Shown here piece after piece: positions 1-64,000 of a DNA stretch of 64,000 nt. The notes under the pieces were generated by a model, which saw only the letters and a list, made by a program, of their open reading frames with translations, searched no databases and was not told where the DNA came from. Both the position numbers and the translations under genes were made by a program. Source of the stretch: Bacteroidaceae bacterium (GTDB lineage: Bacteria > Bacteroidota > Bacteroidia > Bacteroidales > Bacteroidaceae); the NCBI GenBank assembly GCA_017416805.1, contig JAFQBB010000036.1, positions 62,001-126,000 on the forward strand, written 5' to 3'. Numbering within the stretch: the first letter of the stretch is position 1; every line of letters starts with the position of its first letter.

Positions 1-2
1 TG

Positions 3-326
3 CCCATGCCTCCAAAGGAGAAGTTGGGCGAGATACATTGCCCCGTCATGTACATGCTCGGTGGCGAGAGCGACATAGCTTATGCCAACGGCAAGGACGA
101 CTTCACCCGCATCACCCACGTCCCCGCCTGCTTTGCCAACCTTCCCGTAGGTCATGGTGGCACCTATGCCCAGCCCCACGGAGGCGATTACTCCATCGTA
201 GCCCTCGCCTGGCTCGACTGGCAACTCAAGGGCGACAAGCGTGCCGCCAAGATGTTCAAGGGCAAGAAACCCCTCCTCGCCTCCCGTCCCGGATGGACAT
301 TGCAGAAGAATGATTTGATGAAGTAG
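3..326 (+). CDS. Alpha/beta hydrolase, C-terminal part (5' end outside window)
   Basis: The reading frame is open to the left edge, so only the last ~107 residues are seen. The segment GGESDIAY places an acidic residue after a beta-strand, and VGHGGTY carries a histidine near the end, matching the Asp and His of the serine-hydrolase triad in the alpha/beta hydrolase fold; the nucleophile serine would lie upstream. Such proteins in Bacteroidota are often acetyl or feruloyl esterases, but the substrate cannot be read from this fragment. The TAG stop is the first triplet of a 7-bp repeat array, and a clear terminator follows. Confidence 0.6.
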   Translation, partial: PMPPKEKLGEIHCPVMYMLGGESDIAYANGKDDFTRITHVPACFANLPVGHGGTYAQPHGGDYSIVALAWLDWQLKGDKRAAKMFKGKKPLLASRPGWTLQKNDLMK

Positions 327-347
327 CTACTAGCTACTAGTGATGAG
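324..347. repeat. 7-bp repeat array (TAGCTAC type) starting at a stop codon
   Basis: Three consecutive 7-bp words (TAGCTAC, TAGCTAC, TAGTGAT) follow directly, and the first TAG is the stop codon of the hydrolase. The same family recurs at 522-588, 6878-6963, 10003-10073, 11033-11078 and 34104-34180. Confidence 0.75.
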
Positions 348-353
348 ATTTAT

Positions 354-390
354 AAAGGGCATCCTTTTCGGGGTGCCCTTTCTTATTGAT
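354..390 (+). terminator. Rho-independent terminator after the hydrolase gene
   Basis: AAAGGGCA at 354-361 pairs with TGCCCTTT at 374-381, followed by a T-rich stretch. Confidence 0.75.
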
Positions 391-521
391 AAGGAAAAAT
401 CAGGTTGTTATTCTTTTGGGGTGAACTATCAAGAAATCCTTGTCAGTTCGATTATCTGGCTTTGTGGGAAGTACTTTTGTCCTTTTGGGTAGTGATTTTC
501 GCTTTTTTGGGGGTAGTTCGC

Positions 522-588
522 CACTATTCACTCGTTACTCGTAGCTCGTCACTCGTAGCTAGTAGCTAGTCACTAGTCACTCGTAGCT
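522..588. repeat. 7-bp repeat array overlapping the 3' end of the Nudix gene
   Basis: About nine 7-bp words of the types CACTCGT, AGCTAGT and AGCTCGT run without interruption. The array extends into the Nudix gene: its last seven codons and TAG stop are made of repeat words. Confidence 0.75.
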
Positions 589-958
589 CCTTCACCACCT
601 CCACATCCGCCGGTAGCCATTGCACGGTGTCCAGTTCCTCCCGGCTTAGCCATTGCGCGGAGAGGTGTTCGTTCAGTTTCACCCTTCCCTGCACGATGCG
701 GCACAGGGCGCAATGCATCGTCAGGTGAAATGTCGGGTAGTCATGCTCCACCGTGCATAGCCACTTCTCGGGCATTATCATCACACAGAGTTCCTCCCAT
801 ATCTCGCGCACGAGCGCCACCTCCCTGCTCTCGCCCTCTTCCATTTTCCCGCCGGGAAACTCCCACCATCCCTTGTACTCGCCATATCCCCGTTGGGTGG
901 CAAGCAAATTTCCTCCTTCATCATGTATGATGGCGGCAACTACTTGGATGGTTTTCAT
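566..958 (-). CDS. Nudix hydrolase, MutT-like (8-oxo-dGTP diphosphatase type)
   Basis: A 130-residue protein, the usual length of MutT-type Nudix enzymes, which hydrolyse nucleoside diphosphate-X compounds; by family this one would cleanse oxidised dGTP or a related pyrimidine nucleotide in the cytoplasm. The Nudix box lies at about residues 36-58: GGKMEEGE, then REIWEEL. The metal-binding REUxEE core is intact, but the glycine that normally follows it is a cysteine (EELCV). The start codon overlaps the stop of the upstream DUF4359-like gene by 4 bases, implying an operon with it and the NERD gene. The last residues (ELRVTSD) are encoded by a 7-bp repeat array, so the native C-terminus has probably been altered. 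Confidence 0.85.
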   Translation of the reverse strand: MKTIQVVAAIIHDEGGNLLATQRGYGEYKGWWEFPGGKMEEGESREVALVREIWEELCVMIMPEKWLCTVEHDYPTFHLTMHCALCRIVQGRVKLNEHLSAQWLSREELDTVQWLPADVEVVKELRVTSD

Positions 959-1302
959 TCTTCCTCCTCAATTTTCTTCAATAGTTCTTCTTTCGATATG
1001 GTGAACACATGGTTCATCACACCGACGGAAACGACATTATCACCAGCTTTACCAACACTGAAGAGGAAGTAATTATCCACCTCCATATTGTTTTTTACTA
1101 TCATTTGTCCAAGCCCTATAGCCATGGACGAAATAGTGAGATTTAGTGCATTTTCTGTCATCTCATCCCCCATTTCCTCTTCCATAACATCGGTTAATAC
1201 GTCCATCAGGGCTTCGGTATGGGTCTCTTTATCAGGACAAGTCACTACGCACGTGGCGCAGATGATTACGATAATCAGTAATGTGTAAAAGAATGCTTTC
1301 AT
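955..1302 (-). CDS. Small exported or membrane-anchored protein, DUF4359-like
   Basis: 115 residues. An N-terminal hydrophobic segment (residues ~3-20) is followed by a cysteine-containing stretch CPDKETHTEALMDVL and a soluble region, which resembles the small DUF4359 proteins of Bacteroides (family recalled, not searched). Its function is unknown. It sits 14 bases after the NERD gene and overlaps the Nudix start by 4 bases, so the three are probably co-transcribed. The short hydrophobic segment could be a signal peptide or a single membrane anchor. Confidence 0.6.
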   Translation of the reverse strand: MKAFFYTLLIIVIICATCVVTCPDKETHTEALMDVLTDVMEEEMGDEMTENALNLTISSMAIGLGQMIVKNNMEVDNYFLFSVGKAGDNVVSVGVMNHVFTISKEELLKKIEEEE

Positions 1303-1316
1303 ATTGTCATTTTTTA

Positions 1317-2054
1317 TTATTCGTAAATTCTATGTTTTCCCAATTTGTCACCTATGTTTTGGATATGTTGTTGTGTGGCATACGTTGAGTCTCCACGTTC
1401 AACTGCTTCTTTAAGCAGACGAATGATTTCCCATTTGTCAGTAAAAGGTGCTTCTGGATTATAATTTAAAATGTCTGTAATGACATCATTCACGCGATAA
1501 GGCTTTATGACAAAGGTGTTTCGAGGGATATAATTCAAATCTTTTAATGTACTATTGCCGTAAAATACGATAATTGAAAATACAGGAATATTGTCAGGAA
1601 GATTTAATTCTTTTCTTAGATATCGGATGTGGGATGCATTTTGTCGGATGGGATTATAAAAACGATATTTTTCATTACCGTAAGCCATTACTTGTGTCCA
1701 TTGTTCATGTCCGCCATTACCAAATATCCATCCGCTATAATCCTTGACCTCAAAAACAAGGATTCCTACTTTGGTTGGTACAACTACATCTATTTGTGAA
1801 TATTCGCCATTACCCTTTTCTATAAGTAAGTCATGAAAAATGGTTTTAGCAGGGATACCACTTTGAATTAATTTATATACAAGATCTCGTTCAGATTCAG
1901 TGCCTCTATCAAGTGGCGTTACACTGGATATAAGTTCACGTCTGTGCTTCATTTCAATCATTCTTTTTATAAGCCGAACAATTTGAAGAAGCACAAGAAA
2001 AATACCTATTATCAGTGCTATTCTTATTAGGACAACTATTTGTGGATTCCCCAT
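1317..2054 (-). CDS. Membrane-anchored NERD-domain protein
   Basis: 245 residues. One transmembrane helix (residues ~8-28) precedes a NERD (nuclease-related) domain at roughly 45-165, with YSQIDVVV and FEVKDYSG matching the D...ExK pattern of this endonuclease-like fold. NERD proteins are thought to act on DNA, but their cellular role is mostly unknown. First gene of a three-gene operon with the DUF4359-like and Nudix genes. A good promoter box lies just upstream. Confidence 0.75.
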   Translation of the reverse strand: MGNPQIVVLIRIALIIGIFLVLLQIVRLIKRMIEMKHRRELISSVTPLDRGTESERDLVYKLIQSGIPAKTIFHDLLIEKGNGEYSQIDVVVPTKVGILVFEVKDYSGWIFGNGGHEQWTQVMAYGNEKYRFYNPIRQNASHIRYLRKELNLPDNIPVFSIIVFYGNSTLKDLNYIPRNTFVIKPYRVNDVITDILNYNPEAPFTDKWEIIRLLKEAVERGDSTYATQQHIQNIGDKLGKHRIYE

Positions 2055-2074
2055 AACACAAACTTTTTATCTCG

Positions 2075-2082
2075 CAAAGATA
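2075..2082 (-). promoter_or_regulatory. Bacteroidota -7 box (TATCTTTG) for the NERD operon
   Basis: TATCTTTG on the minus strand, about 20 bases before the NERD start codon, matches the TAnnTTTG consensus. Confidence 0.65.
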
Positions 2083-2490
2083 ATGATTTCCTTTTTTCCT
2101 TGCGAACATTCATCTGGTTTTATTGATATTTCTGTGCAAAATTATGACTTACAATAGAATATTTCAACCTACTACAGGCGGAGTTTCACCGTTTGTAGAG
2201 TGTAAAAGATTAAAAGAATTAAATAAGAGGGAGAAATAGGTTCGTTTATAGACAAACCCCTGTTTGGGCTTCTTTGTCAAACTTTATGCTTTTAGGAACT
2301 CTTTTTTCCCTGATTATAGATTTGGCTATAGACTTCTTGGTTCATAAATGATTTTGGGGTTATGGTAAAAGCTAAGAATGTGGGACTAATTTATAGCCCC
2401 CCTTAGCAAAATGGCTAAACAAAAGATGCAAATAGGCATGCATTTATACTGGAATTGGCAAGAAAAAGATGGAGAGTGCCTGACTATTTT
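2083..2490. other. Intergenic stretch without recognised gene
   Basis: AT-rich sequence between the NERD promoter and the 21-bp repeat array. I see no convincing reading frame, RNA or operator. Confidence 0.5.
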
Positions 2491-2574
2491 TTATCCCAAG
2501 CTTTGGTTTAGTTATCTCAAAGTTTGGTTTAGTTATCTTAAAGCTTAGTTTAGTTGTCCCAAAGCTTGGGATAA
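2491..2574. repeat. 21-bp tandem array, four units, with inverted ends
   Basis: Four consecutive 21-bp units, each with a TTATC/TTGTC start and a central AAGCTT or AAGTTT. The array begins TTATCCCAAGCTT and ends with its exact reverse complement AAGCTTGGGATAA. It lies in a gene-free region. Three other arrays of 22-bp period but different sequence occur in this window. Confidence 0.8.
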
Positions 2575-2648
2575 TGTCTTTTTAGGCATTCTTGGTTTAT
2601 TTTTGGGCAGTTTTCAATGGATTTGATGGCTGAAAAGACGTTTATCTT

Positions 2649-2804
2649 TCACCCCTCTCCCCCATCCGCCACCAGCATACCGTTGGTTTCTTCCTCTACA
2701 GGTGCATACGGGCGGACTTTGTGGAGGGCGTAGTTTTCCAGATAGATTTGGTTGAGGGTGCGCTCAAGGCCTTTCAGGGTGAGGTCGCGACGGGAGGGCT
2801 TCAT
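2649..2804 (-). pseudogene. 51-codon orphan copy of the vsr 3' end
   Basis: An ATG overlapping the stop codon of the DUF4143 ATPase (ATGA) opens a 51-codon frame that reads MKPSRRDLTLK...YAPVEEE, almost identical to the last ~51 residues of the Vsr protein encoded at 4142-4663. At DNA level about 145 bp match with only a few differences, so the duplication is recent. It lacks all catalytic parts of Vsr. It may be translated by coupling to the ATPase, but is most simply a gene fragment left by recombination. Confidence 0.8.
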
Positions 2805-3952
2805 ATCTTAAAATGCCGATAATTGACAATGCCGTCTAAAGTGGAGACTGTTTGTTCTTCGCCCGCATAGATGACAGCGGACTTGATGAGGCGGTCACCC
2901 AAGAGTTTCCCCAAATAGTGAAGGCCACTGAGAAAATCGCGCGTAAAGGTTTGCGAGGATTTTATTTCGTAAGCCTCGTATTGAAAACTTCTTTGGCGAA
3001 GCAAATCCACCTCATGTTGGGAGCTGTCGCGATAGAAATAGAGGTTCGGTTCTTTGCCTTGATTGACCAATTGCTTGTATGCCTCGACCACCACGTAGTT
3101 TTCAAAGATATTTCCTCTGAGGGGGTGTATAGCCAATTGCTGTTCGGTTTCGATTCCTAGCAGATAGCAGAGCAGTCCTGTGTCGAAGAAATAGAGTTTG
3201 GGAGCTTTGATGAGACGTTTACCTATGTTCTCATAGAAGGGTGAAAGGGTGAAAGTAATGTAAGAGGCTGTGAGAATGGAGAGCCACGATTGGATGGTCT
3301 TGACACTGACTCCCACGGCATTAGAGAGTGCTGATGCATTGAACTCCGTACCTGCGCGTCCGGCTGCCAGACGGATGAAGGTTTGGAAATCGCGCAGATT
3401 GGTGACATTGACAATGCGCCGCACATCGCGCTCTACATACGTGGTGTAATAGTTGGGATAGAGCAAATGATAGGGTTGTATGCCTGCCCATACGGCCGGA
3501 TAACAGCCTCTGAGCAACAAGGTGTCGGTACTGACATCTGTGGTGGCAAGCCCGTCCAACTCTTGCAACGAAAGTGGCAACAGGGTGAGTACTGCTGCTC
3601 GTCCGGCCAATGACTGACTGATATTTTCCAACAAACTGAAGTTGCTGCTGCCGGTGATGACGTAGCGACGGTCGGGATTGGCATCAGAGATGACCTGTAT
3701 ATAGGAAAACAGTTCGGGATAGTTCTGTGCTTCGTCAATGATGACGCCTTGGGTATAGGCCGACAGGAAGGCTTTAGGGTCGGTCGCTGCTTGTTCGCGC
3801 ACTGCTATATCTTCCAGGTTGACGTATGCGTAATCGGGAAACACCTGTTTGCACAATGTTGTCTTCCCCGATTGCCGGGGTCCCGTGATGGTTATCACCT
3901 TGAAGTAGGGTATCAAATCCCTAAGTGTTTGCTCTATCTTTCTAGTAATCAT
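2801..3952 (-). CDS. AAA+ ATPase with C-terminal DUF4143 domain
   Basis: 383 residues from the ATG giving MITRKIEQTL. A longer frame reaches 4012, but its extra codons contain the -7 promoter box, so the shorter start is chosen. The Walker A motif GPRQSGKTT is near residue 23 and the Walker B segment GVIIDEAQNYPEL near 70, followed by the sensor-like ITGSSNFSLL. The C-terminal third has the DUF4143 pattern with YEIKSSQTF, a PD-(D/E)xK nuclease-like signature. These ATPases are common in anaerobes and their role is unknown; some associate with toxin-like or defence loci. The gene is flanked by direct repeats of the vsr 3' end. Confidence 0.85.
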   Translation of the reverse strand: MITRKIEQTLRDLIPYFKVITITGPRQSGKTTLCKQVFPDYAYVNLEDIAVREQAATDPKAFLSAYTQGVIIDEAQNYPELFSYIQVISDANPDRRYVITGSSNFSLLENISQSLAGRAAVLTLLPLSLQELDGLATTDVSTDTLLLRGCYPAVWAGIQPYHLLYPNYYTTYVERDVRRIVNVTNLRDFQTFIRLAAGRAGTEFNASALSNAVGVSVKTIQSWLSILTASYITFTLSPFYENIGKRLIKAPKLYFFDTGLLCYLLGIETEQQLAIHPLRGNIFENYVVVEAYKQLVNQGKEPNLYFYRDSSQHEVDLLRQRSFQYEAYEIKSSQTFTRDFLSGLHYLGKLLGDRLIKSAVIYAGEEQTVSTLDGIVNYRHFKI

Positions 3953-4001
3953 CCTTGTAGTATAAAAGTATGCAAATTTGGAGTCTGATTCCAAATCTGC
4001 A

Positions 4002-4009
4002 CAAAAATA
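4002..4009 (-). promoter_or_regulatory. -7 box (TATTTTTG) for the DUF4143 ATPase
   Basis: TATTTTTG on the minus strand, about 50 bases upstream of the chosen ATG at 3952; it lies within the longer frame and so argues against the upstream start at 4012. Confidence 0.55.
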
Positions 4010-4141
4010 CATCTTCTATTTGATATACACAAGTTTATGAATGATATTTTGCGGTAAAATGGGGAAATTAAATGTTTTACCCTGCAATGCGCACCTTTCA
4101 TGTTGCTAATTTTCCCCATAGTGCGCACGTTTTTACTCTAC

Positions 4142-4663
4142 TCAAGTAGTGGTAACCTCTCCCCCATCCGCCACCAGCATACCGTTGGTTTCTTCCTCTA
4201 CAGGCGCATACGGGCGGACTTTGTGGAGGGCGTAGTTTTCCAGATAGATTTGGTTGAGGGTGCGCTCAAGGCCTTTCAGGGTGAGGTCGCGACGCGTGGG
4301 CTTCAACTGGCACTCCCACAGGATGATGGTGTGCCAGCCGAGGAGGCGGAGCTGGATGCGCTTCTGCATGTCGCGTTCGCGGTTGCGCTCTATCTTGGCT
4401 TTCCAGAAGGGGGTGTTTGTCTTGGGGAGGACGAAGTATGGGCAATCTTCGTGGCCGTGCCAGAAGCATCCGTTGATGAAGATGACTGTCCGATATTTTC
4501 GCAACACAATATCGGGTGTGCCGGGCAGGCGCTTGACGTTCACCCGATAGCGGAATCCGCGAGAGAAGAGGTAGCGGCGCACCATCATCTCGGGCTTCGT
4601 ATTGCGGCTTCGGATGCTCTTCATGCATCGCCTCCTTTGTTCGGGTGTCAGTCGGTCGGGCAT
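4142..4663 (-). CDS. vsr: Vsr, very short patch repair mismatch endonuclease
   Basis: 173 residues. Vsr nicks DNA 5' of T:G mismatches made by deamination of 5-methylcytosine. Family motifs are present: CMKSIRSRNTKPE near the N-terminus, LPGTPDIV (catalytic Asp), INGCFWHGHEDC (zinc and catalytic His region), NRERDMQ and LGWHTIILWECQL. The C-terminal tail from about residue 120 (LTLKGLERTLNQIYLENYA onward) is repeated at two other places in the block. It starts 8 bases after the BRO-Fic gene, so the two are probably co-transcribed. No cytosine methyltransferase, the usual partner, is seen in the window, so this is an orphan vsr. Confidence 0.9.
   Translation of the reverse strand: MPDRLTPEQRRRCMKSIRSRNTKPEMMVRRYLFSRGFRYRVNVKRLPGTPDIVLRKYRTVIFINGCFWHGHEDCPYFVLPKTNTPFWKAKIERNRERDMQKRIQLRLLGWHTIILWECQLKPTRRDLTLKGLERTLNQIYLENYALHKVRPYAPVEEETNGMLVADGGEVTTT
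4150..4310. repeat. vsr 3'-end repeat, copy within vsr
   Basis: About 145 bp here match 2649-2804 almost exactly, and about 80 bp match 5690-5790 with a few changes. All three copies have the same orientation and lie at the 3' end of a gene. Confidence 0.85.
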
Positions 4664-4671
4664 GGGGGATA

Positions 4672-5544
4672 TTATGTATTATCAGCTTCTTCGTAGTAAT
4701 AAGAATAGTCGATTCCTTTCATGAAGATTTCGCGGTCATCGATGAGGTCGGTCATTGCACCTTTGAGCAATCGTTTGATAGGTAGGGCATCCGTCGTGCT
4801 TTTACGCATGGCTTCGAGATATTCTTTCTTGTCAATCCGGCTCCAATCCACGCAAAGTTTCAACCGCTTCTTGAAGATGAGGTCGAGCCAGATACGCGTA
4901 GAGCGTCCGTTGCCCTCCATAAAGGGGTGTGCCACGTTCATCTCCACGTATTTTTCCACTATTTGGTTGAATGTATTCTCTGGCATCCGCTCTATCATTT
5001 TCAGGTTCTCCAACAGATATTCAGCTCGGCAAAACAGCGTGCCGTCCTTCCATATCGTCTTGGTACGTATCTGTCCGGCAAAGTCATAAAGTCCGCCAAA
5101 GAGATAGGCATGGATTTGTTGGAGGCTCTTCACCGTCCCTACATCCTCCGCACTCACCAAGTTGCTCTGCATGAACGTATAAGCCTTTTTCTTGCTCCGT
5201 CCGTCGATGGAGTTTTCAGAATATGTCAACCAATCGAGGAAGTGGGTGGCACGTTTGCTTGGCAGAGTCTTCACCACCTCTGCAATGTTCTCTTGTGCAA
5301 AGCAGTCGGTGGCATAACGCTTGCCGTCGGACGACACCATTTTCAGTTGTATACATTTTGAATACAACTGACCATATTCATCCTTTTTCCGATTTTTCAG
5401 TGTACCCCAATAGACACGTGGACGGGGGCTTTCCGTAATGGCAGCCACTATATCTACGATGGAGAACCACCACTTGCTCTGTTCTTCATCCCAAATGGCC
5501 CGCACCTCGTGGTCGTTATAGAATCGGATAGATATCTTGTTCAT
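4672..5544 (-). CDS. BRO-N and Fic domain fusion protein
   Basis: 290 residues. Residues ~1-115 look like a BRO-N (phage-type DNA-binding) domain: WWFSIVDIVAAIT, then YWGTLKNRKK. Residues ~120-270 are a Fic domain with HPFMEGNGRSTR, the full catalytic motif HPFx(D/E)GNGRxxR, and the upstream LFGGLYDFAGQIRT flap. Fic proteins transfer AMP or other phosphate-containing groups onto proteins. I find no clear inhibitory (S/T)xxxE(G/N) helix in the protein and no small antitoxin gene beside it. It precedes vsr by 8 bases. It may be a toxin-like, phage-related or defence factor. Confidence 0.85.
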   Translation of the reverse strand: MNKISIRFYNDHEVRAIWDEEQSKWWFSIVDIVAAITESPRPRVYWGTLKNRKKDEYGQLYSKCIQLKMVSSDGKRYATDCFAQENIAEVVKTLPSKRATHFLDWLTYSENSIDGRSKKKAYTFMQSNLVSAEDVGTVKSLQQIHAYLFGGLYDFAGQIRTKTIWKDGTLFCRAEYLLENLKMIERMPENTFNQIVEKYVEMNVAHPFMEGNGRSTRIWLDLIFKKRLKLCVDWSRIDKKEYLEAMRKSTTDALPIKRLLKGAMTDLIDDREIFMKGIDYSYYYEEADNT

Positions 5545-5612
5545 ACTATTTCGACTTTTCCATTTATCCTCTTGGCGAACTTATAAGAAATCTTTGTGAG
5601 TTCATTTTTTGT

Positions 5613-6227
5613 TCAAATGCTTATCCTCTGCGAAGATACTACATATTTGGGAAATGACAAAAAAGATTGTTCACAATTTCCACATCCGCCGGCAGTCATC
5701 ATGGTGCCGGTTCCTTCCTCCGTAGGTGCATACGGACGGACTTTGTGGAGGGCGTAATTTTCCAGATAGATTTGGTTGAGGGTGCGCCCGACAACCTGCA
5801 CCAACTGGCGGAGTTCGCCCAACTGGTCGCGACGCAGGCGGTCGTTCACGGCATAGCCTTTCACAAGGTATTCCTTCAGAATTTTGTTTGCCCATTGGCG
5901 GAACTTGACACCGCGCTTAGAGTTGACGCGATAACCGACTGAAATTATCATGTCAAGATTAAAGTATGGTATTTGGCGAGTCACACTTCTGTTACCCTCA
6001 ATTTGAAGTTGTGCAATTTTTGCACAGGTTGACTCCCGCTCCAATTCTTCAACTTTGTAGATGTTGTTGATATGGCGGACAATGGAGGTCCTGTCCGTTT
6101 GAAACAGCTCCGCCATCTGCGCCTGTGTCAACCACACAGTCTCATTCTCCATGCGGACGTCCACTTGCGTCTGCCCGTCCTCGGTCTGATAGATGACTAT
6201 TTGGTCATTCTTATTCATATTGCCCAT
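5613..6227 (-). CDS. RhuM-family protein, truncated and fused to a Vsr-type tail
   Basis: 204 residues. The N-terminal ~145 residues match the virulence RhuM family: IVIYQTEDGQTQVDVR, WLTQAQMAELFQTDRTSI, and GYRVNSKRGVKFRQWANKIL. RhuM proteins usually exceed 300 residues. Here the sequence departs right after QLVQVVGRTL into NQIYLENYALHKVRPYAP, the tail of Vsr, and then ~35 unrelated residues. The switch lies at CGCACCCTCAACCAA, which is shared with vsr, consistent with recombination at short homology. Function after truncation is doubtful. The start could also be the ATG three codons further in. Confidence 0.75.
   Translation of the reverse strand: MGNMNKNDQIVIYQTEDGQTQVDVRMENETVWLTQAQMAELFQTDRTSIVRHINNIYKVEELERESTCAKIAQLQIEGNRSVTRQIPYFNLDMIISVGYRVNSKRGVKFRQWANKILKEYLVKGYAVNDRLRRDQLGELRQLVQVVGRTLNQIYLENYALHKVRPYAPTEEGTGTMMTAGGCGNCEQSFLSFPKYVVSSQRISI
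5690..5790. repeat. vsr 3'-end repeat, diverged copy fused to rhuM
   Basis: Third copy of the repeat at 2649-2804 and 4150-4310. About 80 bp of the middle are conserved; the outer part is diverged and carries a stretch resembling the 3' end of the Nudix gene (598-617). Confidence 0.75.
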
Positions 6228-6661
6228 GTTTTATTGCATCCAATTATCTTTTTGTAAAGATGCTACAAATATTTGACAATTACAAGTTTAAAGAAGAATG
6301 ACACCATTTTCAGTTGACAACACATGTAGTCAACTCATTGCCCGCCTGCTTCAGTTTGGTTTTCTGTACGCTCCAATACTTTCTCGGGCGGGGTTTCATT
6401 CACTATGTCAATGGTTGTGTATTGTCCGCATTATTTATCATTTTAAATGGGTCTATTCCGTGGTTTACGATTTGCTTCCGCAAGCGTAGGGGGTGATGGT
6501 CCACATCGCCCAAGAGGTATGGGGAGGGCTTGGGGGTGGCATTGCCGATGAAAATTTTCGGGGTGCACGGAGAAAAAATTTTTGGAAGATAGGGGAAAAA
6601 TATGCCGTTTTTTGGGGTGTGAGTCATGCTGGTAGGGAATGTGAGATGCACGCACAAAGTG

Positions 6662-6835
6662 TGTCACAGTTATCACAAATCACAAATCACAGATACAAAA
6701 AAGTGAAATCATAACTGATGCGGTAATGTAAAGAATATTTTATATTATATATATAATATAAGTTTTCACACCAACCTTTCATTTTCGTTTTCAACTAACT
6801 GTTATCTGTGATTTGTGATAACTGTGATAGCTGTG
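6662..6835. repeat. Inverted ATCACAA-type arms around an AT palindrome
   Basis: The left arm (6662-6695) has 7-bp words ATCACAA/ATCACAG; the right arm (6801-6835) is largely its reverse complement. Between them TATATTATAT is followed by its exact inverse (6741-6760). The whole could form a cruciform. Confidence 0.7.
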
Positions 6836-6877
6836 TGATGGCGAATAATCCTTACAACTGTCTGAATGCGGAATGTT

Positions 6878-6963
6878 AAAAGAGTTACGAGCTACGAGTG
6901 ACGAGCTACAAGTACATTCGGCTGAAAATCAACTTGTCACTGGTAGCCCGTAACTCGTAGCTG
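6878..6963. repeat. Inverted pair of 7-bp TAGCTAC-family arrays
   Basis: GTTACGA, GCTACGA, GTGACGA words on the left; their reverse complements on the right, separated by about 20 bases. Confidence 0.7.
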
Positions 6964-7085
6964 ATGTTAAATCTCCGCCAAAACGCCCTCCCCTCTTGAC
7001 ATTCATGGGCTGTATGTGGTATATTTGCAAAGTGGAAGGACAAAGAAAAACCGTCTGTAAGTGCATGATTGTTGGAGAAAAAGCG

Positions 7086-7093
7086 TATCTTTG
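7086..7093 (+). promoter_or_regulatory. -7 box (TATCTTTG) for the PL11 gene
   Basis: TATCTTTG, 42 bases before the chosen ATG. The predicted transcript start near 7100 excludes the upstream ATG at 7069. Confidence 0.65.
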
Positions 7094-7134
7094 TGCCCAT
7101 CATGAATTACTTATACCAAAACAACAGAAAAACG

Positions 7135-10005
7135 ATGAAACATTCAAAGCTACTAATTCTTGGTGCCATGCTCTCCTTCACGGTGGCAGAGGCACAGGTG
7201 ACCCCGGCGGTGCAGATGGAGCCGTTGACACGCGGTGTGATGGCCATGCCGGCACAATCGAGAGGCATCTACGTGAGCTGGCGCTTGCTGGGCACGGACG
7301 ATGCGAAGACCACGACCTTCAACCTCCTGCGCGACGGCAAGCTGATAGCACGCAACATCTGCGGACGTACGAACTTCGTTGACCCCAACGGTACGGTGGA
7401 CAACCAGTATCAGGTGGTGACGCTCGTAGATGGCAAGGAGGTGGCCACCAGCGAGGCGGCTACCCCGTGGACAGACAAGTACAAGGTGGTGCAACTGGAC
7501 CTCCCCGCCAGCGGGGTGGACGACGTGACGGGCGAGACCTACACCTACACACCCAACGACTGCTCTGCCGGCGATGTGGATGGCGACGGGGAGTATGAAA
7601 TCATCGTGAAATGGATACCCTCGAACAAGACCGACAACGGCGGTGAGGGACGTCATCCGGGCCTTGAGTACATAGACTGCTACCGCCTGAACGGCGAAAA
7701 GCTGTGGCGCATCGACATGGGCATCAACATGCTGGCGGGCGACCACCACACGCAATACCTTGTCTATGACTTCGACAAGGACGGAAAGTCGGAAATCATC
7801 ATGCGTACAGGCCCCGGCGGTAAGGACGGGTTGGGCAACTATGTGAACCAGGTGGCCGACGACCCTGCCATCAAAGCCGCCGACAACACACGCGACTGGC
7901 GTGCCTCGAACGGTGCCCGCATGGTGGGCGGACAGGAGTACCTGACCGTGTTCGAGGGGGCTACGGGTAAGGCCATACACACCATCTTCTACAACCCCAA
8001 CCGCGATGGCGGATACGGCGGAGCGGCATCGGGCACGGTGCTCAACTGGGACGACCGCTCGGGAAAGAAGGACTATGTGGCCTCGTACGGCAACCGCGGA
8101 AACCGATTCCTGGCGGCGGTGGCCTATCTGGACGGACAGGACAAGCGACCCTCGGCGGTGATGTGCCGCGGGTACTACACCTACTCCTACCTGTGGGCGG
8201 TGGACTTTGACGGAGAGAAATTGAAGCACAGATGGTTGCACGGCTCGGTGTCGAGAACCAAAGTGGAGCTGACGGATTCCACCATGACCAAGACATCGCG
8301 CACGTACAACAGTAATACCTTCGGCACGAGTAACAGCTACACGGCCTACGGGCAGGGTAACCACAACCTGAGTGTGGCCGATGTGGATGCCGACGGATGC
8401 GACGAAATCATCTACGGCTCGGCCACCATCGACAACGACGGATGGCTGCTCTACTCCACCGGACTGGGTCACGGCGATGCCATGCACGTGGCAGATATGA
8501 TACCCTCGCGCCCGGGCTACGAGGTGTTCCGTTGCAACGAGAGTTCGCCTTACGGCATAGCCATGTTCGATGCCCGCACGGGAGAGGTCATCTTCCACCA
8601 GACGGCCGACGGTGACACCGGACGAGGCATAGCTGCTGACATCAGCGACAAGTACGAAGGATACGAATTCTGGGGACCGAAGGGCAACAACCCGCGCGAG
8701 ACGGCATCGGGTGAGTTCAACACCGTCATCAACTCGGCACCCTCGATGAACTTCCGCATCTATTGGGACGGCGACCTGCAGGACGAGCTCTACGACGGTG
8801 CGCTGAACAGTTCGACAGGCGTATCATCGCCCCGCATAACGGATTGGAACGGAAGCCAGTATGTGAACACATCAGTGGGATACAACAACTCGCAATCGTG
8901 CAACTGGACAAAGGCCACTCCCTGCCTGCAGGCTGACATCATGGGCGACTGGCGCGAAGAGATGATCATGTGGAACAAGAATGACCCCTCGCAACTGAAC
9001 ATCATCGCCACAAACATCGAAAGCAAGCACCGCGTGCCCACCCTGATGCACGACCACACCTACCGCATGGCCATCGCCTGGCAGAATGTGGCCTACAACC
9101 AGCCGCCTCACCTGGGCTACTACCTGGCAGGGGCAAACTTCAACATCGAGGGCGAAGAGGAGTTCCTCGAGGAGGTGAAACCTGAAGAGCCCCCCGGCGA
9201 CGAACCCTTGGGCGAGAACGTGCTCTTGGCCTACACCTTCGAGAAGGGCGAGGCTGCCGACTACTGGAAACGCGGAAACGGCTCGCTGGTGGAGCCCATG
9301 TTTGACGGTTCGACGGGTCGTGCGGCCAGCATCGTAGCCAGTGCCGACAGGGCCGACTTCTTCCTGACACCGGCCGACTTCACGGGTGTGACGGCCTATA
9401 CCCTCGACCTCGACCTGGCCATCGTACAGGGCAACAAGACGGCCTACTTCACCGTGATGAGCCAGTCGGCTCCCGACGAGGTGGCCAACAACTGGGGATG
9501 GTTCTGGGTGACCACGGAAGTAGAGGTGCACAACCCCTACCTCTTCGAACTGACCATACCGGGAGGAACCACCGCTACGGTGAACGAACAGATATTCGAG
9601 GGCGGGACAGAGCGCAAGAACCAGGGCACATGGACATTCACAAGCAGCCACTGGTATCACCTGACACTCAACGTGGATGTACCCACGGCCACAGTGAAAT
9701 ATCAGATGAAGGACAAGGCCAACGGTGCCACCGTTCTGGAAGGTACCTACACCCTGCGCACCGGCGAAAGCCCCTTGATGAAGGGTATCTACGAGCGCAA
9801 CAACCGCAACGGATACGACCCGGGTGCCATCCTGATAGACAATGTCATCATCACCAAGGCGGACAATGCAGATGCCATCGAGTCCATCTATAGGCCCGAA
9901 ACGGCTCCTGCCATCTACTACGACCTGATGGGCCGCCGACTGGATGGGGCACCCACACGTCCGGGCATCTATATCTCGAATGGAAAGAAGGTGGTGGTGA
10001 GGTAG
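7135..10005 (+). CDS. Secreted rhamnogalacturonan lyase (PL11) with accessory domain
   Basis: 956 residues from the ATG giving MKHSKLLILG, chosen because it begins a signal peptide (cleavage near residue 20) and lies downstream of the promoter box. Residues ~22-660 are a polysaccharide lyase family 11 domain, which cuts the rhamnogalacturonan I backbone of pectin by beta-elimination. Calcium-binding DxDxDG motifs are visible (DVDGDGEYE ~147, DFDKDGKSE ~212, DVDADGCDE ~415). A proline/glutamate-rich linker near 680 leads to a ~230-residue beta-rich module, probably LamG-like or carbohydrate binding, that PL11 enzymes often lack. The last ~40 residues (IYYDLMGRRL, then PGIYISNGKKVVVR) resemble the C-terminal tails of secreted Bacteroidota proteins. 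The stop codon is the first word of a 7-bp repeat array. Confidence 0.9.
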   Translation: MKHSKLLILGAMLSFTVAEAQVTPAVQMEPLTRGVMAMPAQSRGIYVSWRLLGTDDAKTTTFNLLRDGKLIARNICGRTNFVDPNGTVDNQYQVVTLVDGKEVATSEAATPWTDKYKVVQLDLPASGVDDVTGETYTYTPNDCSAGDVDGDGEYEIIVKWIPSNKTDNGGEGRHPGLEYIDCYRLNGEKLWRIDMGINMLAGDHHTQYLVYDFDKDGKSEIIMRTGPGGKDGLGNYVNQVADDPAIKAADNTRDWRASNGARMVGGQEYLTVFEGATGKAIHTIFYNPNRDGGYGGAASGTVLNWDDRSGKKDYVASYGNRGNRFLAAVAYLDGQDKRPSAVMCRGYYTYSYLWAVDFDGEKLKHRWLHGSVSRTKVELTDSTMTKTSRTYNSNTFGTSNSYTAYGQGNHNLSVADVDADGCDEIIYGSATIDNDGWLLYSTGLGHGDAMHVADMIPSRPGYEVFRCNESSPYGIAMFDARTGEVIFHQTADGDTGRGIAADISDKYEGYEFWGPKGNNPRETASGEFNTVINSAPSMNFRIYWDGDLQDELYDGALNSSTGVSSPRITDWNGSQYVNTSVGYNNSQSCNWTKATPCLQADIMGDWREEMIMWNKNDPSQLNIIATNIESKHRVPTLMHDHTYRMAIAWQNVAYNQPPHLGYYLAGANFNIEGEEEFLEEVKPEEPPGDEPLGENVLLAYTFEKGEAADYWKRGNGSLVEPMFDGSTGRAASIVASADRADFFLTPADFTGVTAYTLDLDLAIVQGNKTAYFTVMSQSAPDEVANNWGWFWVTTEVEVHNPYLFELTIPGGTTATVNEQIFEGGTERKNQGTWTFTSSHWYHLTLNVDVPTATVKYQMKDKANGATVLEGTYTLRTGESPLMKGIYERNNRNGYDPGAILIDNVIITKADNADAIESIYRPETAPAIYYDLMGRRLDGAPTRPGIYISNGKKVVVR

Positions 10006-10073
10006 TGACTAGTTACTAGCTACTAGCTACGAGTGACTAGCTACTAGTGACGAGTGACTAGCGGATAGTGACT
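10003..10073. repeat. 7-bp repeat array starting at the PL11 stop codon
   Basis: Ten consecutive words such as TAGTGAC, TAGTTAC, TAGCTAC, GAGTGAC; the first TAG is the stop codon of PL11. Confidence 0.8.
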
Positions 10074-10114
10074 ATCGCCTCCAACTCCCTTCGGGGGGTA
10101 TAGACAATCATCAT

Positions 10115-10150
10115 ATAGGGGCATCCCGATTGGGGTGCTCCTTTTTTTTA
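10115..10150 (+). terminator. Rho-independent terminator after PL11
   Basis: AGGGGCATCCC and GGGGTGCTCCT form a stem followed by eight T residues. Confidence 0.75.
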
Positions 10151-10180
10151 TGCTCCTGTTTGAAACTCCAGAAATTAAGG

Positions 10181-10212
10181 ATATTTTTCATATTGGTGTC
10201 CGGTAAAACTAC
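10181..10212 (-). repeat. GTTTACCGGACACCAATA element, inverted copy
   Basis: The reverse complement of this ~26-bp stretch is found almost unchanged at 11158-11185, and a variant at 10420-10452. The copies flank tpx. Confidence 0.6.
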
Positions 10213-10224
10213 CACCATAAATTT

Positions 10225-10328
10225 TTCATCCGCAGATGACGCAAATTCTTTATTTTTTCTTCTCATTGCTTTATCAGGCCGAATGGGAATATCCATCTGC
10301 GTCATCTGCGCTATCTGCGGATGAAGAA
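10225..10328. repeat. 9-bp word hairpin (GCAGATGAC type)
   Basis: The left arm 10225-10250 and right arm 10293-10328 are inverted copies of GCAGATGAC/GTCATCTGC words. Related hairpins lie at 22755-22820 and 56877-56990. The rest of the gap to tpx (10329-10525) holds only the CACCAATA element at 10420-10452. Confidence 0.7.
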
Positions 10329-10419
10329 TGTATTTCTTGCACCCTCCTATAGCATGATAAGCCGACAAAAAAGATTGCAGGTAGGGCTTGTACGCTCTTA
10401 AAACGCACTAAAGCAAAAC

Positions 10420-10452
10420 ATTATAGAGTAGTTTATCGGGCACCAATAGTTT
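10420..10452 (+). repeat. GTTTATCGGGCACCAATA element upstream of tpx
   Basis: Direct-orientation relative of 11151-11185; both are preceded by TTATAG. Confidence 0.55.
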
Positions 10453-10525
10453 TTCTGCAAGCGAACAAAGAGGTGTCCGGCGATGTTACCTCTTCCAAAT
10501 GAACAATTAATATAGAAGTAAGAGT

Positions 10526-11035
10526 ATGAATAGCGTAACATTGAAAGGAAAACCCATAGGATTGCAGGGGACATTTGTCAAAGCTGGCGATATGGCACCC
10601 GACTTCTGCCTGGTGAGCGAAAATCTGAGTGACTTCACCCTGAAAGATGGCGCAGGGGGAAACCTGGTGCTGAACATTTTCCCAAGCCTGGACACCGATG
10701 TGTGTGCCAACAGTGTGAGACGATTCAACAAGATGGCCACCGAACTTCCCCACACACGGGTGCTTTGCATCTCGCGCGACCTGCCATTTGCCCAACGGCG
10801 CTTCTGCACCGTGGAGGGCCTGTTTTATGTCACTCCCCTCTCCGACTTCCGCCCCCATTCGGACTTTGGCGAAGCCTACGGCGTACTCATTGCCGACGGC
10901 CCCATGGCAGGCCTCCTTGCCCGTGCCGTGGTAGTCATCAACCCCGAAGGCAAGGTGATATACTCCGAACTGGTGCCCGAAATCACCAAAGAACCCGATT
11001 ACGGAAAGGCATTGCAGGCGATTAGTGGCTGTTAG
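10526..11035 (+). CDS. tpx: Thiol peroxidase Tpx
   Basis: 169 residues, the normal Tpx length. Tpx is an atypical 2-Cys peroxiredoxin that reduces hydrogen and alkyl peroxides with electrons from thioredoxin. The peroxidatic cysteine is in SLDTDVCA (~residue 60), and the resolving cysteine in DLPFAQRRFC (~94), both family hallmarks. It stands alone between PL11 and uxaB. The TAG stop is the first word of a 7-bp repeat array. Confidence 0.93.
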   Translation: MNSVTLKGKPIGLQGTFVKAGDMAPDFCLVSENLSDFTLKDGAGGNLVLNIFPSLDTDVCANSVRRFNKMATELPHTRVLCISRDLPFAQRRFCTVEGLFYVTPLSDFRPHSDFGEAYGVLIADGPMAGLLARAVVVINPEGKVIYSELVPEITKEPDYGKALQAISGC

Positions 11036-11150
11036 TGACTAGTGACTAGCTACTAGCTACGAGTGATGAGCTACGAGTTTAAGGTTCAAGGTTTAAGGTT
11101 TAAGGTTCAAGGTTGCAAGGTTTAAGGTTTAAGGTTTAAGGTTGCAAGAT
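11033..11150. repeat. Two adjoining 7-bp repeat arrays after tpx
   Basis: TAGTGAC/TAGCTAC words run from the tpx stop codon to about 11078, followed at once by a second family, AGGTTTA/AGGTTCA/AGGTTGC, to about 11148. Confidence 0.8.
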
Positions 11151-11185
11151 ATTATAGCGGTTTACCGGACACCAATATGAAAAAA
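11151..11185 (+). repeat. GTTTACCGGACACCAATA element downstream of tpx
   Basis: Nearly exact inverse of 10181-10212 and direct relative of 10420-10452. Confidence 0.6.
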
Positions 11186-11217
11186 TAGGAGTATTCCGTG
11201 GGGTACTCCTATTTTAT
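11183..11217. terminator. Bidirectional terminator between tpx and uxaB
   Basis: AATAGGAGTA pairs with TACTCCTATT, with A-rich and T-rich flanks, between convergent genes. Confidence 0.75.
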
Positions 11218-11281
11218 TTGTCGGTAACATTAGTTACTCATGTTCTTGTTTGCTCTCCCTTTAGGAAAAGGGGAATTCGGA

Positions 11282-12721
11282 TCAAAGGATGCTCTTTACA
11301 ACCTCCATCATGCCCTTCTCCTGGATAGCGTCGAGGTAACCCTTAACGGCATCGGCAAGGCCAGGGATGTTGTTGAGGTTTTCGCCCCAGATGCTTTCGG
11401 CGGCAAGCACACCTTCAGTAACCTTCTTGGTGCAACCGGTTGCCCACAGGTCGCTGAGGAGTTGCATGATTTCGGGAGCATCGTTGGGCACGATTTCGGC
11501 ACCGTCGGCACGTACACCACCCTTGTAGTAAGTGATGATGGCGGCAAGACCGAGTACGAGACCCTTGGGAAGTTCGCCCTTGCGCTCGAGGTAAGTCTTC
11601 AGGCCGGGCAGGTCGCGTGTCTGGTATTTGGGGAATGAGTTGAGCATGATGCTTGTCACCTGATGGTCAACGAACGGGTTGTTGAAGCGCTCGAGCACAT
11701 CCTCGGCAAACTTCTTCAGTTCGTCCTTCGGCAAGTTCAAAGTCTCCATCAGTTCCTCAAACATCACCTTGTTGATGTACTTGCCGATAACTTCGTGCTG
11801 GCAAGCCTCGCGTACGATGTTCAATCCAGCCAAGTAAGCCACGGGTGAAAGTACGGTGTGAGGACCATTCAAGAGAGTCACCTTACGTTCGTGGTAAGGA
11901 GCCTCTGAAGGCACGAAGAGTACGTTCAAGCCAGCCTTGTCGGCGGGGAATTCCTTGGCCACTTCCTGTGGAGCCTCGATAACCCAAAGGTGGAAGATTT
12001 CGGCCTGTACCACGAGGTTGTCCTCATACTGGAGTTTGTCTTGGATAGCGGCAATGTCCTTGCGGGGGAAGCCCGGCACGATGCGGTCAACGAGTGTTGC
12101 ATATACGCCACAAGACTCTTCGAACCACTTGCTGAACTCTTCGCCCAGGTTCCACAACTGGATGTACTTGCGGATGCAATCCTTCAGGTGGTGACCGTTC
12201 AAGAAGATAAGCTCGCAGGGGAAGATGATGAGACCCTTAGTGGGGTCGCCATTGAAGGTCTTGAAACGGTGGTAGAGCAACTGGGTGAGCTTACCGGGAT
12301 AAGATGAGCAAGGAGCGTCGTCAATCTTGCAAGCGGGATCGAAAGCGATACCGGCCTCAGTAGTGTTACTGATGACGAAACGCATTTCGGGTTGCTCGGC
12401 CAGCTTCATGTACTCATCAAACTGAGAATAGGGATTTAACGCACGGCTGATGACGTCGATACGAGTGAGGCTGTTCACCACTTCGCCCTTGTCAAGACCC
12501 TGGAGGTTCACATGATACAGACAATCTTGTCCGTTGAGCATGTCCACCATACCCTTCTCGATGGGTTGTACCACTACTACGCTGCTATTGAAGTCGGCCT
12601 TCTCATTCATGTTATAGATGATCCAGTCAACGAATGCACGCAAAAAATTTCCTTCACCAAACTGAATGATGCGTTCGGTGCGTTCTGCCTTCGGGGCAGT
12701 TTGTTTGTTTAAAGGTCTCAT
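11282..12721 (-). CDS. uxaB: Tagaturonate reductase (altronate oxidoreductase) UxaB
   Basis: 479 residues. UxaB reduces D-tagaturonate to D-altronate with NADH in galacturonate breakdown. The N-terminal segment RIIQFGEGNFLRAFVDWII is the nucleotide-binding signature of this mannitol-dehydrogenase-like family, and GLIIFPCELIFLNGHHLKD is the conserved catalytic-domain block containing the lysine/histidine region. It diverges from uxaC across 181 bp, so one control region probably serves both. With PL11 upstream this supports pectin uronate use. The dehydratase and aldolase of the pathway are not in the window. Confidence 0.93.
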   Translation of the reverse strand: MRPLNKQTAPKAERTERIIQFGEGNFLRAFVDWIIYNMNEKADFNSSVVVVQPIEKGMVDMLNGQDCLYHVNLQGLDKGEVVNSLTRIDVISRALNPYSQFDEYMKLAEQPEMRFVISNTTEAGIAFDPACKIDDAPCSSYPGKLTQLLYHRFKTFNGDPTKGLIIFPCELIFLNGHHLKDCIRKYIQLWNLGEEFSKWFEESCGVYATLVDRIVPGFPRKDIAAIQDKLQYEDNLVVQAEIFHLWVIEAPQEVAKEFPADKAGLNVLFVPSEAPYHERKVTLLNGPHTVLSPVAYLAGLNIVREACQHEVIGKYINKVMFEELMETLNLPKDELKKFAEDVLERFNNPFVDHQVTSIMLNSFPKYQTRDLPGLKTYLERKGELPKGLVLGLAAIITYYKGGVRADGAEIVPNDAPEIMQLLSDLWATGCTKKVTEGVLAAESIWGENLNNIPGLADAVKGYLDAIQEKGMMEVVKSIL

Positions 12722-12752
12722 ATTACTATAAATAATGGTATTAATTGTTCTT

Positions 12753-12766
12753 TCTACATGTGTAGA
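12753..12766. promoter_or_regulatory. Candidate operator between uxaB and uxaC
   Basis: Inverted repeat TCTACA-TG-TGTAGA in the 5' leader of uxaB, in the shared intergenic region. A LacI or GntR type regulator would be a reasonable guess, but none is seen nearby. Confidence 0.35.
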
Positions 12767-12792
12767 TGGATAAATTATCTAAATAATGGGCA

Positions 12793-12800
12793 CAAATTTA
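12793..12800 (-). promoter_or_regulatory. -7 box (TAAATTTG) for uxaB
   Basis: TAAATTTG on the minus strand about 70 bases upstream of uxaB. A weaker TATTTTCG near 12831 on the plus strand may serve uxaC. Confidence 0.5.
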
Positions 12801-12902
12801 CGAACTTATTTTGTAACTCCAAATAAAATCCGTATTTTCGTGCTCGATAACGGTGAAAAAATAGAATTAACCTAAATACTAACATTTAATACAACGACTT
12901 GT

Positions 12903-14309
12903 ATGAAGAAATTTATGGATGAAAACTTCCTGTTGCAGACAGAAACTGCCCAGAAGTTGTATCACGAACATGCGGCCAAGATGCCCATCATTGACTATCA
13001 TTGTCATTTGATCCCCAAGATGGTGGCTGATGACTATAAGTTCCGTTCTATTACCGAAATCTGGTTGGGTGGCGACCACTACAAGTGGCGTGCCATGCGT
13101 TCAAACGGTGTGGCCGAACGTTTCTGCACCGGCAAGGACACTACCGATTGGGAAAAGTTCGAGAAGTGGGCTGAGACAGTACCCTATACCTTCCGCAATC
13201 CTCTTTATCACTGGACACACCTGGAGTTGAAGACAGCTTTCGGTATCGACAAGGTGCTCAACCCCACTACCGCCCGTGAAATCTACGAAGAGTGTAACGA
13301 AAAGCTTCAGCAACCCGGCATGACCGCCCGTGGCCTGATGCGTCGCTACAACGTGGAGACCGTTTGTACTACTGACGATCCCGTTGATTCACTCGAGTAC
13401 CACAAGCAGGTGAAGGAGAGCGGATTCGAAGTGAAGATGCTTCCCACATGGCGTCCCGACAAGGCTATGGCCGTAGAGGTTCCTGCCAATTTCCGCGCAT
13501 ACATCGAGCAACTTTCTGAGGTGAGCGGTGTGACTATCAACTGTTTCAACGACGTGATTGATGCCCTCCAGAAACGTCACGACTTCTTCGAATCAATGGG
13601 TTGTAAGTTGAGCGACCACGGTATCGAGGAATTCTATGCCGAGGATTACACAGATGCTGAAATCAATGCAATATTTAATAAGGTATATGGTGGCACAGAA
13701 CTGACTCAGGAAGAAATCCTCAAGTTCAAGAGCTGCATGATGATTGAGTTTGCCAAGATGGATCACGCAAGCGGTTGGGCACAGCAATTCCACTACGGAG
13801 CTATCCGCGACAACAACTCTAAGATGTTCAAGCTCCTTGGCCCCGACACAGGTTTCGACTCTATCGGTGAGTTCAACACCGCCAAGAAGATGTCCAAGTT
13901 CTTTGACAAACTGAATAGTCAGGACAAGTTGACCAAGACTATCATCTACAACCTCAATCCCTGTGCCAACGAAGTGATTGCCACTATGCTCGGCAACTTC
14001 CAGGACGGCTCTTGCCCCGGTAAAATCCAGTTCGGTTCAGGTTGGTGGTTCCTCGATCAGAAGGATGGTATGGAGAAACAGATGAATGCCCTCTCTCTCC
14101 TTGGTCTCTTGAGCCGCTTCGTAGGTATGTTGACCGACTCACGTTCGTTCCTCTCCTACCCGCGTCATGAGTACTTCCGTCGTACACTCTGTAACCTTCT
14201 CGGTAAGGATGTAGAAAACGGAGAAATCCCCGCATGCGAAATGGAACGTCTCTGCCAGATGGTTGAGGACATTTGCTACAACAACGCAAAGAATTACTTC
14301 AACTTCTAA
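12903..14309 (+). CDS. uxaC: Uronate isomerase UxaC
   Basis: 468 residues, the usual size. UxaC interconverts D-glucuronate/D-fructuronate and D-galacturonate/D-tagaturonate, the first cytoplasmic step of hexuronate breakdown. It is an amidohydrolase-fold metal enzyme: MPIIDYHCHLIP gives the paired metal-binding histidines, and CTTDDPVDSL and FGSGWWFLDQKDG are typical family blocks. Its product feeds UxaB, encoded divergently. A strong terminator follows. Confidence 0.95.
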   Translation: MKKFMDENFLLQTETAQKLYHEHAAKMPIIDYHCHLIPKMVADDYKFRSITEIWLGGDHYKWRAMRSNGVAERFCTGKDTTDWEKFEKWAETVPYTFRNPLYHWTHLELKTAFGIDKVLNPTTAREIYEECNEKLQQPGMTARGLMRRYNVETVCTTDDPVDSLEYHKQVKESGFEVKMLPTWRPDKAMAVEVPANFRAYIEQLSEVSGVTINCFNDVIDALQKRHDFFESMGCKLSDHGIEEFYAEDYTDAEINAIFNKVYGGTELTQEEILKFKSCMMIEFAKMDHASGWAQQFHYGAIRDNNSKMFKLLGPDTGFDSIGEFNTAKKMSKFFDKLNSQDKLTKTIIYNLNPCANEVIATMLGNFQDGSCPGKIQFGSGWWFLDQKDGMEKQMNALSLLGLLSRFVGMLTDSRSFLSYPRHEYFRRTLCNLLGKDVENGEIPACEMERLCQMVEDICYNNAKNYFNF

Positions 14310-14339
14310 TACACAACCTTGTAAAGGTCCATTTATAGA

Positions 14340-14379
14340 GAATGAGAGGAAGCGAGATGCAACCTCTCATTCTTTTTTT
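14340..14379 (+). terminator. Rho-independent terminator after uxaC
   Basis: GAATGAGAGG (14340-14349) and CCTCTCATTC (14363-14372) form a perfect 10-bp stem followed by seven T. Confidence 0.9.
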
Positions 14380-14433
14380 GTTATCATTTGCCAACTGAAG
14401 GGCACTTTATTCTCAAGCCTTCACCTGTAACTC

Positions 14434-18216
<3,783 letters not shown>

Positions 18217-18263
18217 TTAATTTGGAAGATTAATTATGGGCTTTTATAATATCGTGAGTTGTT

Positions 18264-18569
18264 TTATTTGCATTTTGTACTTCCTGCTTGAAATTGGCCA
18301 GTGATGTTTTGTTCCATTTCGGGCGAGAGTTGAAAAGCCTTTTTAAGGTCTTCGGTGGCACCTTGTACATCGCCTGCCTGGTGCTTGGCACGACCACGCT
18401 CGTAATATGCATTGGCGTAATCGGGTATCATATCAATGATTTTATCGTACAACAAGATGGCATCATTGGTTTTTCCTTGTGCAGAACAGACAGAAGCTGC
18501 ATACATCAGGTTGGCTATAATTGGGGGTAATTGGGATTGGCCATTAATTTCCATAATGCTTTTTTTCAA
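18264..18569 (-). CDS. Small tetratricopeptide repeat protein
   Basis: 101 residues. Two to three TPR units are visible (AASVCSAQGKTNDAILLYDKI; AYYERGRAKHQAGDVQGATEDLKKAFQL, given here in part), so it probably binds another protein. No signal peptide, so cytoplasmic. It starts 23 bases after recQ and is likely co-transcribed with it; similar small TPR genes accompany recQ in Bacteroides as I recall. Partner unknown. A start at the second methionine (MEINGQ) is possible. Confidence 0.7.
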   Translation of the reverse strand: MKKSIMEINGQSQLPPIIANLMYAASVCSAQGKTNDAILLYDKIIDMIPDYANAYYERGRAKHQAGDVQGATEDLKKAFQLSPEMEQNITGQFQAGSTKCK

Positions 18570-18592
18570 TTTGTTTGTTGGTTTGTAGTCCG

Positions 18593-20509
18593 TTATTCGT
18601 TTCTTTTCATCCGTATCAATTCGCCATGTAACTCTATCAGTTCTTCGGCTTGCAGATAATGGATTGTCTTTTCAACGTTCTTTCGTGTACAAATCTTTTC
18701 TGCTTCATCCATGAATGAACAGATGGACACTTCTCCACCTTCATTTTCTGCCATTTGTTTCAGCATGGCGAAAAGATTGTTGAAAATACCACGTTTCAAC
18801 CCTATCGGGTGCTTGTCGAGGCATACATCACATTGATTGCAATCATACCTGTTTTTCTCTCCAAAATAAGAAAGGAGCATCCGGCTTCTACATTTGTCAG
18901 TTGCGGTGGCATACGTTATCATTGTCTGTATGCGTTGTTCATATATGGCCTTGCGCTCTTCGTACACAGATGGAGGTATTACAAGGCGTTCGGACTCTTC
19001 GCGTCGGCGCAGATATCGTATGAGTGGTGTTTTTTTGTGAGGTACATAGCGGATAATGCGCATAGCATTCAGCGACTTCAATATCTCATATACCTGATGG
19101 TAGCTTAAACCTGTGCGGTGTGCCAAAAGGTATTCGTCGATATAAACATAGTCAGAAAAAAGCCCTGTATATGACCTCAATACGGCGCGCATGACATTTT
19201 CCGTATCAGCATCTGAGCGGTGGGAATAGAGTTCATCGCGGCTTACAATAAACATCAATCGTGAAGCATTTTCCTGTTCGTCCACATATTCGATATATCC
19301 TGCCTGAGATAGTAATCGCAGAGCACTGTCCGTGGGTACAGGAAAATGTTTGAAGGCCTGACAAAATTTGCTGATGTCGAATTCGTAGGTTACCCCTTCT
19401 CCATCACCCATTGCCAATTGATAGTAGTATCCCAAATGTTCATAAACTTCACGGATAAAGCTTTTGTCAGGGAATGTGCTTGGTATGCGTTGTTTGAGTA
19501 CGGTAGGAGCATGTGAATCCACTAACAATATGGCATAGGCATACATTCCATCGCGTCCGGCACGTCCTGCTTCTTGAAAATAAGCTTCGGGTGAGTCGGG
19601 TATGTCCACATGTATAACCATCCTGACATCCGGTTTGTCAATACCCATGCCGAACGCATTTGTAGCCACCATTACGCGCGATTCTCCTTTTTGCCAACGT
19701 TGTTGTCGTTCATCTTTCTCGATATTAGGAAGTCCGGCATGGTAGAACTCGGCTGTAACACCTTGTTGGCGGAGAAAGGTGGCAACCTCTTGTGTGCGTT
19801 GTCTGCTACGGGTATATATGATGGCGCATCCTGCAAGTTGTTGCAGAATGTGAATCAGCTCCTTCGGCTTATTGTCCGTCCGACGAACAACGTATGCCAA
19901 GTTTTTGCGTTCGAAACTCATGCTGAATACATTTTCCTGACGGAATTCCAAACGCTTCTGTATATCCTTTACTACCTCTGGAGTGGCCGTAGCTGTCAGT
20001 GCCAATATGGGTACATGTGGAAGCAGTTTCCGAATATCGGCAATTCGTAAATAAGCAGGACGGAAATCGTATCCCCATTGTGAGATGCAATGGCTTTCAT
20101 CTACCGTGATGAAACTTACGGGGATACGTTTGATTTTAGCAAGAAAAAGGTCGGACGATAATCTTTCAGGTGAAATATAAAGGAACTTGTAATCGCCGAA
20201 AATACAGTTCTCAAGTGCTATGATTATTTCATCGCGGGTAAGGCCTGTATGGATAGCTACAGCCTTGATGCCTCGGGCACGCAAGTTGGCAACTTGATCT
20301 TTCATCAGGGCTATCAGTGGAGTGATGACTATACATACACCTTGCTGTGCCAATGCTGGTACTTGAAATGTGATGCTTTTTCCACCTCCTGTAGGCATAA
20401 GGCCTAACGTATCATGCCCACTTCCGATACTTTCAATAATCTCTTCTTGAATGCCCCGGAAAGAGGTATAACCCCAATATTGTTGCAATATGTCGTGATA
20501 ATTTGCCAA
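18593..20509 (-). CDS. recQ: RecQ family ATP-dependent DNA helicase
   Basis: 638 residues. RecQ unwinds DNA 3'-5' in recombination repair. Motif I is PTGGGKS (~42), motif II DESHCISQWGYDFRP (~137, DESH instead of the usual DEVH or DEAH), motif VI QEAGRAGRDG. The zinc-binding cysteines are in CRSRMLLSYFG and CNQCDVC (~537-560). The HRDC domain seems absent. The start codon is TTG and lies inside an 8-bp repeat array: the first codons (L/M-A-N-Y-H) are built from the words ATTGGCAA and ATTATCAC, so the original start has probably been overwritten. It lies just downstream of recJ on the same strand. Confidence 0.93.
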   Translation of the reverse strand: MANYHDILQQYWGYTSFRGIQEEIIESIGSGHDTLGLMPTGGGKSITFQVPALAQQGVCIVITPLIALMKDQVANLRARGIKAVAIHTGLTRDEIIIALENCIFGDYKFLYISPERLSSDLFLAKIKRIPVSFITVDESHCISQWGYDFRPAYLRIADIRKLLPHVPILALTATATPEVVKDIQKRLEFRQENVFSMSFERKNLAYVVRRTDNKPKELIHILQQLAGCAIIYTRSRQRTQEVATFLRQQGVTAEFYHAGLPNIEKDERQQRWQKGESRVMVATNAFGMGIDKPDVRMVIHVDIPDSPEAYFQEAGRAGRDGMYAYAILLVDSHAPTVLKQRIPSTFPDKSFIREVYEHLGYYYQLAMGDGEGVTYEFDISKFCQAFKHFPVPTDSALRLLSQAGYIEYVDEQENASRLMFIVSRDELYSHRSDADTENVMRAVLRSYTGLFSDYVYIDEYLLAHRTGLSYHQVYEILKSLNAMRIIRYVPHKKTPLIRYLRRREESERLVIPPSVYEERKAIYEQRIQTMITYATATDKCRSRMLLSYFGEKNRYDCNQCDVCLDKHPIGLKRGIFNNLFAMLKQMAENEGGEVSICSFMDEAEKICTRKNVEKTIHYLQAEELIELHGELIRMKRNE

Positions 20510-20590
20510 TGTGATAATATGCCAATGTGCTGATGTGCCAATATGCTAATGTGCCAATGTGATAATGTGCCAATGTGCTGATATAATAAT
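20500..20590. repeat. 8-bp repeat array between recJ and recQ
   Basis: About ten 8-bp words of form GTGCCAAT, GTGCTAAT, GTGATAAT, ATGCCAAT. The recQ start codon is inside. The same family is at 37373-37489 upstream of the RND pump gene. Confidence 0.8.
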
Positions 20591-20644
20591 AAGGGTACGT
20601 CTAAGAAACACAATTGATTGCATCTCTTGACGTACCTCCATTAA

Positions 20645-22369
20645 TTATTCTTCTTCAAAGGGTTTGATATCTTCGATAAGCAGTTGTACTTCACCGTGCT
20701 TGTGGGTGTTCTCCTCGATGGTGTAACAAATGTCGAAGGCTCGCTTTGTCTTGATATAGCGTGCTTGTGAACTCTGTCCGAAGGCAATGCCATTCATTAC
20801 GTTGTTTGACTTGTTGTCAACCAATTCTAACTTGATGTGTTCTTGTTCACGTCCGACAACTTTACTCGTTCCGTAATCATATACTTGACGTGTACGGAAT
20901 ATGGGTTTGTTGTTATCAGGGCCAAAAGGATTGAAACGTTTCAAATCATTGAAGAATTTGCTGGTGATGTCTTTGAAGTCCAATTCGGCATCAATGTTAA
21001 TGGTTGCTCTTGTCTGTTCAGGCAGGATGTGTTCGGCTACGTATTCTTCAAATCGCCGGGTAAATTCCGGCACATGCTCTATCTTCATGGAGAGTCCGGC
21101 GGCATAGGTGTGTCCTCCAAAGTTTTCGAGCAAATCACGACAATTTTCTATAGCTTTATAGACATCGAATCCTGATACGGAACGTGCCGACCCTGTGGCC
21201 ATATTGTCCGTACGGGTAAGAACCACGGCAGGACGATAGTAAATCTCGGTCAACCGACTGGCAACAATACCAATTACTCCTTTGTGCCATTGTTCGTTGA
21301 AAATGACAATGCTTCGCCGGTCGTTGAGCCCTTCCAAACCTTCTACAATATTGTTTGCTTCTTCGGTCATGGCCTTATCCAGGTCCTTTCGAGTCTCATT
21401 GTATTGGTTTATTTGATTACTCTTCTCAAGTGCTCTCTTGAAATCACGTTCGGTGAGCAGGTCAACTGCCTTTTTCCCGTTTTGTACACGTCCGCTGGCA
21501 TTGATACGTGGCCCTATCTTGAAAATGATGTCATTCATGGTAATCTCCTTGCCTGAAAGGCCGCAGATGTCGATAATGGCTTTCAAACCCACGCTGGGAT
21601 TAGAGTTTATCTGACGCAATCCGTGATAAGTCAGTACACGGTTTTCCCCCATGATAGGTACTATATCGCTGGCAACACTTACCGCTACAAGGTCAAGCAA
21701 CGGTATCAACTGACTGAACTCTATACCATTATCTTTGGCAAAAGCTTGCATAAACTTGAATCCTACACCACACCCTGAAAGGTGTGGATAAGGGTAGGTT
21801 GCATCCTCCCTCTTGGGATTGAGAATAGCCGAGGCTATAGGCAATTCAGTGTCGGGTACATGATGGTCACAAATAATGAAATCAATGCCATGCTCCTTGG
21901 CATAAGCTATTTCTTCGATAGCCTTGATTCCACAATCCAAGACAATTACCAGCTTGACATCTGTCCCGATGGCATAATTCACACCTTTGAAGGTTACTCC
22001 ATATCCTTCGTTGTAGCGGTCGGGGATATAGTAATCCATATTGGAATAGAACTGTCGCAAGAACTTATATACCAATGCAACAGCTGTTGTCCCATCCACA
22101 TCGTAATCACCCCACACGAGGATACGCTCTTTACGACCCATAGCTTCGTTCAGCCTTGCCACGGCCTTGTCCATATCTTTCATCAAGAATGGGTCATGCA
22201 GTTCATTCAGCGAAGGTCGGAAGAATCGTTTGGCCTCTTCGGGGGTGGACACACCACGTTTTCTGAGCAAATGGCATAGCATAGGGCTGATGCCTATTTG
22301 CTCGGCCAAAGCTTTGGATGCCTCAATTTCTCCATTGGTGGGTGATTGGTAAATCCATTTGTTATTCAT
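20645..22369 (-). CDS. recJ: Single-stranded-DNA-specific exonuclease RecJ
   Basis: 574 residues, typical. RecJ degrades single-stranded DNA 5'-3' in recombination and mismatch repair. It has DHH-family metal motifs: VWGDYDVDGTTA (~85), VIVLDCGI, and IICDHHVPD (~168); the C-terminal DHHA1/OB region includes SGFDVYKAI and FGGHTYAAGLSM. It precedes recQ on the same strand, separated only by an 8-bp repeat array, an arrangement that links two repair enzymes. A weak -7-like TACCTTTA lies near 22486-22493 on the minus strand. Confidence 0.95.
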   Translation of the reverse strand: MNNKWIYQSPTNGEIEASKALAEQIGISPMLCHLLRKRGVSTPEEAKRFFRPSLNELHDPFLMKDMDKAVARLNEAMGRKERILVWGDYDVDGTTAVALVYKFLRQFYSNMDYYIPDRYNEGYGVTFKGVNYAIGTDVKLVIVLDCGIKAIEEIAYAKEHGIDFIICDHHVPDTELPIASAILNPKREDATYPYPHLSGCGVGFKFMQAFAKDNGIEFSQLIPLLDLVAVSVASDIVPIMGENRVLTYHGLRQINSNPSVGLKAIIDICGLSGKEITMNDIIFKIGPRINASGRVQNGKKAVDLLTERDFKRALEKSNQINQYNETRKDLDKAMTEEANNIVEGLEGLNDRRSIVIFNEQWHKGVIGIVASRLTEIYYRPAVVLTRTDNMATGSARSVSGFDVYKAIENCRDLLENFGGHTYAAGLSMKIEHVPEFTRRFEEYVAEHILPEQTRATINIDAELDFKDITSKFFNDLKRFNPFGPDNNKPIFRTRQVYDYGTSKVVGREQEHIKLELVDNKSNNVMNGIAFGQSSQARYIKTKRAFDICYTIEENTHKHGEVQLLIEDIKPFEEE

Positions 22370-22610
22370 TTATATATGTTTTTATTATTTATTCTTATCT
22401 CAGTACCAGGCGCTTATACCTGGATAAAAGGGGGCAGCACAAGCTGTTATATAGTGATAGCGGCATGCAAAACCGCATTTGAATGGGTAAAGGTACAAAA
22501 AAACGATATAAGATGTATGGTTTCTATGTGATATTTAAACTTTTTAAATGTAATAGGACTTTAAGTATGGTTTTATGTCCTGACGCGATTGTTGTATTGT
22601 CATGGCATGG

Positions 22611-22676
22611 GAAGTGGACTGCCACGCCAGATGAAGTCTTCTGCCAAGGTGAAGGAAGTCCTCTGCCAAGGTGATG
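22611..22676. repeat. 22-bp tandem array, three units
   Basis: Three 22-bp units each starting GAAGT and containing CTGCCA(A/C)G. The final unit extends into an inverted TCTGCCA/TGGCAGA. Confidence 0.75.
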
Positions 22677-22754
22677 GCAGAAACCGTTTCTGGTATGAAA
22701 AACAGATTTAAGATGAGAAGAAGTCTCGTGAATCATTATTTCAAGATGCAGAAA

Positions 22755-22820
22755 TGACGCGGATGAGCGGACTTTCTTTATGATGTTGTTATGTCCGTAT
22801 CATCCGCGTCATCCGCGTCA
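22755..22820. repeat. 9-bp word hairpin (GCGGATGAC type)
   Basis: TGACGCGGATGAGCGGAC on the left and GTCCGTATCATCCGCGTCA on the right, with about 20 bases between. It may stop transcription of the peptidase operon. Confidence 0.7.
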
Positions 22821-22883
22821 AAAATCAAATGTTATACCCCTCTCTTTTTTGAATGGGGTATTGATAAAAGTAGTTTGATAAGC

Positions 22884-24092
22884 TTATTTCAAACCCAATT
22901 TCTTCTTTATCTCCTTGGGGAGTGCATCTTTGTGGACAACGATGTTCATTGTCTTGTAGCGGACGAATGCCTTTGACGCATACCAAATGCCTTCATATTT
23001 GCCAGCTTTACCCCATGAGTTCTTGACAAGGTAGTACTCGGTACCTTGTTGGTCTTTGGCTTTTCCATAGATAAGCATTCCGTGGTCATCGGTGGTCTCC
23101 CAATTGTCATACCCTAATTGGCGCTCTTCTTGAGTACACCATTTTTGAGGCATGGGCTGACTGATGGCTTCGGCCTTTTCGGCGGCGGTCATCTTGAGCC
23201 AACGGGCCATATCTGATCCGCCCAGTTCTTTGCTCTTCTTGAAGTCCGGCATGACGGCCAATCCGTTACGGGTAAATCCATCTTCGCTAACATCGCTTCC
23301 CCAAGCAATGGTGTAACCCTCTTCGATAGCATTGTCAAACACTTCAATCAGTTCGTCGATAGGCAGGTTGTAAGATTGTGCCCAACGCCAGTTGTCTTGA
23401 ATTTCGAGAATGAACTTTTCGTAAAAAGGATGATGTGTATATGAGGTGAGTGACACATAATCGTCAGCATTCAACCCTAATGATTCATAGAAACTCTGTG
23501 GTGTATATTCTTTACCGTTGTAGGTGAACTTCTCAGGGCGGGTACCGAGGTATGCATCATAAATGCCTTCCAATCCTTTACGCCACAGGGGTGTGCCGTC
23601 TGGTGACATTTGTAGTTTTTTATGATTCCCATTGGCTATAGCTGCTACATAAGCATCTGTTACGGCTGAAAGTTCATTATGGTTGGAGAGTGTGTCTCCA
23701 TACATTACACCGGGGCGCATTTCTGATTCTGGTACAAGACCGAAATGTTTCATGCCGTAAAGTACATCGTAAAACGAACCTCCTTGTGAAAACGACGCAT
23801 CACCGTGGGTACGGATAGCCTTGTCTGCACGATCCATATAAGTGTTATATACGATATACATTTCGGAGAAGTCATATTCTCCTTTACCCATACGCAAAAG
23901 TTCGGCTTCAATAAAGCTGAGTGTCGAGTAGCACCAGCATGTACCAGCACGGTTTTGGTCCTTGATACTGGTGATGGGAATCTCTTTTACGGTGGTAAAT
24001 ACAAAACCTGTCGTGTCTGCCTTTGGGGCTTCCTGCGCCATGGCTCCTACACCAATCAGTGCGAGGGTGGCTAATGTCAAATGTCTTTTCAT
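22884..24092 (-). CDS. Exported C1 cysteine peptidase (bleomycin hydrolase/PepC type)
   Basis: 402 residues with a signal peptide (cleaved after about residue 19, GVGAMA). The catalytic cysteine is C52 in DQNRAGTCWCYS, the histidine in TTDDHGMLIYG and the asparagine in VKNSWGK, the papain-like triad in the bleomycin-hydrolase arrangement. Cytoplasmic PepC enzymes are aminopeptidases; this Bacteroidales group is exported and probably trims peptides in the periplasm. It starts 35 bases after the aminopeptidase gene at 24128, suggesting a peptide-use operon. Confidence 0.88.
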   Translation of the reverse strand: MKRHLTLATLALIGVGAMAQEAPKADTTGFVFTTVKEIPITSIKDQNRAGTCWCYSTLSFIEAELLRMGKGEYDFSEMYIVYNTYMDRADKAIRTHGDASFSQGGSFYDVLYGMKHFGLVPESEMRPGVMYGDTLSNHNELSAVTDAYVAAIANGNHKKLQMSPDGTPLWRKGLEGIYDAYLGTRPEKFTYNGKEYTPQSFYESLGLNADDYVSLTSYTHHPFYEKFILEIQDNWRWAQSYNLPIDELIEVFDNAIEEGYTIAWGSDVSEDGFTRNGLAVMPDFKKSKELGGSDMARWLKMTAAEKAEAISQPMPQKWCTQEERQLGYDNWETTDDHGMLIYGKAKDQQGTEYYLVKNSWGKAGKYEGIWYASKAFVRYKTMNIVVHKDALPKEIKKKLGLK

Positions 24093-24127
24093 CTAATAGC
24101 TGATATTAATTGATTTGATTTTTCATT

Positions 24128-25519
24128 TCATTTATTCATTATTTCCTCCACTTCGTCAATGTACAGAGGAATACGCTTTTGTCCGAGGAAGCGCGAACCG
24201 GTAGCGGTAATAAGAACATCGTCTTCCAAACGGATACCGCCAAAGTCTTTATATTTCTCTATTGCATCATAATTGAGAAAATCGGAATGTAATCCTTCGG
24301 CACGCCATTGGTCAATCAGGGCTGGTATAAAGTAAATTCCCGGTTCGTCCGTAATGACGAATCCTTCCTCAAGCCGGCGTCCCATACGCAAAGAAGCAAG
24401 ACCGAATTGGGTTGATGGACGAATTTCATCATCGTAACCGACGTAGATTTGTCCAAGGTCTTCCATGTCATGGACGTCAAGTCCCATCATGTGGCCAAGT
24501 CCGTGTGGCATGAAAAGTGCATGTGCACCTGCTGCTACGGCTTCATCAATATCGCCGCGCATCAGTCCTAACTCTTTCAGCCCATTTGTCAATACCCGGC
24601 ACACTTCCAAATGTACCGCTTTCCAAGTATTTCCCGGACGGGCATGGTCGATTGCACAATCATGGGCGGCTACGACAATGTTGTATATCTCTTTCTGACG
24701 TTGGGTGAAATGTCCGCTTACGGGCACAGTACGGGTAAAGTCCGAACAATAATTCATATTTGTTTCAGCACCAGCATCGACCAGCATCATGCGGCCGTCT
24801 TCAAGCAGATTTCCATGATAATGGTTGTGTAGTGTTTCACCATTCATAGACAAGATGGTTGGAAACGATACGCCAGCGCCATGAGCCAAAGCTATGCCTT
24901 CTATGCTACCTGCAATAAGTTGTTCCTTTACTCCCGGTCGGCACATGCGCATGGCAGTAGTATGCATCTCGTAACCGATGTCGCAAGCATGTTCAATCTC
25001 TGCAATCTCCAAATCGCTCTTTACTGAGCGTAAAGCTACGATAGCCTTGATAAGTGCTACAGAAACATGAGAGGCCAATTGAGATACACGGATTCCTGTC
25101 AACTCTTCCAGCCATAATTTGTTCGCATGGCGATAAGGAGGCAGAAAATGAACCTTACGGCCTTGTTGCAGGGCCTTCGTCACGATTTGTTTCAAATGAC
25201 CCAATGGGGCACTTTTCTCCACACCAACACGGTGGGCTTGGTTGGCTACACTGGGTTGGGGACCCATCCAAATGATGTCGTCCATTGTGAAGTCATTGCC
25301 GAATAGAGTCTCTTCCCCACCCTCTATATCAATCACACCTGCAAATCCGGGATGATTGATTCCGAAAAAATAGAGGAATGAACTATCTTGACGGAAATGA
25401 TACGTGTTGTCTGGATAATTGGACGATGCTTCGCCATTTCCTAACAACAGGACAAGTCCCCCGTCCAACTGACGGCGGAGTGCTTCGCGACGTTCTTTAT
25501 ATACATGAGAATCAAACAT
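24128..25519 (-). CDS. Aminopeptidase P family (M24B) metallopeptidase
   Basis: 463 residues. This family removes the N-terminal residue from X-Pro peptides using two metal ions. An N-terminal creatinase-like domain (GNGEASSNYPDNTYHFRQDS) precedes the pita-bread domain, with ligands visible in LVDAGAETNMNYCSDFTRT (two Asp), HGLGHMMGLDVHD (His), DEPGIYF (Glu) and GIRLEDDVLIT (Glu). No signal peptide, so cytoplasmic. First gene of an operon with the C1 peptidase, diverging from the patatin-like gene. Confidence 0.92.
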   Translation of the reverse strand: MFDSHVYKERREALRRQLDGGLVLLLGNGEASSNYPDNTYHFRQDSSFLYFFGINHPGFAGVIDIEGGEETLFGNDFTMDDIIWMGPQPSVANQAHRVGVEKSAPLGHLKQIVTKALQQGRKVHFLPPYRHANKLWLEELTGIRVSQLASHVSVALIKAIVALRSVKSDLEIAEIEHACDIGYEMHTTAMRMCRPGVKEQLIAGSIEGIALAHGAGVSFPTILSMNGETLHNHYHGNLLEDGRMMLVDAGAETNMNYCSDFTRTVPVSGHFTQRQKEIYNIVVAAHDCAIDHARPGNTWKAVHLEVCRVLTNGLKELGLMRGDIDEAVAAGAHALFMPHGLGHMMGLDVHDMEDLGQIYVGYDDEIRPSTQFGLASLRMGRRLEEGFVITDEPGIYFIPALIDQWRAEGLHSDFLNYDAIEKYKDFGGIRLEDDVLITATGSRFLGQKRIPLYIDEVEEIMNK

Positions 25520-25563
25520 GAGTGTCGAATATTGTTTTTTTTGTTGTTAAATCTATTTTCATG

Positions 25564-25571
25564 CAAAAATA
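25564..25571 (-). promoter_or_regulatory. -7 box (TATTTTTG) for the aminopeptidase operon
   Basis: TATTTTTG on the minus strand, 45 bases upstream of the start codon. Confidence 0.55.
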
Positions 25572-25624
25572 CGTAATAAAAATGAAATGTCTGAACTTTT
25601 TGCATCTATTAAGGTAAAAAGAGG

Positions 25625-25632
25625 TATTTTTG
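25625..25632 (+). promoter_or_regulatory. -7 box (TATTTTTG) at the patatin gene start
   Basis: TATTTTTG ends only 4 bases before the ATG at 25637, so the transcript should begin at or just after this ATG, giving a leaderless or nearly leaderless message. Confidence 0.6.
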
Positions 25633-25636
25633 CGAC

Positions 25637-26479
25637 ATGATAATGAAGAATACAGGACTTGTGCTTGAAGGTGGTGGGATGCGTGGTACTTTCACCAGCG
25701 GTGTGCTCGACTATATGATGGACAATGGTATAGAGTTTGACTATGGTATAGGCGTCAGTGCCGGTGCTTGCAATGGAGTGTCGTATGTCTCCCGTCAACG
25801 AGGGCGGGCAAAGTTCAGCAACATAGACTTGCTTGAACAATATCATTACATCGGAATAAACCATCTTATCCGTACTGGTAGCATTATCAATATGGATATG
25901 CTTTATAATCGTTTTACTGAAGAGATTCTTCCTTTTGATTATGATAGTTATTTCGCCCGTGACATGAAGTTTGAGATGGTGACAACTGATTGTCTGACTG
26001 GCCAACCTTGCTACATGGAAGAGAAAAGCGACCGGCGGAGACTGATAGGGATAGTCAGAGCATCGGCCAGTTTGCCTTATGTATGTCCCATCAGTTATGT
26101 GGACGGACGTCCGATGTTGGATGGCGGAATTGTAGATAGCATACCGGTTGAACGCGCTATCAGCCAGGGATATGAAAGAAATATCGTTGTACTGACCCGT
26201 AATCGTGGTTATAGAAAGAACGAGAAGGATATAAAGACTCCTTTCTTCCTTTATCGGAAATATCCGCAATTGCGCATTGCTTTGAGAAACAGGAATCATT
26301 TGTATAATGCCCAATTGGAAATGGTCGAACGGATGGAGGATGAAGGACGGATTCTTGTCATTCGTCCTGAAAATCCTATTCAAGTAGATCGTATGGAGCG
26401 TGATGTCCAAAAACTGACTGATTTGTATAACGAGGGATATGAATGTGCCTCCCGGATATTAGGGAGGTATATAAAGTAG
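25637..26479 (+). CDS. Patatin-like phospholipase
   Basis: 280 residues. Patatin-like acyl hydrolases use a Ser-Asp dyad. GLVLEGGGMRGTFTSGVLD is the glycine-rich oxyanion block, GVSAGA (~42) carries the nucleophile serine, and MLDGGIVDSIP (~157) the catalytic Asp. Closest in pattern to the RssA/YjjU-type cytoplasmic patatins; the lipid substrate is unknown. No signal peptide. The start is either the ATG at 25637 or the one two codons later (25643); the nearby promoter box leaves almost no leader. A clear terminator follows. Confidence 0.88.
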   Translation: MIMKNTGLVLEGGGMRGTFTSGVLDYMMDNGIEFDYGIGVSAGACNGVSYVSRQRGRAKFSNIDLLEQYHYIGINHLIRTGSIINMDMLYNRFTEEILPFDYDSYFARDMKFEMVTTDCLTGQPCYMEEKSDRRRLIGIVRASASLPYVCPISYVDGRPMLDGGIVDSIPVERAISQGYERNIVVLTRNRGYRKNEKDIKTPFFLYRKYPQLRIALRNRNHLYNAQLEMVERMEDEGRILVIRPENPIQVDRMERDVQKLTDLYNEGYECASRILGRYIK

Positions 26480-26506
26480 GCCACTTTACCTTTCCAAAAT
26501 ATCATT

Positions 26507-26552
26507 CGACCGCTGTCCGAATATTATTCAAACAGCGGTCGATTTCTTTTTT
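26507..26552 (+). terminator. Rho-independent terminator after the patatin gene
   Basis: CGACCGCTGT (26507-26516) pairs perfectly with ACAGCGGTCG (26532-26541), then a T-rich run. Confidence 0.85.
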
Positions 26553-26585
26553 CCTACAGGTTGAGTCTGCTTTTCAGCCTTTTTG

Positions 26586-29500
26586 TTATTGTACCACAAT
26601 CTTCAGGGTGTAAACTTTTCCGAAAATGTCTGTTATACGGACTGCATATATTCCTGCTTGCAATGCATTCAGGTCAACTTCGTTTTTACCTGTTGTAAGA
26701 TTGATCGGATATTGGTGCAACATGCGTTGACCAGTTGTTGCATAAACATCCACCGTCACGTACGATGATGCCTGACCATAAATGGTAAGTCGGCCATTAG
26801 CATAGAAGGCATATAGCTTATTATTGCTTTCCGTCATATCATGTCGGACACCTGTAACTGGTGGTTCTGGTACATCCACAAGTGTCAGATAACTGGATGT
26901 CCGGTTGGTGGCATTAAAGGTGGGAACATTCATCACATAGATGTTTGAACCACCATCAGGATAAAGTCCTACGGTCATGTAGTCGGCATGCGGTGGATAG
27001 TAGAGAGTATCACTCCATGTTTTGTCCTCTGATGTCAGCATCACGTATCCTCCTTCGGCATCAAGCTTGAAGTTTGTATGTATATTCATTACCGGATCAA
27101 GCTTGTCAGCCCAAACAATCAGATAACCATGAGGAGGAATGATGGTGTTCACCGTTTCACTTGCTGGTATTTGGTACTTTTCCTGACTTTCCAGATTGTC
27201 TGTCAAGAACATTCCTGCGACGTTGACGGGTGATGAAGTGGTGTTATACAACTCTATCCAATCATTCTTTTTGTAGTATGTAGGATTGACATACATACTG
27301 TTGTCTGCACTGATTTCATTGATGCGGACAGGAGTTGCACCCTTGTTCAAGAGTTCCTCTTCGGAAAGTGGCTCGTAACATGCTATGAGGTCAAAGTTTC
27401 CGGTTGCAGGCAAAGTGTATTCTTTCTCGTAGGACAAGTAGTTACGCGAAGCACCTGATTGGGACGAAACTAGAGTCAATTCGGCATCAAAATAAATATC
27501 TGACGAACCAGCATCTGTGTTGTGAACCTCAATGGCAATCACATTGACTCCTTTCTTAAACAATGAGGCTGGCAGTTGGATATTTCCAGAATCAGGATTG
27601 CCATTTGCATAGGTCGATGAGAAAGTGTTATAACTAATGGTTCCTTGAGGCATCAAGTAACGTGCAGCCTCCATTCCATTGACATAAACCACCATACCGT
27701 CATCTACAGTGTAATTGAGTATATAGACATCGTCCGATGCCGGTGTATGGGAAAGTGTGAATTGACGTGTGAAGTAGTAGGTGGGACGCTTGTTTGAAGT
27801 GCTTTCTCCGTAATCGAGGAATGTTTGATAACCACGCCCATTATTTGCATCGCTGGTAAAATAGCCCAATGGCGCATAGCCTTTATTCCATGAGCTATTG
27901 ATTGAGTTCATCCATGCAATACCGTCTTGCGAACCTTGGTCGTAGTAGCTCCATTCGCATCCTTTGGCAAATACTGTTTCAGCATTGGTCGGATTCAACG
28001 AAGCCCATCCAGCAAAACGGAAACCTGCGGGTGCTTCGGCTTTCAGAGTTACGGGAGCGAAGAGCGAACCATCAAACCTGTTGGTTGGCACTTGCATGTC
28101 ATTGAGCAAAATTCGTGCTTCAGGTATATTTGCCGATAAGGATACTTTTTGTTCCTCTACGTCTGACAGATTCATGCGATAGTAACTTCTCAGAGAATTA
28201 ATCATAGACTGCTGACGTCCGGAAAGATTGCTCTTGAGCGAATTGGCAGTCCACCAAGGCGATTTCCCTTCATAAGAAAGAGTGCTTTCTGTGCGTGTTG
28301 CCATTTTATCGATAATGCTGTCGCAACGCTCTGGGGTAAAGACACTTCCTGCCACCAAGCAGTACGTATCAATGAACTTTTTACGAAATTCTTCGTTCTG
28401 CAGCATGTTCAAGAAAATGGTCACCCACTTGATTTCACCTGTCATTCGTTCACCTGTGTCGTATATGAGGTCGAAAGTGTGGTTATACTGTTTGTCCTCA
28501 AAAATAGAAAATGAATTTGTAGTGGCAAGTGCTCCGTCCAAATCGAAAAGTACAAAACGGAACTTGCCTCCTTCGCGTCGGGGCTTGAATCCCTTGATGT
28601 TGTTTTGTGGCCAGTCTGTTCCACCCAAATATAGTTCTATGGCCATGTAATTGATGTATTCGTCAATATCAACCATGTTGCATATTTCCTCATATGTTGC
28701 TGAATTGGCAGCATCAGCTGATAGTTCGTGCCAATGTGAGAAACTTTCATCAGTACCACATTTCTGTACATAGTTCGAATCAGGCGACATCTCAAATTGG
28801 TCAATTTCGTCATCATCCAATCCATAGTTTGCTTCTACGAAGTGCTTATTGTTGGGTTCGCGTATGTTTAGCATGCCCATAAATTGCCCATTGATAAAAT
28901 GTACGACAGGTTGGCATTCTTGCCCATCTACATCCAAACCCGAAGAGTGGACTATTTCTTGGAGTGCGGCATCTTTGATACGGCTGTCGGTGTCATTGCC
29001 GCCATTACGTATTTGCCAAGTCTTATGTTTTAGGTGAGCTTTGTCTGGGAATACCTGATAAGGCAAATAGTTCAAACCCTCATAGACTTTATTAGCCTTG
29101 ATTTTAAATGAATGAGGAGTCCAAGCACGGCTCCATCCGCCACACATTTCCATATCGGCTTCTTGATTCAACATCATCTCTCCTTCGGGCGTAATGTACT
29201 CAATATTCACAGGACGTTCCCAATCCATATTCCAGTTGCATGGAGAAGATTGGCCGTTGCCTGTACGTCCATTCACACCACGTACATATATACCTAAACT
29301 GTCATCGTATAGATTTACGGGATCAGTGACAACTGAGATAATAGGCAATACATAATCCTTATCCTTATATATATAGGAACGTGTGATGACCTGACTAGGC
29401 AGATAACCTTCTTGAAAAAGGCGGAAACGGAAAGTGGTGGTGGCATCTACTATAAAGAGTCCGTCATCACTAATTTCGCCACGTTGTTCTGTTGGAGTTG

Positions 29501-30932
29501 TTCCATCCGTTGTATAACGCAAAGTAGCTCCTGTAGGAATAGTAACTTGTACATTGAAAGGAGATGTGAACAGGCATGCGTCTTTATCTACTACTGGCGC
29601 TTCGAGGCGGGTAGTGTTAAATATACTGCTTGCATTGCTTCGTCCAGGGGTGGGATATGCTGTTATCCCCCACTGGTTTCCGCCATCGGTAGTACGTGCA
29701 AACGAAGTACGGCTGATGGATTCAGGATATGCTACGCTGGCTAAGAGTTGTCCAATACTGTTACTAATATATAGAAAACCTCCGTCGTAGTCGAGTTTTG
29801 AATCAATTTGGGTCGGGGCATATTTGCTATGATGGTCAAACCACAAGACAAGATAACCATGAGCAGGAATGACATTACTTTCGGCATACAATCTGTATTT
29901 TGTCAAATCCGATGGGTCATCGCTAATATAAAAGCCCTGTACACTTGCAGCTTTGTCTGAAGGGTTATACAATTCAACCCAACTTCCATAGTTAAAAGAG
30001 GGGTCAACATACATGTCAACATTGGCAGCCTGCAGTTCATTGATCACGAGCGAAGAACTTGTTGCTTCCCGTTTCTCTACGGTCACAGAGCAGGTGGCAA
30101 AAACACCACTGTTGTCTTTTGCCGATGCTTTGATAAGGCAAGAGCCGGCTGCTATGGCTTTCACATTGCCTTTTTCGTCAACTGTTGCCACACTCGGGTT
30201 TGTGGAACTCCAAGTAACCGTTTGAAAAAGGGCATCGGATGGTGACACAATGGCTTGCAATAAAATGTTTTCCCCACTTATCATGGAAAGACTTGCAGGC
30301 GAAAGTGTTATGTTACTGACGAGTTTTACCTCTCCGCTATACTCTAACTTGAAGTTGTCGAACATAGTCCAGTTGCCTTGCAGATAATTTTCTGCAACAA
30401 CTCCAATTCTTAGCGTTCCATCTGTCACTTTAACTTCCAATTGGTTCTGGTAAGCTCCTTGTGAGAAACAATAGGCTCCTACCTCCATGTTGTTGGTGAA
30501 ATAAGTATTCCACCCTGCTTGCCAACACCCTCCATTGTAGTTGGTGGTCAATGGGAATGTATAAATGCTTGATATTGGTGTCCTTTGAGAATTGGCATAC
30601 AAGTAGGCATCAATAACTTCCTCTCCGTTCCGATAATTGCTGTATGCCTGATTATGATCCTGCATGCGGTAGAAACCTTGCATTGAAAGACGATATTTTC
30701 CATTGGGTACTTGTAAGGTCTGATTGAAATCGAACCAACCATACCAGAATTCCATACCTCCGTGTCCTGTCTTTTGGCTTCCGGCATTGCTGTTCCATTG
30801 CCAACCTGTAGTAGAACCATTATCAAAATGGGGATTTTCTACGTAAATATCCGTCACATCTAACCAATCCTGAGCTGACAGGGCAAATGGGGAAATAATC
30901 ATGAAGGCATACAGGAGTAATTTCTTTTTCAT
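26586..30932 (-). CDS. Large secreted CotH-kinase / lamin-tail / Ig-like surface protein
   Basis: 1448 residues with a signal peptide (cleaved at LSAQ, ~20). Order: beta-rich N-terminal module (~22-200), bacterial Ig-like BIG2 domain (~205-290, ISGENILLQAIVSPSDA), lamin-tail domain (~295-430), chitobiase-like C-terminal module (~445-525, TLRYTTDGTTPT), CotH kinase-like domain (~535-880, FRFVLFDLDGAL near 797), a beta-sandwich (~1000-1200), a second lamin-tail domain (~1230-1370) and a C-terminal tail resembling a type IX secretion signal (TTGQRML, then AGIYAVRI). CotH of spore formers is a protein kinase; whether this one phosphorylates anything is unknown. It is a single gene with its own promoter, probably on the cell surface. 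Confidence 0.85.
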   Translation of the reverse strand: MKKKLLLYAFMIISPFALSAQDWLDVTDIYVENPHFDNGSTTGWQWNSNAGSQKTGHGGMEFWYGWFDFNQTLQVPNGKYRLSMQGFYRMQDHNQAYSNYRNGEEVIDAYLYANSQRTPISSIYTFPLTTNYNGGCWQAGWNTYFTNNMEVGAYCFSQGAYQNQLEVKVTDGTLRIGVVAENYLQGNWTMFDNFKLEYSGEVKLVSNITLSPASLSMISGENILLQAIVSPSDALFQTVTWSSTNPSVATVDEKGNVKAIAAGSCLIKASAKDNSGVFATCSVTVEKREATSSSLVINELQAANVDMYVDPSFNYGSWVELYNPSDKAASVQGFYISDDPSDLTKYRLYAESNVIPAHGYLVLWFDHHSKYAPTQIDSKLDYDGGFLYISNSIGQLLASVAYPESISRTSFARTTDGGNQWGITAYPTPGRSNASSIFNTTRLEAPVVDKDACLFTSPFNVQVTIPTGATLRYTTDGTTPTEQRGEISDDGLFIVDATTTFRFRLFQEGYLPSQVITRSYIYKDKDYVLPIISVVTDPVNLYDDSLGIYVRGVNGRTGNGQSSPCNWNMDWERPVNIEYITPEGEMMLNQEADMEMCGGWSRAWTPHSFKIKANKVYEGLNYLPYQVFPDKAHLKHKTWQIRNGGNDTDSRIKDAALQEIVHSSGLDVDGQECQPVVHFINGQFMGMLNIREPNNKHFVEANYGLDDDEIDQFEMSPDSNYVQKCGTDESFSHWHELSADAANSATYEEICNMVDIDEYINYMAIELYLGGTDWPQNNIKGFKPRREGGKFRFVLFDLDGALATTNSFSIFEDKQYNHTFDLIYDTGERMTGEIKWVTIFLNMLQNEEFRKKFIDTYCLVAGSVFTPERCDSIIDKMATRTESTLSYEGKSPWWTANSLKSNLSGRQQSMINSLRSYYRMNLSDVEEQKVSLSANIPEARILLNDMQVPTNRFDGSLFAPVTLKAEAPAGFRFAGWASLNPTNAETVFAKGCEWSYYDQGSQDGIAWMNSINSSWNKGYAPLGYFTSDANNGRGYQTFLDYGESTSNKRPTYYFTRQFTLSHTPASDDVYILNYTVDDGMVVYVNGMEAARYLMPQGTISYNTFSSTYANGNPDSGNIQLPASLFKKGVNVIAIEVHNTDAGSSDIYFDAELTLVSSQSGASRNYLSYEKEYTLPATGNFDLIACYEPLSEEELLNKGATPVRINEISADNSMYVNPTYYKKNDWIELYNTTSSPVNVAGMFLTDNLESQEKYQIPASETVNTIIPPHGYLIVWADKLDPVMNIHTNFKLDAEGGYVMLTSEDKTWSDTLYYPPHADYMTVGLYPDGGSNIYVMNVPTFNATNRTSSYLTLVDVPEPPVTGVRHDMTESNNKLYAFYANGRLTIYGQASSYVTVDVYATTGQRMLHQYPINLTTGKNEVDLNALQAGIYAVRITDIFGKVYTLKIVVQ

Positions 30933-30980
30933 AGGTGCGATTTATAGTTACTAATGAATATTGTTTACGATTTTAGGGAG

Positions 30981-30988
30981 CAAAGTTA
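30981..30988 (-). promoter_or_regulatory. -7 box (TAACTTTG) for the CotH protein gene
   Basis: TAACTTTG on the minus strand, about 50 bases upstream of the start codon. Confidence 0.65.
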
Positions 30989-31054
30989 CGTAATAATAAT
31001 GGATTATAGCCTTTAATACAGGAAAAAAGTTTTTTGTTCGTATCTTTTCTTCTC

Positions 31055-33598
31055 CTAAAATGTCACATGCAGGCTGATACGAATACCGTCATTGTCTCCA
31101 TTGGGATTGTCTCTATACGTAAGTCGATGCACATAGTCTATGCGCAATACTTTGAAGATGTTTTCTATTCCAGCTCCAACCTCAATGTATGGTTTTTCTC
31201 CCATCAATCCGCTTCCTGTAGGAAATAAAGGTAAACGATTGGAACTTGTAGGCAAGTTCTTCTCGGACAAATCTCCCCATATTCCTCTACAGGTCAACAC
31301 TTCTCTCCATTTCAACCGTTTGATTAGTGGTAATCGGTTAAATAGCCAACCGTTCAAGTAATAACTTACATCCCACGAAACATATCGGTCATTAATAAAT
31401 TCCAATGGATTCATCAGTGCGTATGATTCAGGTTGGATGGTATATGATAAGTTTGCGTTTGGAATAATTAATAATGGAAAAGGTACAGAATTCCAGATTT
31501 GGCCTCCTTTTAATATTATATCCGTGTAACCGAAAGCAGAAAACCAAAGGCGCATTTGTACACTGGCTTCTGTATGGTGAAAGTTATATTCACCACCTAA
31601 CAGTCCCTTTACCCCCATTGTATGGGATATGGCAAACACTGGTTTGTCTTTTGATACAGGAAAGCGGTTCCACTGTGTCTGCACGAACTTCTCGCCCGGT
31701 GCATAGCGCATTTGGAGTTCAAGTTCCGAAGTGTTGATGTCATGGAAGAATTCTGTTCTATTACTGTTTGAAAGGCGTTCGAACGGTATCAGATGAGTTG
31801 CTTCATAACGATGGTGTCGCATGATGGCTTTCCATGAAAAATTGTTGTGGTATTCATGGGTATATATCAGTTGGTTTTTCCATTCATAGCCCAATTGGTC
31901 ATTAGGCTTTCGTTTCAACATCAAGAAAACATTATCCTTGCTCGTATATAAATAGTGCTGGCCATATTGGTTGACATCAAATTCGGAATGCAGCCTAAGG
32001 GAATGGATTGGGAACTCATTGGCATATTCCTTTTTTTTCTTGAATGAGTATTCCACTTCGGCCAGGTGTTTCAGTTTTTTGTCCCTTATTCCGTATGCTA
32101 TAAATCCACGTACCATCAAATGGGGGTTAAGATGGGCACTTGTCATTCCGCCTGCTCGTAAGCGGACTCCTTCCAGTGTGTTGCCACTGATACTGGCATT
32201 CACTGGACCGTAGTAAAAATGGGGAGCCTTTTCTGTAGTTGGGATATAACCTGTAAAAAGAATTTTCAATACTTTTTCACTCCAATAATATACAGGATTT
32301 TCTCTTAACTGGGTCATCAAATCGTGAACAGAAGATTCTCCTTTAGAGATTTTACCTATACGATTTTCGTTCCAAAATTCTTCTTCACGCGATAATGCCT
32401 CGGAGGTTTCTATAATTTGTTCCGGACGTTCAAACATTAGTAACTGCTCATCGGTAGGCTGAAAGGAATGATTGTCATACGTAACTTCACGTCTGGCATA
32501 TATACCTCCTTTTTCTTCGCCAACGAGGTCGGCTGTTGTATATTCGTGAGTAAGCAGACGGGTACTGTCTGCCGGATTTCGTTCAAACTCTTGTTCTATT
32601 TGCAAGAAGTTAACAAAATTCAGATTTATCTTTTCTGGCAGATTCAGTAATACCCGTTTTACAAAATAGGTGGAATCCACCGTTACATACAGATGACCTG
32701 TAAAACCGAACGATTCGGAATTGAAGGGGACAAATGTCAGATCTACACACTGTTCGCCGCCTACTTCTGTTGTATCATTCAGGTAGTATTTATAGAAGGA
32801 AGGTCCAAAACTGCTTAGCGGACTGACAAAACGGTTGGTAAATAATGCAATGTTTGGTTCGTAAATGTCAATATCCTGGAAAACTTCGGCTAACATCATT
32901 TCCAAACTCTCTTTAGGCAACATGTCATCAATGCCATTTTGTTGGCGTGCTTTGACATATTGGCGTTTCACTTTCGGATTATTGCGATATAAATCTGTAG
33001 CCAACCGTTCACGTACAGATACAGGAAGGACTTGTTTGCCTGTAACTGCTGCTGTATCCACATAGTTGTTCAGAAAATCAAACCGCCGATACAGCCATTT
33101 CTGTTGTTCCTCTTCTGTAAAATTGTTAAGGGCTAATACTGTCTTGTCATGTCTGTCCCGTATATAGAATTCTTTCTTGTATGGTGAGTGTTTGTCTTTG
33201 TGCTTCATCATTTCCTTTACGAACCGTACCGCCGGATTTTCCTTTTTATAACGTTCTCGACCGGGTTTGATTACGATCTCTGTCAATTGATAGCTTTCTG
33301 GGACAATATTTATATGTAATGCTTTTTTTAGAGGTAAAGACAAAGGAATTGTTTGTGTGCGATACCCCACAAACGAGATTTTCAACTCTCCTACTCTATT
33401 TTGTACATAAAAGGAGAATTTTCCATCAACATCTGTTTGTACACCATGGCCGGATTGTGGAAAATATACGGAAGCAAAAGGAATGCTTTCGCCCGAAATA
33501 GAGTCTGTCACAACTCCATGTACACGGTATTGCGCGCATAAAGAAAGGATACTAACGCTTGAACAAACTATGAAAATAAACAATCTTTTTATCTGCAT
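31055..33598 (-). CDS. DUF5686 outer-membrane protein with carboxypeptidase-like plug domain
   Basis: 847 residues from the ATG giving MQIKRLFIFIV; an upstream in-frame TTG at 33613 would fall at the transcript start. After a signal peptide comes a carboxypeptidase-regulatory-like beta-sandwich (~25-110, VHGVVTDSISGESIPFASVYF), as in TonB-linked proteins, then the DUF5686 region, whose C-terminal half has alternating hydrophobic strands ending in aromatic LHVTF, consistent with an outer-membrane barrel. Function unknown. A clear promoter box precedes it. Confidence 0.82.
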   Translation of the reverse strand: MQIKRLFIFIVCSSVSILSLCAQYRVHGVVTDSISGESIPFASVYFPQSGHGVQTDVDGKFSFYVQNRVGELKISFVGYRTQTIPLSLPLKKALHINIVPESYQLTEIVIKPGRERYKKENPAVRFVKEMMKHKDKHSPYKKEFYIRDRHDKTVLALNNFTEEEQQKWLYRRFDFLNNYVDTAAVTGKQVLPVSVRERLATDLYRNNPKVKRQYVKARQQNGIDDMLPKESLEMMLAEVFQDIDIYEPNIALFTNRFVSPLSSFGPSFYKYYLNDTTEVGGEQCVDLTFVPFNSESFGFTGHLYVTVDSTYFVKRVLLNLPEKINLNFVNFLQIEQEFERNPADSTRLLTHEYTTADLVGEEKGGIYARREVTYDNHSFQPTDEQLLMFERPEQIIETSEALSREEEFWNENRIGKISKGESSVHDLMTQLRENPVYYWSEKVLKILFTGYIPTTEKAPHFYYGPVNASISGNTLEGVRLRAGGMTSAHLNPHLMVRGFIAYGIRDKKLKHLAEVEYSFKKKKEYANEFPIHSLRLHSEFDVNQYGQHYLYTSKDNVFLMLKRKPNDQLGYEWKNQLIYTHEYHNNFSWKAIMRHHRYEATHLIPFERLSNSNRTEFFHDINTSELELQMRYAPGEKFVQTQWNRFPVSKDKPVFAISHTMGVKGLLGGEYNFHHTEASVQMRLWFSAFGYTDIILKGGQIWNSVPFPLLIIPNANLSYTIQPESYALMNPLEFINDRYVSWDVSYYLNGWLFNRLPLIKRLKWREVLTCRGIWGDLSEKNLPTSSNRLPLFPTGSGLMGEKPYIEVGAGIENIFKVLRIDYVHRLTYRDNPNGDNDGIRISLHVTF

Positions 33599-33621
33599 AC
33601 CTTTTATATACAAAAGAGATG

Positions 33622-33629
33622 CAAAGGTA
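33622..33629 (-). promoter_or_regulatory. -7 box (TACCTTTG) for the DUF5686 gene
   Basis: TACCTTTG on the minus strand, about 24 bases before the chosen ATG. Confidence 0.65.
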
Positions 33630-33693
33630 ACAAATATAACTTATAACAAGATGTCCTATTTTGACATGGAGTTGTTCTATTGGTAAGGGAAAA

Positions 33694-33759
33694 AAGTATC
33701 TTAAGATAAATGACCAAGTATCTTAAGATAAATGGCCAAGTATCTTAAGATACCTGACC
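33694..33759. repeat. 22-bp tandem array, three units with palindromic core
   Basis: Three 22-bp units, each AAGTATCTTAAGATA plus a short spacer ending (A/G)CC or ACC. The core TATCTTAAGATA is a perfect palindrome in each unit. It sits downstream of the efflux operon. Confidence 0.8.
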
Positions 33760-33801
33760 ATTGAACCTATATAGACTAATTTTCTATAGGACGGAATTAG
33801 A

Positions 33802-34095
33802 TTAAATGCTTTCCTCTATATTCCAAACAAAAGCGCGGAGTCCGAGCATCTCAGTTTCTTTGTCCATAGCATGAAGGGCTTCAAGGAGTGGTTTTACACG
33901 TTGGTCTTCCACAATAGTGATGATGGCTGAACACATGCTGGGCCATGCATGGCTGCCGAAGTGAGGCTCACCCGTTTTACTTCCACGGCCTTGCACCTCG
34001 TGGAAATGGCTGAATCCACGGCAATTGAGACGATCGAGCGTAGCAACAATGCGCTCGTGGAAAGCTTGGTCGTATGCGATAAATACTGATTTCAT
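33802..34095 (-). CDS. PG0541-type transporter-associated protein
   Basis: 97 residues with a PII-like (ferredoxin-like) outline: MKSVFIAYDQAFHERIVATL, then GRGSKTGEPHFGSHAWPS and SAIITIVEDQRV. Small proteins of this type are the last gene of RND efflux operons in Porphyromonas and Bacteroides, and probably sense a ligand or regulate the pump (inference). It follows the pump gene after a 7-bp repeat pair. Confidence 0.75.
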   Translation of the reverse strand: MKSVFIAYDQAFHERIVATLDRLNCRGFSHFHEVQGRGSKTGEPHFGSHAWPSMCSAIITIVEDQRVKPLLEALHAMDKETEMLGLRAFVWNIEESI

Positions 34096-34103
34096 GTTCT
34101 TTA

Positions 34104-34180
34104 AGTTATGAGTGATAAGCTACAAGCTACGAGTATGCAGTACAGGACTCATCACTCGTAACTCGTAGCTTGTAACTGAT
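34104..34180. repeat. Inverted pair of 7-bp TAGCTAC-family arrays
   Basis: AGTTATGAGTGATAAGCTAC on the left and its approximate inverse on the right, between the pump gene and the PG0541-type gene. Confidence 0.7.
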
Positions 34181-37100
34181 TTAGTTCTTAATTAAATTAT
34201 CTGTCTTGGCCTTCTTGGTCATCTTGTCCTTGTGGCTCTGATAGTACTCGTTCAATGCACGGGCCTGACGGAGCTGACGGCGCTGACGCTTGATGCCCAC
34301 ACCGGCAAACGAGCAATAGAGTACGGGCACGAGAATCAACGTAAGGATGGTAGAGATGGTCAGACCACCAATTACGGAGATACCGAGCGGACGCCACATT
34401 TCGGCACCTTCACCTGTGCTGACGGCCATAGGCACCATACCGAGGATAGTGGTAAGGGTGGTCATCAATACGGGGCGCAAACGGCTACGGCCTGCAGTAA
34501 CTACGGCGTTGAGCACCGACATTCCGCGTTCGCGACAAAGCATGGTGTAGTCAATGAGCACGATACCGTTCTTCACTACGATACCAATCAACATAATACC
34601 TCCCAACATACTCATCACGTTCAAGTTGGTACCTGTCAGCCACAAAGCCATCAACACACCGCTGAAGGCAAAGGGAACGGAGAACATGATGATGAACGGA
34701 TAGGTTAACGATTCGAACTGGGCAGCCATCACGATGAACACAAGCACGATGATGAGGATACCCAACACACCGAGGTCGGCAAATGACTCCTGCTGGTCTT
34801 CGTACGAACCAGAGATGTCGATATTGTATCCACTGGGAAGATCTATCTGGTCGATAACAGCCTCACCGGCAGCAACTACATCACTCAACGTTCCCGACAC
34901 AATGGCCGACACGGTCACAATACGCTCGCGGTCCTTACGTTCGATGGTAGGAGGCGACTGGCGCTCGACAACCTGACCCACATCCTTCACACGGATTGCC
35001 TTACCCCCATTGTTATAGAGTTGGATGTTCTCCAAATCCTCAATGCTCTGACGGAACTCAGGCGCGTGACGCACGATGATGTCGTACTCATCACCATCCT
35101 CACGATAGTATGAGGCAGTAGCACCATTCACACGATTACGCAAGTAGGTAGCTGCTGTTGCAAGGTTCATACCATGCATAGCCAGTTTCTCACGGTCGAA
35201 GTCCACTTGATACTCGGGTTGATAGTCCTGACGGCTGATGTTCACCTCGGCCACACCGTCAATCTTCAGCAATTCACGCTTCAACTGTTGTGCCAAGCTG
35301 TCGGTCAGGGTAAAGTCGTAACCGTAGATTTCAAAGTCAGCGGTTGACTGACCACCCATACCACCGCCACCACCAAGGGTCACCATGGTGCGGTCAAACT
35401 CAGGATAAGCCTTCAAGTCCTCACGCATTTCGTTACAGATTTCTTCCAATCCCTTCTCACGCTCAGTCACACTGACAAGGCCGATGTTGAAGGAGATGAT
35501 GTGTGAACCATTCTCCTGCATAGAGGCGAAGGTGTTGTCAGAGTCGGCCTGACCTACGGTAAAGTTGCAGGCACGCAAATCATCACCATAGCGGGTAATC
35601 CACGTGTTGGCCAACTCCTCAGCCAAGCGTTGGGCATGATCCACACGGGTTCCGATAGGCAGATAGAGTTTTACCGATGCACGTCCGCTATCCTGTGTAG
35701 GGAAGAATTCTGTACCGATAGCCTTTGCACAGAAAAGACTGATAACAAACAGAATGGCACAACAACAAACCGTAGTCCAACGATGGCGTGTAGCCCAATA
35801 AATGCGACGCTTGTACCAATCATCCAATGCATCCAATGCACGCTCTATCGGTTTGTAGAAAGCCAAGAAAATCTTGCTGGGCTTCTTTTGCAAACGCAAC
35901 ATCTGAGAACACATCATCGGAGTAAAGGTCAAAGCAGAAATGGTTGACACTGTCATGATGACACACATCATCCAACCCAACTGCTCAAAGAGCACACCGG
36001 CCATACCGGTCACCATGGTCAAGGGGAAGAACACGGCAATCATGGTGAGTGTAGAAGCCACAACGGAGATGGCCACCTCATTAGTACCGTGGATAGCAGC
36101 CTGCTTGGGGTCAGATCCACGCTCGATATGGGTGGTGACATTCTCCAACACCACAATGGCATCGTCCACAACGTTACCAATAGCGATAGAGAGACACGAC
36201 ATGGAGATGATGTTCAACGAACCACCCGTAATGGCCAGATAGATGAACGAAGCAATCAATGAAAGAGGAATGGTGATACAGATAATCACCGTAGCACGCC
36301 AACGACCCAAGAAGACGAACACCACCAACACCACGAACAACATGGCATAACAGATGGTCTCGACAAGGGAGTTGATTGTGTTGGTAATGTTGTCAGAAGT
36401 GTTCACAATGATACCCAACTTCACGTCGCTTGGCAAACGCTTCTGCAACTCTGGCAACTGTTCCATCACAGCATTGGAGATGGCCACAGAGTTTCCTCCC
36501 GACTGCTTCTGTACGATAATCATCGCACCCTGCTTGCCGTTGGTGAAGGTCTTCTGTGCACGCTCCTGCAATCCATCAACCACACGGGCAACGTCGCGCA
36601 AGTAGATGTTGGCACCATTGCGGCTACCTACAACCAGATTCTCCATCTCTTTGGGATCAACGAACTCTCCCTCGACACGCAATGCATAAGTGGAGTTACC
36701 CACATCAAACGTACCACCAGGGATATTACGGTTCTCACCACCGATAAGTCCACTGATAGCCTCCACGGTCAGGCCGTAAGCCTCCAAACGGTTGGGATCG
36801 CAATAAACGTTCACCTCACGTTGGGGAGCACCGGCAATAGACACTGAACCCACACCGGGAATACGTGCCAAAGGATTGGCCACGTTGTCGTCCAATATCT
36901 TGTAAAGGGCTGCCTGACTCTCCTCAGCCTGTACTGAAAGGAGAAGGATAGGCATCATGTCGGCACTGAACTTGAAGATGATGGGGTTCTCTACCTCTTC
37001 AGGAAGAGCCGAAGTTACCATATCCAGTTTGTCGCGCACATCGTTAGTAAGCACGTCAATGTCGTGGCCGAACTCAAACTCCAAAGTTACGACAGAAATA

Positions 37101-37360
37101 TTTTCGGAAGACTTGGAAGTAATATGTTTCAGGTACTCCACGGAGTTCAACGTGTTTTCCAACGGACGGGTCACATTATTTTCGATATCCTCGGCACTGG
37201 CACCAGGATAAGCCGTCATCACCATGATGGTGTTTGTCTCAATATCCGGCATCAAGTCGATGGGGAGTTTCGACAATGAAAAGAGACCAAATATCGCAAC
37301 TGCCACAAAGCAGAGCGTGGTCATAATCGGTTTTTTTACCGCTCCTTCGTATAAACTCAT
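34181..37360 (-). CDS. RND efflux pump, inner-membrane permease (HAE1/AcrB-like)
   Basis: 1059 residues, standard for hydrophobe/amphiphile efflux pumps, which export drugs and bile salts using the proton gradient. Twelve membrane helices and two large periplasmic loops are apparent. The proton-relay aspartates lie in GNVVDDAIVVLENV (~405). The N-terminal VKKPIMTTLCFVAVAIFGLFSL and LPGASAEDIE-like segment (YPGASAEDIENNV) are family hallmarks. It works with the adaptor and TolC-like proteins encoded just upstream. Confidence 0.95.
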   Translation of the reverse strand: MSLYEGAVKKPIMTTLCFVAVAIFGLFSLSKLPIDLMPDIETNTIMVMTAYPGASAEDIENNVTRPLENTLNSVEYLKHITSKSSENISVVTLEFEFGHDIDVLTNDVRDKLDMVTSALPEEVENPIIFKFSADMMPILLLSVQAEESQAALYKILDDNVANPLARIPGVGSVSIAGAPQREVNVYCDPNRLEAYGLTVEAISGLIGGENRNIPGGTFDVGNSTYALRVEGEFVDPKEMENLVVGSRNGANIYLRDVARVVDGLQERAQKTFTNGKQGAMIIVQKQSGGNSVAISNAVMEQLPELQKRLPSDVKLGIIVNTSDNITNTINSLVETICYAMLFVVLVVFVFLGRWRATVIICITIPLSLIASFIYLAITGGSLNIISMSCLSIAIGNVVDDAIVVLENVTTHIERGSDPKQAAIHGTNEVAISVVASTLTMIAVFFPLTMVTGMAGVLFEQLGWMMCVIMTVSTISALTFTPMMCSQMLRLQKKPSKIFLAFYKPIERALDALDDWYKRRIYWATRHRWTTVCCCAILFVISLFCAKAIGTEFFPTQDSGRASVKLYLPIGTRVDHAQRLAEELANTWITRYGDDLRACNFTVGQADSDNTFASMQENGSHIISFNIGLVSVTEREKGLEEICNEMREDLKAYPEFDRTMVTLGGGGGMGGQSTADFEIYGYDFTLTDSLAQQLKRELLKIDGVAEVNISRQDYQPEYQVDFDREKLAMHGMNLATAATYLRNRVNGATASYYREDGDEYDIIVRHAPEFRQSIEDLENIQLYNNGGKAIRVKDVGQVVERQSPPTIERKDRERIVTVSAIVSGTLSDVVAAGEAVIDQIDLPSGYNIDISGSYEDQQESFADLGVLGILIIVLVFIVMAAQFESLTYPFIIMFSVPFAFSGVLMALWLTGTNLNVMSMLGGIMLIGIVVKNGIVLIDYTMLCRERGMSVLNAVVTAGRSRLRPVLMTTLTTILGMVPMAVSTGEGAEMWRPLGISVIGGLTISTILTLILVPVLYCSFAGVGIKRQRRQLRQARALNEYYQSHKDKMTKKAKTDNLIKN

Positions 37361-37372
37361 AATATTCTATTT

Positions 37373-37489
37373 AATTTGCTAATGTGTCAATTTGCTAATG
37401 TGCTAATGACTATGCTTATGTCAATTTACTAATGTATCACGCCGCATGGGCCATTGGCACATTAACACATTGGAATATTGCCACATTAA
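37373..37489. repeat. Inverted pair of 8-bp GTGCCAAT-family arrays
   Basis: TGCTAATG words on the left and CATTGGCA/CATTAACA words on the right, between the adaptor and pump genes. Same family as 20500-20590. Confidence 0.7.
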
Positions 37490-37495
37490 AAATTT

Positions 37496-38524
37496 TTATT
37501 TCTCTACCGTTACCTCCATGCCGTTCAACAAGGCTTTCTGTCCGGCAATTACTACTTGAGAATTGTTGTCAACACCAGAAAGCAACTCATACTCAGTATC
37601 CATGCGACGACCAAGTTGAACTTTGTTGTATGACACTTTGCCATTCTCATATACATATACGTAACGGTCGCCTGAACCTGCCTGCTTCACTACGGCCATA
37701 TCGGGCACTACCACGTGGTCAGCCGTACCGAAGTTCATGATAACGCGGGCAAACATACCCGGACGGATGCGCTGGTTGGCATTGGCCACCTTCACCTCCA
37801 CGGGGAAAGTGCGGGTAGCAGCATCAATGGTGGGATAAATGAGGTCAACTGCTCCGGCAAACTCTTCGTCACCATATACATCGAGTTTTACACTCACCTT
37901 ATCGCCCTTTTTTACCTTTGGGAAATTGTTTTCAGATACATTCACCATCAATTTCACGGGTGAAATCTGCTCAACTACCAGCACGGGGTTTGCTCCACTA
38001 TAGAGGTCGCCATTATCGTAGTTGCGGGCAGTAACTATACCGTTGATAGGAGATACCAACTGAGTGTTCTCAATCATGTTGGCGTATGAACGGCGCAGCT
38101 TGTCGAGGTTGGTACGCATGTTCTCCCAATCAGACTTTGACACGCCACCCACCTTGTAGAGTTCGTCGATACGCTTGAATTCTGTCTCCATGTGGTCGAG
38201 GTCGTACTTCAATGAAGTGGAGTTCACATCGTCCATCTCCACCAACTTCTGGCCTGTCTTCACCTGGTCGCCCACTTCAACAAGAATCTTCTTGATACGC
38301 ACGGGGGTTGAGGGAGCAATCTTGTTCACTACATCAGCCTTTACAGTAGCTGTGTATTCAGCCACCTGGTCAACGGGGCGCACACTTACTTTTGCCAACT
38401 TCACCTTGGGCTTCTCGGTTTGTGTTGCCTGAGCAGTTGTCGCTTCACTCTCGCTCTTCGAGCTACATGCACTTGCGGTCAACACCAGAGCGGCAAGTGC
38501 CATCATTTGAAAATTGATTTTCAT
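37496..38524 (-). CDS. RND efflux periplasmic adaptor lipoprotein
   Basis: 342 residues. A lipoprotein signal with lipobox LTASAC (Cys ~20) anchors it to the inner membrane. The biotinyl-lipoyl-like half motifs (VEVGDQVKTGQKLVEMD; SPINGIVTARNYDNGDLY, near residues 85 and 163) and the alpha-hairpin between them are typical of AcrA/MexA adaptors that connect pump and outer-membrane channel. Confidence 0.93.
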   Translation of the reverse strand: MKINFQMMALAALVLTASACSSKSESEATTAQATQTEKPKVKLAKVSVRPVDQVAEYTATVKADVVNKIAPSTPVRIKKILVEVGDQVKTGQKLVEMDDVNSTSLKYDLDHMETEFKRIDELYKVGGVSKSDWENMRTNLDKLRRSYANMIENTQLVSPINGIVTARNYDNGDLYSGANPVLVVEQISPVKLMVNVSENNFPKVKKGDKVSVKLDVYGDEEFAGAVDLIYPTIDAATRTFPVEVKVANANQRIRPGMFARVIMNFGTADHVVVPDMAVVKQAGSGDRYVYVYENGKVSYNKVQLGRRMDTEYELLSGVDNNSQVVIAGQKALLNGMEVTVEK

Positions 38525-38571
38525 ACTTTATTATATATTCTTTTTCTTATTTTTATCTGATGATTGTTTAA

Positions 38572-39885
38572 TTATTCTTCGCGTCCAAGAACCAAATCAA
38601 GGTCTGCTTTAGCCGTCAGGTAGTCATAGATAGACTGGCTATAGGTTAACTCCGACTGAGTGAGAGCAACCTGTGAACTGTTAAGTTCTAATACAGTTCC
38701 TGCACCTACTTCGTAGCGTTTCTTTGATATAGAAAGAGCTTTGTCTGCCTGATTCATAGCTTCCTTGTTGGAGAGTACTTGTTCAGAACTTGCCTGCATG
38801 TTGCTCTTGTAGCTTTCTACCTGCATATTCAGTTTGCGCTCTGTATCTATACGATTTAACTCCAATTGAGTGCGTTGCAAACGGGCAGTTTTCAATTTTG
38901 TGAAGTTGCTTGCTTTAAAAATAGGAATGCTCAAACTGAAGTTCAATTGTGAACTTCCTACCCAACTATAGTCGAATACATTCCAATGGTTATTGTACAT
39001 TGACTGGTATTGTCCGGTGAGAGCTACGGCAAATGTTGGCATGAATCCCGTTTTCTGCAGACTTATATTTTTCTTCAACAATTGGTCGTTCAACTCCAAC
39101 TGACGCATAGTGCTATTATTCTCTAATCCGAAGTTGTCGTTACCCAATTGATTAGCAAAAACCATGTTTTCGTAACTATTCAGCTTTTCTGTTACAACAA
39201 CGTCTATATTCTCAGTAATTCCCATTAATACTTTTAATTGTATTTTTGAAAGGCGTACTCCATTTTCTGCAGAAACAACACTGGGTTTTACATTACGCAT
39301 TTGTACTTCAGCACTAATTTTGTCATATTCGCTCACCAATCCTTGGTCAAAACGAGATTTAACTACATTGAAGTTTTCTTCAGCCAAAGCATAGCTGCGC
39401 TTCAACACTTCGTAACTGTCTTGCGTGAGCATCAGTTGATAATATGCTTTTGTTACTTGATTAATCAAATCAAGGCGTGAAGAACGTGCTTTTTCTTGTG
39501 CTAACATTATGTCAGTTTTGGTCAGTGACATGCTCTTATAAACAGCAGGAGCAAAGATTGGCAAACTAAGTGTTGCAACAGCTGCAGCCGTATTCACTCC
39601 GTCGTCACCCATTCGGAAAGACATGCCGTTCAATTTCATTTCAGGAGCTTTGATGGTGTGTTGCCATGATCCTGACACACTCAATTCGGGTAGCAATGTT
39701 TGCCATGCCTCCTTGTTTGCTTCTTTCTTCAACACAATTTCTTGGTCGGCAACCTTTATCGTAGGATTGTCGGCAAGAGCAATCTCCAACGCTTTGTCCA
39801 ATGTCAGATTCAGCGTTTCCTGCGCACGGACGGCTCCTGTCAACAACAGGGCCAACGCCAATGCCAAGCAGTTTTTACTTCTCAT
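38572..39885 (-). CDS. TolC-family outer-membrane efflux channel
   Basis: 437 residues with a signal peptide (cleaved near residue 22, VRAQ). Two repeats of long helices with OEP-type segments (LALADNPTI; RYEVGAGTVLELNSSQVALTQ in part) match the TolC barrel-tunnel family. It completes the tripartite pump; 47 bases separate it from the adaptor gene. Confidence 0.93.
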   Translation of the reverse strand: MRSKNCLALALALLLTGAVRAQETLNLTLDKALEIALADNPTIKVADQEIVLKKEANKEAWQTLLPELSVSGSWQHTIKAPEMKLNGMSFRMGDDGVNTAAAVATLSLPIFAPAVYKSMSLTKTDIMLAQEKARSSRLDLINQVTKAYYQLMLTQDSYEVLKRSYALAEENFNVVKSRFDQGLVSEYDKISAEVQMRNVKPSVVSAENGVRLSKIQLKVLMGITENIDVVVTEKLNSYENMVFANQLGNDNFGLENNSTMRQLELNDQLLKKNISLQKTGFMPTFAVALTGQYQSMYNNHWNVFDYSWVGSSQLNFSLSIPIFKASNFTKLKTARLQRTQLELNRIDTERKLNMQVESYKSNMQASSEQVLSNKEAMNQADKALSISKKRYEVGAGTVLELNSSQVALTQSELTYSQSIYDYLTAKADLDLVLGREE

Positions 39886-39922
39886 ACGTTTTTACTAATT
39901 GGTTTATATTCCTATAATTATG

Positions 39923-40546
39923 TTATTCCTTTTTCAAAAAGTCATCTAATATTCGTTGCCCTTTCTCGGTACAGATGCCGCGCATGTGTACACGTACTAT
40001 CGTGTCCAGTACATCGGCCAATGTCCAACGCTCTATTAACAAATCGTCATTCAAGAACCCACTCATCGACAAATCCACTAAGAACTGGAAAATATCGTAG
40101 TTGATGTCGGCACGAAGTAATCCTTGATGGACACCTGCCTTGTAAAATTCGTAGGAGTTTTTAGCACTCTGTGCCTTTCGTTGGTTCAAGTATTCACACA
40201 CTTTCGGGTATTTCTTAATGTCGCGATACATGGACGGATGTACATTCTTTATCTCCTCCATACCGTTTTGGTAGAGACAGAATACTATTTCCAGTACATT
40301 ATTGGCAGTAGCAGACACCTGTGTAGCATATTCTCGCTTCTTTTCCTGATTCACCTTCATACATTCGAGTAACAACTCTTCTTTGTCAGCAAACATTTCG
40401 TAGAGCGTACGTTTGCTCATGGTGAGAGCTGCGGCAACATCGTCCATGCGTACCTTGCGGATACCTTGCTCGGCAAACATCTTACTTGCCATGCTTATCA
40501 CACGATTTCGTTGGTCCTGATTTGAATATTTGTCCGCAATCTCCAT
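39923..40546 (-). CDS. TetR/AcrR-type regulator of the efflux operon
   Basis: 207 residues. The N-terminal helix-turn-helix is visible in MFAEQGIRKVRMDDVAAAL followed by TMSKRTLYEMFADKEELL (residues ~20-65); the rest is a ligand-binding helical domain. As the first gene of the efflux operon it probably represses its own operon and responds to a pump substrate (inference from position). Confidence 0.9.
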   Translation of the reverse strand: MEIADKYSNQDQRNRVISMASKMFAEQGIRKVRMDDVAAALTMSKRTLYEMFADKEELLLECMKVNQEKKREYATQVSATANNVLEIVFCLYQNGMEEIKNVHPSMYRDIKKYPKVCEYLNQRKAQSAKNSYEFYKAGVHQGLLRADINYDIFQFLVDLSMSGFLNDDLLIERWTLADVLDTIVRVHMRGICTEKGQRILDDFLKKE

Positions 40547-40588
40547 TGATTAAATATAGAAAAGTGAATCTTTATACCTGTTTGTGGT

Positions 40589-40617
40589 GTTAATACGTTA
40601 ATACGGGTGCAAAGTTA
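40589..40617 (-). promoter_or_regulatory. Efflux operon promoter with possible TetR site
   Basis: The -7 box TAACTTTG lies at 40610-40617 (minus strand). Just downstream are two direct repeats CGTATTAA (40589-40604) where a repressor could sit. Confidence 0.5.
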
Positions 40618-40738
40618 CAGAGAAAACCCTAAATGAACAAAAAGTTTTCAGTCCGTACAACAACGTTTATGTTTTGTTCACATATCAGCCTCTCACTTTC
40701 CGAAAAAGTGGACAAAGCGATGGTAGAAATGGACATTG

Positions 40739-41620
40739 TTATCCTTTTTTTACTTGCCGGTATTCGCGTGGAGAGCATCCCATCACTTGTTTGAACAGAC
40801 GGGAAAAATAGTAAGGATCATCTATTCCAATCTTGAAACAGACTTGGTTGATCTTCATGTCGGTGAAGTCGAGTAACTCACATGCTTTTTGGATGCGTAG
40901 TTGGTTGAAATAACTCATGGGACTTTGCTTTGTCAACCTGCAAAACAAAGAAGAGAAGTGTGAAGTGGAATAGCCGGCAAATCCGGCCATATCTGTCAAT
41001 GTGAGTTTACGTCCTATGTGTTCGTTCATAAAATGAACAATGGATTCCAAGAAACCTTCTTCTGTCTGATTGGCTGCATTCCTATATTGCACCCAGTAGC
41101 AGAGCGAACCTAGAAAATGGTGAAACATAGAGCAGGCATAACGCAGATTATCACGACTATATCCCATCTTTAGCGTAAAGAAAATTTCCTCGAACAGGTT
41201 GATACGCTGAAAAATTCGTGATTGCATCCCTGGATTTAATGTGACGGGTAGCACTTCTCCTGTTACATAATTGGCGGCTAAGCTTCCTTTGAAATGAATC
41301 CAATAGATGGTCCATGGGGTAACCTCATCTGCCCCATATTCGTGAGGTATTCCAGCAGGCAGAATGATAAATTGGTTACAGCTGATGGGGTACTTTATTT
41401 CATTAACCTTACACCACCCTGCCCCATCCGTACAATAAATAAGCACGTATTGGGAAATTCCTTCCGGACGTTTTCTGTAATGGTGAGCGGCACGTGGATA
41501 ATACCCCATGTCTGTCACGTGTAGAGCTGCTGACAAAGGGTCATCTTCCATCTGTTCAACAATCATTTTAGGCAAAATAATGGCCTGTTCACCTCGAAAT
41601 CCATCTTTCAATCGTGGCAT
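40739..41620 (-). CDS. AraC-family regulator of the galactoside locus
   Basis: 293 residues. An N-terminal cupin-like sensing domain (QYVLIYCTDGAGWCKVN, FIILPAGIPHEYGAD) is followed by two helix-turn-helix motifs at ~190-290 (LTLTDMAGFAGYSTSHFSSL; FKIGIDDPYYFSRLFKQVMG). It diverges from the sugar porter gene, so it probably senses a sugar and activates the 41840-56834 genes. Confidence 0.9.
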   Translation of the reverse strand: MPRLKDGFRGEQAIILPKMIVEQMEDDPLSAALHVTDMGYYPRAAHHYRKRPEGISQYVLIYCTDGAGWCKVNEIKYPISCNQFIILPAGIPHEYGADEVTPWTIYWIHFKGSLAANYVTGEVLPVTLNPGMQSRIFQRINLFEEIFFTLKMGYSRDNLRYACSMFHHFLGSLCYWVQYRNAANQTEEGFLESIVHFMNEHIGRKLTLTDMAGFAGYSTSHFSSLFCRLTKQSPMSYFNQLRIQKACELLDFTDMKINQVCFKIGIDDPYYFSRLFKQVMGCSPREYRQVKKG

Positions 41621-41662
41621 AATCAGTTCTCTTTAATTCTCATTTATTTCTTCTTTCTAATG

Positions 41663-41670
41663 CAAAAATA
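41663..41670 (-). promoter_or_regulatory. -7 box (TATTTTTG) for the AraC-type gene
   Basis: TATTTTTG on the minus strand, about 43 bases before the start codon. Confidence 0.55.
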
Positions 41671-41809
41671 ATATCTTTTTATTATATGTCTATTATTTTC
41701 TCTATCTATTTTGAAAAAGGTATCATCAATATAATAAGAATCGTAATATTATCCATCTTTTTTCTATTCTATTCTATCTCTATTTTCTTAGATAACGTGT
41801 ACTTTTGCA

Positions 41810-41817
41810 GCATAATA
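41810..41817 (+). promoter_or_regulatory. -7 box (TACTTTTG) for the galactoside operon
   Basis: TACTTTTG, 22 bases before the sugar porter ATG. The region upstream (41690-41800) is AT-rich with TCTATT/TTCTAT repeats where the AraC-type protein could bind. No -33 TTTG is seen, consistent with activator dependence. Confidence 0.65.
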
Positions 41818-41839
41818 AATAAATCTAATAAATAATCTC

Positions 41840-43267
41840 ATGAACAAACTGAATCAAAAGTTTATCTATTTCATCTGCCTTGTATCGGCCATGGGTGGTT
41901 TGCTCTTCGGCTACGATTGGGTTGTAATTGGTGGTGCAAAGCCGTTTTACGAGTTATTCTTTGGTATTTCCGACTCACCGGTCATGCAAGGTATTGCCAT
42001 GTCTACCGCCTTGGTAGGTTGCCTCATAGGTGCCATGGTGGCGGGCGCAATGGCCGACAAATATGGTCGTAAGCCATTGCTTATCGGAGCTGCTGTACTT
42101 TTCACGGTGTCAGCTGTAGCTACAGGTGTATTCAATGACTTCACCTTATTTAATATAGCACGCTTCATTGGAGGTGTGGGTATTGGTATTGCTTCGGCCT
42201 TATCCCCGATGTACATTGCAGAAGTAGCACCCACGGCAGTACGTGGACGGTTGGTGTCGCTCAATCAGATGACCATCGTACTGGGTATCTTGGGCGCACA
42301 GATTGCCAACTGGCAGATTGCCGATCCTCTTCCCGAAGCCATCTCGGCTATGCAAGTGTCAGGCGTAGCAGTGCAAGAAGCTATGGCTGATGCTTTTATC
42401 CTTGAATCTTGGAATGGCCAGATGGGTTGGCGCTGGATGTTTTGGGCAGAAGCCTTGCCGGCCGCACTTTTCCTCATGCTAGCCTTCTTCATCCCCGAAA
42501 GCCCACGCTACATGGCTATGAAGGGAGAGGACAAGAAAGCACTGGTTACCCTCTCGATGATTGGTGGCGAAGAGTATGCCCAAGGAGAATTGGCCGATAT
42601 CAATGCCTCATGTGCGGCTGAAGCCGAGCAGGCTGGTTTGAAAACTCTCTTTACCCGCAAGTATGCTGCCGTACTTACATTGGGTATTGTAGTGGCCGTC
42701 TTCCAACAATGGTGCGGCACAAACGTAATCTTCAACTATGCACAGGAGATTTTCTCTGCCGCCGGATATAGTGTGGGCGATGTATTGTTCAACATTGTCA
42801 TTACCGGTGTAGCCAACGTTATTTTTACCATTGTTGCTCTATTTACAATCGATCGTTGGGGGCGTCGCTCACTGATGCTTTTCGGAGCCTCATCTCTAGC
42901 CATCATCTATCTCATCCTTGGCACGTGCTACTATCTGCAAATCACCGGTTTCTTTATGGTCATCCTCGTGGTAGCGGCCATTTCAGCTTATGCAATGACT
43001 CTTGGCCCTGTCACTTGGGTATTACTGGCTGAAATATTCCCCAATAAAGTACGTGGTGTGGCCATGGCCACCTGTACCTTTGCCCTTTGGACAGGATGTA
43101 CTACCCTCACCTACTCTTTCCCGTCAATGAATGCGGCTCTTGGTAGTAGCGGCACTTTCTGGATTTATGCAATCATTTGTGCCGTCGGTTTCATTTACTT
43201 CCTGCGTCGTTGTCCCGAGACGAAAGGTATCTCATTGGAAGAATTGGAAAAGAAATTGGTGAAATAA
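41840..43267 (+). CDS. MFS sugar:proton symporter (XylE/GalP-like)
   Basis: 475 residues, twelve membrane helices. Sugar-porter signatures: GGLLFGYDWVVIGGA in helix 1, ADKYGRKP (~71), RFIGGVGIGIASALSPMYI, PESPRYMAMKG, QQWCGTNVIFNYA in helix 7, DRWGRRSLM and C-terminal PETKG. It should import a monosaccharide such as galactose, arabinose or xylose across the inner membrane. As first gene of the operon it suggests that the encoded hydrolases release monosaccharides in the periplasm. Confidence 0.92.
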   Translation: MNKLNQKFIYFICLVSAMGGLLFGYDWVVIGGAKPFYELFFGISDSPVMQGIAMSTALVGCLIGAMVAGAMADKYGRKPLLIGAAVLFTVSAVATGVFNDFTLFNIARFIGGVGIGIASALSPMYIAEVAPTAVRGRLVSLNQMTIVLGILGAQIANWQIADPLPEAISAMQVSGVAVQEAMADAFILESWNGQMGWRWMFWAEALPAALFLMLAFFIPESPRYMAMKGEDKKALVTLSMIGGEEYAQGELADINASCAAEAEQAGLKTLFTRKYAAVLTLGIVVAVFQQWCGTNVIFNYAQEIFSAAGYSVGDVLFNIVITGVANVIFTIVALFTIDRWGRRSLMLFGASSLAIIYLILGTCYYLQITGFFMVILVVAAISAYAMTLGPVTWVLLAEIFPNKVRGVAMATCTFALWTGCTTLTYSFPSMNAALGSSGTFWIYAIICAVGFIYFLRRCPETKGISLEELEKKLVK

Positions 43268-43345
43268 CAGATTATAGAGAAAATAGAAATTCTAGATAGT
43301 ATAGAGTTTCCTATAGAATAAAACAAAAAAGAATAATATCAAACA

Positions 43346-46300
43346 ATGGTAAAAGCATGGAAAGAGCAGGTGACCATCCCCACTTATGAAGTGGGTGCAC
43401 CTGAGAAGAATCCGATATTTTTGGAAAATCGTGTCTATCAGGGTTCAAGTGGTGTAGTTTATCCCTATCCTGTAATAGAATCTATCAGTGATGAGCGGAT
43501 AGATAAAGAGTATAATGCCATCTATTTGGAGAATGAATATATCAAGGTAATGATTCTTCCCGAATTGGGTGGTCGTGTACAGATGGCTTACGACAAAATC
43601 AAGCAACGTCATTTTGTCTATTACAACCATGTGGTGAAACCAGCCCTCGTCGGTTTGGCAGGACCTTGGATTAGTGGTGGCATAGAGTTCAACTGGCCTC
43701 AGCACCATCGCCCTTCAACCTATATGTCCGTGGATGCTACGATTGAGGAGAATACTGATGGTTCAGTCACTGTATGGGTGAACGAGATGGAGCGCATGTT
43801 TCATCAGAAAGGTTTAGCGGGCTTCACCTTGCGCCCCGGATGTGCTTATTTGGAAATTCAAGGCCGCTTGAGCAACCGTACTCCCCTACCACAAACATTC
43901 CTTTGGTGGGCTAATCCTGCCGTGGAGGTGAACGATCACTATCAAAGTGTCTTTCCACCCGATGTGAATGCGGTGTTCGACCATGGCAAGCGGGCCGTCA
44001 GTTCTTTCCCTATCGCCACAGGTACTTATTATAAGATGGATTATTCAGCAGGTGTGGACATCTCCAATTACAAGAATATTAAAGTGCCTACTTCATACAT
44101 GGCCGTCAACTCGAAGTACGATTTTGAAGGAGGCTATGAAAACGACACCAAGGGAGGTATGCTACACGTGGCCAGCCATCACTTCAGCCCTGGCAAGAAG
44201 CAATGGACATGGGGTAATGGAGACTTCGGACGTGCTTGGGACCGTTGTCTGACCGATGATGATTACGAAGGTGCACCCGGGATTTTCCGTCCCTACATCG
44301 AACTGATGGCAGGTGTCTATACCGAAAACCAACCCGACTTCACTTGGCTCATGCCTTATGAAGAGAAGCAATTCGTGCAATACTTCATGCCCTATCGGGA
44401 ATTGGGCATTGTGAAGCAGGCGACGAAGGACTTTATCATGAACCTGACAGCCTCCTCCGACCCCTCCAAAAGAGGGGAGAATGAAATGCTTCTCCATATT
44501 CTTTCTACCTCAAAGAAGGAAGTTCGTATCTTATTGAAAGGAGACAATGGAAAGGTATATTATGATGAGGTGAGGGAACTTTCACCCGAAGCAGTATTGG
44601 AAGAAACAGTAAATACGGGCAACTCTACACTGAATGAACTCACACTTACCATTCTCCCATCTTCTGGAGGTGTAGGAGGAGGTTTTGTTTGGCACGCCGA
44701 GCCCGACGACATCCGTCCTGTCCCCGATGCGGCCGAAGCTGCTCTTCGTCCCGAGGAGATAAAGACCATCGACCAACTCTACCTGACAGGTCTTCACCTC
44801 GAACAATATCGTCACGCCACTTGGTCGGCCCTCGATTATTATGAAGAGGCACTTCGTCGCGACTCGCTTGACTATCGTTGCAACAATCAGATGGGCTTGT
44901 GGTATTTGCGTCGCGGACGCTTCGACAAAGCGGAGTCTTATTTGCGCACTGCCGTTAAAGTGCTTCAGAAGCGCAACCCCAATCCTTACGATGGTGAGCC
45001 GCTCTTCAATCTTGCCCTTTGTCTGAAATATCAAGGCAAGACACAGGAGGCCTACCACTGGTTCTGGAAATCTACTTGGAATAAGGGTTGGGCCGATGCC
45101 GGCTACTTCGAAGCCGCTTGCATCAGCACGGGCGAATACCGCTACGAGGATGCACTCGACGAGGTGAACCGCGCCCTCATCAGCAACAGCCGCAACCACA
45201 AGGCACGCGCCCTGAAGGCCATTCTCTTGCGCAAATCGGGAAAGAAAGAAGAGGCTCTTGCATGGATAAAAGAATCACTTGCCGTTGACCCCTTCAACTA
45301 TGTGTGCATGTTCGAAGAACATCTGCTCACCGAAGACGAAGCCCCCATCCGACAGATGGCCGAGCTGATGCGCCACGATGCCCACAACTACCACAATCTG
45401 CTCCTCGACTATGCCCAAGCAGGCTTGTGGTGGCAGGAACCTCTCGATGTGATGAAGCAATTCTGCTACTACATCAACCCCTCTCCCCTTACCTGTTATT
45501 ACATGGGATGGTTTGCCTCCCTTTCTGGCGATAAGGATACGGCCAGAATATGGTTTGACAAAGCCGAGAAGACCGATTCATACCTCTGCTTTCCCAATCA
45601 TCTGGAAGACATCCTTGCCCTGCAGAGCGCCATTACCCTCCATCCCCAAGCTGCCCGTGCCCCCTACTACCTCGGATGCCTCTACTACGACAAGCGCCAG
45701 TATGACCTTGCCCGTGAGAATTGGGAACTCTCGGCCGAGCGCGCCCCGCACTTCCCCACCGTGTGGAGGAATCTGGCTCTCTATTATTATAATAAGGAGA
45801 AGAACCGTCCGAAAGCCCTCGAGTACATGGAGCGTGCCTTCCACCTCGACCCGACGGACAGCCGTATCCTGATGGAGCTCGACCAACTCTACAAGGTGAC
45901 AGGCAAACCGCACGCCGAGCGTCTGGCTTTCCTCGAGCAATACCCGGCCCTGATTGCTGAGCGCGACGACCTGTTGCTGGAGCGGATTACCTTGCTCAAC
46001 CAACTGGGCCGCTACGACGAGGCCATCCCGCTGCTCGACGGCCACATCTTCCACCCGTGGGAGGGAGGCGAAGGAAAGGTGCCAGCCCAATACCAATATG
46101 CCCGTGTGGAGAAAGCGAAGCAGTTACTTGCCGCCTGCCTGCCAGGTAGTCTTTCTGTTGAATGTCCGGTCGGCCGAGATTCAATCTCGGCCAAGACAGA
46201 AGCAACCAAGATGGAAACTACCCTCCTCCTCCTGCAAGAATGTCTCGACTATCCCCACCACCTCGGCGAAGGCAAGCTGCATGGGGCACAGGAGAACGAC

Positions 46301-46750
46301 TTCTACTACTTCCTCGGTTGTGCCCACGAGCAACTGGGCGATATGGAGAAGGCCCGCGAATGTTGGGAGCAAGCCACCCACGGCCCCACCGAACCGGCCG
46401 CAGCCATGTACTACAACGACGCCAAGCCCGAAAAGATTTTCTACCAGGGACTGGCCTTGCTGAAGTTGGGCCGCACCGACGAGGCACGTGGCCGCTTCTA
46501 TAAGTTAGTGAACTATGGCAAGCAACATATCTTCGAGCCGCAGGTGATGGACTACTTCGCTGTCTCTCTGCCCGACCTCCAGATATGGGACGGCGACCTC
46601 AACGAGAAGAACCGCATCCACTGCCTCTTCATGCTCGCCCTCGGCTACACCGGCCTGGGAGACAAGGAGAAGGCTGAGCGCTACCTCCGCGAAGTGGAGC
46701 AAATGGATATCAATCACCAAGGAGTGCAAGCACTCCGTTCGCTCATTTAA
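43346..46750 (+). CDS. DUF5107 and tetratricopeptide repeat protein
   Basis: 1134 residues without a signal peptide, so probably cytoplasmic. The N-terminal ~420 residues are DUF5107, beta-rich, with ILPELGGRVQMAYDK and NPAVEVNDHYQ reminiscent of galactose-mutarotase-like folds (my inference). From ~475 onward come many TPR-like helical pairs (YYEEALRRDSLDYRCNNQMGL in part). The enzyme activity, if any, is unknown. Four bases separate it from the next GH2 gene, so it belongs to the operon. Two inverted ~33-bp repeat elements (44448-44482 and 44651-44684) and a 21-bp palindrome (46172-46192) lie in its coding sequence in frame. Confidence 0.82.
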   Translation: MVKAWKEQVTIPTYEVGAPEKNPIFLENRVYQGSSGVVYPYPVIESISDERIDKEYNAIYLENEYIKVMILPELGGRVQMAYDKIKQRHFVYYNHVVKPALVGLAGPWISGGIEFNWPQHHRPSTYMSVDATIEENTDGSVTVWVNEMERMFHQKGLAGFTLRPGCAYLEIQGRLSNRTPLPQTFLWWANPAVEVNDHYQSVFPPDVNAVFDHGKRAVSSFPIATGTYYKMDYSAGVDISNYKNIKVPTSYMAVNSKYDFEGGYENDTKGGMLHVASHHFSPGKKQWTWGNGDFGRAWDRCLTDDDYEGAPGIFRPYIELMAGVYTENQPDFTWLMPYEEKQFVQYFMPYRELGIVKQATKDFIMNLTASSDPSKRGENEMLLHILSTSKKEVRILLKGDNGKVYYDEVRELSPEAVLEETVNTGNSTLNELTLTILPSSGGVGGGFVWHAEPDDIRPVPDAAEAALRPEEIKTIDQLYLTGLHLEQYRHATWSALDYYEEALRRDSLDYRCNNQMGLWYLRRGRFDKAESYLRTAVKVLQKRNPNPYDGEPLFNLALCLKYQGKTQEAYHWFWKSTWNKGWADAGYFEAACISTGEYRYEDALDEVNRALISNSRNHKARALKAILLRKSGKKEEALAWIKESLAVDPFNYVCMFEEHLLTEDEAPIRQMAELMRHDAHNYHNLLLDYAQAGLWWQEPLDVMKQFCYYINPSPLTCYYMGWFASLSGDKDTARIWFDKAEKTDSYLCFPNHLEDILALQSAITLHPQAARAPYYLGCLYYDKRQYDLARENWELSAERAPHFPTVWRNLALYYYNKEKNRPKALEYMERAFHLDPTDSRILMELDQLYKVTGKPHAERLAFLEQYPALIAERDDLLLERITLLNQLGRYDEAIPLLDGHIFHPWEGGEGKVPAQYQYARVEKAKQLLAACLPGSLSVECPVGRDSISAKTEATKMETTLLLLQECLDYPHHLGEGKLHGAQENDFYYFLGCAHEQLGDMEKARECWEQATHGPTEPAAAMYYNDAKPEKIFYQGLALLKLGRTDEARGRFYKLVNYGKQHIFEPQVMDYFAVSLPDLQIWDGDLNEKNRIHCLFMLALGYTGLGDKEKAERYLREVEQMDINHQGVQALRSLI
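44448..44684. repeat. Inverted intergenic-type elements inside the DUF5107 gene
   Basis: 44448-44482, reverse complemented, matches 44651-44684 at about 29 of 33 positions (CATTCTCCC, TGGAGG and GGAGGAGG conserved). In one orientation they read PSSGGVGGGF in the protein. A related G-rich element is at ~6500-6540. Confidence 0.65.
46172..46192. repeat. 21-bp palindrome inside the DUF5107 gene
   Basis: GGCCGAGATT, one C, AATCTCGGCC: a perfect 10-bp inverted repeat. It encodes part of a loop (PVGRDSISAK) between two TPR helices. Confidence 0.75.
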
Positions 46751-46754
46751 CCAG

Positions 46755-49715
46755 ATGGACAAATCGAAAATACTGTTAATCACGTTTTTCTTCTGTGCGG
46801 CACAGCTTGCTGCACAGAAGAAAACTATTTTATCCAGCTCCTTTGAATTGCGCTATGTGACAGCCGATGAAAAGGCCAACGGTGAAACTGACTACAAGGG
46901 AGCAACTGAATTCCTCACTACCGACCAGCGTGTGGAATACCTGCATAACTGGGCGGATTATGCCACAACCTGCTTCAACGACAAGAATCTTGACCAGCAG
47001 GCTGTGACCGACGACGAAGTGGCCGAGGCAATGAAGTGCATCAAAGCACAACCACTCCCCCAAGTGCGGCAACAGATACGACTTGATGAATGGAAGTGGA
47101 CGGGAATGAAGATGTCAAAGAGCAAGGCTGACACACTGGGCAACACCTACCAATTCACTCCCCAAGAATGGCGTTTCCGCCTTGAGATGGATGTCAATGG
47201 CACAGGTGCTGTAAAACTGATGGATGACGGAACCATCGTTTGTGAATACCAGAACGATGGCGTTTCTCACCACCTTGTTTTTGAAGTGGACCTTACTCCT
47301 GATGAGCGTCGTTACAACCTGTATGTTGACAACAAACTCTTGGTTGACTTCCAACCTCTGCTTACGGCACAAGGAGGAGTTGACAGACTGATTGCCGATA
47401 GTGAAAACGGCCTGGTCATGGATAACATTTGGGGCGTTGGCTATAAAAAGACAACCGACACCAAGCGTCTTAACCAACCAATGTTTGCATCCACATTCAT
47501 TGATGTGAGCAGCAAGCCTTGCCCCGACACCGACAAGTGGATGTGCACCGACTACGATGATTCCCTATGGGAGAGTTGCACCATGCCCAAGAATCATGGC
47601 ACGGAGCGACACAAGGGTGAGGCACTGTTGCTGCGCAAGTGGGTTAAGGTTGGAGAGTTTGAGAAAGCTTACTTCGAACTGGAGTTGCTCTTCCCCAGTG
47701 GAGAGTTGTGGATAAACGGCAAAGTGGCAAGCGTCATGAACGACTCACATCGCCAGTGGGTGGATGTCACCAAATACCTCAAACCTGACAGCGACAACCT
47801 GATAGCCTTGCGCATCGATCCCTTTCAAGCCAACTTCAAGCAGATGATGCACCACACTCCCACCGACCCTAACATCGGTTGGTTTGCCGGACGTTCAACC
47901 CTGCATCTCACCAAAAGCACGATGATAGAAGACCTCTATGTCTATGCTACCAGCGTAAAAGTGAATGATGAAGAGAGGAGAAATGAAAGAAAGGGAGGAA
48001 AACACCAACAGGGGGAAGAAAATAGCGACGAAGCTGAGGTGACAGCCGAAGTGACCGTACGAAACACCACCCACACCTTCTATCGGGGAAAACTGCAAGT
48101 GCTTCTCAGCGAGTGGTTCCCTACGGAGGGGGACGAATGGGTGGCCGATTCACTACAGATTGTCATGCAACCTCAAGAAAGCCGCACCTTCAAACTGCGC
48201 TTCAAGGTAAACAATGCCAAGCTATGGAGCTGGCGTACCCCGCAACTCTACCAAGTGCGGGCACTGCTCATCAACAGCATCAGCGGCAAACAGACCGAGA
48301 GCTTTGCAGCCATCGACGGCGATTTGGCACGTAGCCGCGAACGGTATGTTTCCAAACTCACCGACGACTTTGTCGTCACAACCGGTTTCCGCACCATCGA
48401 GCAAGAGGGGGGCACCTTCTGCATCAACGGGAAGCCGGAACTATTGCGTGCACCTTTATATTTCGGACAACGCTTCCCCTTAGAGACCAATGCACTGAAC
48501 ATCCTTTCGCCCAAAACGGAGGAAATTTTGCGCGAATTGCTTGCCGTGAAAAAGATGAACGGCAATGGCATGCGTATGCACACCCACTGGAGCGACGACC
48601 ATCCGCAGGACGGCACCAACGACCCGCGTTTTGCCGAGATTGCCGACCAGTTGGGGCTGATGTATATATGGCAGACTGCTTCGTGGATTCGCCTGCGTTC
48701 CCCTCTTGTTGCCGATTTCGAGGGAATGGCAACAGATGTACGACAGGTGCGCAACGCACCCAGCATTGTCATCTGGCAACCATCGAATCACCCCGACATG
48801 ACCGATTGGGAAGTGGCTATGGCCTATTGGCACAAAGTGTATGACGCCATCTACCCCAACGATACCACCCGCCTGATAACCCCTACGGCCGACTTCCGCC
48901 ATACACGGGTATATAACGATGAAGGTACGCGCGACAATCGCCGCCGCCCGGTGGAATACTGCGACCCGGTGTGGACAGCCAACCGTATCTCACGAGGAAG
49001 TATGGACTATCCCACCGGATTCGGACAAGATTGGGAGTATCTGCGCCGTTGGCCTTTCCCGCACAAGTGGAAGGGGAACCCCGATATACACAGTTTCCTC
49101 ACCAGCAAACACCGTGCCTACTTCAACTTTGAGCAAGAAGAGAGCATCGGGCAGATGAACTGGACACTCTTCAAAGGAAAGCCAAACTACAAGTTCCACT
49201 CCTACGAATGGGAGTATGACAAAGGCAGCATCGGCCGCTTACTCACCACCGATGAGTGGCGGGAGAGTCAGGCATGGCAGGCTTTTTCTGCCTATGAGTG
49301 TATCCGCAAGATGCGTTGGCTCGACTACGATGGCCTCTCATGGTGTTGCATGTGGGGCGGCGGCAACATGGGGACTTACCAAAAGCCTCTCGTCGATGCC
49401 CTCGGTCACAAGAAGTTGGCTTACTATGCCCACCGTATGGGATTCCAACAGATACTTGCCGGTTCGCGGGATGTGGATATGGTATATGGCACTGCCGACA
49501 AGCCCACCATCACCGTGCTCAATCTGGGTGAAGAGCAACGGGTTACTGTCAATGTCAGTGTGAAGAATCTGCAGGGCAAGCGCGTACACCGCCAAACGTT
49601 CAAGGGTGTCATCCTCCCTGCCGGCCGCACGGCTACCGACGTGGGGACCCTGCAACTGCCCACCCTGCCCGACGGCTATTATTTCATAGAATACGAAGTG
49701 AACAAGTTTAATTAA
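46755..49715 (+). CDS. GH2-like exported protein lacking the acid/base glutamate
   Basis: 986 residues with a signal peptide (cleaved near AAQLAAQ, ~21). The central part has GH2 sugar-binding (ELLFPSGELWINGKVASV), immunoglobulin-like and TIM-barrel domains (NGMRMHTHWSDDHP). Where GH2 enzymes have WxxGNE, this protein reads VIWQPSNHPDM, so the acid/base Glu is His. The region of the nucleophile is YFNFEQEESIGQ with glutamates present. It may use another residue, act on a different linkage or be a binding protein. The first ~200 residues form an extra N-terminal domain. Residues ~400-435 are a charged loop encoded by purine-rich repeats. Translation is probably coupled to its neighbours (gaps of 4 and 8 bases). 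Confidence 0.8.
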   Translation: MDKSKILLITFFFCAAQLAAQKKTILSSSFELRYVTADEKANGETDYKGATEFLTTDQRVEYLHNWADYATTCFNDKNLDQQAVTDDEVAEAMKCIKAQPLPQVRQQIRLDEWKWTGMKMSKSKADTLGNTYQFTPQEWRFRLEMDVNGTGAVKLMDDGTIVCEYQNDGVSHHLVFEVDLTPDERRYNLYVDNKLLVDFQPLLTAQGGVDRLIADSENGLVMDNIWGVGYKKTTDTKRLNQPMFASTFIDVSSKPCPDTDKWMCTDYDDSLWESCTMPKNHGTERHKGEALLLRKWVKVGEFEKAYFELELLFPSGELWINGKVASVMNDSHRQWVDVTKYLKPDSDNLIALRIDPFQANFKQMMHHTPTDPNIGWFAGRSTLHLTKSTMIEDLYVYATSVKVNDEERRNERKGGKHQQGEENSDEAEVTAEVTVRNTTHTFYRGKLQVLLSEWFPTEGDEWVADSLQIVMQPQESRTFKLRFKVNNAKLWSWRTPQLYQVRALLINSISGKQTESFAAIDGDLARSRERYVSKLTDDFVVTTGFRTIEQEGGTFCINGKPELLRAPLYFGQRFPLETNALNILSPKTEEILRELLAVKKMNGNGMRMHTHWSDDHPQDGTNDPRFAEIADQLGLMYIWQTASWIRLRSPLVADFEGMATDVRQVRNAPSIVIWQPSNHPDMTDWEVAMAYWHKVYDAIYPNDTTRLITPTADFRHTRVYNDEGTRDNRRRPVEYCDPVWTANRISRGSMDYPTGFGQDWEYLRRWPFPHKWKGNPDIHSFLTSKHRAYFNFEQEESIGQMNWTLFKGKPNYKFHSYEWEYDKGSIGRLLTTDEWRESQAWQAFSAYECIRKMRWLDYDGLSWCCMWGGGNMGTYQKPLVDALGHKKLAYYAHRMGFQQILAGSRDVDMVYGTADKPTITVLNLGEEQRVTVNVSVKNLQGKRVHRQTFKGVILPAGRTATDVGTLQLPTLPDGYYFIEYEVNKFN

Positions 49716-49723
49716 CAACAACC

Positions 49724-52681
49724 ATGACACACCGATTACCGACACTCATCCTTATCCTCTGCCTGGCTCTGTGCGGGCAGGCACAAAACAGCATCGATCT
49801 CTCCGGCCTATGGAGTTTCCAGATTGACCGTGAAGGCGTGGGCGAAGAAGAACAATGGTTCAATGGAAAAAAGAATTTCGACGACATCATCTTGTTGCCC
49901 GGCTCTATGCCTGAGCGCCTGAAAGGTGATGACCCAACCCTGAAAACGCAATGGACAGGGACACTCTACGACAGTTCTTTCTATTTCAATCCCACGATGG
50001 AGGTATATAGAAGAACGGGCAACATCAAGTTTCCATTTTTCCTCACGCCCGACAAGCATTATGTAGGTCGTGCATGGTACCAGCGCTCCATTATTTTGCC
50101 ACGTGATTGGAAGGGACAACGTATTGTCCTGTCCCTTGAAAGACCTCACATCCAGACTACCCTTTGGGTGAATGGCAAACAGGTGGGTAGTCAGAATTCC
50201 CTCTCCGTGCCTCACGTTTATGATGTGACGGAGTTCATGAAGCGAGGCTCCAACACCTTGACTATCTGCGTGGACAACCATCCCGAGACGGTGAAAGTGG
50301 GCGACGATTCGCATAGCTTGAGTGACCAGACACAAGGCAATTGGAATGGCATTGTGGGCAAAATGGTTCTCATCGCCATGCCCAAGACATACATTGACGA
50401 CCTTCAAGTATTTCCTAATGTAGCGGAGAAGAATGCGCTTGTAAAAATGAAGATACAAGCCGACAAGAAGGGTACAGTAAACATAGCACTAAACGCTACC
50501 AGTTTCAACACCCAACAGGCCGAACATTTTTTCCCTACCTCAAAAAAAGTTTTTCTCAACGAGGGAGAAAATCAGGTGGAAATTCTTCTTCCAATGGGCG
50601 ACAATCCTTACCTGTGGGATGAGTTCTCTCCCACCCTCTATCGTCTGAATGCCGAACTGACCAATCATAAATCATCAATCATAATTCATAAATCAACTGC
50701 TACTTTCGGTATGCGTGATTTCCGCATCGAAGGCAAATGGTTCTTTGTTAACGGACGTCAGACAATGTTGCGTGGCACGGTAGAGTGCTGTGTATTCCCT
50801 CTGACCGGTTATGCACCTATGGCGGTGGAGGAATGGGTACGTGTTTTCCGCATCTGTCGCCAATATGGTTTGAACCACATGCGTTTCCACTCCTATTGTC
50901 CGCCACGTGCCGCATTCGAGGCGGCCGACCTCGTAGGTTTCTACCTGCAACCCGAAGGACCCAGTTGGCCAAACCACGGAGTGAAACTCGGTGTAGGACA
51001 ACCCATAGACAAGTATCTGATGGACGAAACCATAGCCCTCAATCGCGAGTATGGCAACCATGCCTCATTCTGCATGTTGGCTTGTGGTAATGAACCGGCT
51101 GGGCGTTGGGTTGAATGGGTAACCGACTTCGTACACTATTGGCAAAAGGCCGACTCGCGCCACGTATATACCGGAGCTTCGGTAGGTGGCGGATGGGCAT
51201 GGCAACCGGCAAATGAATTTCACGTGAAAGCCGGTGCACGCGGATTGGAGTGGAGCAAAAAACGTCCCGAATCATGGAGTACATTCAGTCACAAGATTGA
51301 CACCGTGCGCCAGCCTTTCGTATCACACGAAACCGGTCAATGGAATTGCTATCCCAACTTCAACGAGATTGGCAAATACAAAGGGGTAAACAAGGCCAAG
51401 AACTTCGAGATTTTCCGCGATTTGTTGGATGCAAATGACATGGGACACCAAGGGCAAGAGTTTCTTATGGCCAGTGGCAAGTTGCAAGCCCTTTGCTACA
51501 AACACGAATTGGAGCGCACCCTGCGCACACCCAATTATGCCGGCTATCAGTTGCTTGCACTCAATGACTATAGCGGACAAGGCAGTGCTGTAGTGGGCAT
51601 ACTTGATGCTCTTTGGGGAGAGAAGGGGTACATCACTGCTCCCGAATGGCGACAATTTTGTGCGCCCACCACTCCTTTGGCAAAAATGGATCGTTTTGTC
51701 TATACCGATGGTGACACCTTGCAAGCCACTATTGAATTGAGCCATTTTGGAGAGACACCGCTCACCAATGCCACCTTTATATATAATATAAGGAATAAGG
51801 ATGGGCAAGTGCTCCACACCCAGCGACAAACGATGAAAGAGGTGCCCATTGGCGGACAGATACCATTGGGAGTTGTCAGCTACAAGCTACAGGCCACAAA
51901 CGGTGTTGCGCAACAACTAACATTGGAAGTCCGACTCACTGATTGCGACCAATATCGCTTGCGCCGCACCCAAGGAGAAGGCACTTTGGAGCGCAATTAC
52001 CCCATCCACGAAGTCGTGAACAGTTGGGACTTGTGGGTTTATCCCCAACGCGAACTGGTTGGTTATGAAGACGCAGACTTGATGGTGACCGACACGCTCA
52101 ACCAAGCGGCCATTGACCTTCTCAATCGTGGAGGTAAGGTGCTCCTCACCGCGGCAGGCCGGATAAAATATGGTGCAGGCATTGTGCAACACTTTGTCCC
52201 CACTTTTTGGAATACGTCATGGTTCAAGATGCGTCCGCCACATACCGTCGGTTCATGGATTGATAGCGCTCACCCACTCTTCCGCCATTTCCCGACGGAC
52301 AATTACACCAATTTGCAATGGTGGGAGCTGGCCAATCGGGCACAGTGCATGATGACCAGCCACATACCTGGCCAGTTCAATAGCATCGTGCAACCCATTG
52401 ACACATGGTTCCTCAGCCGTCGTCTCAGCACTTTGTTTGAGGCTCGTGTGGGCAAGGGATGCCTCATTATGACCAGCCTTGATGTACGCAACCGGCTGGA
52501 CAATCGTCCTGTGGCACGCGAACTGATGCACGCTTTACTCTCTTACATGCAATCCGACGATTTCCGCCCCACACAGACGGTAACGATAGAGCAGATTGAG
52601 ACCATCTACACCCATCCCACTCCGGCGGTAGATAGTTTCACTAAAGATTCACCCGATGAGTTAAAACCGAAAATTAAATAA
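49724..52681 (+). CDS. GH2-family exported glycoside hydrolase
   Basis: 985 residues with a signal peptide (cleaved near CGQAQ, ~20). Domains: sugar-binding jelly roll (~20-220, IQTTLWVNGKQVGSQNSLS), immunoglobulin-like, then TIM barrel with acid/base in MLACGNEPAG (~457) and probable nucleophile in FVSHETGQW (~530). The C-terminal third is beta-rich and unassigned. Probable specificity is a beta-galactoside, glucuronide or related unit; it cannot be decided here. Eight bases after the previous GH2 gene. At 50663-50697 five 7-bp words (AATCATA type) lie in the coding sequence and encode the loop NHKSSIIIHKS. Confidence 0.85.
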   Translation: MTHRLPTLILILCLALCGQAQNSIDLSGLWSFQIDREGVGEEEQWFNGKKNFDDIILLPGSMPERLKGDDPTLKTQWTGTLYDSSFYFNPTMEVYRRTGNIKFPFFLTPDKHYVGRAWYQRSIILPRDWKGQRIVLSLERPHIQTTLWVNGKQVGSQNSLSVPHVYDVTEFMKRGSNTLTICVDNHPETVKVGDDSHSLSDQTQGNWNGIVGKMVLIAMPKTYIDDLQVFPNVAEKNALVKMKIQADKKGTVNIALNATSFNTQQAEHFFPTSKKVFLNEGENQVEILLPMGDNPYLWDEFSPTLYRLNAELTNHKSSIIIHKSTATFGMRDFRIEGKWFFVNGRQTMLRGTVECCVFPLTGYAPMAVEEWVRVFRICRQYGLNHMRFHSYCPPRAAFEAADLVGFYLQPEGPSWPNHGVKLGVGQPIDKYLMDETIALNREYGNHASFCMLACGNEPAGRWVEWVTDFVHYWQKADSRHVYTGASVGGGWAWQPANEFHVKAGARGLEWSKKRPESWSTFSHKIDTVRQPFVSHETGQWNCYPNFNEIGKYKGVNKAKNFEIFRDLLDANDMGHQGQEFLMASGKLQALCYKHELERTLRTPNYAGYQLLALNDYSGQGSAVVGILDALWGEKGYITAPEWRQFCAPTTPLAKMDRFVYTDGDTLQATIELSHFGETPLTNATFIYNIRNKDGQVLHTQRQTMKEVPIGGQIPLGVVSYKLQATNGVAQQLTLEVRLTDCDQYRLRRTQGEGTLERNYPIHEVVNSWDLWVYPQRELVGYEDADLMVTDTLNQAAIDLLNRGGKVLLTAAGRIKYGAGIVQHFVPTFWNTSWFKMRPPHTVGSWIDSAHPLFRHFPTDNYTNLQWWELANRAQCMMTSHIPGQFNSIVQPIDTWFLSRRLSTLFEARVGKGCLIMTSLDVRNRLDNRPVARELMHALLSYMQSDDFRPTQTVTIEQIETIYTHPTPAVDSFTKDSPDELKPKIK
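50663..50697. repeat. 7-bp AATCATA-type repeats inside the GH2 gene
   Basis: AATCATA, AATCATC, AATCATA, ATTCATA, AATCAAC in succession, within the coding sequence. The composition is unlike the GC-richer codons on both sides. Confidence 0.65.
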
Positions 52682-52699
52682 AAACCCAGATATTTACTA

Positions 52700-52707
52700 T
52701 ATCTTTG
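52700..52707 (+). promoter_or_regulatory. -7 box (TATCTTTG) ahead of the GH43-like gene
   Basis: TATCTTTG, 28 bases before the ATG at 52736, indicates an extra transcript start within the locus. Confidence 0.6.
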
Positions 52708-52735
52708 CAACAACTATCAAACATTGATTATAAAT

Positions 52736-54325
52736 ATGAAAAAACTCTCATCTATTCTGACATTAACAATTGCCATTTGCCTTACTTCATGCGTAGGAAA
52801 TGCAAAAGGCGAGTATTTGCCCATCAGGAACAACCAGTTCTGGAATACCGCTGACGGACAACCCATCTATAGCCAGGGAGGTGGTATCTTCAAGTTTCCC
52901 GACCCACAAACGGGCGAGGAGAAGTACTATTGGTACGGTGTGCAATATCGCGAAGCTGAGTTATATCGTCAAGATCCGAGTGTGACATATCAGCGTGACC
53001 ATTTCCGAGGAGTGACTTGCTATAGCAGTACTGACTTTGTGAACTGGAATTATGAAGCAACCGTGCTTACTCCCGAAGAATTACAAATGGATACTCACCC
53101 TACTTGGGCGGGACGCATGGGTGTGGCTTACTTGCCGGAGATAGAGAAGTATGCTCTACTCATCCAACACGGAGTAAATGTACTCATCTGCTTGGGCGAC
53201 TCGCCTACGGGTCAATTTACCCAACACCGTCACATTGATATGACCGACCGCATCGGTACACCCAACACGGGTGACCAGACGGTGTTCACCGATGAAGAGA
53301 CTGGCAAATCATACCTCATTTATTCATACGGACGTGGACGCAACAAGATATACGTTTCTGAAATCGGTGTGAAAGACGGCATGGTGGATTTGCTCGATTG
53401 CGTACAAATCTTCAAGGGCGAAAGTCGCGAAGGCAATTGTCTTTTCAAATACAAAGGGCGCTACTACATGTGTGCCAGCAATATCTACGGTTGGGATTGT
53501 TCATTTGCCTACTACCTGGTGGCCGACAACATCTATGGTCCTTACACTCCGACGAACGACATGCAGGTGATGCCCGGTTGTGAAATGGATTTTGCCCATG
53601 TCACTCAGACGGGATTCTTTTACACCATCAAGGGCACCAAGCAAGACCTCGTGCTCTATTGTGGCGACCGATGGGCGGAGTTTGCCGGCAACGGCCTCGG
53701 CTACAACCAATGGTTGCCCCTCACCTTTGAAGGCGAAGAGAACACCCCACGCTTCAACTCTGTAAGCCATTGGGAATTGAATGCCACTACGGGCGAATGG
53801 CGCGTAGGAGCGGACAACAACTACATCCTCAATCCCAGCTTTGAGGCCGACCGAAATGCTATACCCAGCAACCGCAAGCCGGTGCAATTGCAACTGAAGG
53901 GGTGGACAAGCGAAGTCATCACGGGTAACAAGATTGCTAACTTCGACCCCCATTCTCCCCAACTGAATTACTTCAATACCCAGGAAGACCGTAAGGTGGT
54001 GGTGGGCGAAAAGGCTCTCTGTATTACAGATACCATACCCTTTATAAGACATGTCCGTCAGATGGTGAAGTCACGTCCTAACATTCCATTGGAGAAAGGC
54101 ACTTATACCCTTTCGGCCATGGTGCGCACTACCGGTTCCACCATATCGGCAAATGTATATGTCGGTGACGCATCCTATGGCATCAATCCGACCAATGACA
54201 AGTGGGTACGCTTCGAAATTCCCTCATTCACCGTCCAGAGTGATAGCATCGAAGTTGGTTTCATTGTCAAAGGCGAAGCTGGTGACCGCCTGCTGGTGGA
54301 TGATGTGGAGATGAAAAAGAAATAA
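52736..54325 (+). CDS. GH43-like lipoprotein glycosidase
   Basis: 529 residues from the ATG giving MKKLSSILTL, which begins a lipoprotein signal with Cys19 in CLTSC; an in-frame TTG at 52724 is less likely. Residues ~30-330 form a five-bladed propeller: QGGGIFKF, YYWYGVQ, GDQTVFTDEETGKSYLIYS, EGNCLFKYKGRYYMCAS. The GGGI/YYWYG start resembles GH43 subfamily 24 exo-beta-1,3-galactanases, which also lack the usual N-terminal catalytic Asp. Residues ~360-529 are a beta-sandwich, probably a carbohydrate-binding module. Likely role: removal of galactose or arabinose from arabinogalactan-type chains (inference). Confidence 0.78.
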   Translation: MKKLSSILTLTIAICLTSCVGNAKGEYLPIRNNQFWNTADGQPIYSQGGGIFKFPDPQTGEEKYYWYGVQYREAELYRQDPSVTYQRDHFRGVTCYSSTDFVNWNYEATVLTPEELQMDTHPTWAGRMGVAYLPEIEKYALLIQHGVNVLICLGDSPTGQFTQHRHIDMTDRIGTPNTGDQTVFTDEETGKSYLIYSYGRGRNKIYVSEIGVKDGMVDLLDCVQIFKGESREGNCLFKYKGRYYMCASNIYGWDCSFAYYLVADNIYGPYTPTNDMQVMPGCEMDFAHVTQTGFFYTIKGTKQDLVLYCGDRWAEFAGNGLGYNQWLPLTFEGEENTPRFNSVSHWELNATTGEWRVGADNNYILNPSFEADRNAIPSNRKPVQLQLKGWTSEVITGNKIANFDPHSPQLNYFNTQEDRKVVVGEKALCITDTIPFIRHVRQMVKSRPNIPLEKGTYTLSAMVRTTGSTISANVYVGDASYGINPTNDKWVRFEIPSFTVQSDSIEVGFIVKGEAGDRLLVDDVEMKKK

Positions 54326-54342
54326 ATAATAAGGAATTAGAG

Positions 54343-54459
54343 GAGTTAAAAGGAGTTATCACTCGCTTTGCTCGTTAGGAGTTAAAGCCAAATGTCTTTC
54401 CACTATGCAAGCAGAACTATCGGCTTTTACTTCTAGCGGAGCGATAACTCCTTTAACTC
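54343..54459. repeat. Inverted repeat between the GH43-like and GH35 genes
   Basis: GAGTTAAAAGGAGTTATC (54343-54360) and GATAACTCCTTTAACTC (54443-54459) are inverse copies differing by one T. They form a possible hairpin directly upstream of GH35 and could affect its expression. Confidence 0.7.
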
Positions 54460-54479
54460 TTTCAAAAAAAAAAGAAAAT

Positions 54480-56834
54480 ATGAAAAGAACATTTTCCCTC
54501 CTGCTGGCTTTGGCCGGCACATTGGGCCTGAGCGCCCAACAGACATACGAGTTGACCGAACCGGCCACTCCGAAGCAGATACATACCGGACATTTGAAAC
54601 TGGGTGGCACTGCCCCCGACGGACGACGTATGGAAGTGAACAGTTTCTATGTGACCGAAAACGGACGCCCCATGATACCCGTTACCGGTGAGTTCCATTA
54701 CAGCCGTTTCCCTCGTGCACAATGGGAAGAGTCGGTGTTAAAGATGAAAGCAGGTGGATTGACGGTTATCCCCGTTTATGTGTTTTGGAATATGCACGAA
54801 GAGGAAGAGGGACGCTTCCGTTGGGATGATAACCTCGACCTTCGCCATTTTGTAGAACTGTGCAAGAAGCATGGGATGAACGTCATTGTGCGTGTAGGTC
54901 CCTTCTGCCACGGCGAGATACGCAACGGAGGACTGCCCGACTGGCTCTTTGCCAAGCCCCTTGACGTGCGCTCTAACGATGCCGACTATCTGAAGTATGT
55001 AGAGCGCCTATATGGTGAGATAGGCCGTCAATTGAGCGGATTGTACTATAAAGACGGAGGCCCTATCATCGGCATACAGATTGAAAACGAGCACCAGCAT
55101 AGTGCCGCTCCTTGGGCCATCAACTATCCGGGCGAGGCTCCCGACCACACCAGTGCCACCTACGACAAGGCGATCACTATGGTGGGTGTGAGCGAGCAGA
55201 ATCAGGAAATCAAGACATCGGAATTGGGCGAACAACACATGCTCACCCTCAAGCGCATGGCTGAAAAGGCTGGCATGATTACTCCGCTCTACACCGCCAC
55301 AGGTTGGGGCAATGCGGCCATCATTGGCAACGAGGCCATCCCCGTTACGGCCGCATATACCTACCCCTTCTGGGCAAAACCTTCGATGTCTCCCTTCTGC
55401 TTGTTCAAAGATATCCAGCACGAGCCTGACTATTCACCCGTGCGCTACAACACTGACTTATACCCATCGTTTTGTGCCGAGATGGGTGTAGGCATACAGA
55501 TGATTTACGAAAGCCGACCCGTGATTGATGCCCGTGCAGCCGAAGCACTGATGGTGCGCACCCTTGGTTCGGGAGCCAATTGCATCGGTTACTACATGTA
55601 TCACGGTGGCTCCAATCCTCGACGCATCGGTGGTGGTTTCTTTGCCGACGAACCGATGGGTATCCCCAAGATTAACTACGACTACCAAGCCCCTATCGGA
55701 GAGTTCGGACGCGTACGCGATTCCTATAACTACCTGCGCATCCTGCACACCTTCATCCACAACTTCGGTCACCAGCTGGCTCCGATGGAAACCGTTCTTC
55801 CCGAAGGCTATCGCGCCATCAAGCCTGCCAATCGTGAGACATTGCGTTTCTCTGCACGCATGAAGGAGGGCAGCGGATTCCTCTTCATGACCAATTTCCA
55901 GGATCATGACACGGCACGCATCGACCAGAAGGATTTGCAAATCAAACTGAACTTGAAGAGTGAGACGCTGACTATCCCAGCCAACGGCACCTTCACGCTG
56001 AAGAAAGACGCCAGTGCCATCCTGCCCTTCAACTTCGATATGGAGGGCGCACGGTTGAAATATGCCACAGCCCAGCTCTTGGCCAAGTTGGATGACGATG
56101 GCCGCACGCACTACATCTTCTTTGCCCCCGACGGATTTACGCCCGAATACATCTTTGAAAAGGGCTCTGTCAAAGGTGGCAAAGTGCGCTTCACTCCCAC
56201 TCCCGGCACCAAGAGCACCTTCCGCCTGACAACAGCTACGGGCGAAAAACTGATGGTCACTACCCTCACCCGCCAACAGGCACTGAATACCCTTCAACTG
56301 GAGGACGGACGCCTGCTCATCACTGATGCCACCGTGTTGCCAGAGAAGGAGAAAGTGACCTTCCTCAGCGTGAACAACCCCTCAGTGAATTACATCCTCT
56401 ACCCCTCGAAGCAGGGATGGAAGACTCAAACGGTAAGTGTGGAACCCGTCACTCCGAAGGTCGAGTGGAAACAGGTGAACAGCCAGCGCATCACTGTGCG
56501 TCCCGAGCAACCTGTTTTGCCTCAAGTGAACGACTATTTCCTCAATATCGACTACACGGGCGATGTGGCTATGGCCTTCATGGGAGGCGACATCGTGCTC
56601 GACCACTTCTGGTATGGTGCTCCGTGGAGCATTGGCCTAAAGCGTTTCACGGACGATTTGGAGAAGCACGGAGAGATGACCTTCTACTTCCGTCCGCTCA
56701 AGAAGGACGCACCCTTCATCAAAATGGGTGGCGTACCCGAATCAGCTTTCCCCGACTTCACCCATCAATCCAGTGTGCTCATCATCAACAAAGTTGAATT
56801 GTTGCCCGAGTACCGGATGAATATAGAGTTGTAG
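54480..56834 (+). CDS. GH35 beta-galactosidase, exported
   Basis: 784 residues from the ATG giving MKRTFSLLLAL; the 25 codons upstream are an inverted repeat and poly-A region, so the later start, with a signal peptide cleaved near LSAQ, is chosen. GH35 motifs: GEFHYSRFPRAQWEESVLKM, YVFWNMHEEEEG, GPFCHGEIRNGG, acid/base in GIQIENEHQH (~205) and nucleophile in SFCAEMGVG (~340). C-terminal beta domains follow. It removes terminal beta-galactose and completes the galactoside locus. Confidence 0.93.
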   Translation: MKRTFSLLLALAGTLGLSAQQTYELTEPATPKQIHTGHLKLGGTAPDGRRMEVNSFYVTENGRPMIPVTGEFHYSRFPRAQWEESVLKMKAGGLTVIPVYVFWNMHEEEEGRFRWDDNLDLRHFVELCKKHGMNVIVRVGPFCHGEIRNGGLPDWLFAKPLDVRSNDADYLKYVERLYGEIGRQLSGLYYKDGGPIIGIQIENEHQHSAAPWAINYPGEAPDHTSATYDKAITMVGVSEQNQEIKTSELGEQHMLTLKRMAEKAGMITPLYTATGWGNAAIIGNEAIPVTAAYTYPFWAKPSMSPFCLFKDIQHEPDYSPVRYNTDLYPSFCAEMGVGIQMIYESRPVIDARAAEALMVRTLGSGANCIGYYMYHGGSNPRRIGGGFFADEPMGIPKINYDYQAPIGEFGRVRDSYNYLRILHTFIHNFGHQLAPMETVLPEGYRAIKPANRETLRFSARMKEGSGFLFMTNFQDHDTARIDQKDLQIKLNLKSETLTIPANGTFTLKKDASAILPFNFDMEGARLKYATAQLLAKLDDDGRTHYIFFAPDGFTPEYIFEKGSVKGGKVRFTPTPGTKSTFRLTTATGEKLMVTTLTRQQALNTLQLEDGRLLITDATVLPEKEKVTFLSVNNPSVNYILYPSKQGWKTQTVSVEPVTPKVEWKQVNSQRITVRPEQPVLPQVNDYFLNIDYTGDVAMAFMGGDIVLDHFWYGAPWSIGLKRFTDDLEKHGEMTFYFRPLKKDAPFIKMGGVPESAFPDFTHQSSVLIINKVELLPEYRMNIEL

Positions 56835-56876
56835 AAAGAGTAAACGTTAATGAGGTTGTGTCATAATTAACTTTTT

Positions 56877-56990
56877 AGACGCAGATGACGCGGATGACGC
56901 GGATTTTTCTTGATTATTATACCCTATAGGTTATAATTTATTTGCGAAGTTTCCTTGAGCAAAGCGAAAAATCCGCGTCATCCGCGTCTA
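56877..56990. repeat. 9-bp word hairpin (GCGGATGAC) between convergent genes
   Basis: The left arm (56877-56909) has GATGACGCGGATGACGCGGA and the right arm (56966-56990) its inverse, including AAAAATCCGCGTCATCCGCG. Between the ends of GH35 and PAP2 it probably serves as terminator for both. Confidence 0.75.
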
Positions 56991-57054
56991 AAGAATGAAA
57001 AGAAAGCATTTTGACACATTCCCTTTTTAATCTTGCAAGTATTTTTTTGAGTAT

Positions 57055-57837
57055 TCAGAAACGGATACAAAGGCTCATTCCCACCTCCTCTCCTGAACAA
57101 TAGGGACTTCCCGTCACTATGGTCTGTTTGTTACATTCTGCATTCTTGAAACACTTGGGGTATAGCCAATAAGCTAGTTTGGTACTCATTATTCCCACAC
57201 AAGCTCCGGCCACTACATCGTTGATATAGTGTCTGTTATTGTATATCCTCAGGTATCCTGTTGTTGCTGCAGCAGCATAGCCGATGTAGCCAATCCAAGG
57301 AGCGGTTTCCTTGTACTCCTCGTACAGATATTGCGCTCCCATAAAAGCCGTAGCCGTATGGCCGGAGGGAAAAGAGTTGCGCGAGTTGCTGTCCGGCCTT
57401 TTCTCCTTGAATGTCGATTTCATGGAGTAAGTCACACCACCCTGTATAGCCCAAGCCATGGCAAGAATGATAGTCCGGTCCTTGAAAGAGTGCTTTCCTT
57501 CCACACCAAACAAGTTCAGTCCATATACTGCTAATACAGGAGAGTATTGTATGTAGTCGTCGGCTTTGAACTTCTTCCCTCCTTTGGCGGAAAGCATATC
57601 CTGTACTTTTCCACGTTGTTCCTTTAGCCAATCGTTATCAACAAACATGGCCGATGCTGCTACCAAAGCCGAAGGAAACAAAATTTCTGTCAGTTCCAAC
57701 TCATGTAAATGACTTTCAAACGAAGTTTCATACAAACTGTCTCTTACCGTTTGTTGTGCTTGCATGGGGGTAACAAAACCACCATGCAGGAGACATATTG
57801 CCAATATGCCTCCTTTCCAAATAGAAGAATTCTTCAT
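57055..57837 (-). CDS. PAP2-family phosphatase, exported
   Basis: 260 residues with a signal peptide (cleaved near MQAQ, ~28). The phosphatase signature is complete: KEKRPD (~143), PSGHT (~155) and GYLRIYNNRHYINDVVAG (~200). PAP2 enzymes in Bacteroidota dephosphorylate lipids such as lipid A, undecaprenyl pyrophosphate or phosphatidic acid; which is unclear here. Upstream lies a 300-bp structured region that could be its leader. Confidence 0.9.
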   Translation of the reverse strand: MKNSSIWKGGILAICLLHGGFVTPMQAQQTVRDSLYETSFESHLHELELTEILFPSALVAASAMFVDNDWLKEQRGKVQDMLSAKGGKKFKADDYIQYSPVLAVYGLNLFGVEGKHSFKDRTIILAMAWAIQGGVTYSMKSTFKEKRPDSNSRNSFPSGHTATAFMGAQYLYEEYKETAPWIGYIGYAAAATTGYLRIYNNRHYINDVVAGACVGIMSTKLAYWLYPKCFKNAECNKQTIVTGSPYCSGEEVGMSLCIRF

Positions 57838-57875
57838 CTACGCTTTCTGTTGTGCGCGGACTATGCTTCGATAAT

Positions 57876-57977
57876 ACGTGTCAGGCCAAATACCCTGAAG
57901 AGTTGAAAAGATAAAAAAAGCGTAGGCTTCACTTATCATGCTCTTGGGTACTTGGCCTGACCCGTACAAACGATAAG
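57876..57977. repeat. Imperfect inverted repeat upstream of PAP2
   Basis: GTCAGGCCAAATACCC on the left and GGGTACTTGGCCTGAC on the right are inverse copies with one mismatch, flanked by further pairing, with a ~45-base loop. The right arm also belongs to the larger hairpin 57938-58056, so the two structures exclude each other. Confidence 0.75.
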
Positions 57978-58150
57978 TTCCGCCTACGCAAAGCGCAGGC
58001 GTTCACCGAACTTATTCGTGTTTGTACATCATCTAACGGCCAAGTTTTCAGAGCATACCGAATAATAGTAAACGCTATTTAATATTATATTTTATTGTTT
58101 GTCCTTTTTTTTTATATTTCTTGTCTGATTGTTTTTATGCTTTTTGGTTT
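57913..58150 (-). ncRNA. Candidate structured RNA (6S-like rod or PAP2 leader)
   Basis: Read on the minus strand from a -7 box, the RNA folds as a nested rod: ATGCTCT/AGAGCAT, CTTGGCC/GGCCAAG, GTACAAAC/GTTTGTAC, ATAAGTTC/GAACTTAT and CGCCT/AGGCG, with internal loops. It ends near GCCTACGC followed by seven T (57927-57913). The long rod with internal loops resembles 6S RNA architecture, but I cannot assign a family. GCCTACGC can also pair with the apical GCGTAGGC, which would form a terminator, so it might be an attenuating leader of PAP2. No protein-coding sequence is seen in the 57838-58330 gap. Confidence 0.55.
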
Positions 58151-58157
58151 CAGTTTG

Positions 58158-58165
58158 CAAAATTA
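58158..58165 (-). promoter_or_regulatory. -7 box (TAATTTTG) upstream of the structured RNA
   Basis: TAATTTTG on the minus strand, roughly 100 bases before the hairpin. Confidence 0.5.
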
Positions 58166-58330
58166 GATAAAAAAAAGCATATAACAGCCGAATATGACAT
58201 GTATAAAAGTCTATAAAACTGTTTTAAAATAGAAATGATGCTTTTTTTACTTGCGAGAGTTGATTGGAAAGTCCGAGATTATCCTGTTTTATTCGTTGAA
58301 AATAATTCGTATGAGTTTTTTTATTTGGGC

Positions 58331-58373
58331 GAAAAAAAACAGAAGAAACTATAATGTGTTAGTATCTTCTGTT
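58331..58373 (-). terminator. Rho-independent terminator after the SIMPL gene
   Basis: On the minus strand AACAGAAGATACTA pairs with TAGTTTCTTCTGTT, followed by a run of T. Confidence 0.85.
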
Positions 58374-58402
58374 CTTGTCGTTGTTCTTCTGTCCAGGGAA
58401 AT

Positions 58403-59104
58403 CTAATCCTCCAAATAATAATCAATGGTAGTCACTACACGCACCTTCTTGATATAAGGTGTATTGCTATCGCGGTCGGTGATACTGAATTGCCCCTGAT
58501 AAGCGCGCTTGATTTTGCCCAACTCACTATCCGAATCTGAAGCAAATTTCTCGGCAGCTGCGCGTGCATTTTTCGTGGCCTCCTCTATCATTTGTGGTTT
58601 TATGCGGTTCAGGTCGGTGTAGTCATATTGCACATTGTATCGATAGTCACCACCAGTGATGGCAATGCCTTGTTTCAAAAGTTCGCCTTGCTCACTGATA
58701 AGGCGGCGTACGAGATCGACCTGTGTGGATGTAACGGTAATGACGGCCGTCACATTGTACCGATATCCCGTCTGATTATTGCTATAGCGTTCAGCTTCAA
58801 GATCGATTATGTCAGGTGCATTTACGGTAATCTCTTCTTCTGTAATTCCTTTTTGCTTGAGGAAGTTGACTATAGCCGTATTCGTGTTGTTTATCTGATT
58901 GTACAGAGTTGGCAAATCATTACCCAGCACTTTGTACATTAAAGGCCAAGTCACTTTGTTCGCAGGAATCTCAATTTCCGCCAATCCTTTTACGTTAACT
59001 ACCCGGTCACGGTTGGCAAAGCCGTCCAACCCGTTTCCTACAAATTTGCCCATCAGCAACAATCCGCATGCAATGATTAAGGCTTCCCATTTCCAGTTTC
59101 TCAT
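58403..59104 (-). CDS. SIMPL-domain (DUF541) protein
   Basis: 233 residues. One N-terminal hydrophobic helix (residues ~7-24) acts as anchor or uncleaved signal, followed by the SIMPL fold: VVNVKGLAEIEIPANKVTWPL, a helical region, then YRYNVTAVITVTST and ATKNARAAAEKFASDSDSELG. Family members occur in the periplasm and are linked loosely to oxidative stress and membrane complexes; the exact role is unknown. Single gene with a strong terminator. Confidence 0.85.
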   Translation of the reverse strand: MRNWKWEALIIACGLLLMGKFVGNGLDGFANRDRVVNVKGLAEIEIPANKVTWPLMYKVLGNDLPTLYNQINNTNTAIVNFLKQKGITEEEITVNAPDIIDLEAERYSNNQTGYRYNVTAVITVTSTQVDLVRRLISEQGELLKQGIAITGGDYRYNVQYDYTDLNRIKPQMIEEATKNARAAAEKFASDSDSELGKIKRAYQGQFSITDRDSNTPYIKKVRVVTTIDYYLED

Positions 59105-59310
59105 AAGTTTATATTGTTTGTTTTGTAATATTGTTTGATGTCTATTTCAGACAGAAAAACAAATGACAGAAGAAAATGCTCATCTGATGCATCCTGTTCT
59201 TAAGTCTGAAAGATTCGTATTTTACACGTTACATACTCCTTAATGTGAGGTGTAAATAATAAATTGGTGCGAAGATACGAATTTATATGAAACAAACCGA
59301 AAATATTCTG

Positions 59311-59318
59311 TACTTTTG
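59311..59318 (+). promoter_or_regulatory. -7 box (TACTTTTG) for the SF1 helicase gene
   Basis: TACTTTTG, 26 bases before the chosen ATG. Confidence 0.6.
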
Positions 59319-59344
59319 CACATCAAAACAGAAAATGGAACTCA

Positions 59345-61243
59345 ATGAAGAATTCTTCCATCCATACATCATCGGCCATCACCTTGTTGCAACGACAAGA
59401 AATGTTGCTACGCATGGAGTACGAGTACGAAAAAGAGACTTTTCGCCAACAAACCGAAGCTATGGGCATTGGGCGCAAGGTGAAACGGGGTATGTGTTGG
59501 TATCCGCTATCAGTAGGTAGGAGCTATTACAATTCGCTGAACCAGTTGGTAGTTGAAGTTGAGCGCCGTGAAGACAAGGAAATCGAACATGTGTTTGAGT
59601 TTGGTCGGCCTGTTTGTTTTTTTACGCAGGATGCTTCAGAAAAGTTACATTACTTTAATTTTACGGCAACGGTCAGCTACGTAGATGAAGACCGCATGGT
59701 CGTGGTCCTTCCCAGTGTTGCTGCACTTACCGATGTGGAAAATGCAGAACACCTTGGTGTGCAACTTTATTTTGACGAAACCACTTATCGGCTGATGTTT
59801 GAAGCTATCAGTCAAGTAATCAAGGCTAAAGGAAACCGCTTGGCCGAGTTGCGCGACATCTTTCATGGTTCGCAAAAGAGTTCCTCATTCAGTTTTGCTC
59901 CTACCCGATTCCCCTGGTTGAATCCATCGCAAGAGGAGGCCGTAAATAAAGTCATGCACGCTAAGGACGTAGCAGTTGTACATGGCCCTCCGGGGACGGG
60001 AAAGACTACAACCTTGGTAGAAGCCATTTATGAGACATTGCACCGCGAAAATCAAGTTCTTGTGTGTGCTCAAAGCAATATGGCCGTAGATTGGATCAGT
60101 GAAAAGCTTGTGGATAGAGGGGTACCTGTATTGCGTATAGGTAATCCTACACGGGTAAATGATAAAATGTTGTCGTTTACCTACGAACGCAGGTTTGAAA
60201 GCCATCCTGACTATCCGCAATTGTGGAGCATACGCAAGGCAATTCGTGAATTGCACGGACAGAGTCGAAAAGGTAGTAATCGTGAAAGCATACGCCAGAA
60301 AATCAACTCTCTGAAAGACCGTGCTACCGAATTGGAGATACGAATCAACGAAGCCTTGTTCAGTGAAGCACGCGTCATAGCCTGTACTTTGACCGGGACA
60401 GCCAATAGAGTCCTTATGGGCGTAAAGTTTGGCACCCTGTTTATCGATGAAGCCGCACAAGCACTCGAGGCTGCCTGTTGGATAGCCATCCGAAAAGCTG
60501 ATCGTGTAGTGTTGGCCGGCGACCATCAACAACTTCCGCCTACCATCAAATGTGTGGAAGCTATGCGTGGAGGATTGGACGAGACATTGATGCAACACAT
60601 TGTGCACAATAAGCCCGAAACCGTCTCTTTGCTGAAAATGCAATACCGCATGAACGAAGAAATCATGCGTTTCTCCTCCGAATGGTTTTACAAGGGATTG
60701 CTAACTTCGGCCCCCGAGGTGAAATACCGTAGCATACTTGACTATGACACTCCTATCGTGTGGGTAAATACCGAAGGAATGGATTATACCGAAGAGTTTG
60801 TAGGCGAAAGTTTCGGGCGTATAAACAGGCAGGAAGGAGATCTTTGCATCGAACAATTGAAGGCATACATTGAGAAGATAGGCAAGGCGCGTCTGTTGGA
60901 AGAGCGTATAGACTTTGGACTTATATCACCCTACAAGGCTCAGGTGCAATATTTGCGTCGGAAGATTAAGCAAGATGCCTTCTTCAAACCTTTCCATTCA
61001 CTCATAACCATCAATACCGTAGATGGTTTTCAGGGACAAGAAAGGGATGTTATCCTCATCAGCCTGGTGCGTGCTAACGAGGAGGGACAAATAGGATTTC
61101 TCAACGATTTGCGCCGTATGAATGTGGCCATTACCCGTGCCCGTATGAAACTAATCATTTTAGGTGATGCCGCCACACTTACCCGTCACCCTTTTTACAA
61201 GAAACTGTACGAGCATATAGCCAACTTGCAAGAGGAATATTGA
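59345..61243 (+). CDS. SF1 helicase, Upf1/IGHMBP2-like AAA domain protein
   Basis: 632 residues. Superfamily 1B helicases move 5'-3' on single-stranded RNA or DNA. Walker A HGPPGTGKTTT (~213), motif Ia CAQSNMAVDWI, motif II LFIDEAAQALE (~365), motif III AGDHQQLPPT, motif V/VI DGFQGQERDVILISLVR and NVAITRARMKLIILGD. The N-terminal ~190 residues are a beta-barrel-type domain as in IGHMBP2-like proteins. The nucleic-acid target is not known. The ATG at 59335 is in another frame and short. Confidence 0.92.
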   Translation: MKNSSIHTSSAITLLQRQEMLLRMEYEYEKETFRQQTEAMGIGRKVKRGMCWYPLSVGRSYYNSLNQLVVEVERREDKEIEHVFEFGRPVCFFTQDASEKLHYFNFTATVSYVDEDRMVVVLPSVAALTDVENAEHLGVQLYFDETTYRLMFEAISQVIKAKGNRLAELRDIFHGSQKSSSFSFAPTRFPWLNPSQEEAVNKVMHAKDVAVVHGPPGTGKTTTLVEAIYETLHRENQVLVCAQSNMAVDWISEKLVDRGVPVLRIGNPTRVNDKMLSFTYERRFESHPDYPQLWSIRKAIRELHGQSRKGSNRESIRQKINSLKDRATELEIRINEALFSEARVIACTLTGTANRVLMGVKFGTLFIDEAAQALEAACWIAIRKADRVVLAGDHQQLPPTIKCVEAMRGGLDETLMQHIVHNKPETVSLLKMQYRMNEEIMRFSSEWFYKGLLTSAPEVKYRSILDYDTPIVWVNTEGMDYTEEFVGESFGRINRQEGDLCIEQLKAYIEKIGKARLLEERIDFGLISPYKAQVQYLRRKIKQDAFFKPFHSLITINTVDGFQGQERDVILISLVRANEEGQIGFLNDLRRMNVAITRARMKLIILGDAATLTRHPFYKKLYEHIANLQEEY

Positions 61244-61290
61244 TTTAAATCAAGAAATATGTTATATAACATAAAAAAAGGAGGTAAACA

Positions 61291-61321
61291 TTTGCAAGTT
61301 CAATAGAAAGCCGTAACTTTG
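61291..61321 (+). promoter_or_regulatory. Consensus Bacteroidota promoter of a small RNA
   Basis: -33 element TTTG at 61291-61294, 19-bp spacer, -7 element TAACTTTG at 61314-61321. It is the best promoter match in the window and has no gene directly after it. Confidence 0.7.
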
Positions 61322-61327
61322 CATCAA

Positions 61328-61389
61328 GTTTTTCATGGTATTAGATTTAAGGTTAATAAAGGTTGGGTCAAGGCGTTGACCCTTTTTTT
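61328..61389 (+). ncRNA. Candidate ~60-nt small RNA
   Basis: Begins just after the consensus promoter and ends in GGGTCA-AGGCGT-TGACCC (61365-61382) plus seven T, an intrinsic terminator. The body has an ATTTAAGGTTAATAAAGG segment with no coding potential. It could be an independent small RNA, or an attenuated leader of the TauE gene, which however has its own promoter at 61469. Confidence 0.65.
61365..61389 (+). terminator. Intrinsic terminator of the small RNA
   Basis: GGGTCA/TGACCC stem with a 6-base loop and seven T. Confidence 0.85.
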
Positions 61390-61468
61390 GTATCCGTACG
61401 TCAAACAGGCTTTATGCTATTCCCTATTTTAGGATTCGGAGAGGTCTTGAATTCTTGAAAATATTTAG

Positions 61469-61476
61469 TACTTTTG
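61469..61476 (+). promoter_or_regulatory. -7 box (TACTTTTG) for the TauE/SafE gene
   Basis: TACTTTTG, 22 bases before the ATG; TTG at 61447-61449 may be the -33 element at 19-bp spacing. Confidence 0.65.
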
Positions 61477-61498
61477 CACCCGCAAAAAAGGACTCATC

Positions 61499-62224
61499 AT
61501 GTGGACAACCGTTTTTCTTGTTTTTCTCCTCACCATTGTGGCCAGCTTCATCCAGCGGGTCACAGGCTTTGGTTTTGGTATTTTCGTCATGATGTTTTTC
61601 CCTTATATCCTTCCTACGTTTGGCGAGAGCATCACCCTCTCGGGTCTATTGGCTGGCACTACTTCCCTCTTGATTGCCATGCGTAATTGGCGCCATATCC
61701 GTTGGCGGCTGATAGGCAATGTGTTAATCTTCAATGTTATAGCTTCATACATAGCCATTGAATACTTGGCAAGCCTTAGCAATGCGTCCATGAAACGTGT
61801 GTTTGGTGTAGCCCTTATCCTTATTGCTCTTTATTTCCTTTTCTTCGACGGACGTGCGAAAATGTTGGGTCATTCGCGTCCTGCTCAGGCCGGTGTAGGC
61901 ATTGTCAGCGGCATTATGGGTGGCATGTTTGCCATGCCCGGTCCTCCCATCGTGCTCTATTCCATTGGAGTCTTCAGCGACAAGCGCGAATATGTTGCCA
62001 CCCTGCAAGCTTTGTTCTTCACGCTCAACGTCTTCTACACCCTTTTCCGTTTGAAGGTCGGATTCTTTGCCGACTCCACTCTTACCTTTTGGGCTTTCGG
62101 CCTTCTTGGATGCTTCATTGGTGCATGGGTGGGTGCCCGCCTTTTCCGTCTTATCAGCCTTCCTCTGCTGAAGAAAATCGTCTATCTGCTTATGATTGTC
62201 AGTGGTCTTATAGCGGTGGCCTGA
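61499..62224 (+). CDS. TauE/SafE-family anion exporter
   Basis: 241 residues, seven to eight membrane helices in two similar halves (FIQRVTGFGFGIFVMMFFP in the first; GIVSGIMGGMFAMPGPPIVLY in the second), the usual TauE/SafE pattern. The family moves sulfite, sulfoacetate or related small anions across the inner membrane; substrate unknown. It ends directly at the 3' end of the convergent WYL regulator gene. Confidence 0.9.
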   Translation: MWTTVFLVFLLTIVASFIQRVTGFGFGIFVMMFFPYILPTFGESITLSGLLAGTTSLLIAMRNWRHIRWRLIGNVLIFNVIASYIAIEYLASLSNASMKRVFGVALILIALYFLFFDGRAKMLGHSRPAQAGVGIVSGIMGGMFAMPGPPIVLYSIGVFSDKREYVATLQALFFTLNVFYTLFRLKVGFFADSTLTFWAFGLLGCFIGAWVGARLFRLISLPLLKKIVYLLMIVSGLIAVA

Positions 62225-63154
62225 CTAAATAGTAAATACCTCATACCTCTCCAAGGCATCCTGCAACATCTCTTTAATCTTCTTCACCAGCCATTCAGGT
62301 TCGAGTACCTGCAACTGGTTGCTACGGCTCAACACGTGGCTACAGAAGTCGGACGTGGCGTGCATCCTCAGTTCAAAATCAGCATATCCCTCCCCTTCTC
62401 CTATCTCTTGTTGGCTGGCATGTATAGGCAGGTCGCGCACGTAGAAACGTTCGTTGCCGTGTGCTCTGACCACAATCCGTTCAGCCTCCGTATCGCGACT
62501 TAGCAATATGCCGTAATAATCCCTGAACAGTTCCTTGGCACTGAAGTCGGCAGGCAAGTCATACCGTATGTCCGTCAAGGCAATCTCCTTGATGCGGTCG
62601 AAGGAATAGATGCGGAAGTTGTCACCCTCCATGCCATCATCGTGCAACCGGCCGAACACATACCAACGCCTCTTGAACAGCTTGATGCAATATGGTTCCA
62701 ATGTTACCGTCTTCGGTTCTGCATGTCCATATTTCTGATATTCCATACTCAAGCATACCCGTTTCTTCATGCCTTCTATAATCTGCTCCAACCGTGTGCT
62801 TTCCGAGGGGATAGATTCCAATAATATACGGTCTTGCAACGATAGGCTCTCGCTCACCTGATTGCTCACCGACAAGGTGGAGAGCATCCAGTTCTGTACC
62901 GATTCCTCTGCCAGCACCCCTTCGTTGCCTATGTAGTAGCGGTATCCGTCTTGGCGGTCACACTCAATATAGATGCCGAATATGTCCTCAATGGCATCCT
63001 TGTGGCGGTTGAAGGTAGCGCGTGCCAGCTCTACCCCTTCGCTCATTTCCGTGTCGAGCCACTTCTTTTGCAATTCTGCGAAAGAGATTCTGCCCGCCTT
63101 GCGTATAGTGTTCACCAACCAGATGTATTCCTTGAATTTTGCCGATGTTTTCAT
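62225..63154 (-). CDS. WYL-domain transcriptional regulator
   Basis: 309 residues from the ATG giving MKTSAKFKEY; a longer frame to 63193 begins with TTG inside the promoter box, so it is rejected. An N-terminal winged helix (~1-60, ISFAELQKKWLDTEMSEG) precedes the WYL domain (~130-210, KRRWYVFGRLHDD) and a WCX-type C-terminal region. WYL proteins bind nucleic-acid or nucleotide ligands and control defence, repair or metabolism. The target here is unknown; it is convergent with TauE. Confidence 0.88.
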   Translation of the reverse strand: MKTSAKFKEYIWLVNTIRKAGRISFAELQKKWLDTEMSEGVELARATFNRHKDAIEDIFGIYIECDRQDGYRYYIGNEGVLAEESVQNWMLSTLSVSNQVSESLSLQDRILLESIPSESTRLEQIIEGMKKRVCLSMEYQKYGHAEPKTVTLEPYCIKLFKRRWYVFGRLHDDGMEGDNFRIYSFDRIKEIALTDIRYDLPADFSAKELFRDYYGILLSRDTEAERIVVRAHGNERFYVRDLPIHASQQEIGEGEGYADFELRMHATSDFCSHVLSRSNQLQVLEPEWLVKKIKEMLQDALERYEVFTI

Positions 63155-63190
63155 GGGATTTTGTCTTATTATATAATTGTCTGGTAAGTG

Positions 63191-63198
63191 CAAAGGTA
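63191..63198 (-). promoter_or_regulatory. -7 box (TACCTTTG) for the WYL regulator
   Basis: TACCTTTG on the minus strand, about 37 bases before the chosen ATG. Confidence 0.65.
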
Positions 63199-63283
63199 GC
63201 CATTTTCAATGACAGATAGATATTTTATAGGGAAAATATTGAAAAAAGTCAAACCTGTCCCACAATTTGAGACAACACGCAGA

Positions 63284-63291
63284 TAATTTTG
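63284..63291 (+). promoter_or_regulatory. -7 box (TAATTTTG) for the small membrane protein gene
   Basis: TAATTTTG, 44 bases before the start codon; TTTG near 63266 may be a closely spaced -33 element. Confidence 0.5.
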
Positions 63292-63334
63292 CAGAGAAAT
63301 TAATAAAAACATTAACGGTTAAACAATTATAGAC

Positions 63335-63613
63335 ATGAAAACTTTCATCGAAATCAGCCAGCCGTCAACCGGGAAAATCTTCACAAACCAAGTGGTCAAT
63401 CTCGTGTCATTCATCCAAGCTGTATGGAGCAAGAAACCTGTATTGTCCAAGAAAAACACCATCGCACTCGCTTTCCTCTTCTTTGTTTGCATTGCACTCT
63501 ATTTTGGCTGTACTATCTTTTCCATTATCATAGTAGCCCTATTTCTGATTTCATTAGGGATGGTCATCAACGAAATGATCCAATATATCCGCCTCATTCG
63601 CGAATTGGAGTGA
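63335..63613 (+). CDS. Small membrane protein of unknown function
   Basis: 92 residues. A soluble N-terminal ~40 residues is followed by two closely spaced hydrophobic helices (ALAFLFFVCIALYFG, then IFSIIIVALFLISLGMVI) and a short charged end, so it should form a helical hairpin in the membrane. I do not recognise a family. A promoter box precedes it and a 22-bp array follows at some distance. It diverges from the WYL regulator, which may control it. Confidence 0.6.
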   Translation: MKTFIEISQPSTGKIFTNQVVNLVSFIQAVWSKKPVLSKKNTIALAFLFFVCIALYFGCTIFSIIIVALFLISLGMVINEMIQYIRLIRELE

Positions 63614-63750
63614 ATAAGGATTCTTCATTGATGGGACAGACAGGAATTTTATACAATCATCAGAATGCAGTAAATAAAGACTGTATCCTCAAAATACTAT
63701 TGTTTTACTCGATAGACAATAGCTCTTATCACATTAGAAGTACCTTCTGA
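63614..63750. other. Intergenic stretch without recognised feature
   Basis: AT-rich; I see no gene or hairpin until the 22-bp array at 63751. Confidence 0.4.
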
Positions 63751-63870
63751 ATAACCTCTTCACAGCTGTGAAGACATCTCTTGACATCTGTGAAGAGATC
63801 TCTTGACAACTGTGAAGACATCTCTTGACAACTGTGAAGAGATCTCTTCACAGCTGTGAAAAGGTTATAA
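63751..63870. repeat. 22-bp tandem array, five units, with palindromic ends
   Basis: Five 22-bp units beginning CTCTT(C/G)ACA and containing CTGTGAAGA. First and last units carry the palindrome TTCACAGCTGTGAA; the outer flanks ATAACCTCTTCACAG and CTGTGAAAAGGTTAT are inverse copies with one mismatch. Confidence 0.85.
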
Positions 63871-63956
63871 GAAACATACTTTTATCGTATAAAGGTATAT
63901 AGAAAGGTGGGTTAATGATATACTTACCCCTCCAACATTTAATTAAAGTAAAGCCT

Positions 63957-64000
63957 TCATCCTACGTCCAGACATTTCAACGCACCAACGAAACCATCTT
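63957..64000 (-). CDS. Possible 3' end of a gene entering from the right
   Basis: On the minus strand a frame open to the edge reads DGFVGALKCLDVG then TGA. Only 13-14 codons are visible, so this is a guess. Confidence 0.25.
   Translation of the reverse strand, partial: DGFVGALKCLDVG

Follow-up and report, generated by a model that had tools for sequence, protein, structure and literature searches.

Intergenic arrays of 21-24 bp period in a Bacteroidaceae genome form dispersed families of copied elements that include small transposons

Four short tandem arrays lie between the genes of a 64,000-nt stretch of DNA from a Bacteroidaceae bacterium (the window) and raise the question of why units of different sequence should keep one period of 21-22 bp. 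All four intergenic arrays are found where a sequence-only reading had placed them, array 2 being weaker than the others. They are listed below with genes near arrays 3 and 4.

2491..2574, no strand: array 1, four adjoining 21-bp units of the form TTA..CCAAGnCTTGG..TAA, 67-86% alike
22611..22676, no strand: array 2, a weak 22-bp array of two good units and one poor unit
31055..33613, minus strand: DUF5686 / carboxypeptidase-regulatory-like gene, its 5′ end facing array 3
33694..33774, plus strand: array 3, three TATCTTAAGATA words (33697, 33719, 33741) at a spacing of 22 bp, plus a fourth in-phase word
33802..34095, minus strand: gene weakly matching P-II; array 3 occupies the gap from its 3′ end to the next gene's start
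62225..63193, minus strand: WYL/WCX-domain regulator gene, near array 4
63751..63870, plus strand: array 4, five words of the TTCACAnnTGTGAA type spaced 22 bp apart, with ends AACCTC..GGTT

The three 22-bp units of array 3 are 86-95% alike, and its fourth word, GAACCTATATAG (33763-33774), may be read as a decayed GAACATATGTTC. The five 22-bp units of array 4 are 73-95% alike, while units 2 and 3 of array 2 are 91% alike and its unit 1 resembles them at 55-59% (TRF copy number 1.9). Array 1 ends in TTATCCC..GGGATAA and is enclosed by an imperfect inverted repeat (AGTGCC at 2475-2480, GGCATT at 2585-2590), the outer flanks of array 2 are CTGCCA..TGGCAG, and those of array 4 carry one more palindromic 22-bp 'B' unit, ATACyTTTATnnnATAAArGTAT. 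The ends TTATCCCAAGCTT and AAGCTTGGGATAA quoted in the sequence-only reading are present, as are both copies of TTCACAGCTGTGAA in array 4 (63759 and 63847). At gathering thresholds, the sole Rfam match in the window is FopS (61326-61392), and no array corresponds to a known RNA family.

The shared period extends beyond the window. A broad range of periods with no excess at 21-22 bp would have spoken against it; in 444 kb of the same genome, scanned for periods of 10-60, 21 of the 34 rows of noncoding three-copy arrays have a period of 21-24 bp, and none has a period of 19-20 or 25-60. In three of these 21 rows the period is a multiple of a shorter 7- or 8-mer unit, and two loci appear twice, leaving 16 distinct loci. 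Over three replicates, a block-shuffled control yielded two rows, each of period 10, compared with the 34 observed. Seven genomes of the same genus (800 kb) place 18/34 rows at 20-25 bp, with zero such rows in the 40 kb of one same-genus genome, G009. The proportion is 2/10 for 20 further genera within the family and 0/1 in four genomes of other families.

Short intergenic arrays with a period of 21-24 bp are not isolated accidents: they fall into families of elements that have been copied, and some of these elements are small transposons. The units of the four window arrays are unrelated to one another, as had been claimed, but each array is a member of a different dispersed family and has related arrays at other sites in the genome. 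Array 1 recurs at four more places (contigs C64, C46, C35 and C10, at 83, 79, 74 and 75% identity), and array 2 is similar to the GGCGTGGCAGTACACTACAYCC arrays of loci L026 and L028, although its relatives are weak and diverged. Spacing within families is rigid: it is 22 bp in 69/71 intervals of the GAAC family (word GAACATATGTTC), in 109/110 of the array-3 family and in all 44 of the array-4 family. A similar array family, with 13 copies, occurs in Phocaeicola massiliensis.

Two of these families travel inside one type of MITE, which carries the TATCTTAAGATA words of array 3 or the GAACATATGTTC words of the GAAC family between terminal inverted repeats (GGTTCTTCTGCAATTTAGTTGAAA-type pairs, 122-205 bp apart). 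Among 20 elements of these two families, hand-picked from terminal-repeat pairs after exclusion of chance pairs in coding DNA, duplicates and locus L045, nine have 8-bp target duplications matching at 7/8 or better, five of them perfectly, against 0/380 in mismatched controls, and duplications appear at length 8 only. A broken ISL3-family element (L235, in the relative G012) has the same ends and lacks arrays. The TATCTTAAGATA and GAACATATGTTC MITEs are thus non-autonomous transposons with ISL3-family ends and 8-bp duplications. No intact autonomous partner with these ends was found, nor any match to an ISL3 transposase in the genome of the window (91% complete), and the array 3 copy in the window showed no recognisable ISL3-type terminal repeats and no established target duplication. 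For families 1, 2 and 4, neither terminal repeats nor target duplications were recognised, these being seen for the one MITE type; outer inverted flanks of families 1 and 4 were noted by eye, and we infer that these three families and the rest are similarly mobile.

Other vehicles were considered and rejected. No plasmid record with the GAAC MITE was found. GAAC pairs occur in four viral contigs, three of which look like one phage type, but these are AT-rich and unlike the GAAC elements, and the other three patterns gave no match in viral contigs; a phage origin was dropped. An insertion sequence as the vehicle of family 4 was also discarded, the repeated flank in genomes G002 and G014 being an element beside the arrays that we take to be ISAs1-like.

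Within families the words or half-sites stay constant, and the linkers, with some site centres, mutate without change of length. In 19 GAAC elements, divergence is 2.5% in words and 25.9% in linkers. Changes private to one copy affect 1/720 word positions against 15/450 linker positions in a 15-element GAAC subfamily (P 5e-6), and 1/912 against 12/570 in all 19 elements (P 8e-5); the words thus appear to be maintained once an element has inserted. The 17 copies of the array-3 family from the same genome are conserved at 88-97% in words and 74-79% in linkers, and five copies of the array-4 family diverge by 6% in half-sites, 18% in linkers and 57% in the central two bases. In the 13 P. massiliensis copies, half-sites diverge by 5% and centres by 34%, the outer flank being also fairly conserved (10%). 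Some copies were chosen by their words, which biases these figures towards conserved words (the array-3 set kept 17/30 anchored rows); the majority of the GAAC elements, though, were located by their ends. The suggestion of a structural role in which spacing and symmetry matter gains support from words and spacing that are kept while linkers drift.

The earlier proposal of a single copying mechanism that works on whatever sequence is present is not supported if it means local copying. Plain minisatellites would arise by slippage or hairpin-templated copying, without function and with the MITEs as passive carriers. The periodicity and tandem order fit this idea, as do GAAC elements with one, two and four units and the BrickBuilt element of P. 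gingivalis, which ranges from 1 to 22.8 repeats in the published description (PMC4596501). However, unit number is nearly fixed in each family, at four in 19/20 GAAC arrays and three in 46/55 array-3 arrays, with few exceptions, which points to dispersal rather than local expansion. The linkers are position-specific within an array yet alike from copy to copy, and therefore the units have not been re-copied in place. As sole causes, slippage and hairpin elongation are rejected on these two observations; no paper on hairpin elongation of tandem palindromic repeats was found in the open-access PMC literature. With a word divergence tenfold below that of linkers, and with the empty periods of 19-20 and 25-60 bp, the minisatellite account is improbable. 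The copying that does occur is dispersal of whole elements, by transposition with 8-bp target duplications in the array-3 and GAAC families. Arrays serving transposition only, as sites for a transposase or helper, would resemble Tn7, whose TnsB sites are 22 bp, and would explain their place within MITEs and their spacing near 22 bp; an ISL3-family element with the same ends and no array, and words held after insertion, make this the least credible account, and a very improbable one.

A further alternative is that the arrays take effect once transcribed, in the form of long RNA or cruciform stem-loops (terminators or 3′-end stabilisers), their symmetry being kept for pairing. Palindromy is common, not universal. 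Under a unit-permutation control, 18/39 rows of period 21-25 are significantly palindromic at 0.05, compared with 6/21 rows that have a different period of 14 or more; a whole-unit circular test (13/39 rows significant) was judged too blunt and replaced by this local one. The description of the units as palindromic holds for arrays 3 (P 0.005) and 4 (P 0.035) but not for array 2 (P 0.50) or for array 1 in the part tested (P 0.50), although a sister copy of array 1 reaches P 0.005. Whether RNA from the arrays forms stems was addressed by comparison. Elements with their flanks fold as long hairpins. Among rows of period 21-25, 20/39 have a fold stronger than that of unit-permuted controls (z at or below -2), compared with 4/21 of other periods. 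Runs of A and T adjoin the outermost GAAC words, with the result that either strand ends in T, and the final unit of array 1 bears a terminator-like site (2553-2575; two such sites in 2400-2700, 0.3 expected). The middle words of loci L330 and L331 are mirrored. Convergent placement of the elements also suits hairpins, as do the mirrored words and P. massiliensis, where 3/40 predicted pairs are changed on both sides and G-U pairs are many. But compensatory changes do not exceed chance in the GAAC (0, 0.29 expected), array-3 (2, 4.5 expected) or array-4 (4, 8 expected) families, RNAalifold gives 0/25 GAAC pairs with a compensatory change, and covariation in P. massiliensis is below shuffles for global and local stems alike. 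Moreover, several words leave no room for a proper loop, and the terminator-like site of array 1 is on the strand opposite to both neighbouring genes. The hairpin account is accordingly rather unlikely.

Low word divergence, fixed spacing and the lack of a compensatory excess favour cooperative dimers over RNA hairpins or slippage. The explanation to which we give somewhat more belief than doubt is that of dispersed element families, borne in part by MITEs, whose rigid two-turn arrays would be cooperative sites for dimeric proteins. Each element would offer a small, nearly fixed number of sites (mostly three to five) with a rigid, uniform spacing of 21-24 bp, or two turns of DNA. Each palindromic word would be recognised by a dimeric DNA-binding protein, and the two-turn spacing may place neighbouring dimers on the same face of the helix and allow them to bind cooperatively. 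One element body could carry arrays for different binding specificities, because the MITE-borne TATCTTAAGATA and GAACATATGTTC families have ends and linker motifs in common and different words.

The elements are over-represented in convergent gaps (14/34 elements of this genome vs 19/110 gaps, P 0.009), and hence the arrays may be pictured as local chromatin or transcription boundaries, or as titration sites, rather than as promoters. This count starts from 49 listed elements and excludes four that overlap an ORF and two with a gene on one side only; depletion from divergent gaps alone is not significant (P 0.09). A search for a cognate regulator beside the arrays showed no shared regulator among 17 neighbour proteins of ten arrays, which include a single HU-like protein (17 of 20 were scanned, the other three lying across a locus border). 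This result speaks against the dimer model, as does the lack of detectable palindromy in about half of the 21-25 bp rows. More tentatively, and with doubt prevailing, Bacteroidales may possess transposable operator arrays, mobile elements that seed two-turn sites for diversified dimers, the body being kept and the word exchanged in concert across the units. If so, one kind of mobile element would install complete platforms for cooperative binding in the intergenic gaps of several Bacteroidales, P. massiliensis of the human gut among them, and the array words would form a directly assayable catalogue of unknown binding specificities.

Several known systems share part of this architecture. Streptococcus BOX elements and Neisseria intergenic mosaic elements are likewise mobile, intergenic and modular in their internal repeats; their repeat units are longer and are not known to have the rigid two-turn spacing. 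Nothing closer than BrickBuilt and PgRS was found in the open-access PMC literature. BrickBuilt of P. gingivalis, as described in the main text of PMC4596501 (where the stem 'palindrom' does not appear), is an intergenic MITE with a tandem 23-nt repeat, present in 19 copies in ATCC 33277, with IS5-type ends matching the species' own insertion sequence and short, variable target duplications. The likeness lies in a Bacteroidales intergenic MITE with an array of about two turns and IS-matching ends, and the present findings may bear on the 23-nt period of the minisatellites reported in P. gingivalis MITEs. By eye, against the published consensus and ends, the present elements do not show the BrickBuilt combination of the 23-nt repeat AGAYCATARTATCCTCTCRTRTG and IS5-type ends. 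BrickBuilt has one 23-nt word, in one species and close kin, in 1 to 22.8 repeats (PgRS/MITE464 has 41 nt), whereas the arrays here have many words, rigid spacing and nearly fixed unit numbers, and the MITEs have ISL3-type ends with 8-bp duplications. PMC5771137 mentions BrickBuilt, with no 22-bp arrays in the passages concerned.

REP/BIME palindromes, with the insertion sequences that target them, are the subject of PMC3733652 and PMC1525189. REP/BIME sequences form single or paired hairpins, in contrast to the tandem 21-24 bp arrays found here. Many-copy extragenic palindromes that insertion sequences use as targets are common to both, a presumably ISAs1-like element standing here beside array-4 relatives. 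Operators of Bacteroidetes LexA-like repressors are divergent palindromes at promoters (words such as GGA-N5-TCC and CTAA-N5-TTAG; PMC8565304). They resemble the present arrays as dyad-spacer-dyad sites of the same phylum whose word changes between paralogues; in the passages on them they are promoter sites, with no MITE-borne arrays.

The window lies at C3:62001-126000 of the source genome (3.157 Mb, 64 contigs, 91% complete). Tandem Repeats Finder and direct reading bear out the four intergenic arrays of the sequence-only reading, arrays 1 to 4 (2491-2574, 22611-22676, 33694-33759 and 63751-63870), with unit-to-unit identities of 67-86%, 55-91%, 86-95% and 73-95%, array 2 being the weakest. 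Their units, described as unrelated, are so between arrays, but relatives of each occur elsewhere in the same genome: at four further places for array 1, as three weak matches for array 2 (two being 22-bp arrays of a related word, the short site repeated in each unit), eighteen for array 3 (one weak), and five plus one partial for array 4. The aligned copies have a common architecture, and the families are dispersed. Own genome included, the array-3 family is present in 9 of 61 genomes searched, all within the genus, and the array-4 family in 5 of 15. An exact array-3 22-mer was matched in 15 stretches among named genome contigs. Fourteen of them belong to uncultured Bacteroidaceae or Bacteroides, with roe deer rectum as the source of 12; the remaining match, in Psychrobacillus, is taken as chance.

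Periods of two helical turns are in excess. Noncoding DNA was scanned for arrays of three ungapped copies with 75% identity and periods of 10-60 bp, each call being a row. The own genome (444 kb scanned) gives 34 rows, against 2 over three block-shuffled replicates: 13 at 11-18 bp, 21 at 21-24 bp (6, 5, 7 and 3 at 21, 22, 23 and 24 bp) and none at 19-20 or 25-60 bp. Three of the 21 are multiples of 7- or 8-mers and two loci appear in duplicate, so 16 distinct loci remain. Rows at 20-25 bp number 18 of 34 in seven genomes of the genus (800 kb), 2 of 10 across 488 kb from 20 further genera of the family (<4 kb in each of four) and 0 of 1 in four genomes from other families (240 kb); G009, one of the seven of the genus, has none in 40 kb scanned. 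A broad spread of periods lacking any excess at 21-22 bp, which would have refuted the sequence-only reading, was not what these noncoding scans gave. The words are not the same from species to species. Other repeats, and one RNA match, also lie in the window:

528-589, 6882-6913, 10003-10074, 11033-11060, 34154-34177 and 51878-51899: intergenic arrays of a single heptamer family (ACTCGTA / TAGTGAC / TAGCTAC)
20495-20591 and 37372-37408: octamer arrays (GTGATAAT, GTGCCAAT, TAATGTGC)
61326-61392, + strand: Rfam FopS match (70.3 bits), a Bacteroidetes family of paralogous sRNAs

Several more heptamer arrays occur elsewhere in the 444 kb sampled; they are distinct from the 21-24 bp class, though some score as period 21. 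A longer octamer array lies at L065:1250-1451.

Named species also contain such arrays. Arrays like array 4 and like array 3 are found in records of Parabacteroides distasonis. The array-3-like ones come from six records, one of which is the query's own; a 200-kb sample of the species has zero three-copy arrays at 21-24 bp. In 100 kb of a Phocaeicola massiliensis record there are two 22-bp arrays, of a family matched at 68 places in 27 Phocaeicola records (a near-palindrome may count once per strand); the matches listed, from 20 of the 27 records, are all P. massiliensis. Records of both species bear a plasmid label; that of P. distasonis is read as chromosomal because it carries rpoB and other housekeeping genes.

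Spacing is rigid, unit number nearly fixed and the words constrained. The GAAC family, arrays of the word GAACATATGTTC (77 occurrences in the own genome; reversed control 0), has four units in 19 of 20 arrays, and elements with one or two units also occur; the array-3 family has three in 46 of 55, and the array-4 family four in 10 of 15 and five in the other 5. Intervals are 22 bp in 69 of 71, 109 of 110 and 44 of 44 cases, respectively, and 21 bp in 10 of 12 in family 1. Among 19 GAAC elements, divergence is 2.5% in words, 25.9% in linkers and 35.4% in flanks; copy-private changes affect 1/912 word cells against 12/570 linker cells (1/720 against 15/450 in the main subfamily, n=15). In 17 own array-3 relatives, kept from 30 anchored rows after removal of repeats and of rows that failed on the first word, conservation is 88-97% in words and 74-79% in linkers. 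Five own array-4 copies diverge by 6% in half-sites, 18% in linkers and 57% in the central two bases; 13 P. massiliensis copies, from 12 of the 27 records, by 5% in half-sites, 6% at unit junctions, 34% in centres and 10% in outside flank.

Two of the words are carried by a MITE. Inverted repeats of 24 bp bracket several array-3 relatives, and a composite of this MITE as query retrieves the same ends around GAACATATGTTC arrays; both families have these ends and the linker motifs AAGTGCC and TTGGCC. In the array-3 family a fourth site in phase with the others, GAACCTATAATG, is retained and resembles a decayed GAACATATGTTC. In 20 hand-chosen elements with both ends, 8-bp target duplications match at ≥7/8 in 9, five of them perfectly; none of 380 mismatched pairs does so, and of the lengths from 4 to 12 only 8 bp is conspicuous. 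The relative G012 contains a broken ISL3-family element that has the MITE ends and lacks the array; ISL3 transposase matches come from 8 of the 15 genomes of the genus, with none in the own genome, 91% complete. The window copy of array 3 has no recognisable MITE ends, and target duplications were not found for families 1, 2 and 4. DNA adjoining several MITE ends (L042, L043, L213, L218) has CACTGAAATCARG or a near match in common, which suggests a preferred or repeated target sequence.

The array elements fold as long hairpins, and their symmetry might be held for pairing, a reading we consider improbable. Rows of period 21-25 fold better than unit-permuted controls in 20 of 39 cases (other periods, 4 of 21), and a local test finds 18 of the 39 palindromic and the rest not (other periods, 6 of 21). 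Mirrored middle words in the GAAC-type arrays of L330 and L331, a terminator-like site covering the last unit of array 1 and two-sided change in 3 of 40 predicted P. massiliensis pairs would fit pairing. Against it stand whole-structure covariation below that of the shuffles in P. massiliensis and compensatory changes not above expectation in the GAAC (0 against 0.29), array-3 (2 against 4.5) and array-4 (4 against 8) families; RNAalifold gives compensatory changes in 0 of 25 pairs. At L330:2035 and L331:2024, the changes in units 2 and 3 mirror each other (in L331, GAACTTATGTTA / TAACATAAGTTC), as though half an array had been duplicated in inverted orientation; ISL3-type ends were not recognised at these two arrays.

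The constraint would instead reflect dimeric proteins, possibly acting cooperatively and with a role at gene ends. Among 43 elements placed of 49 listed (those that the searches turned up rather than a systematic census), 20 lie in convergent, 19 in tandem and 4 in divergent gaps; background gaps of at least 150 bp in the own sample number 19, 66 and 25. Own-genome elements are convergent in 14/34 against 19/110 background gaps (P 0.009) and divergent in 3/34 against 25/110 (P 0.09).

Neighbouring elements were observed at several loci. An insertion-sequence end, which we take to be ISAs1-like, lies exactly 22-23 bp, one period, beyond the outermost word of array-4 relatives at six of seven places:

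L153, L157, L165, L268, L269, L271 (relatives G002, G014): insertion sequence beside array-4 relatives
L273: exception

These relatives look like its landing site. In G012 (L160, L166, L169), 22-bp units of another word flank array-4 relatives in mirrored order on the two sides, which means that a single element can contain two words; two arrays of different words also adjoin within one gap at G008:C1:128487-128642 (in L103) and L058:46-386.

Insertion sequences are known to target extragenic palindromes in the case of REPs (PMC1525189). The nearest published elements found are BrickBuilt and PgRS (PMC4596501), the Porphyromonas gingivalis MITEs with tandem repeats.
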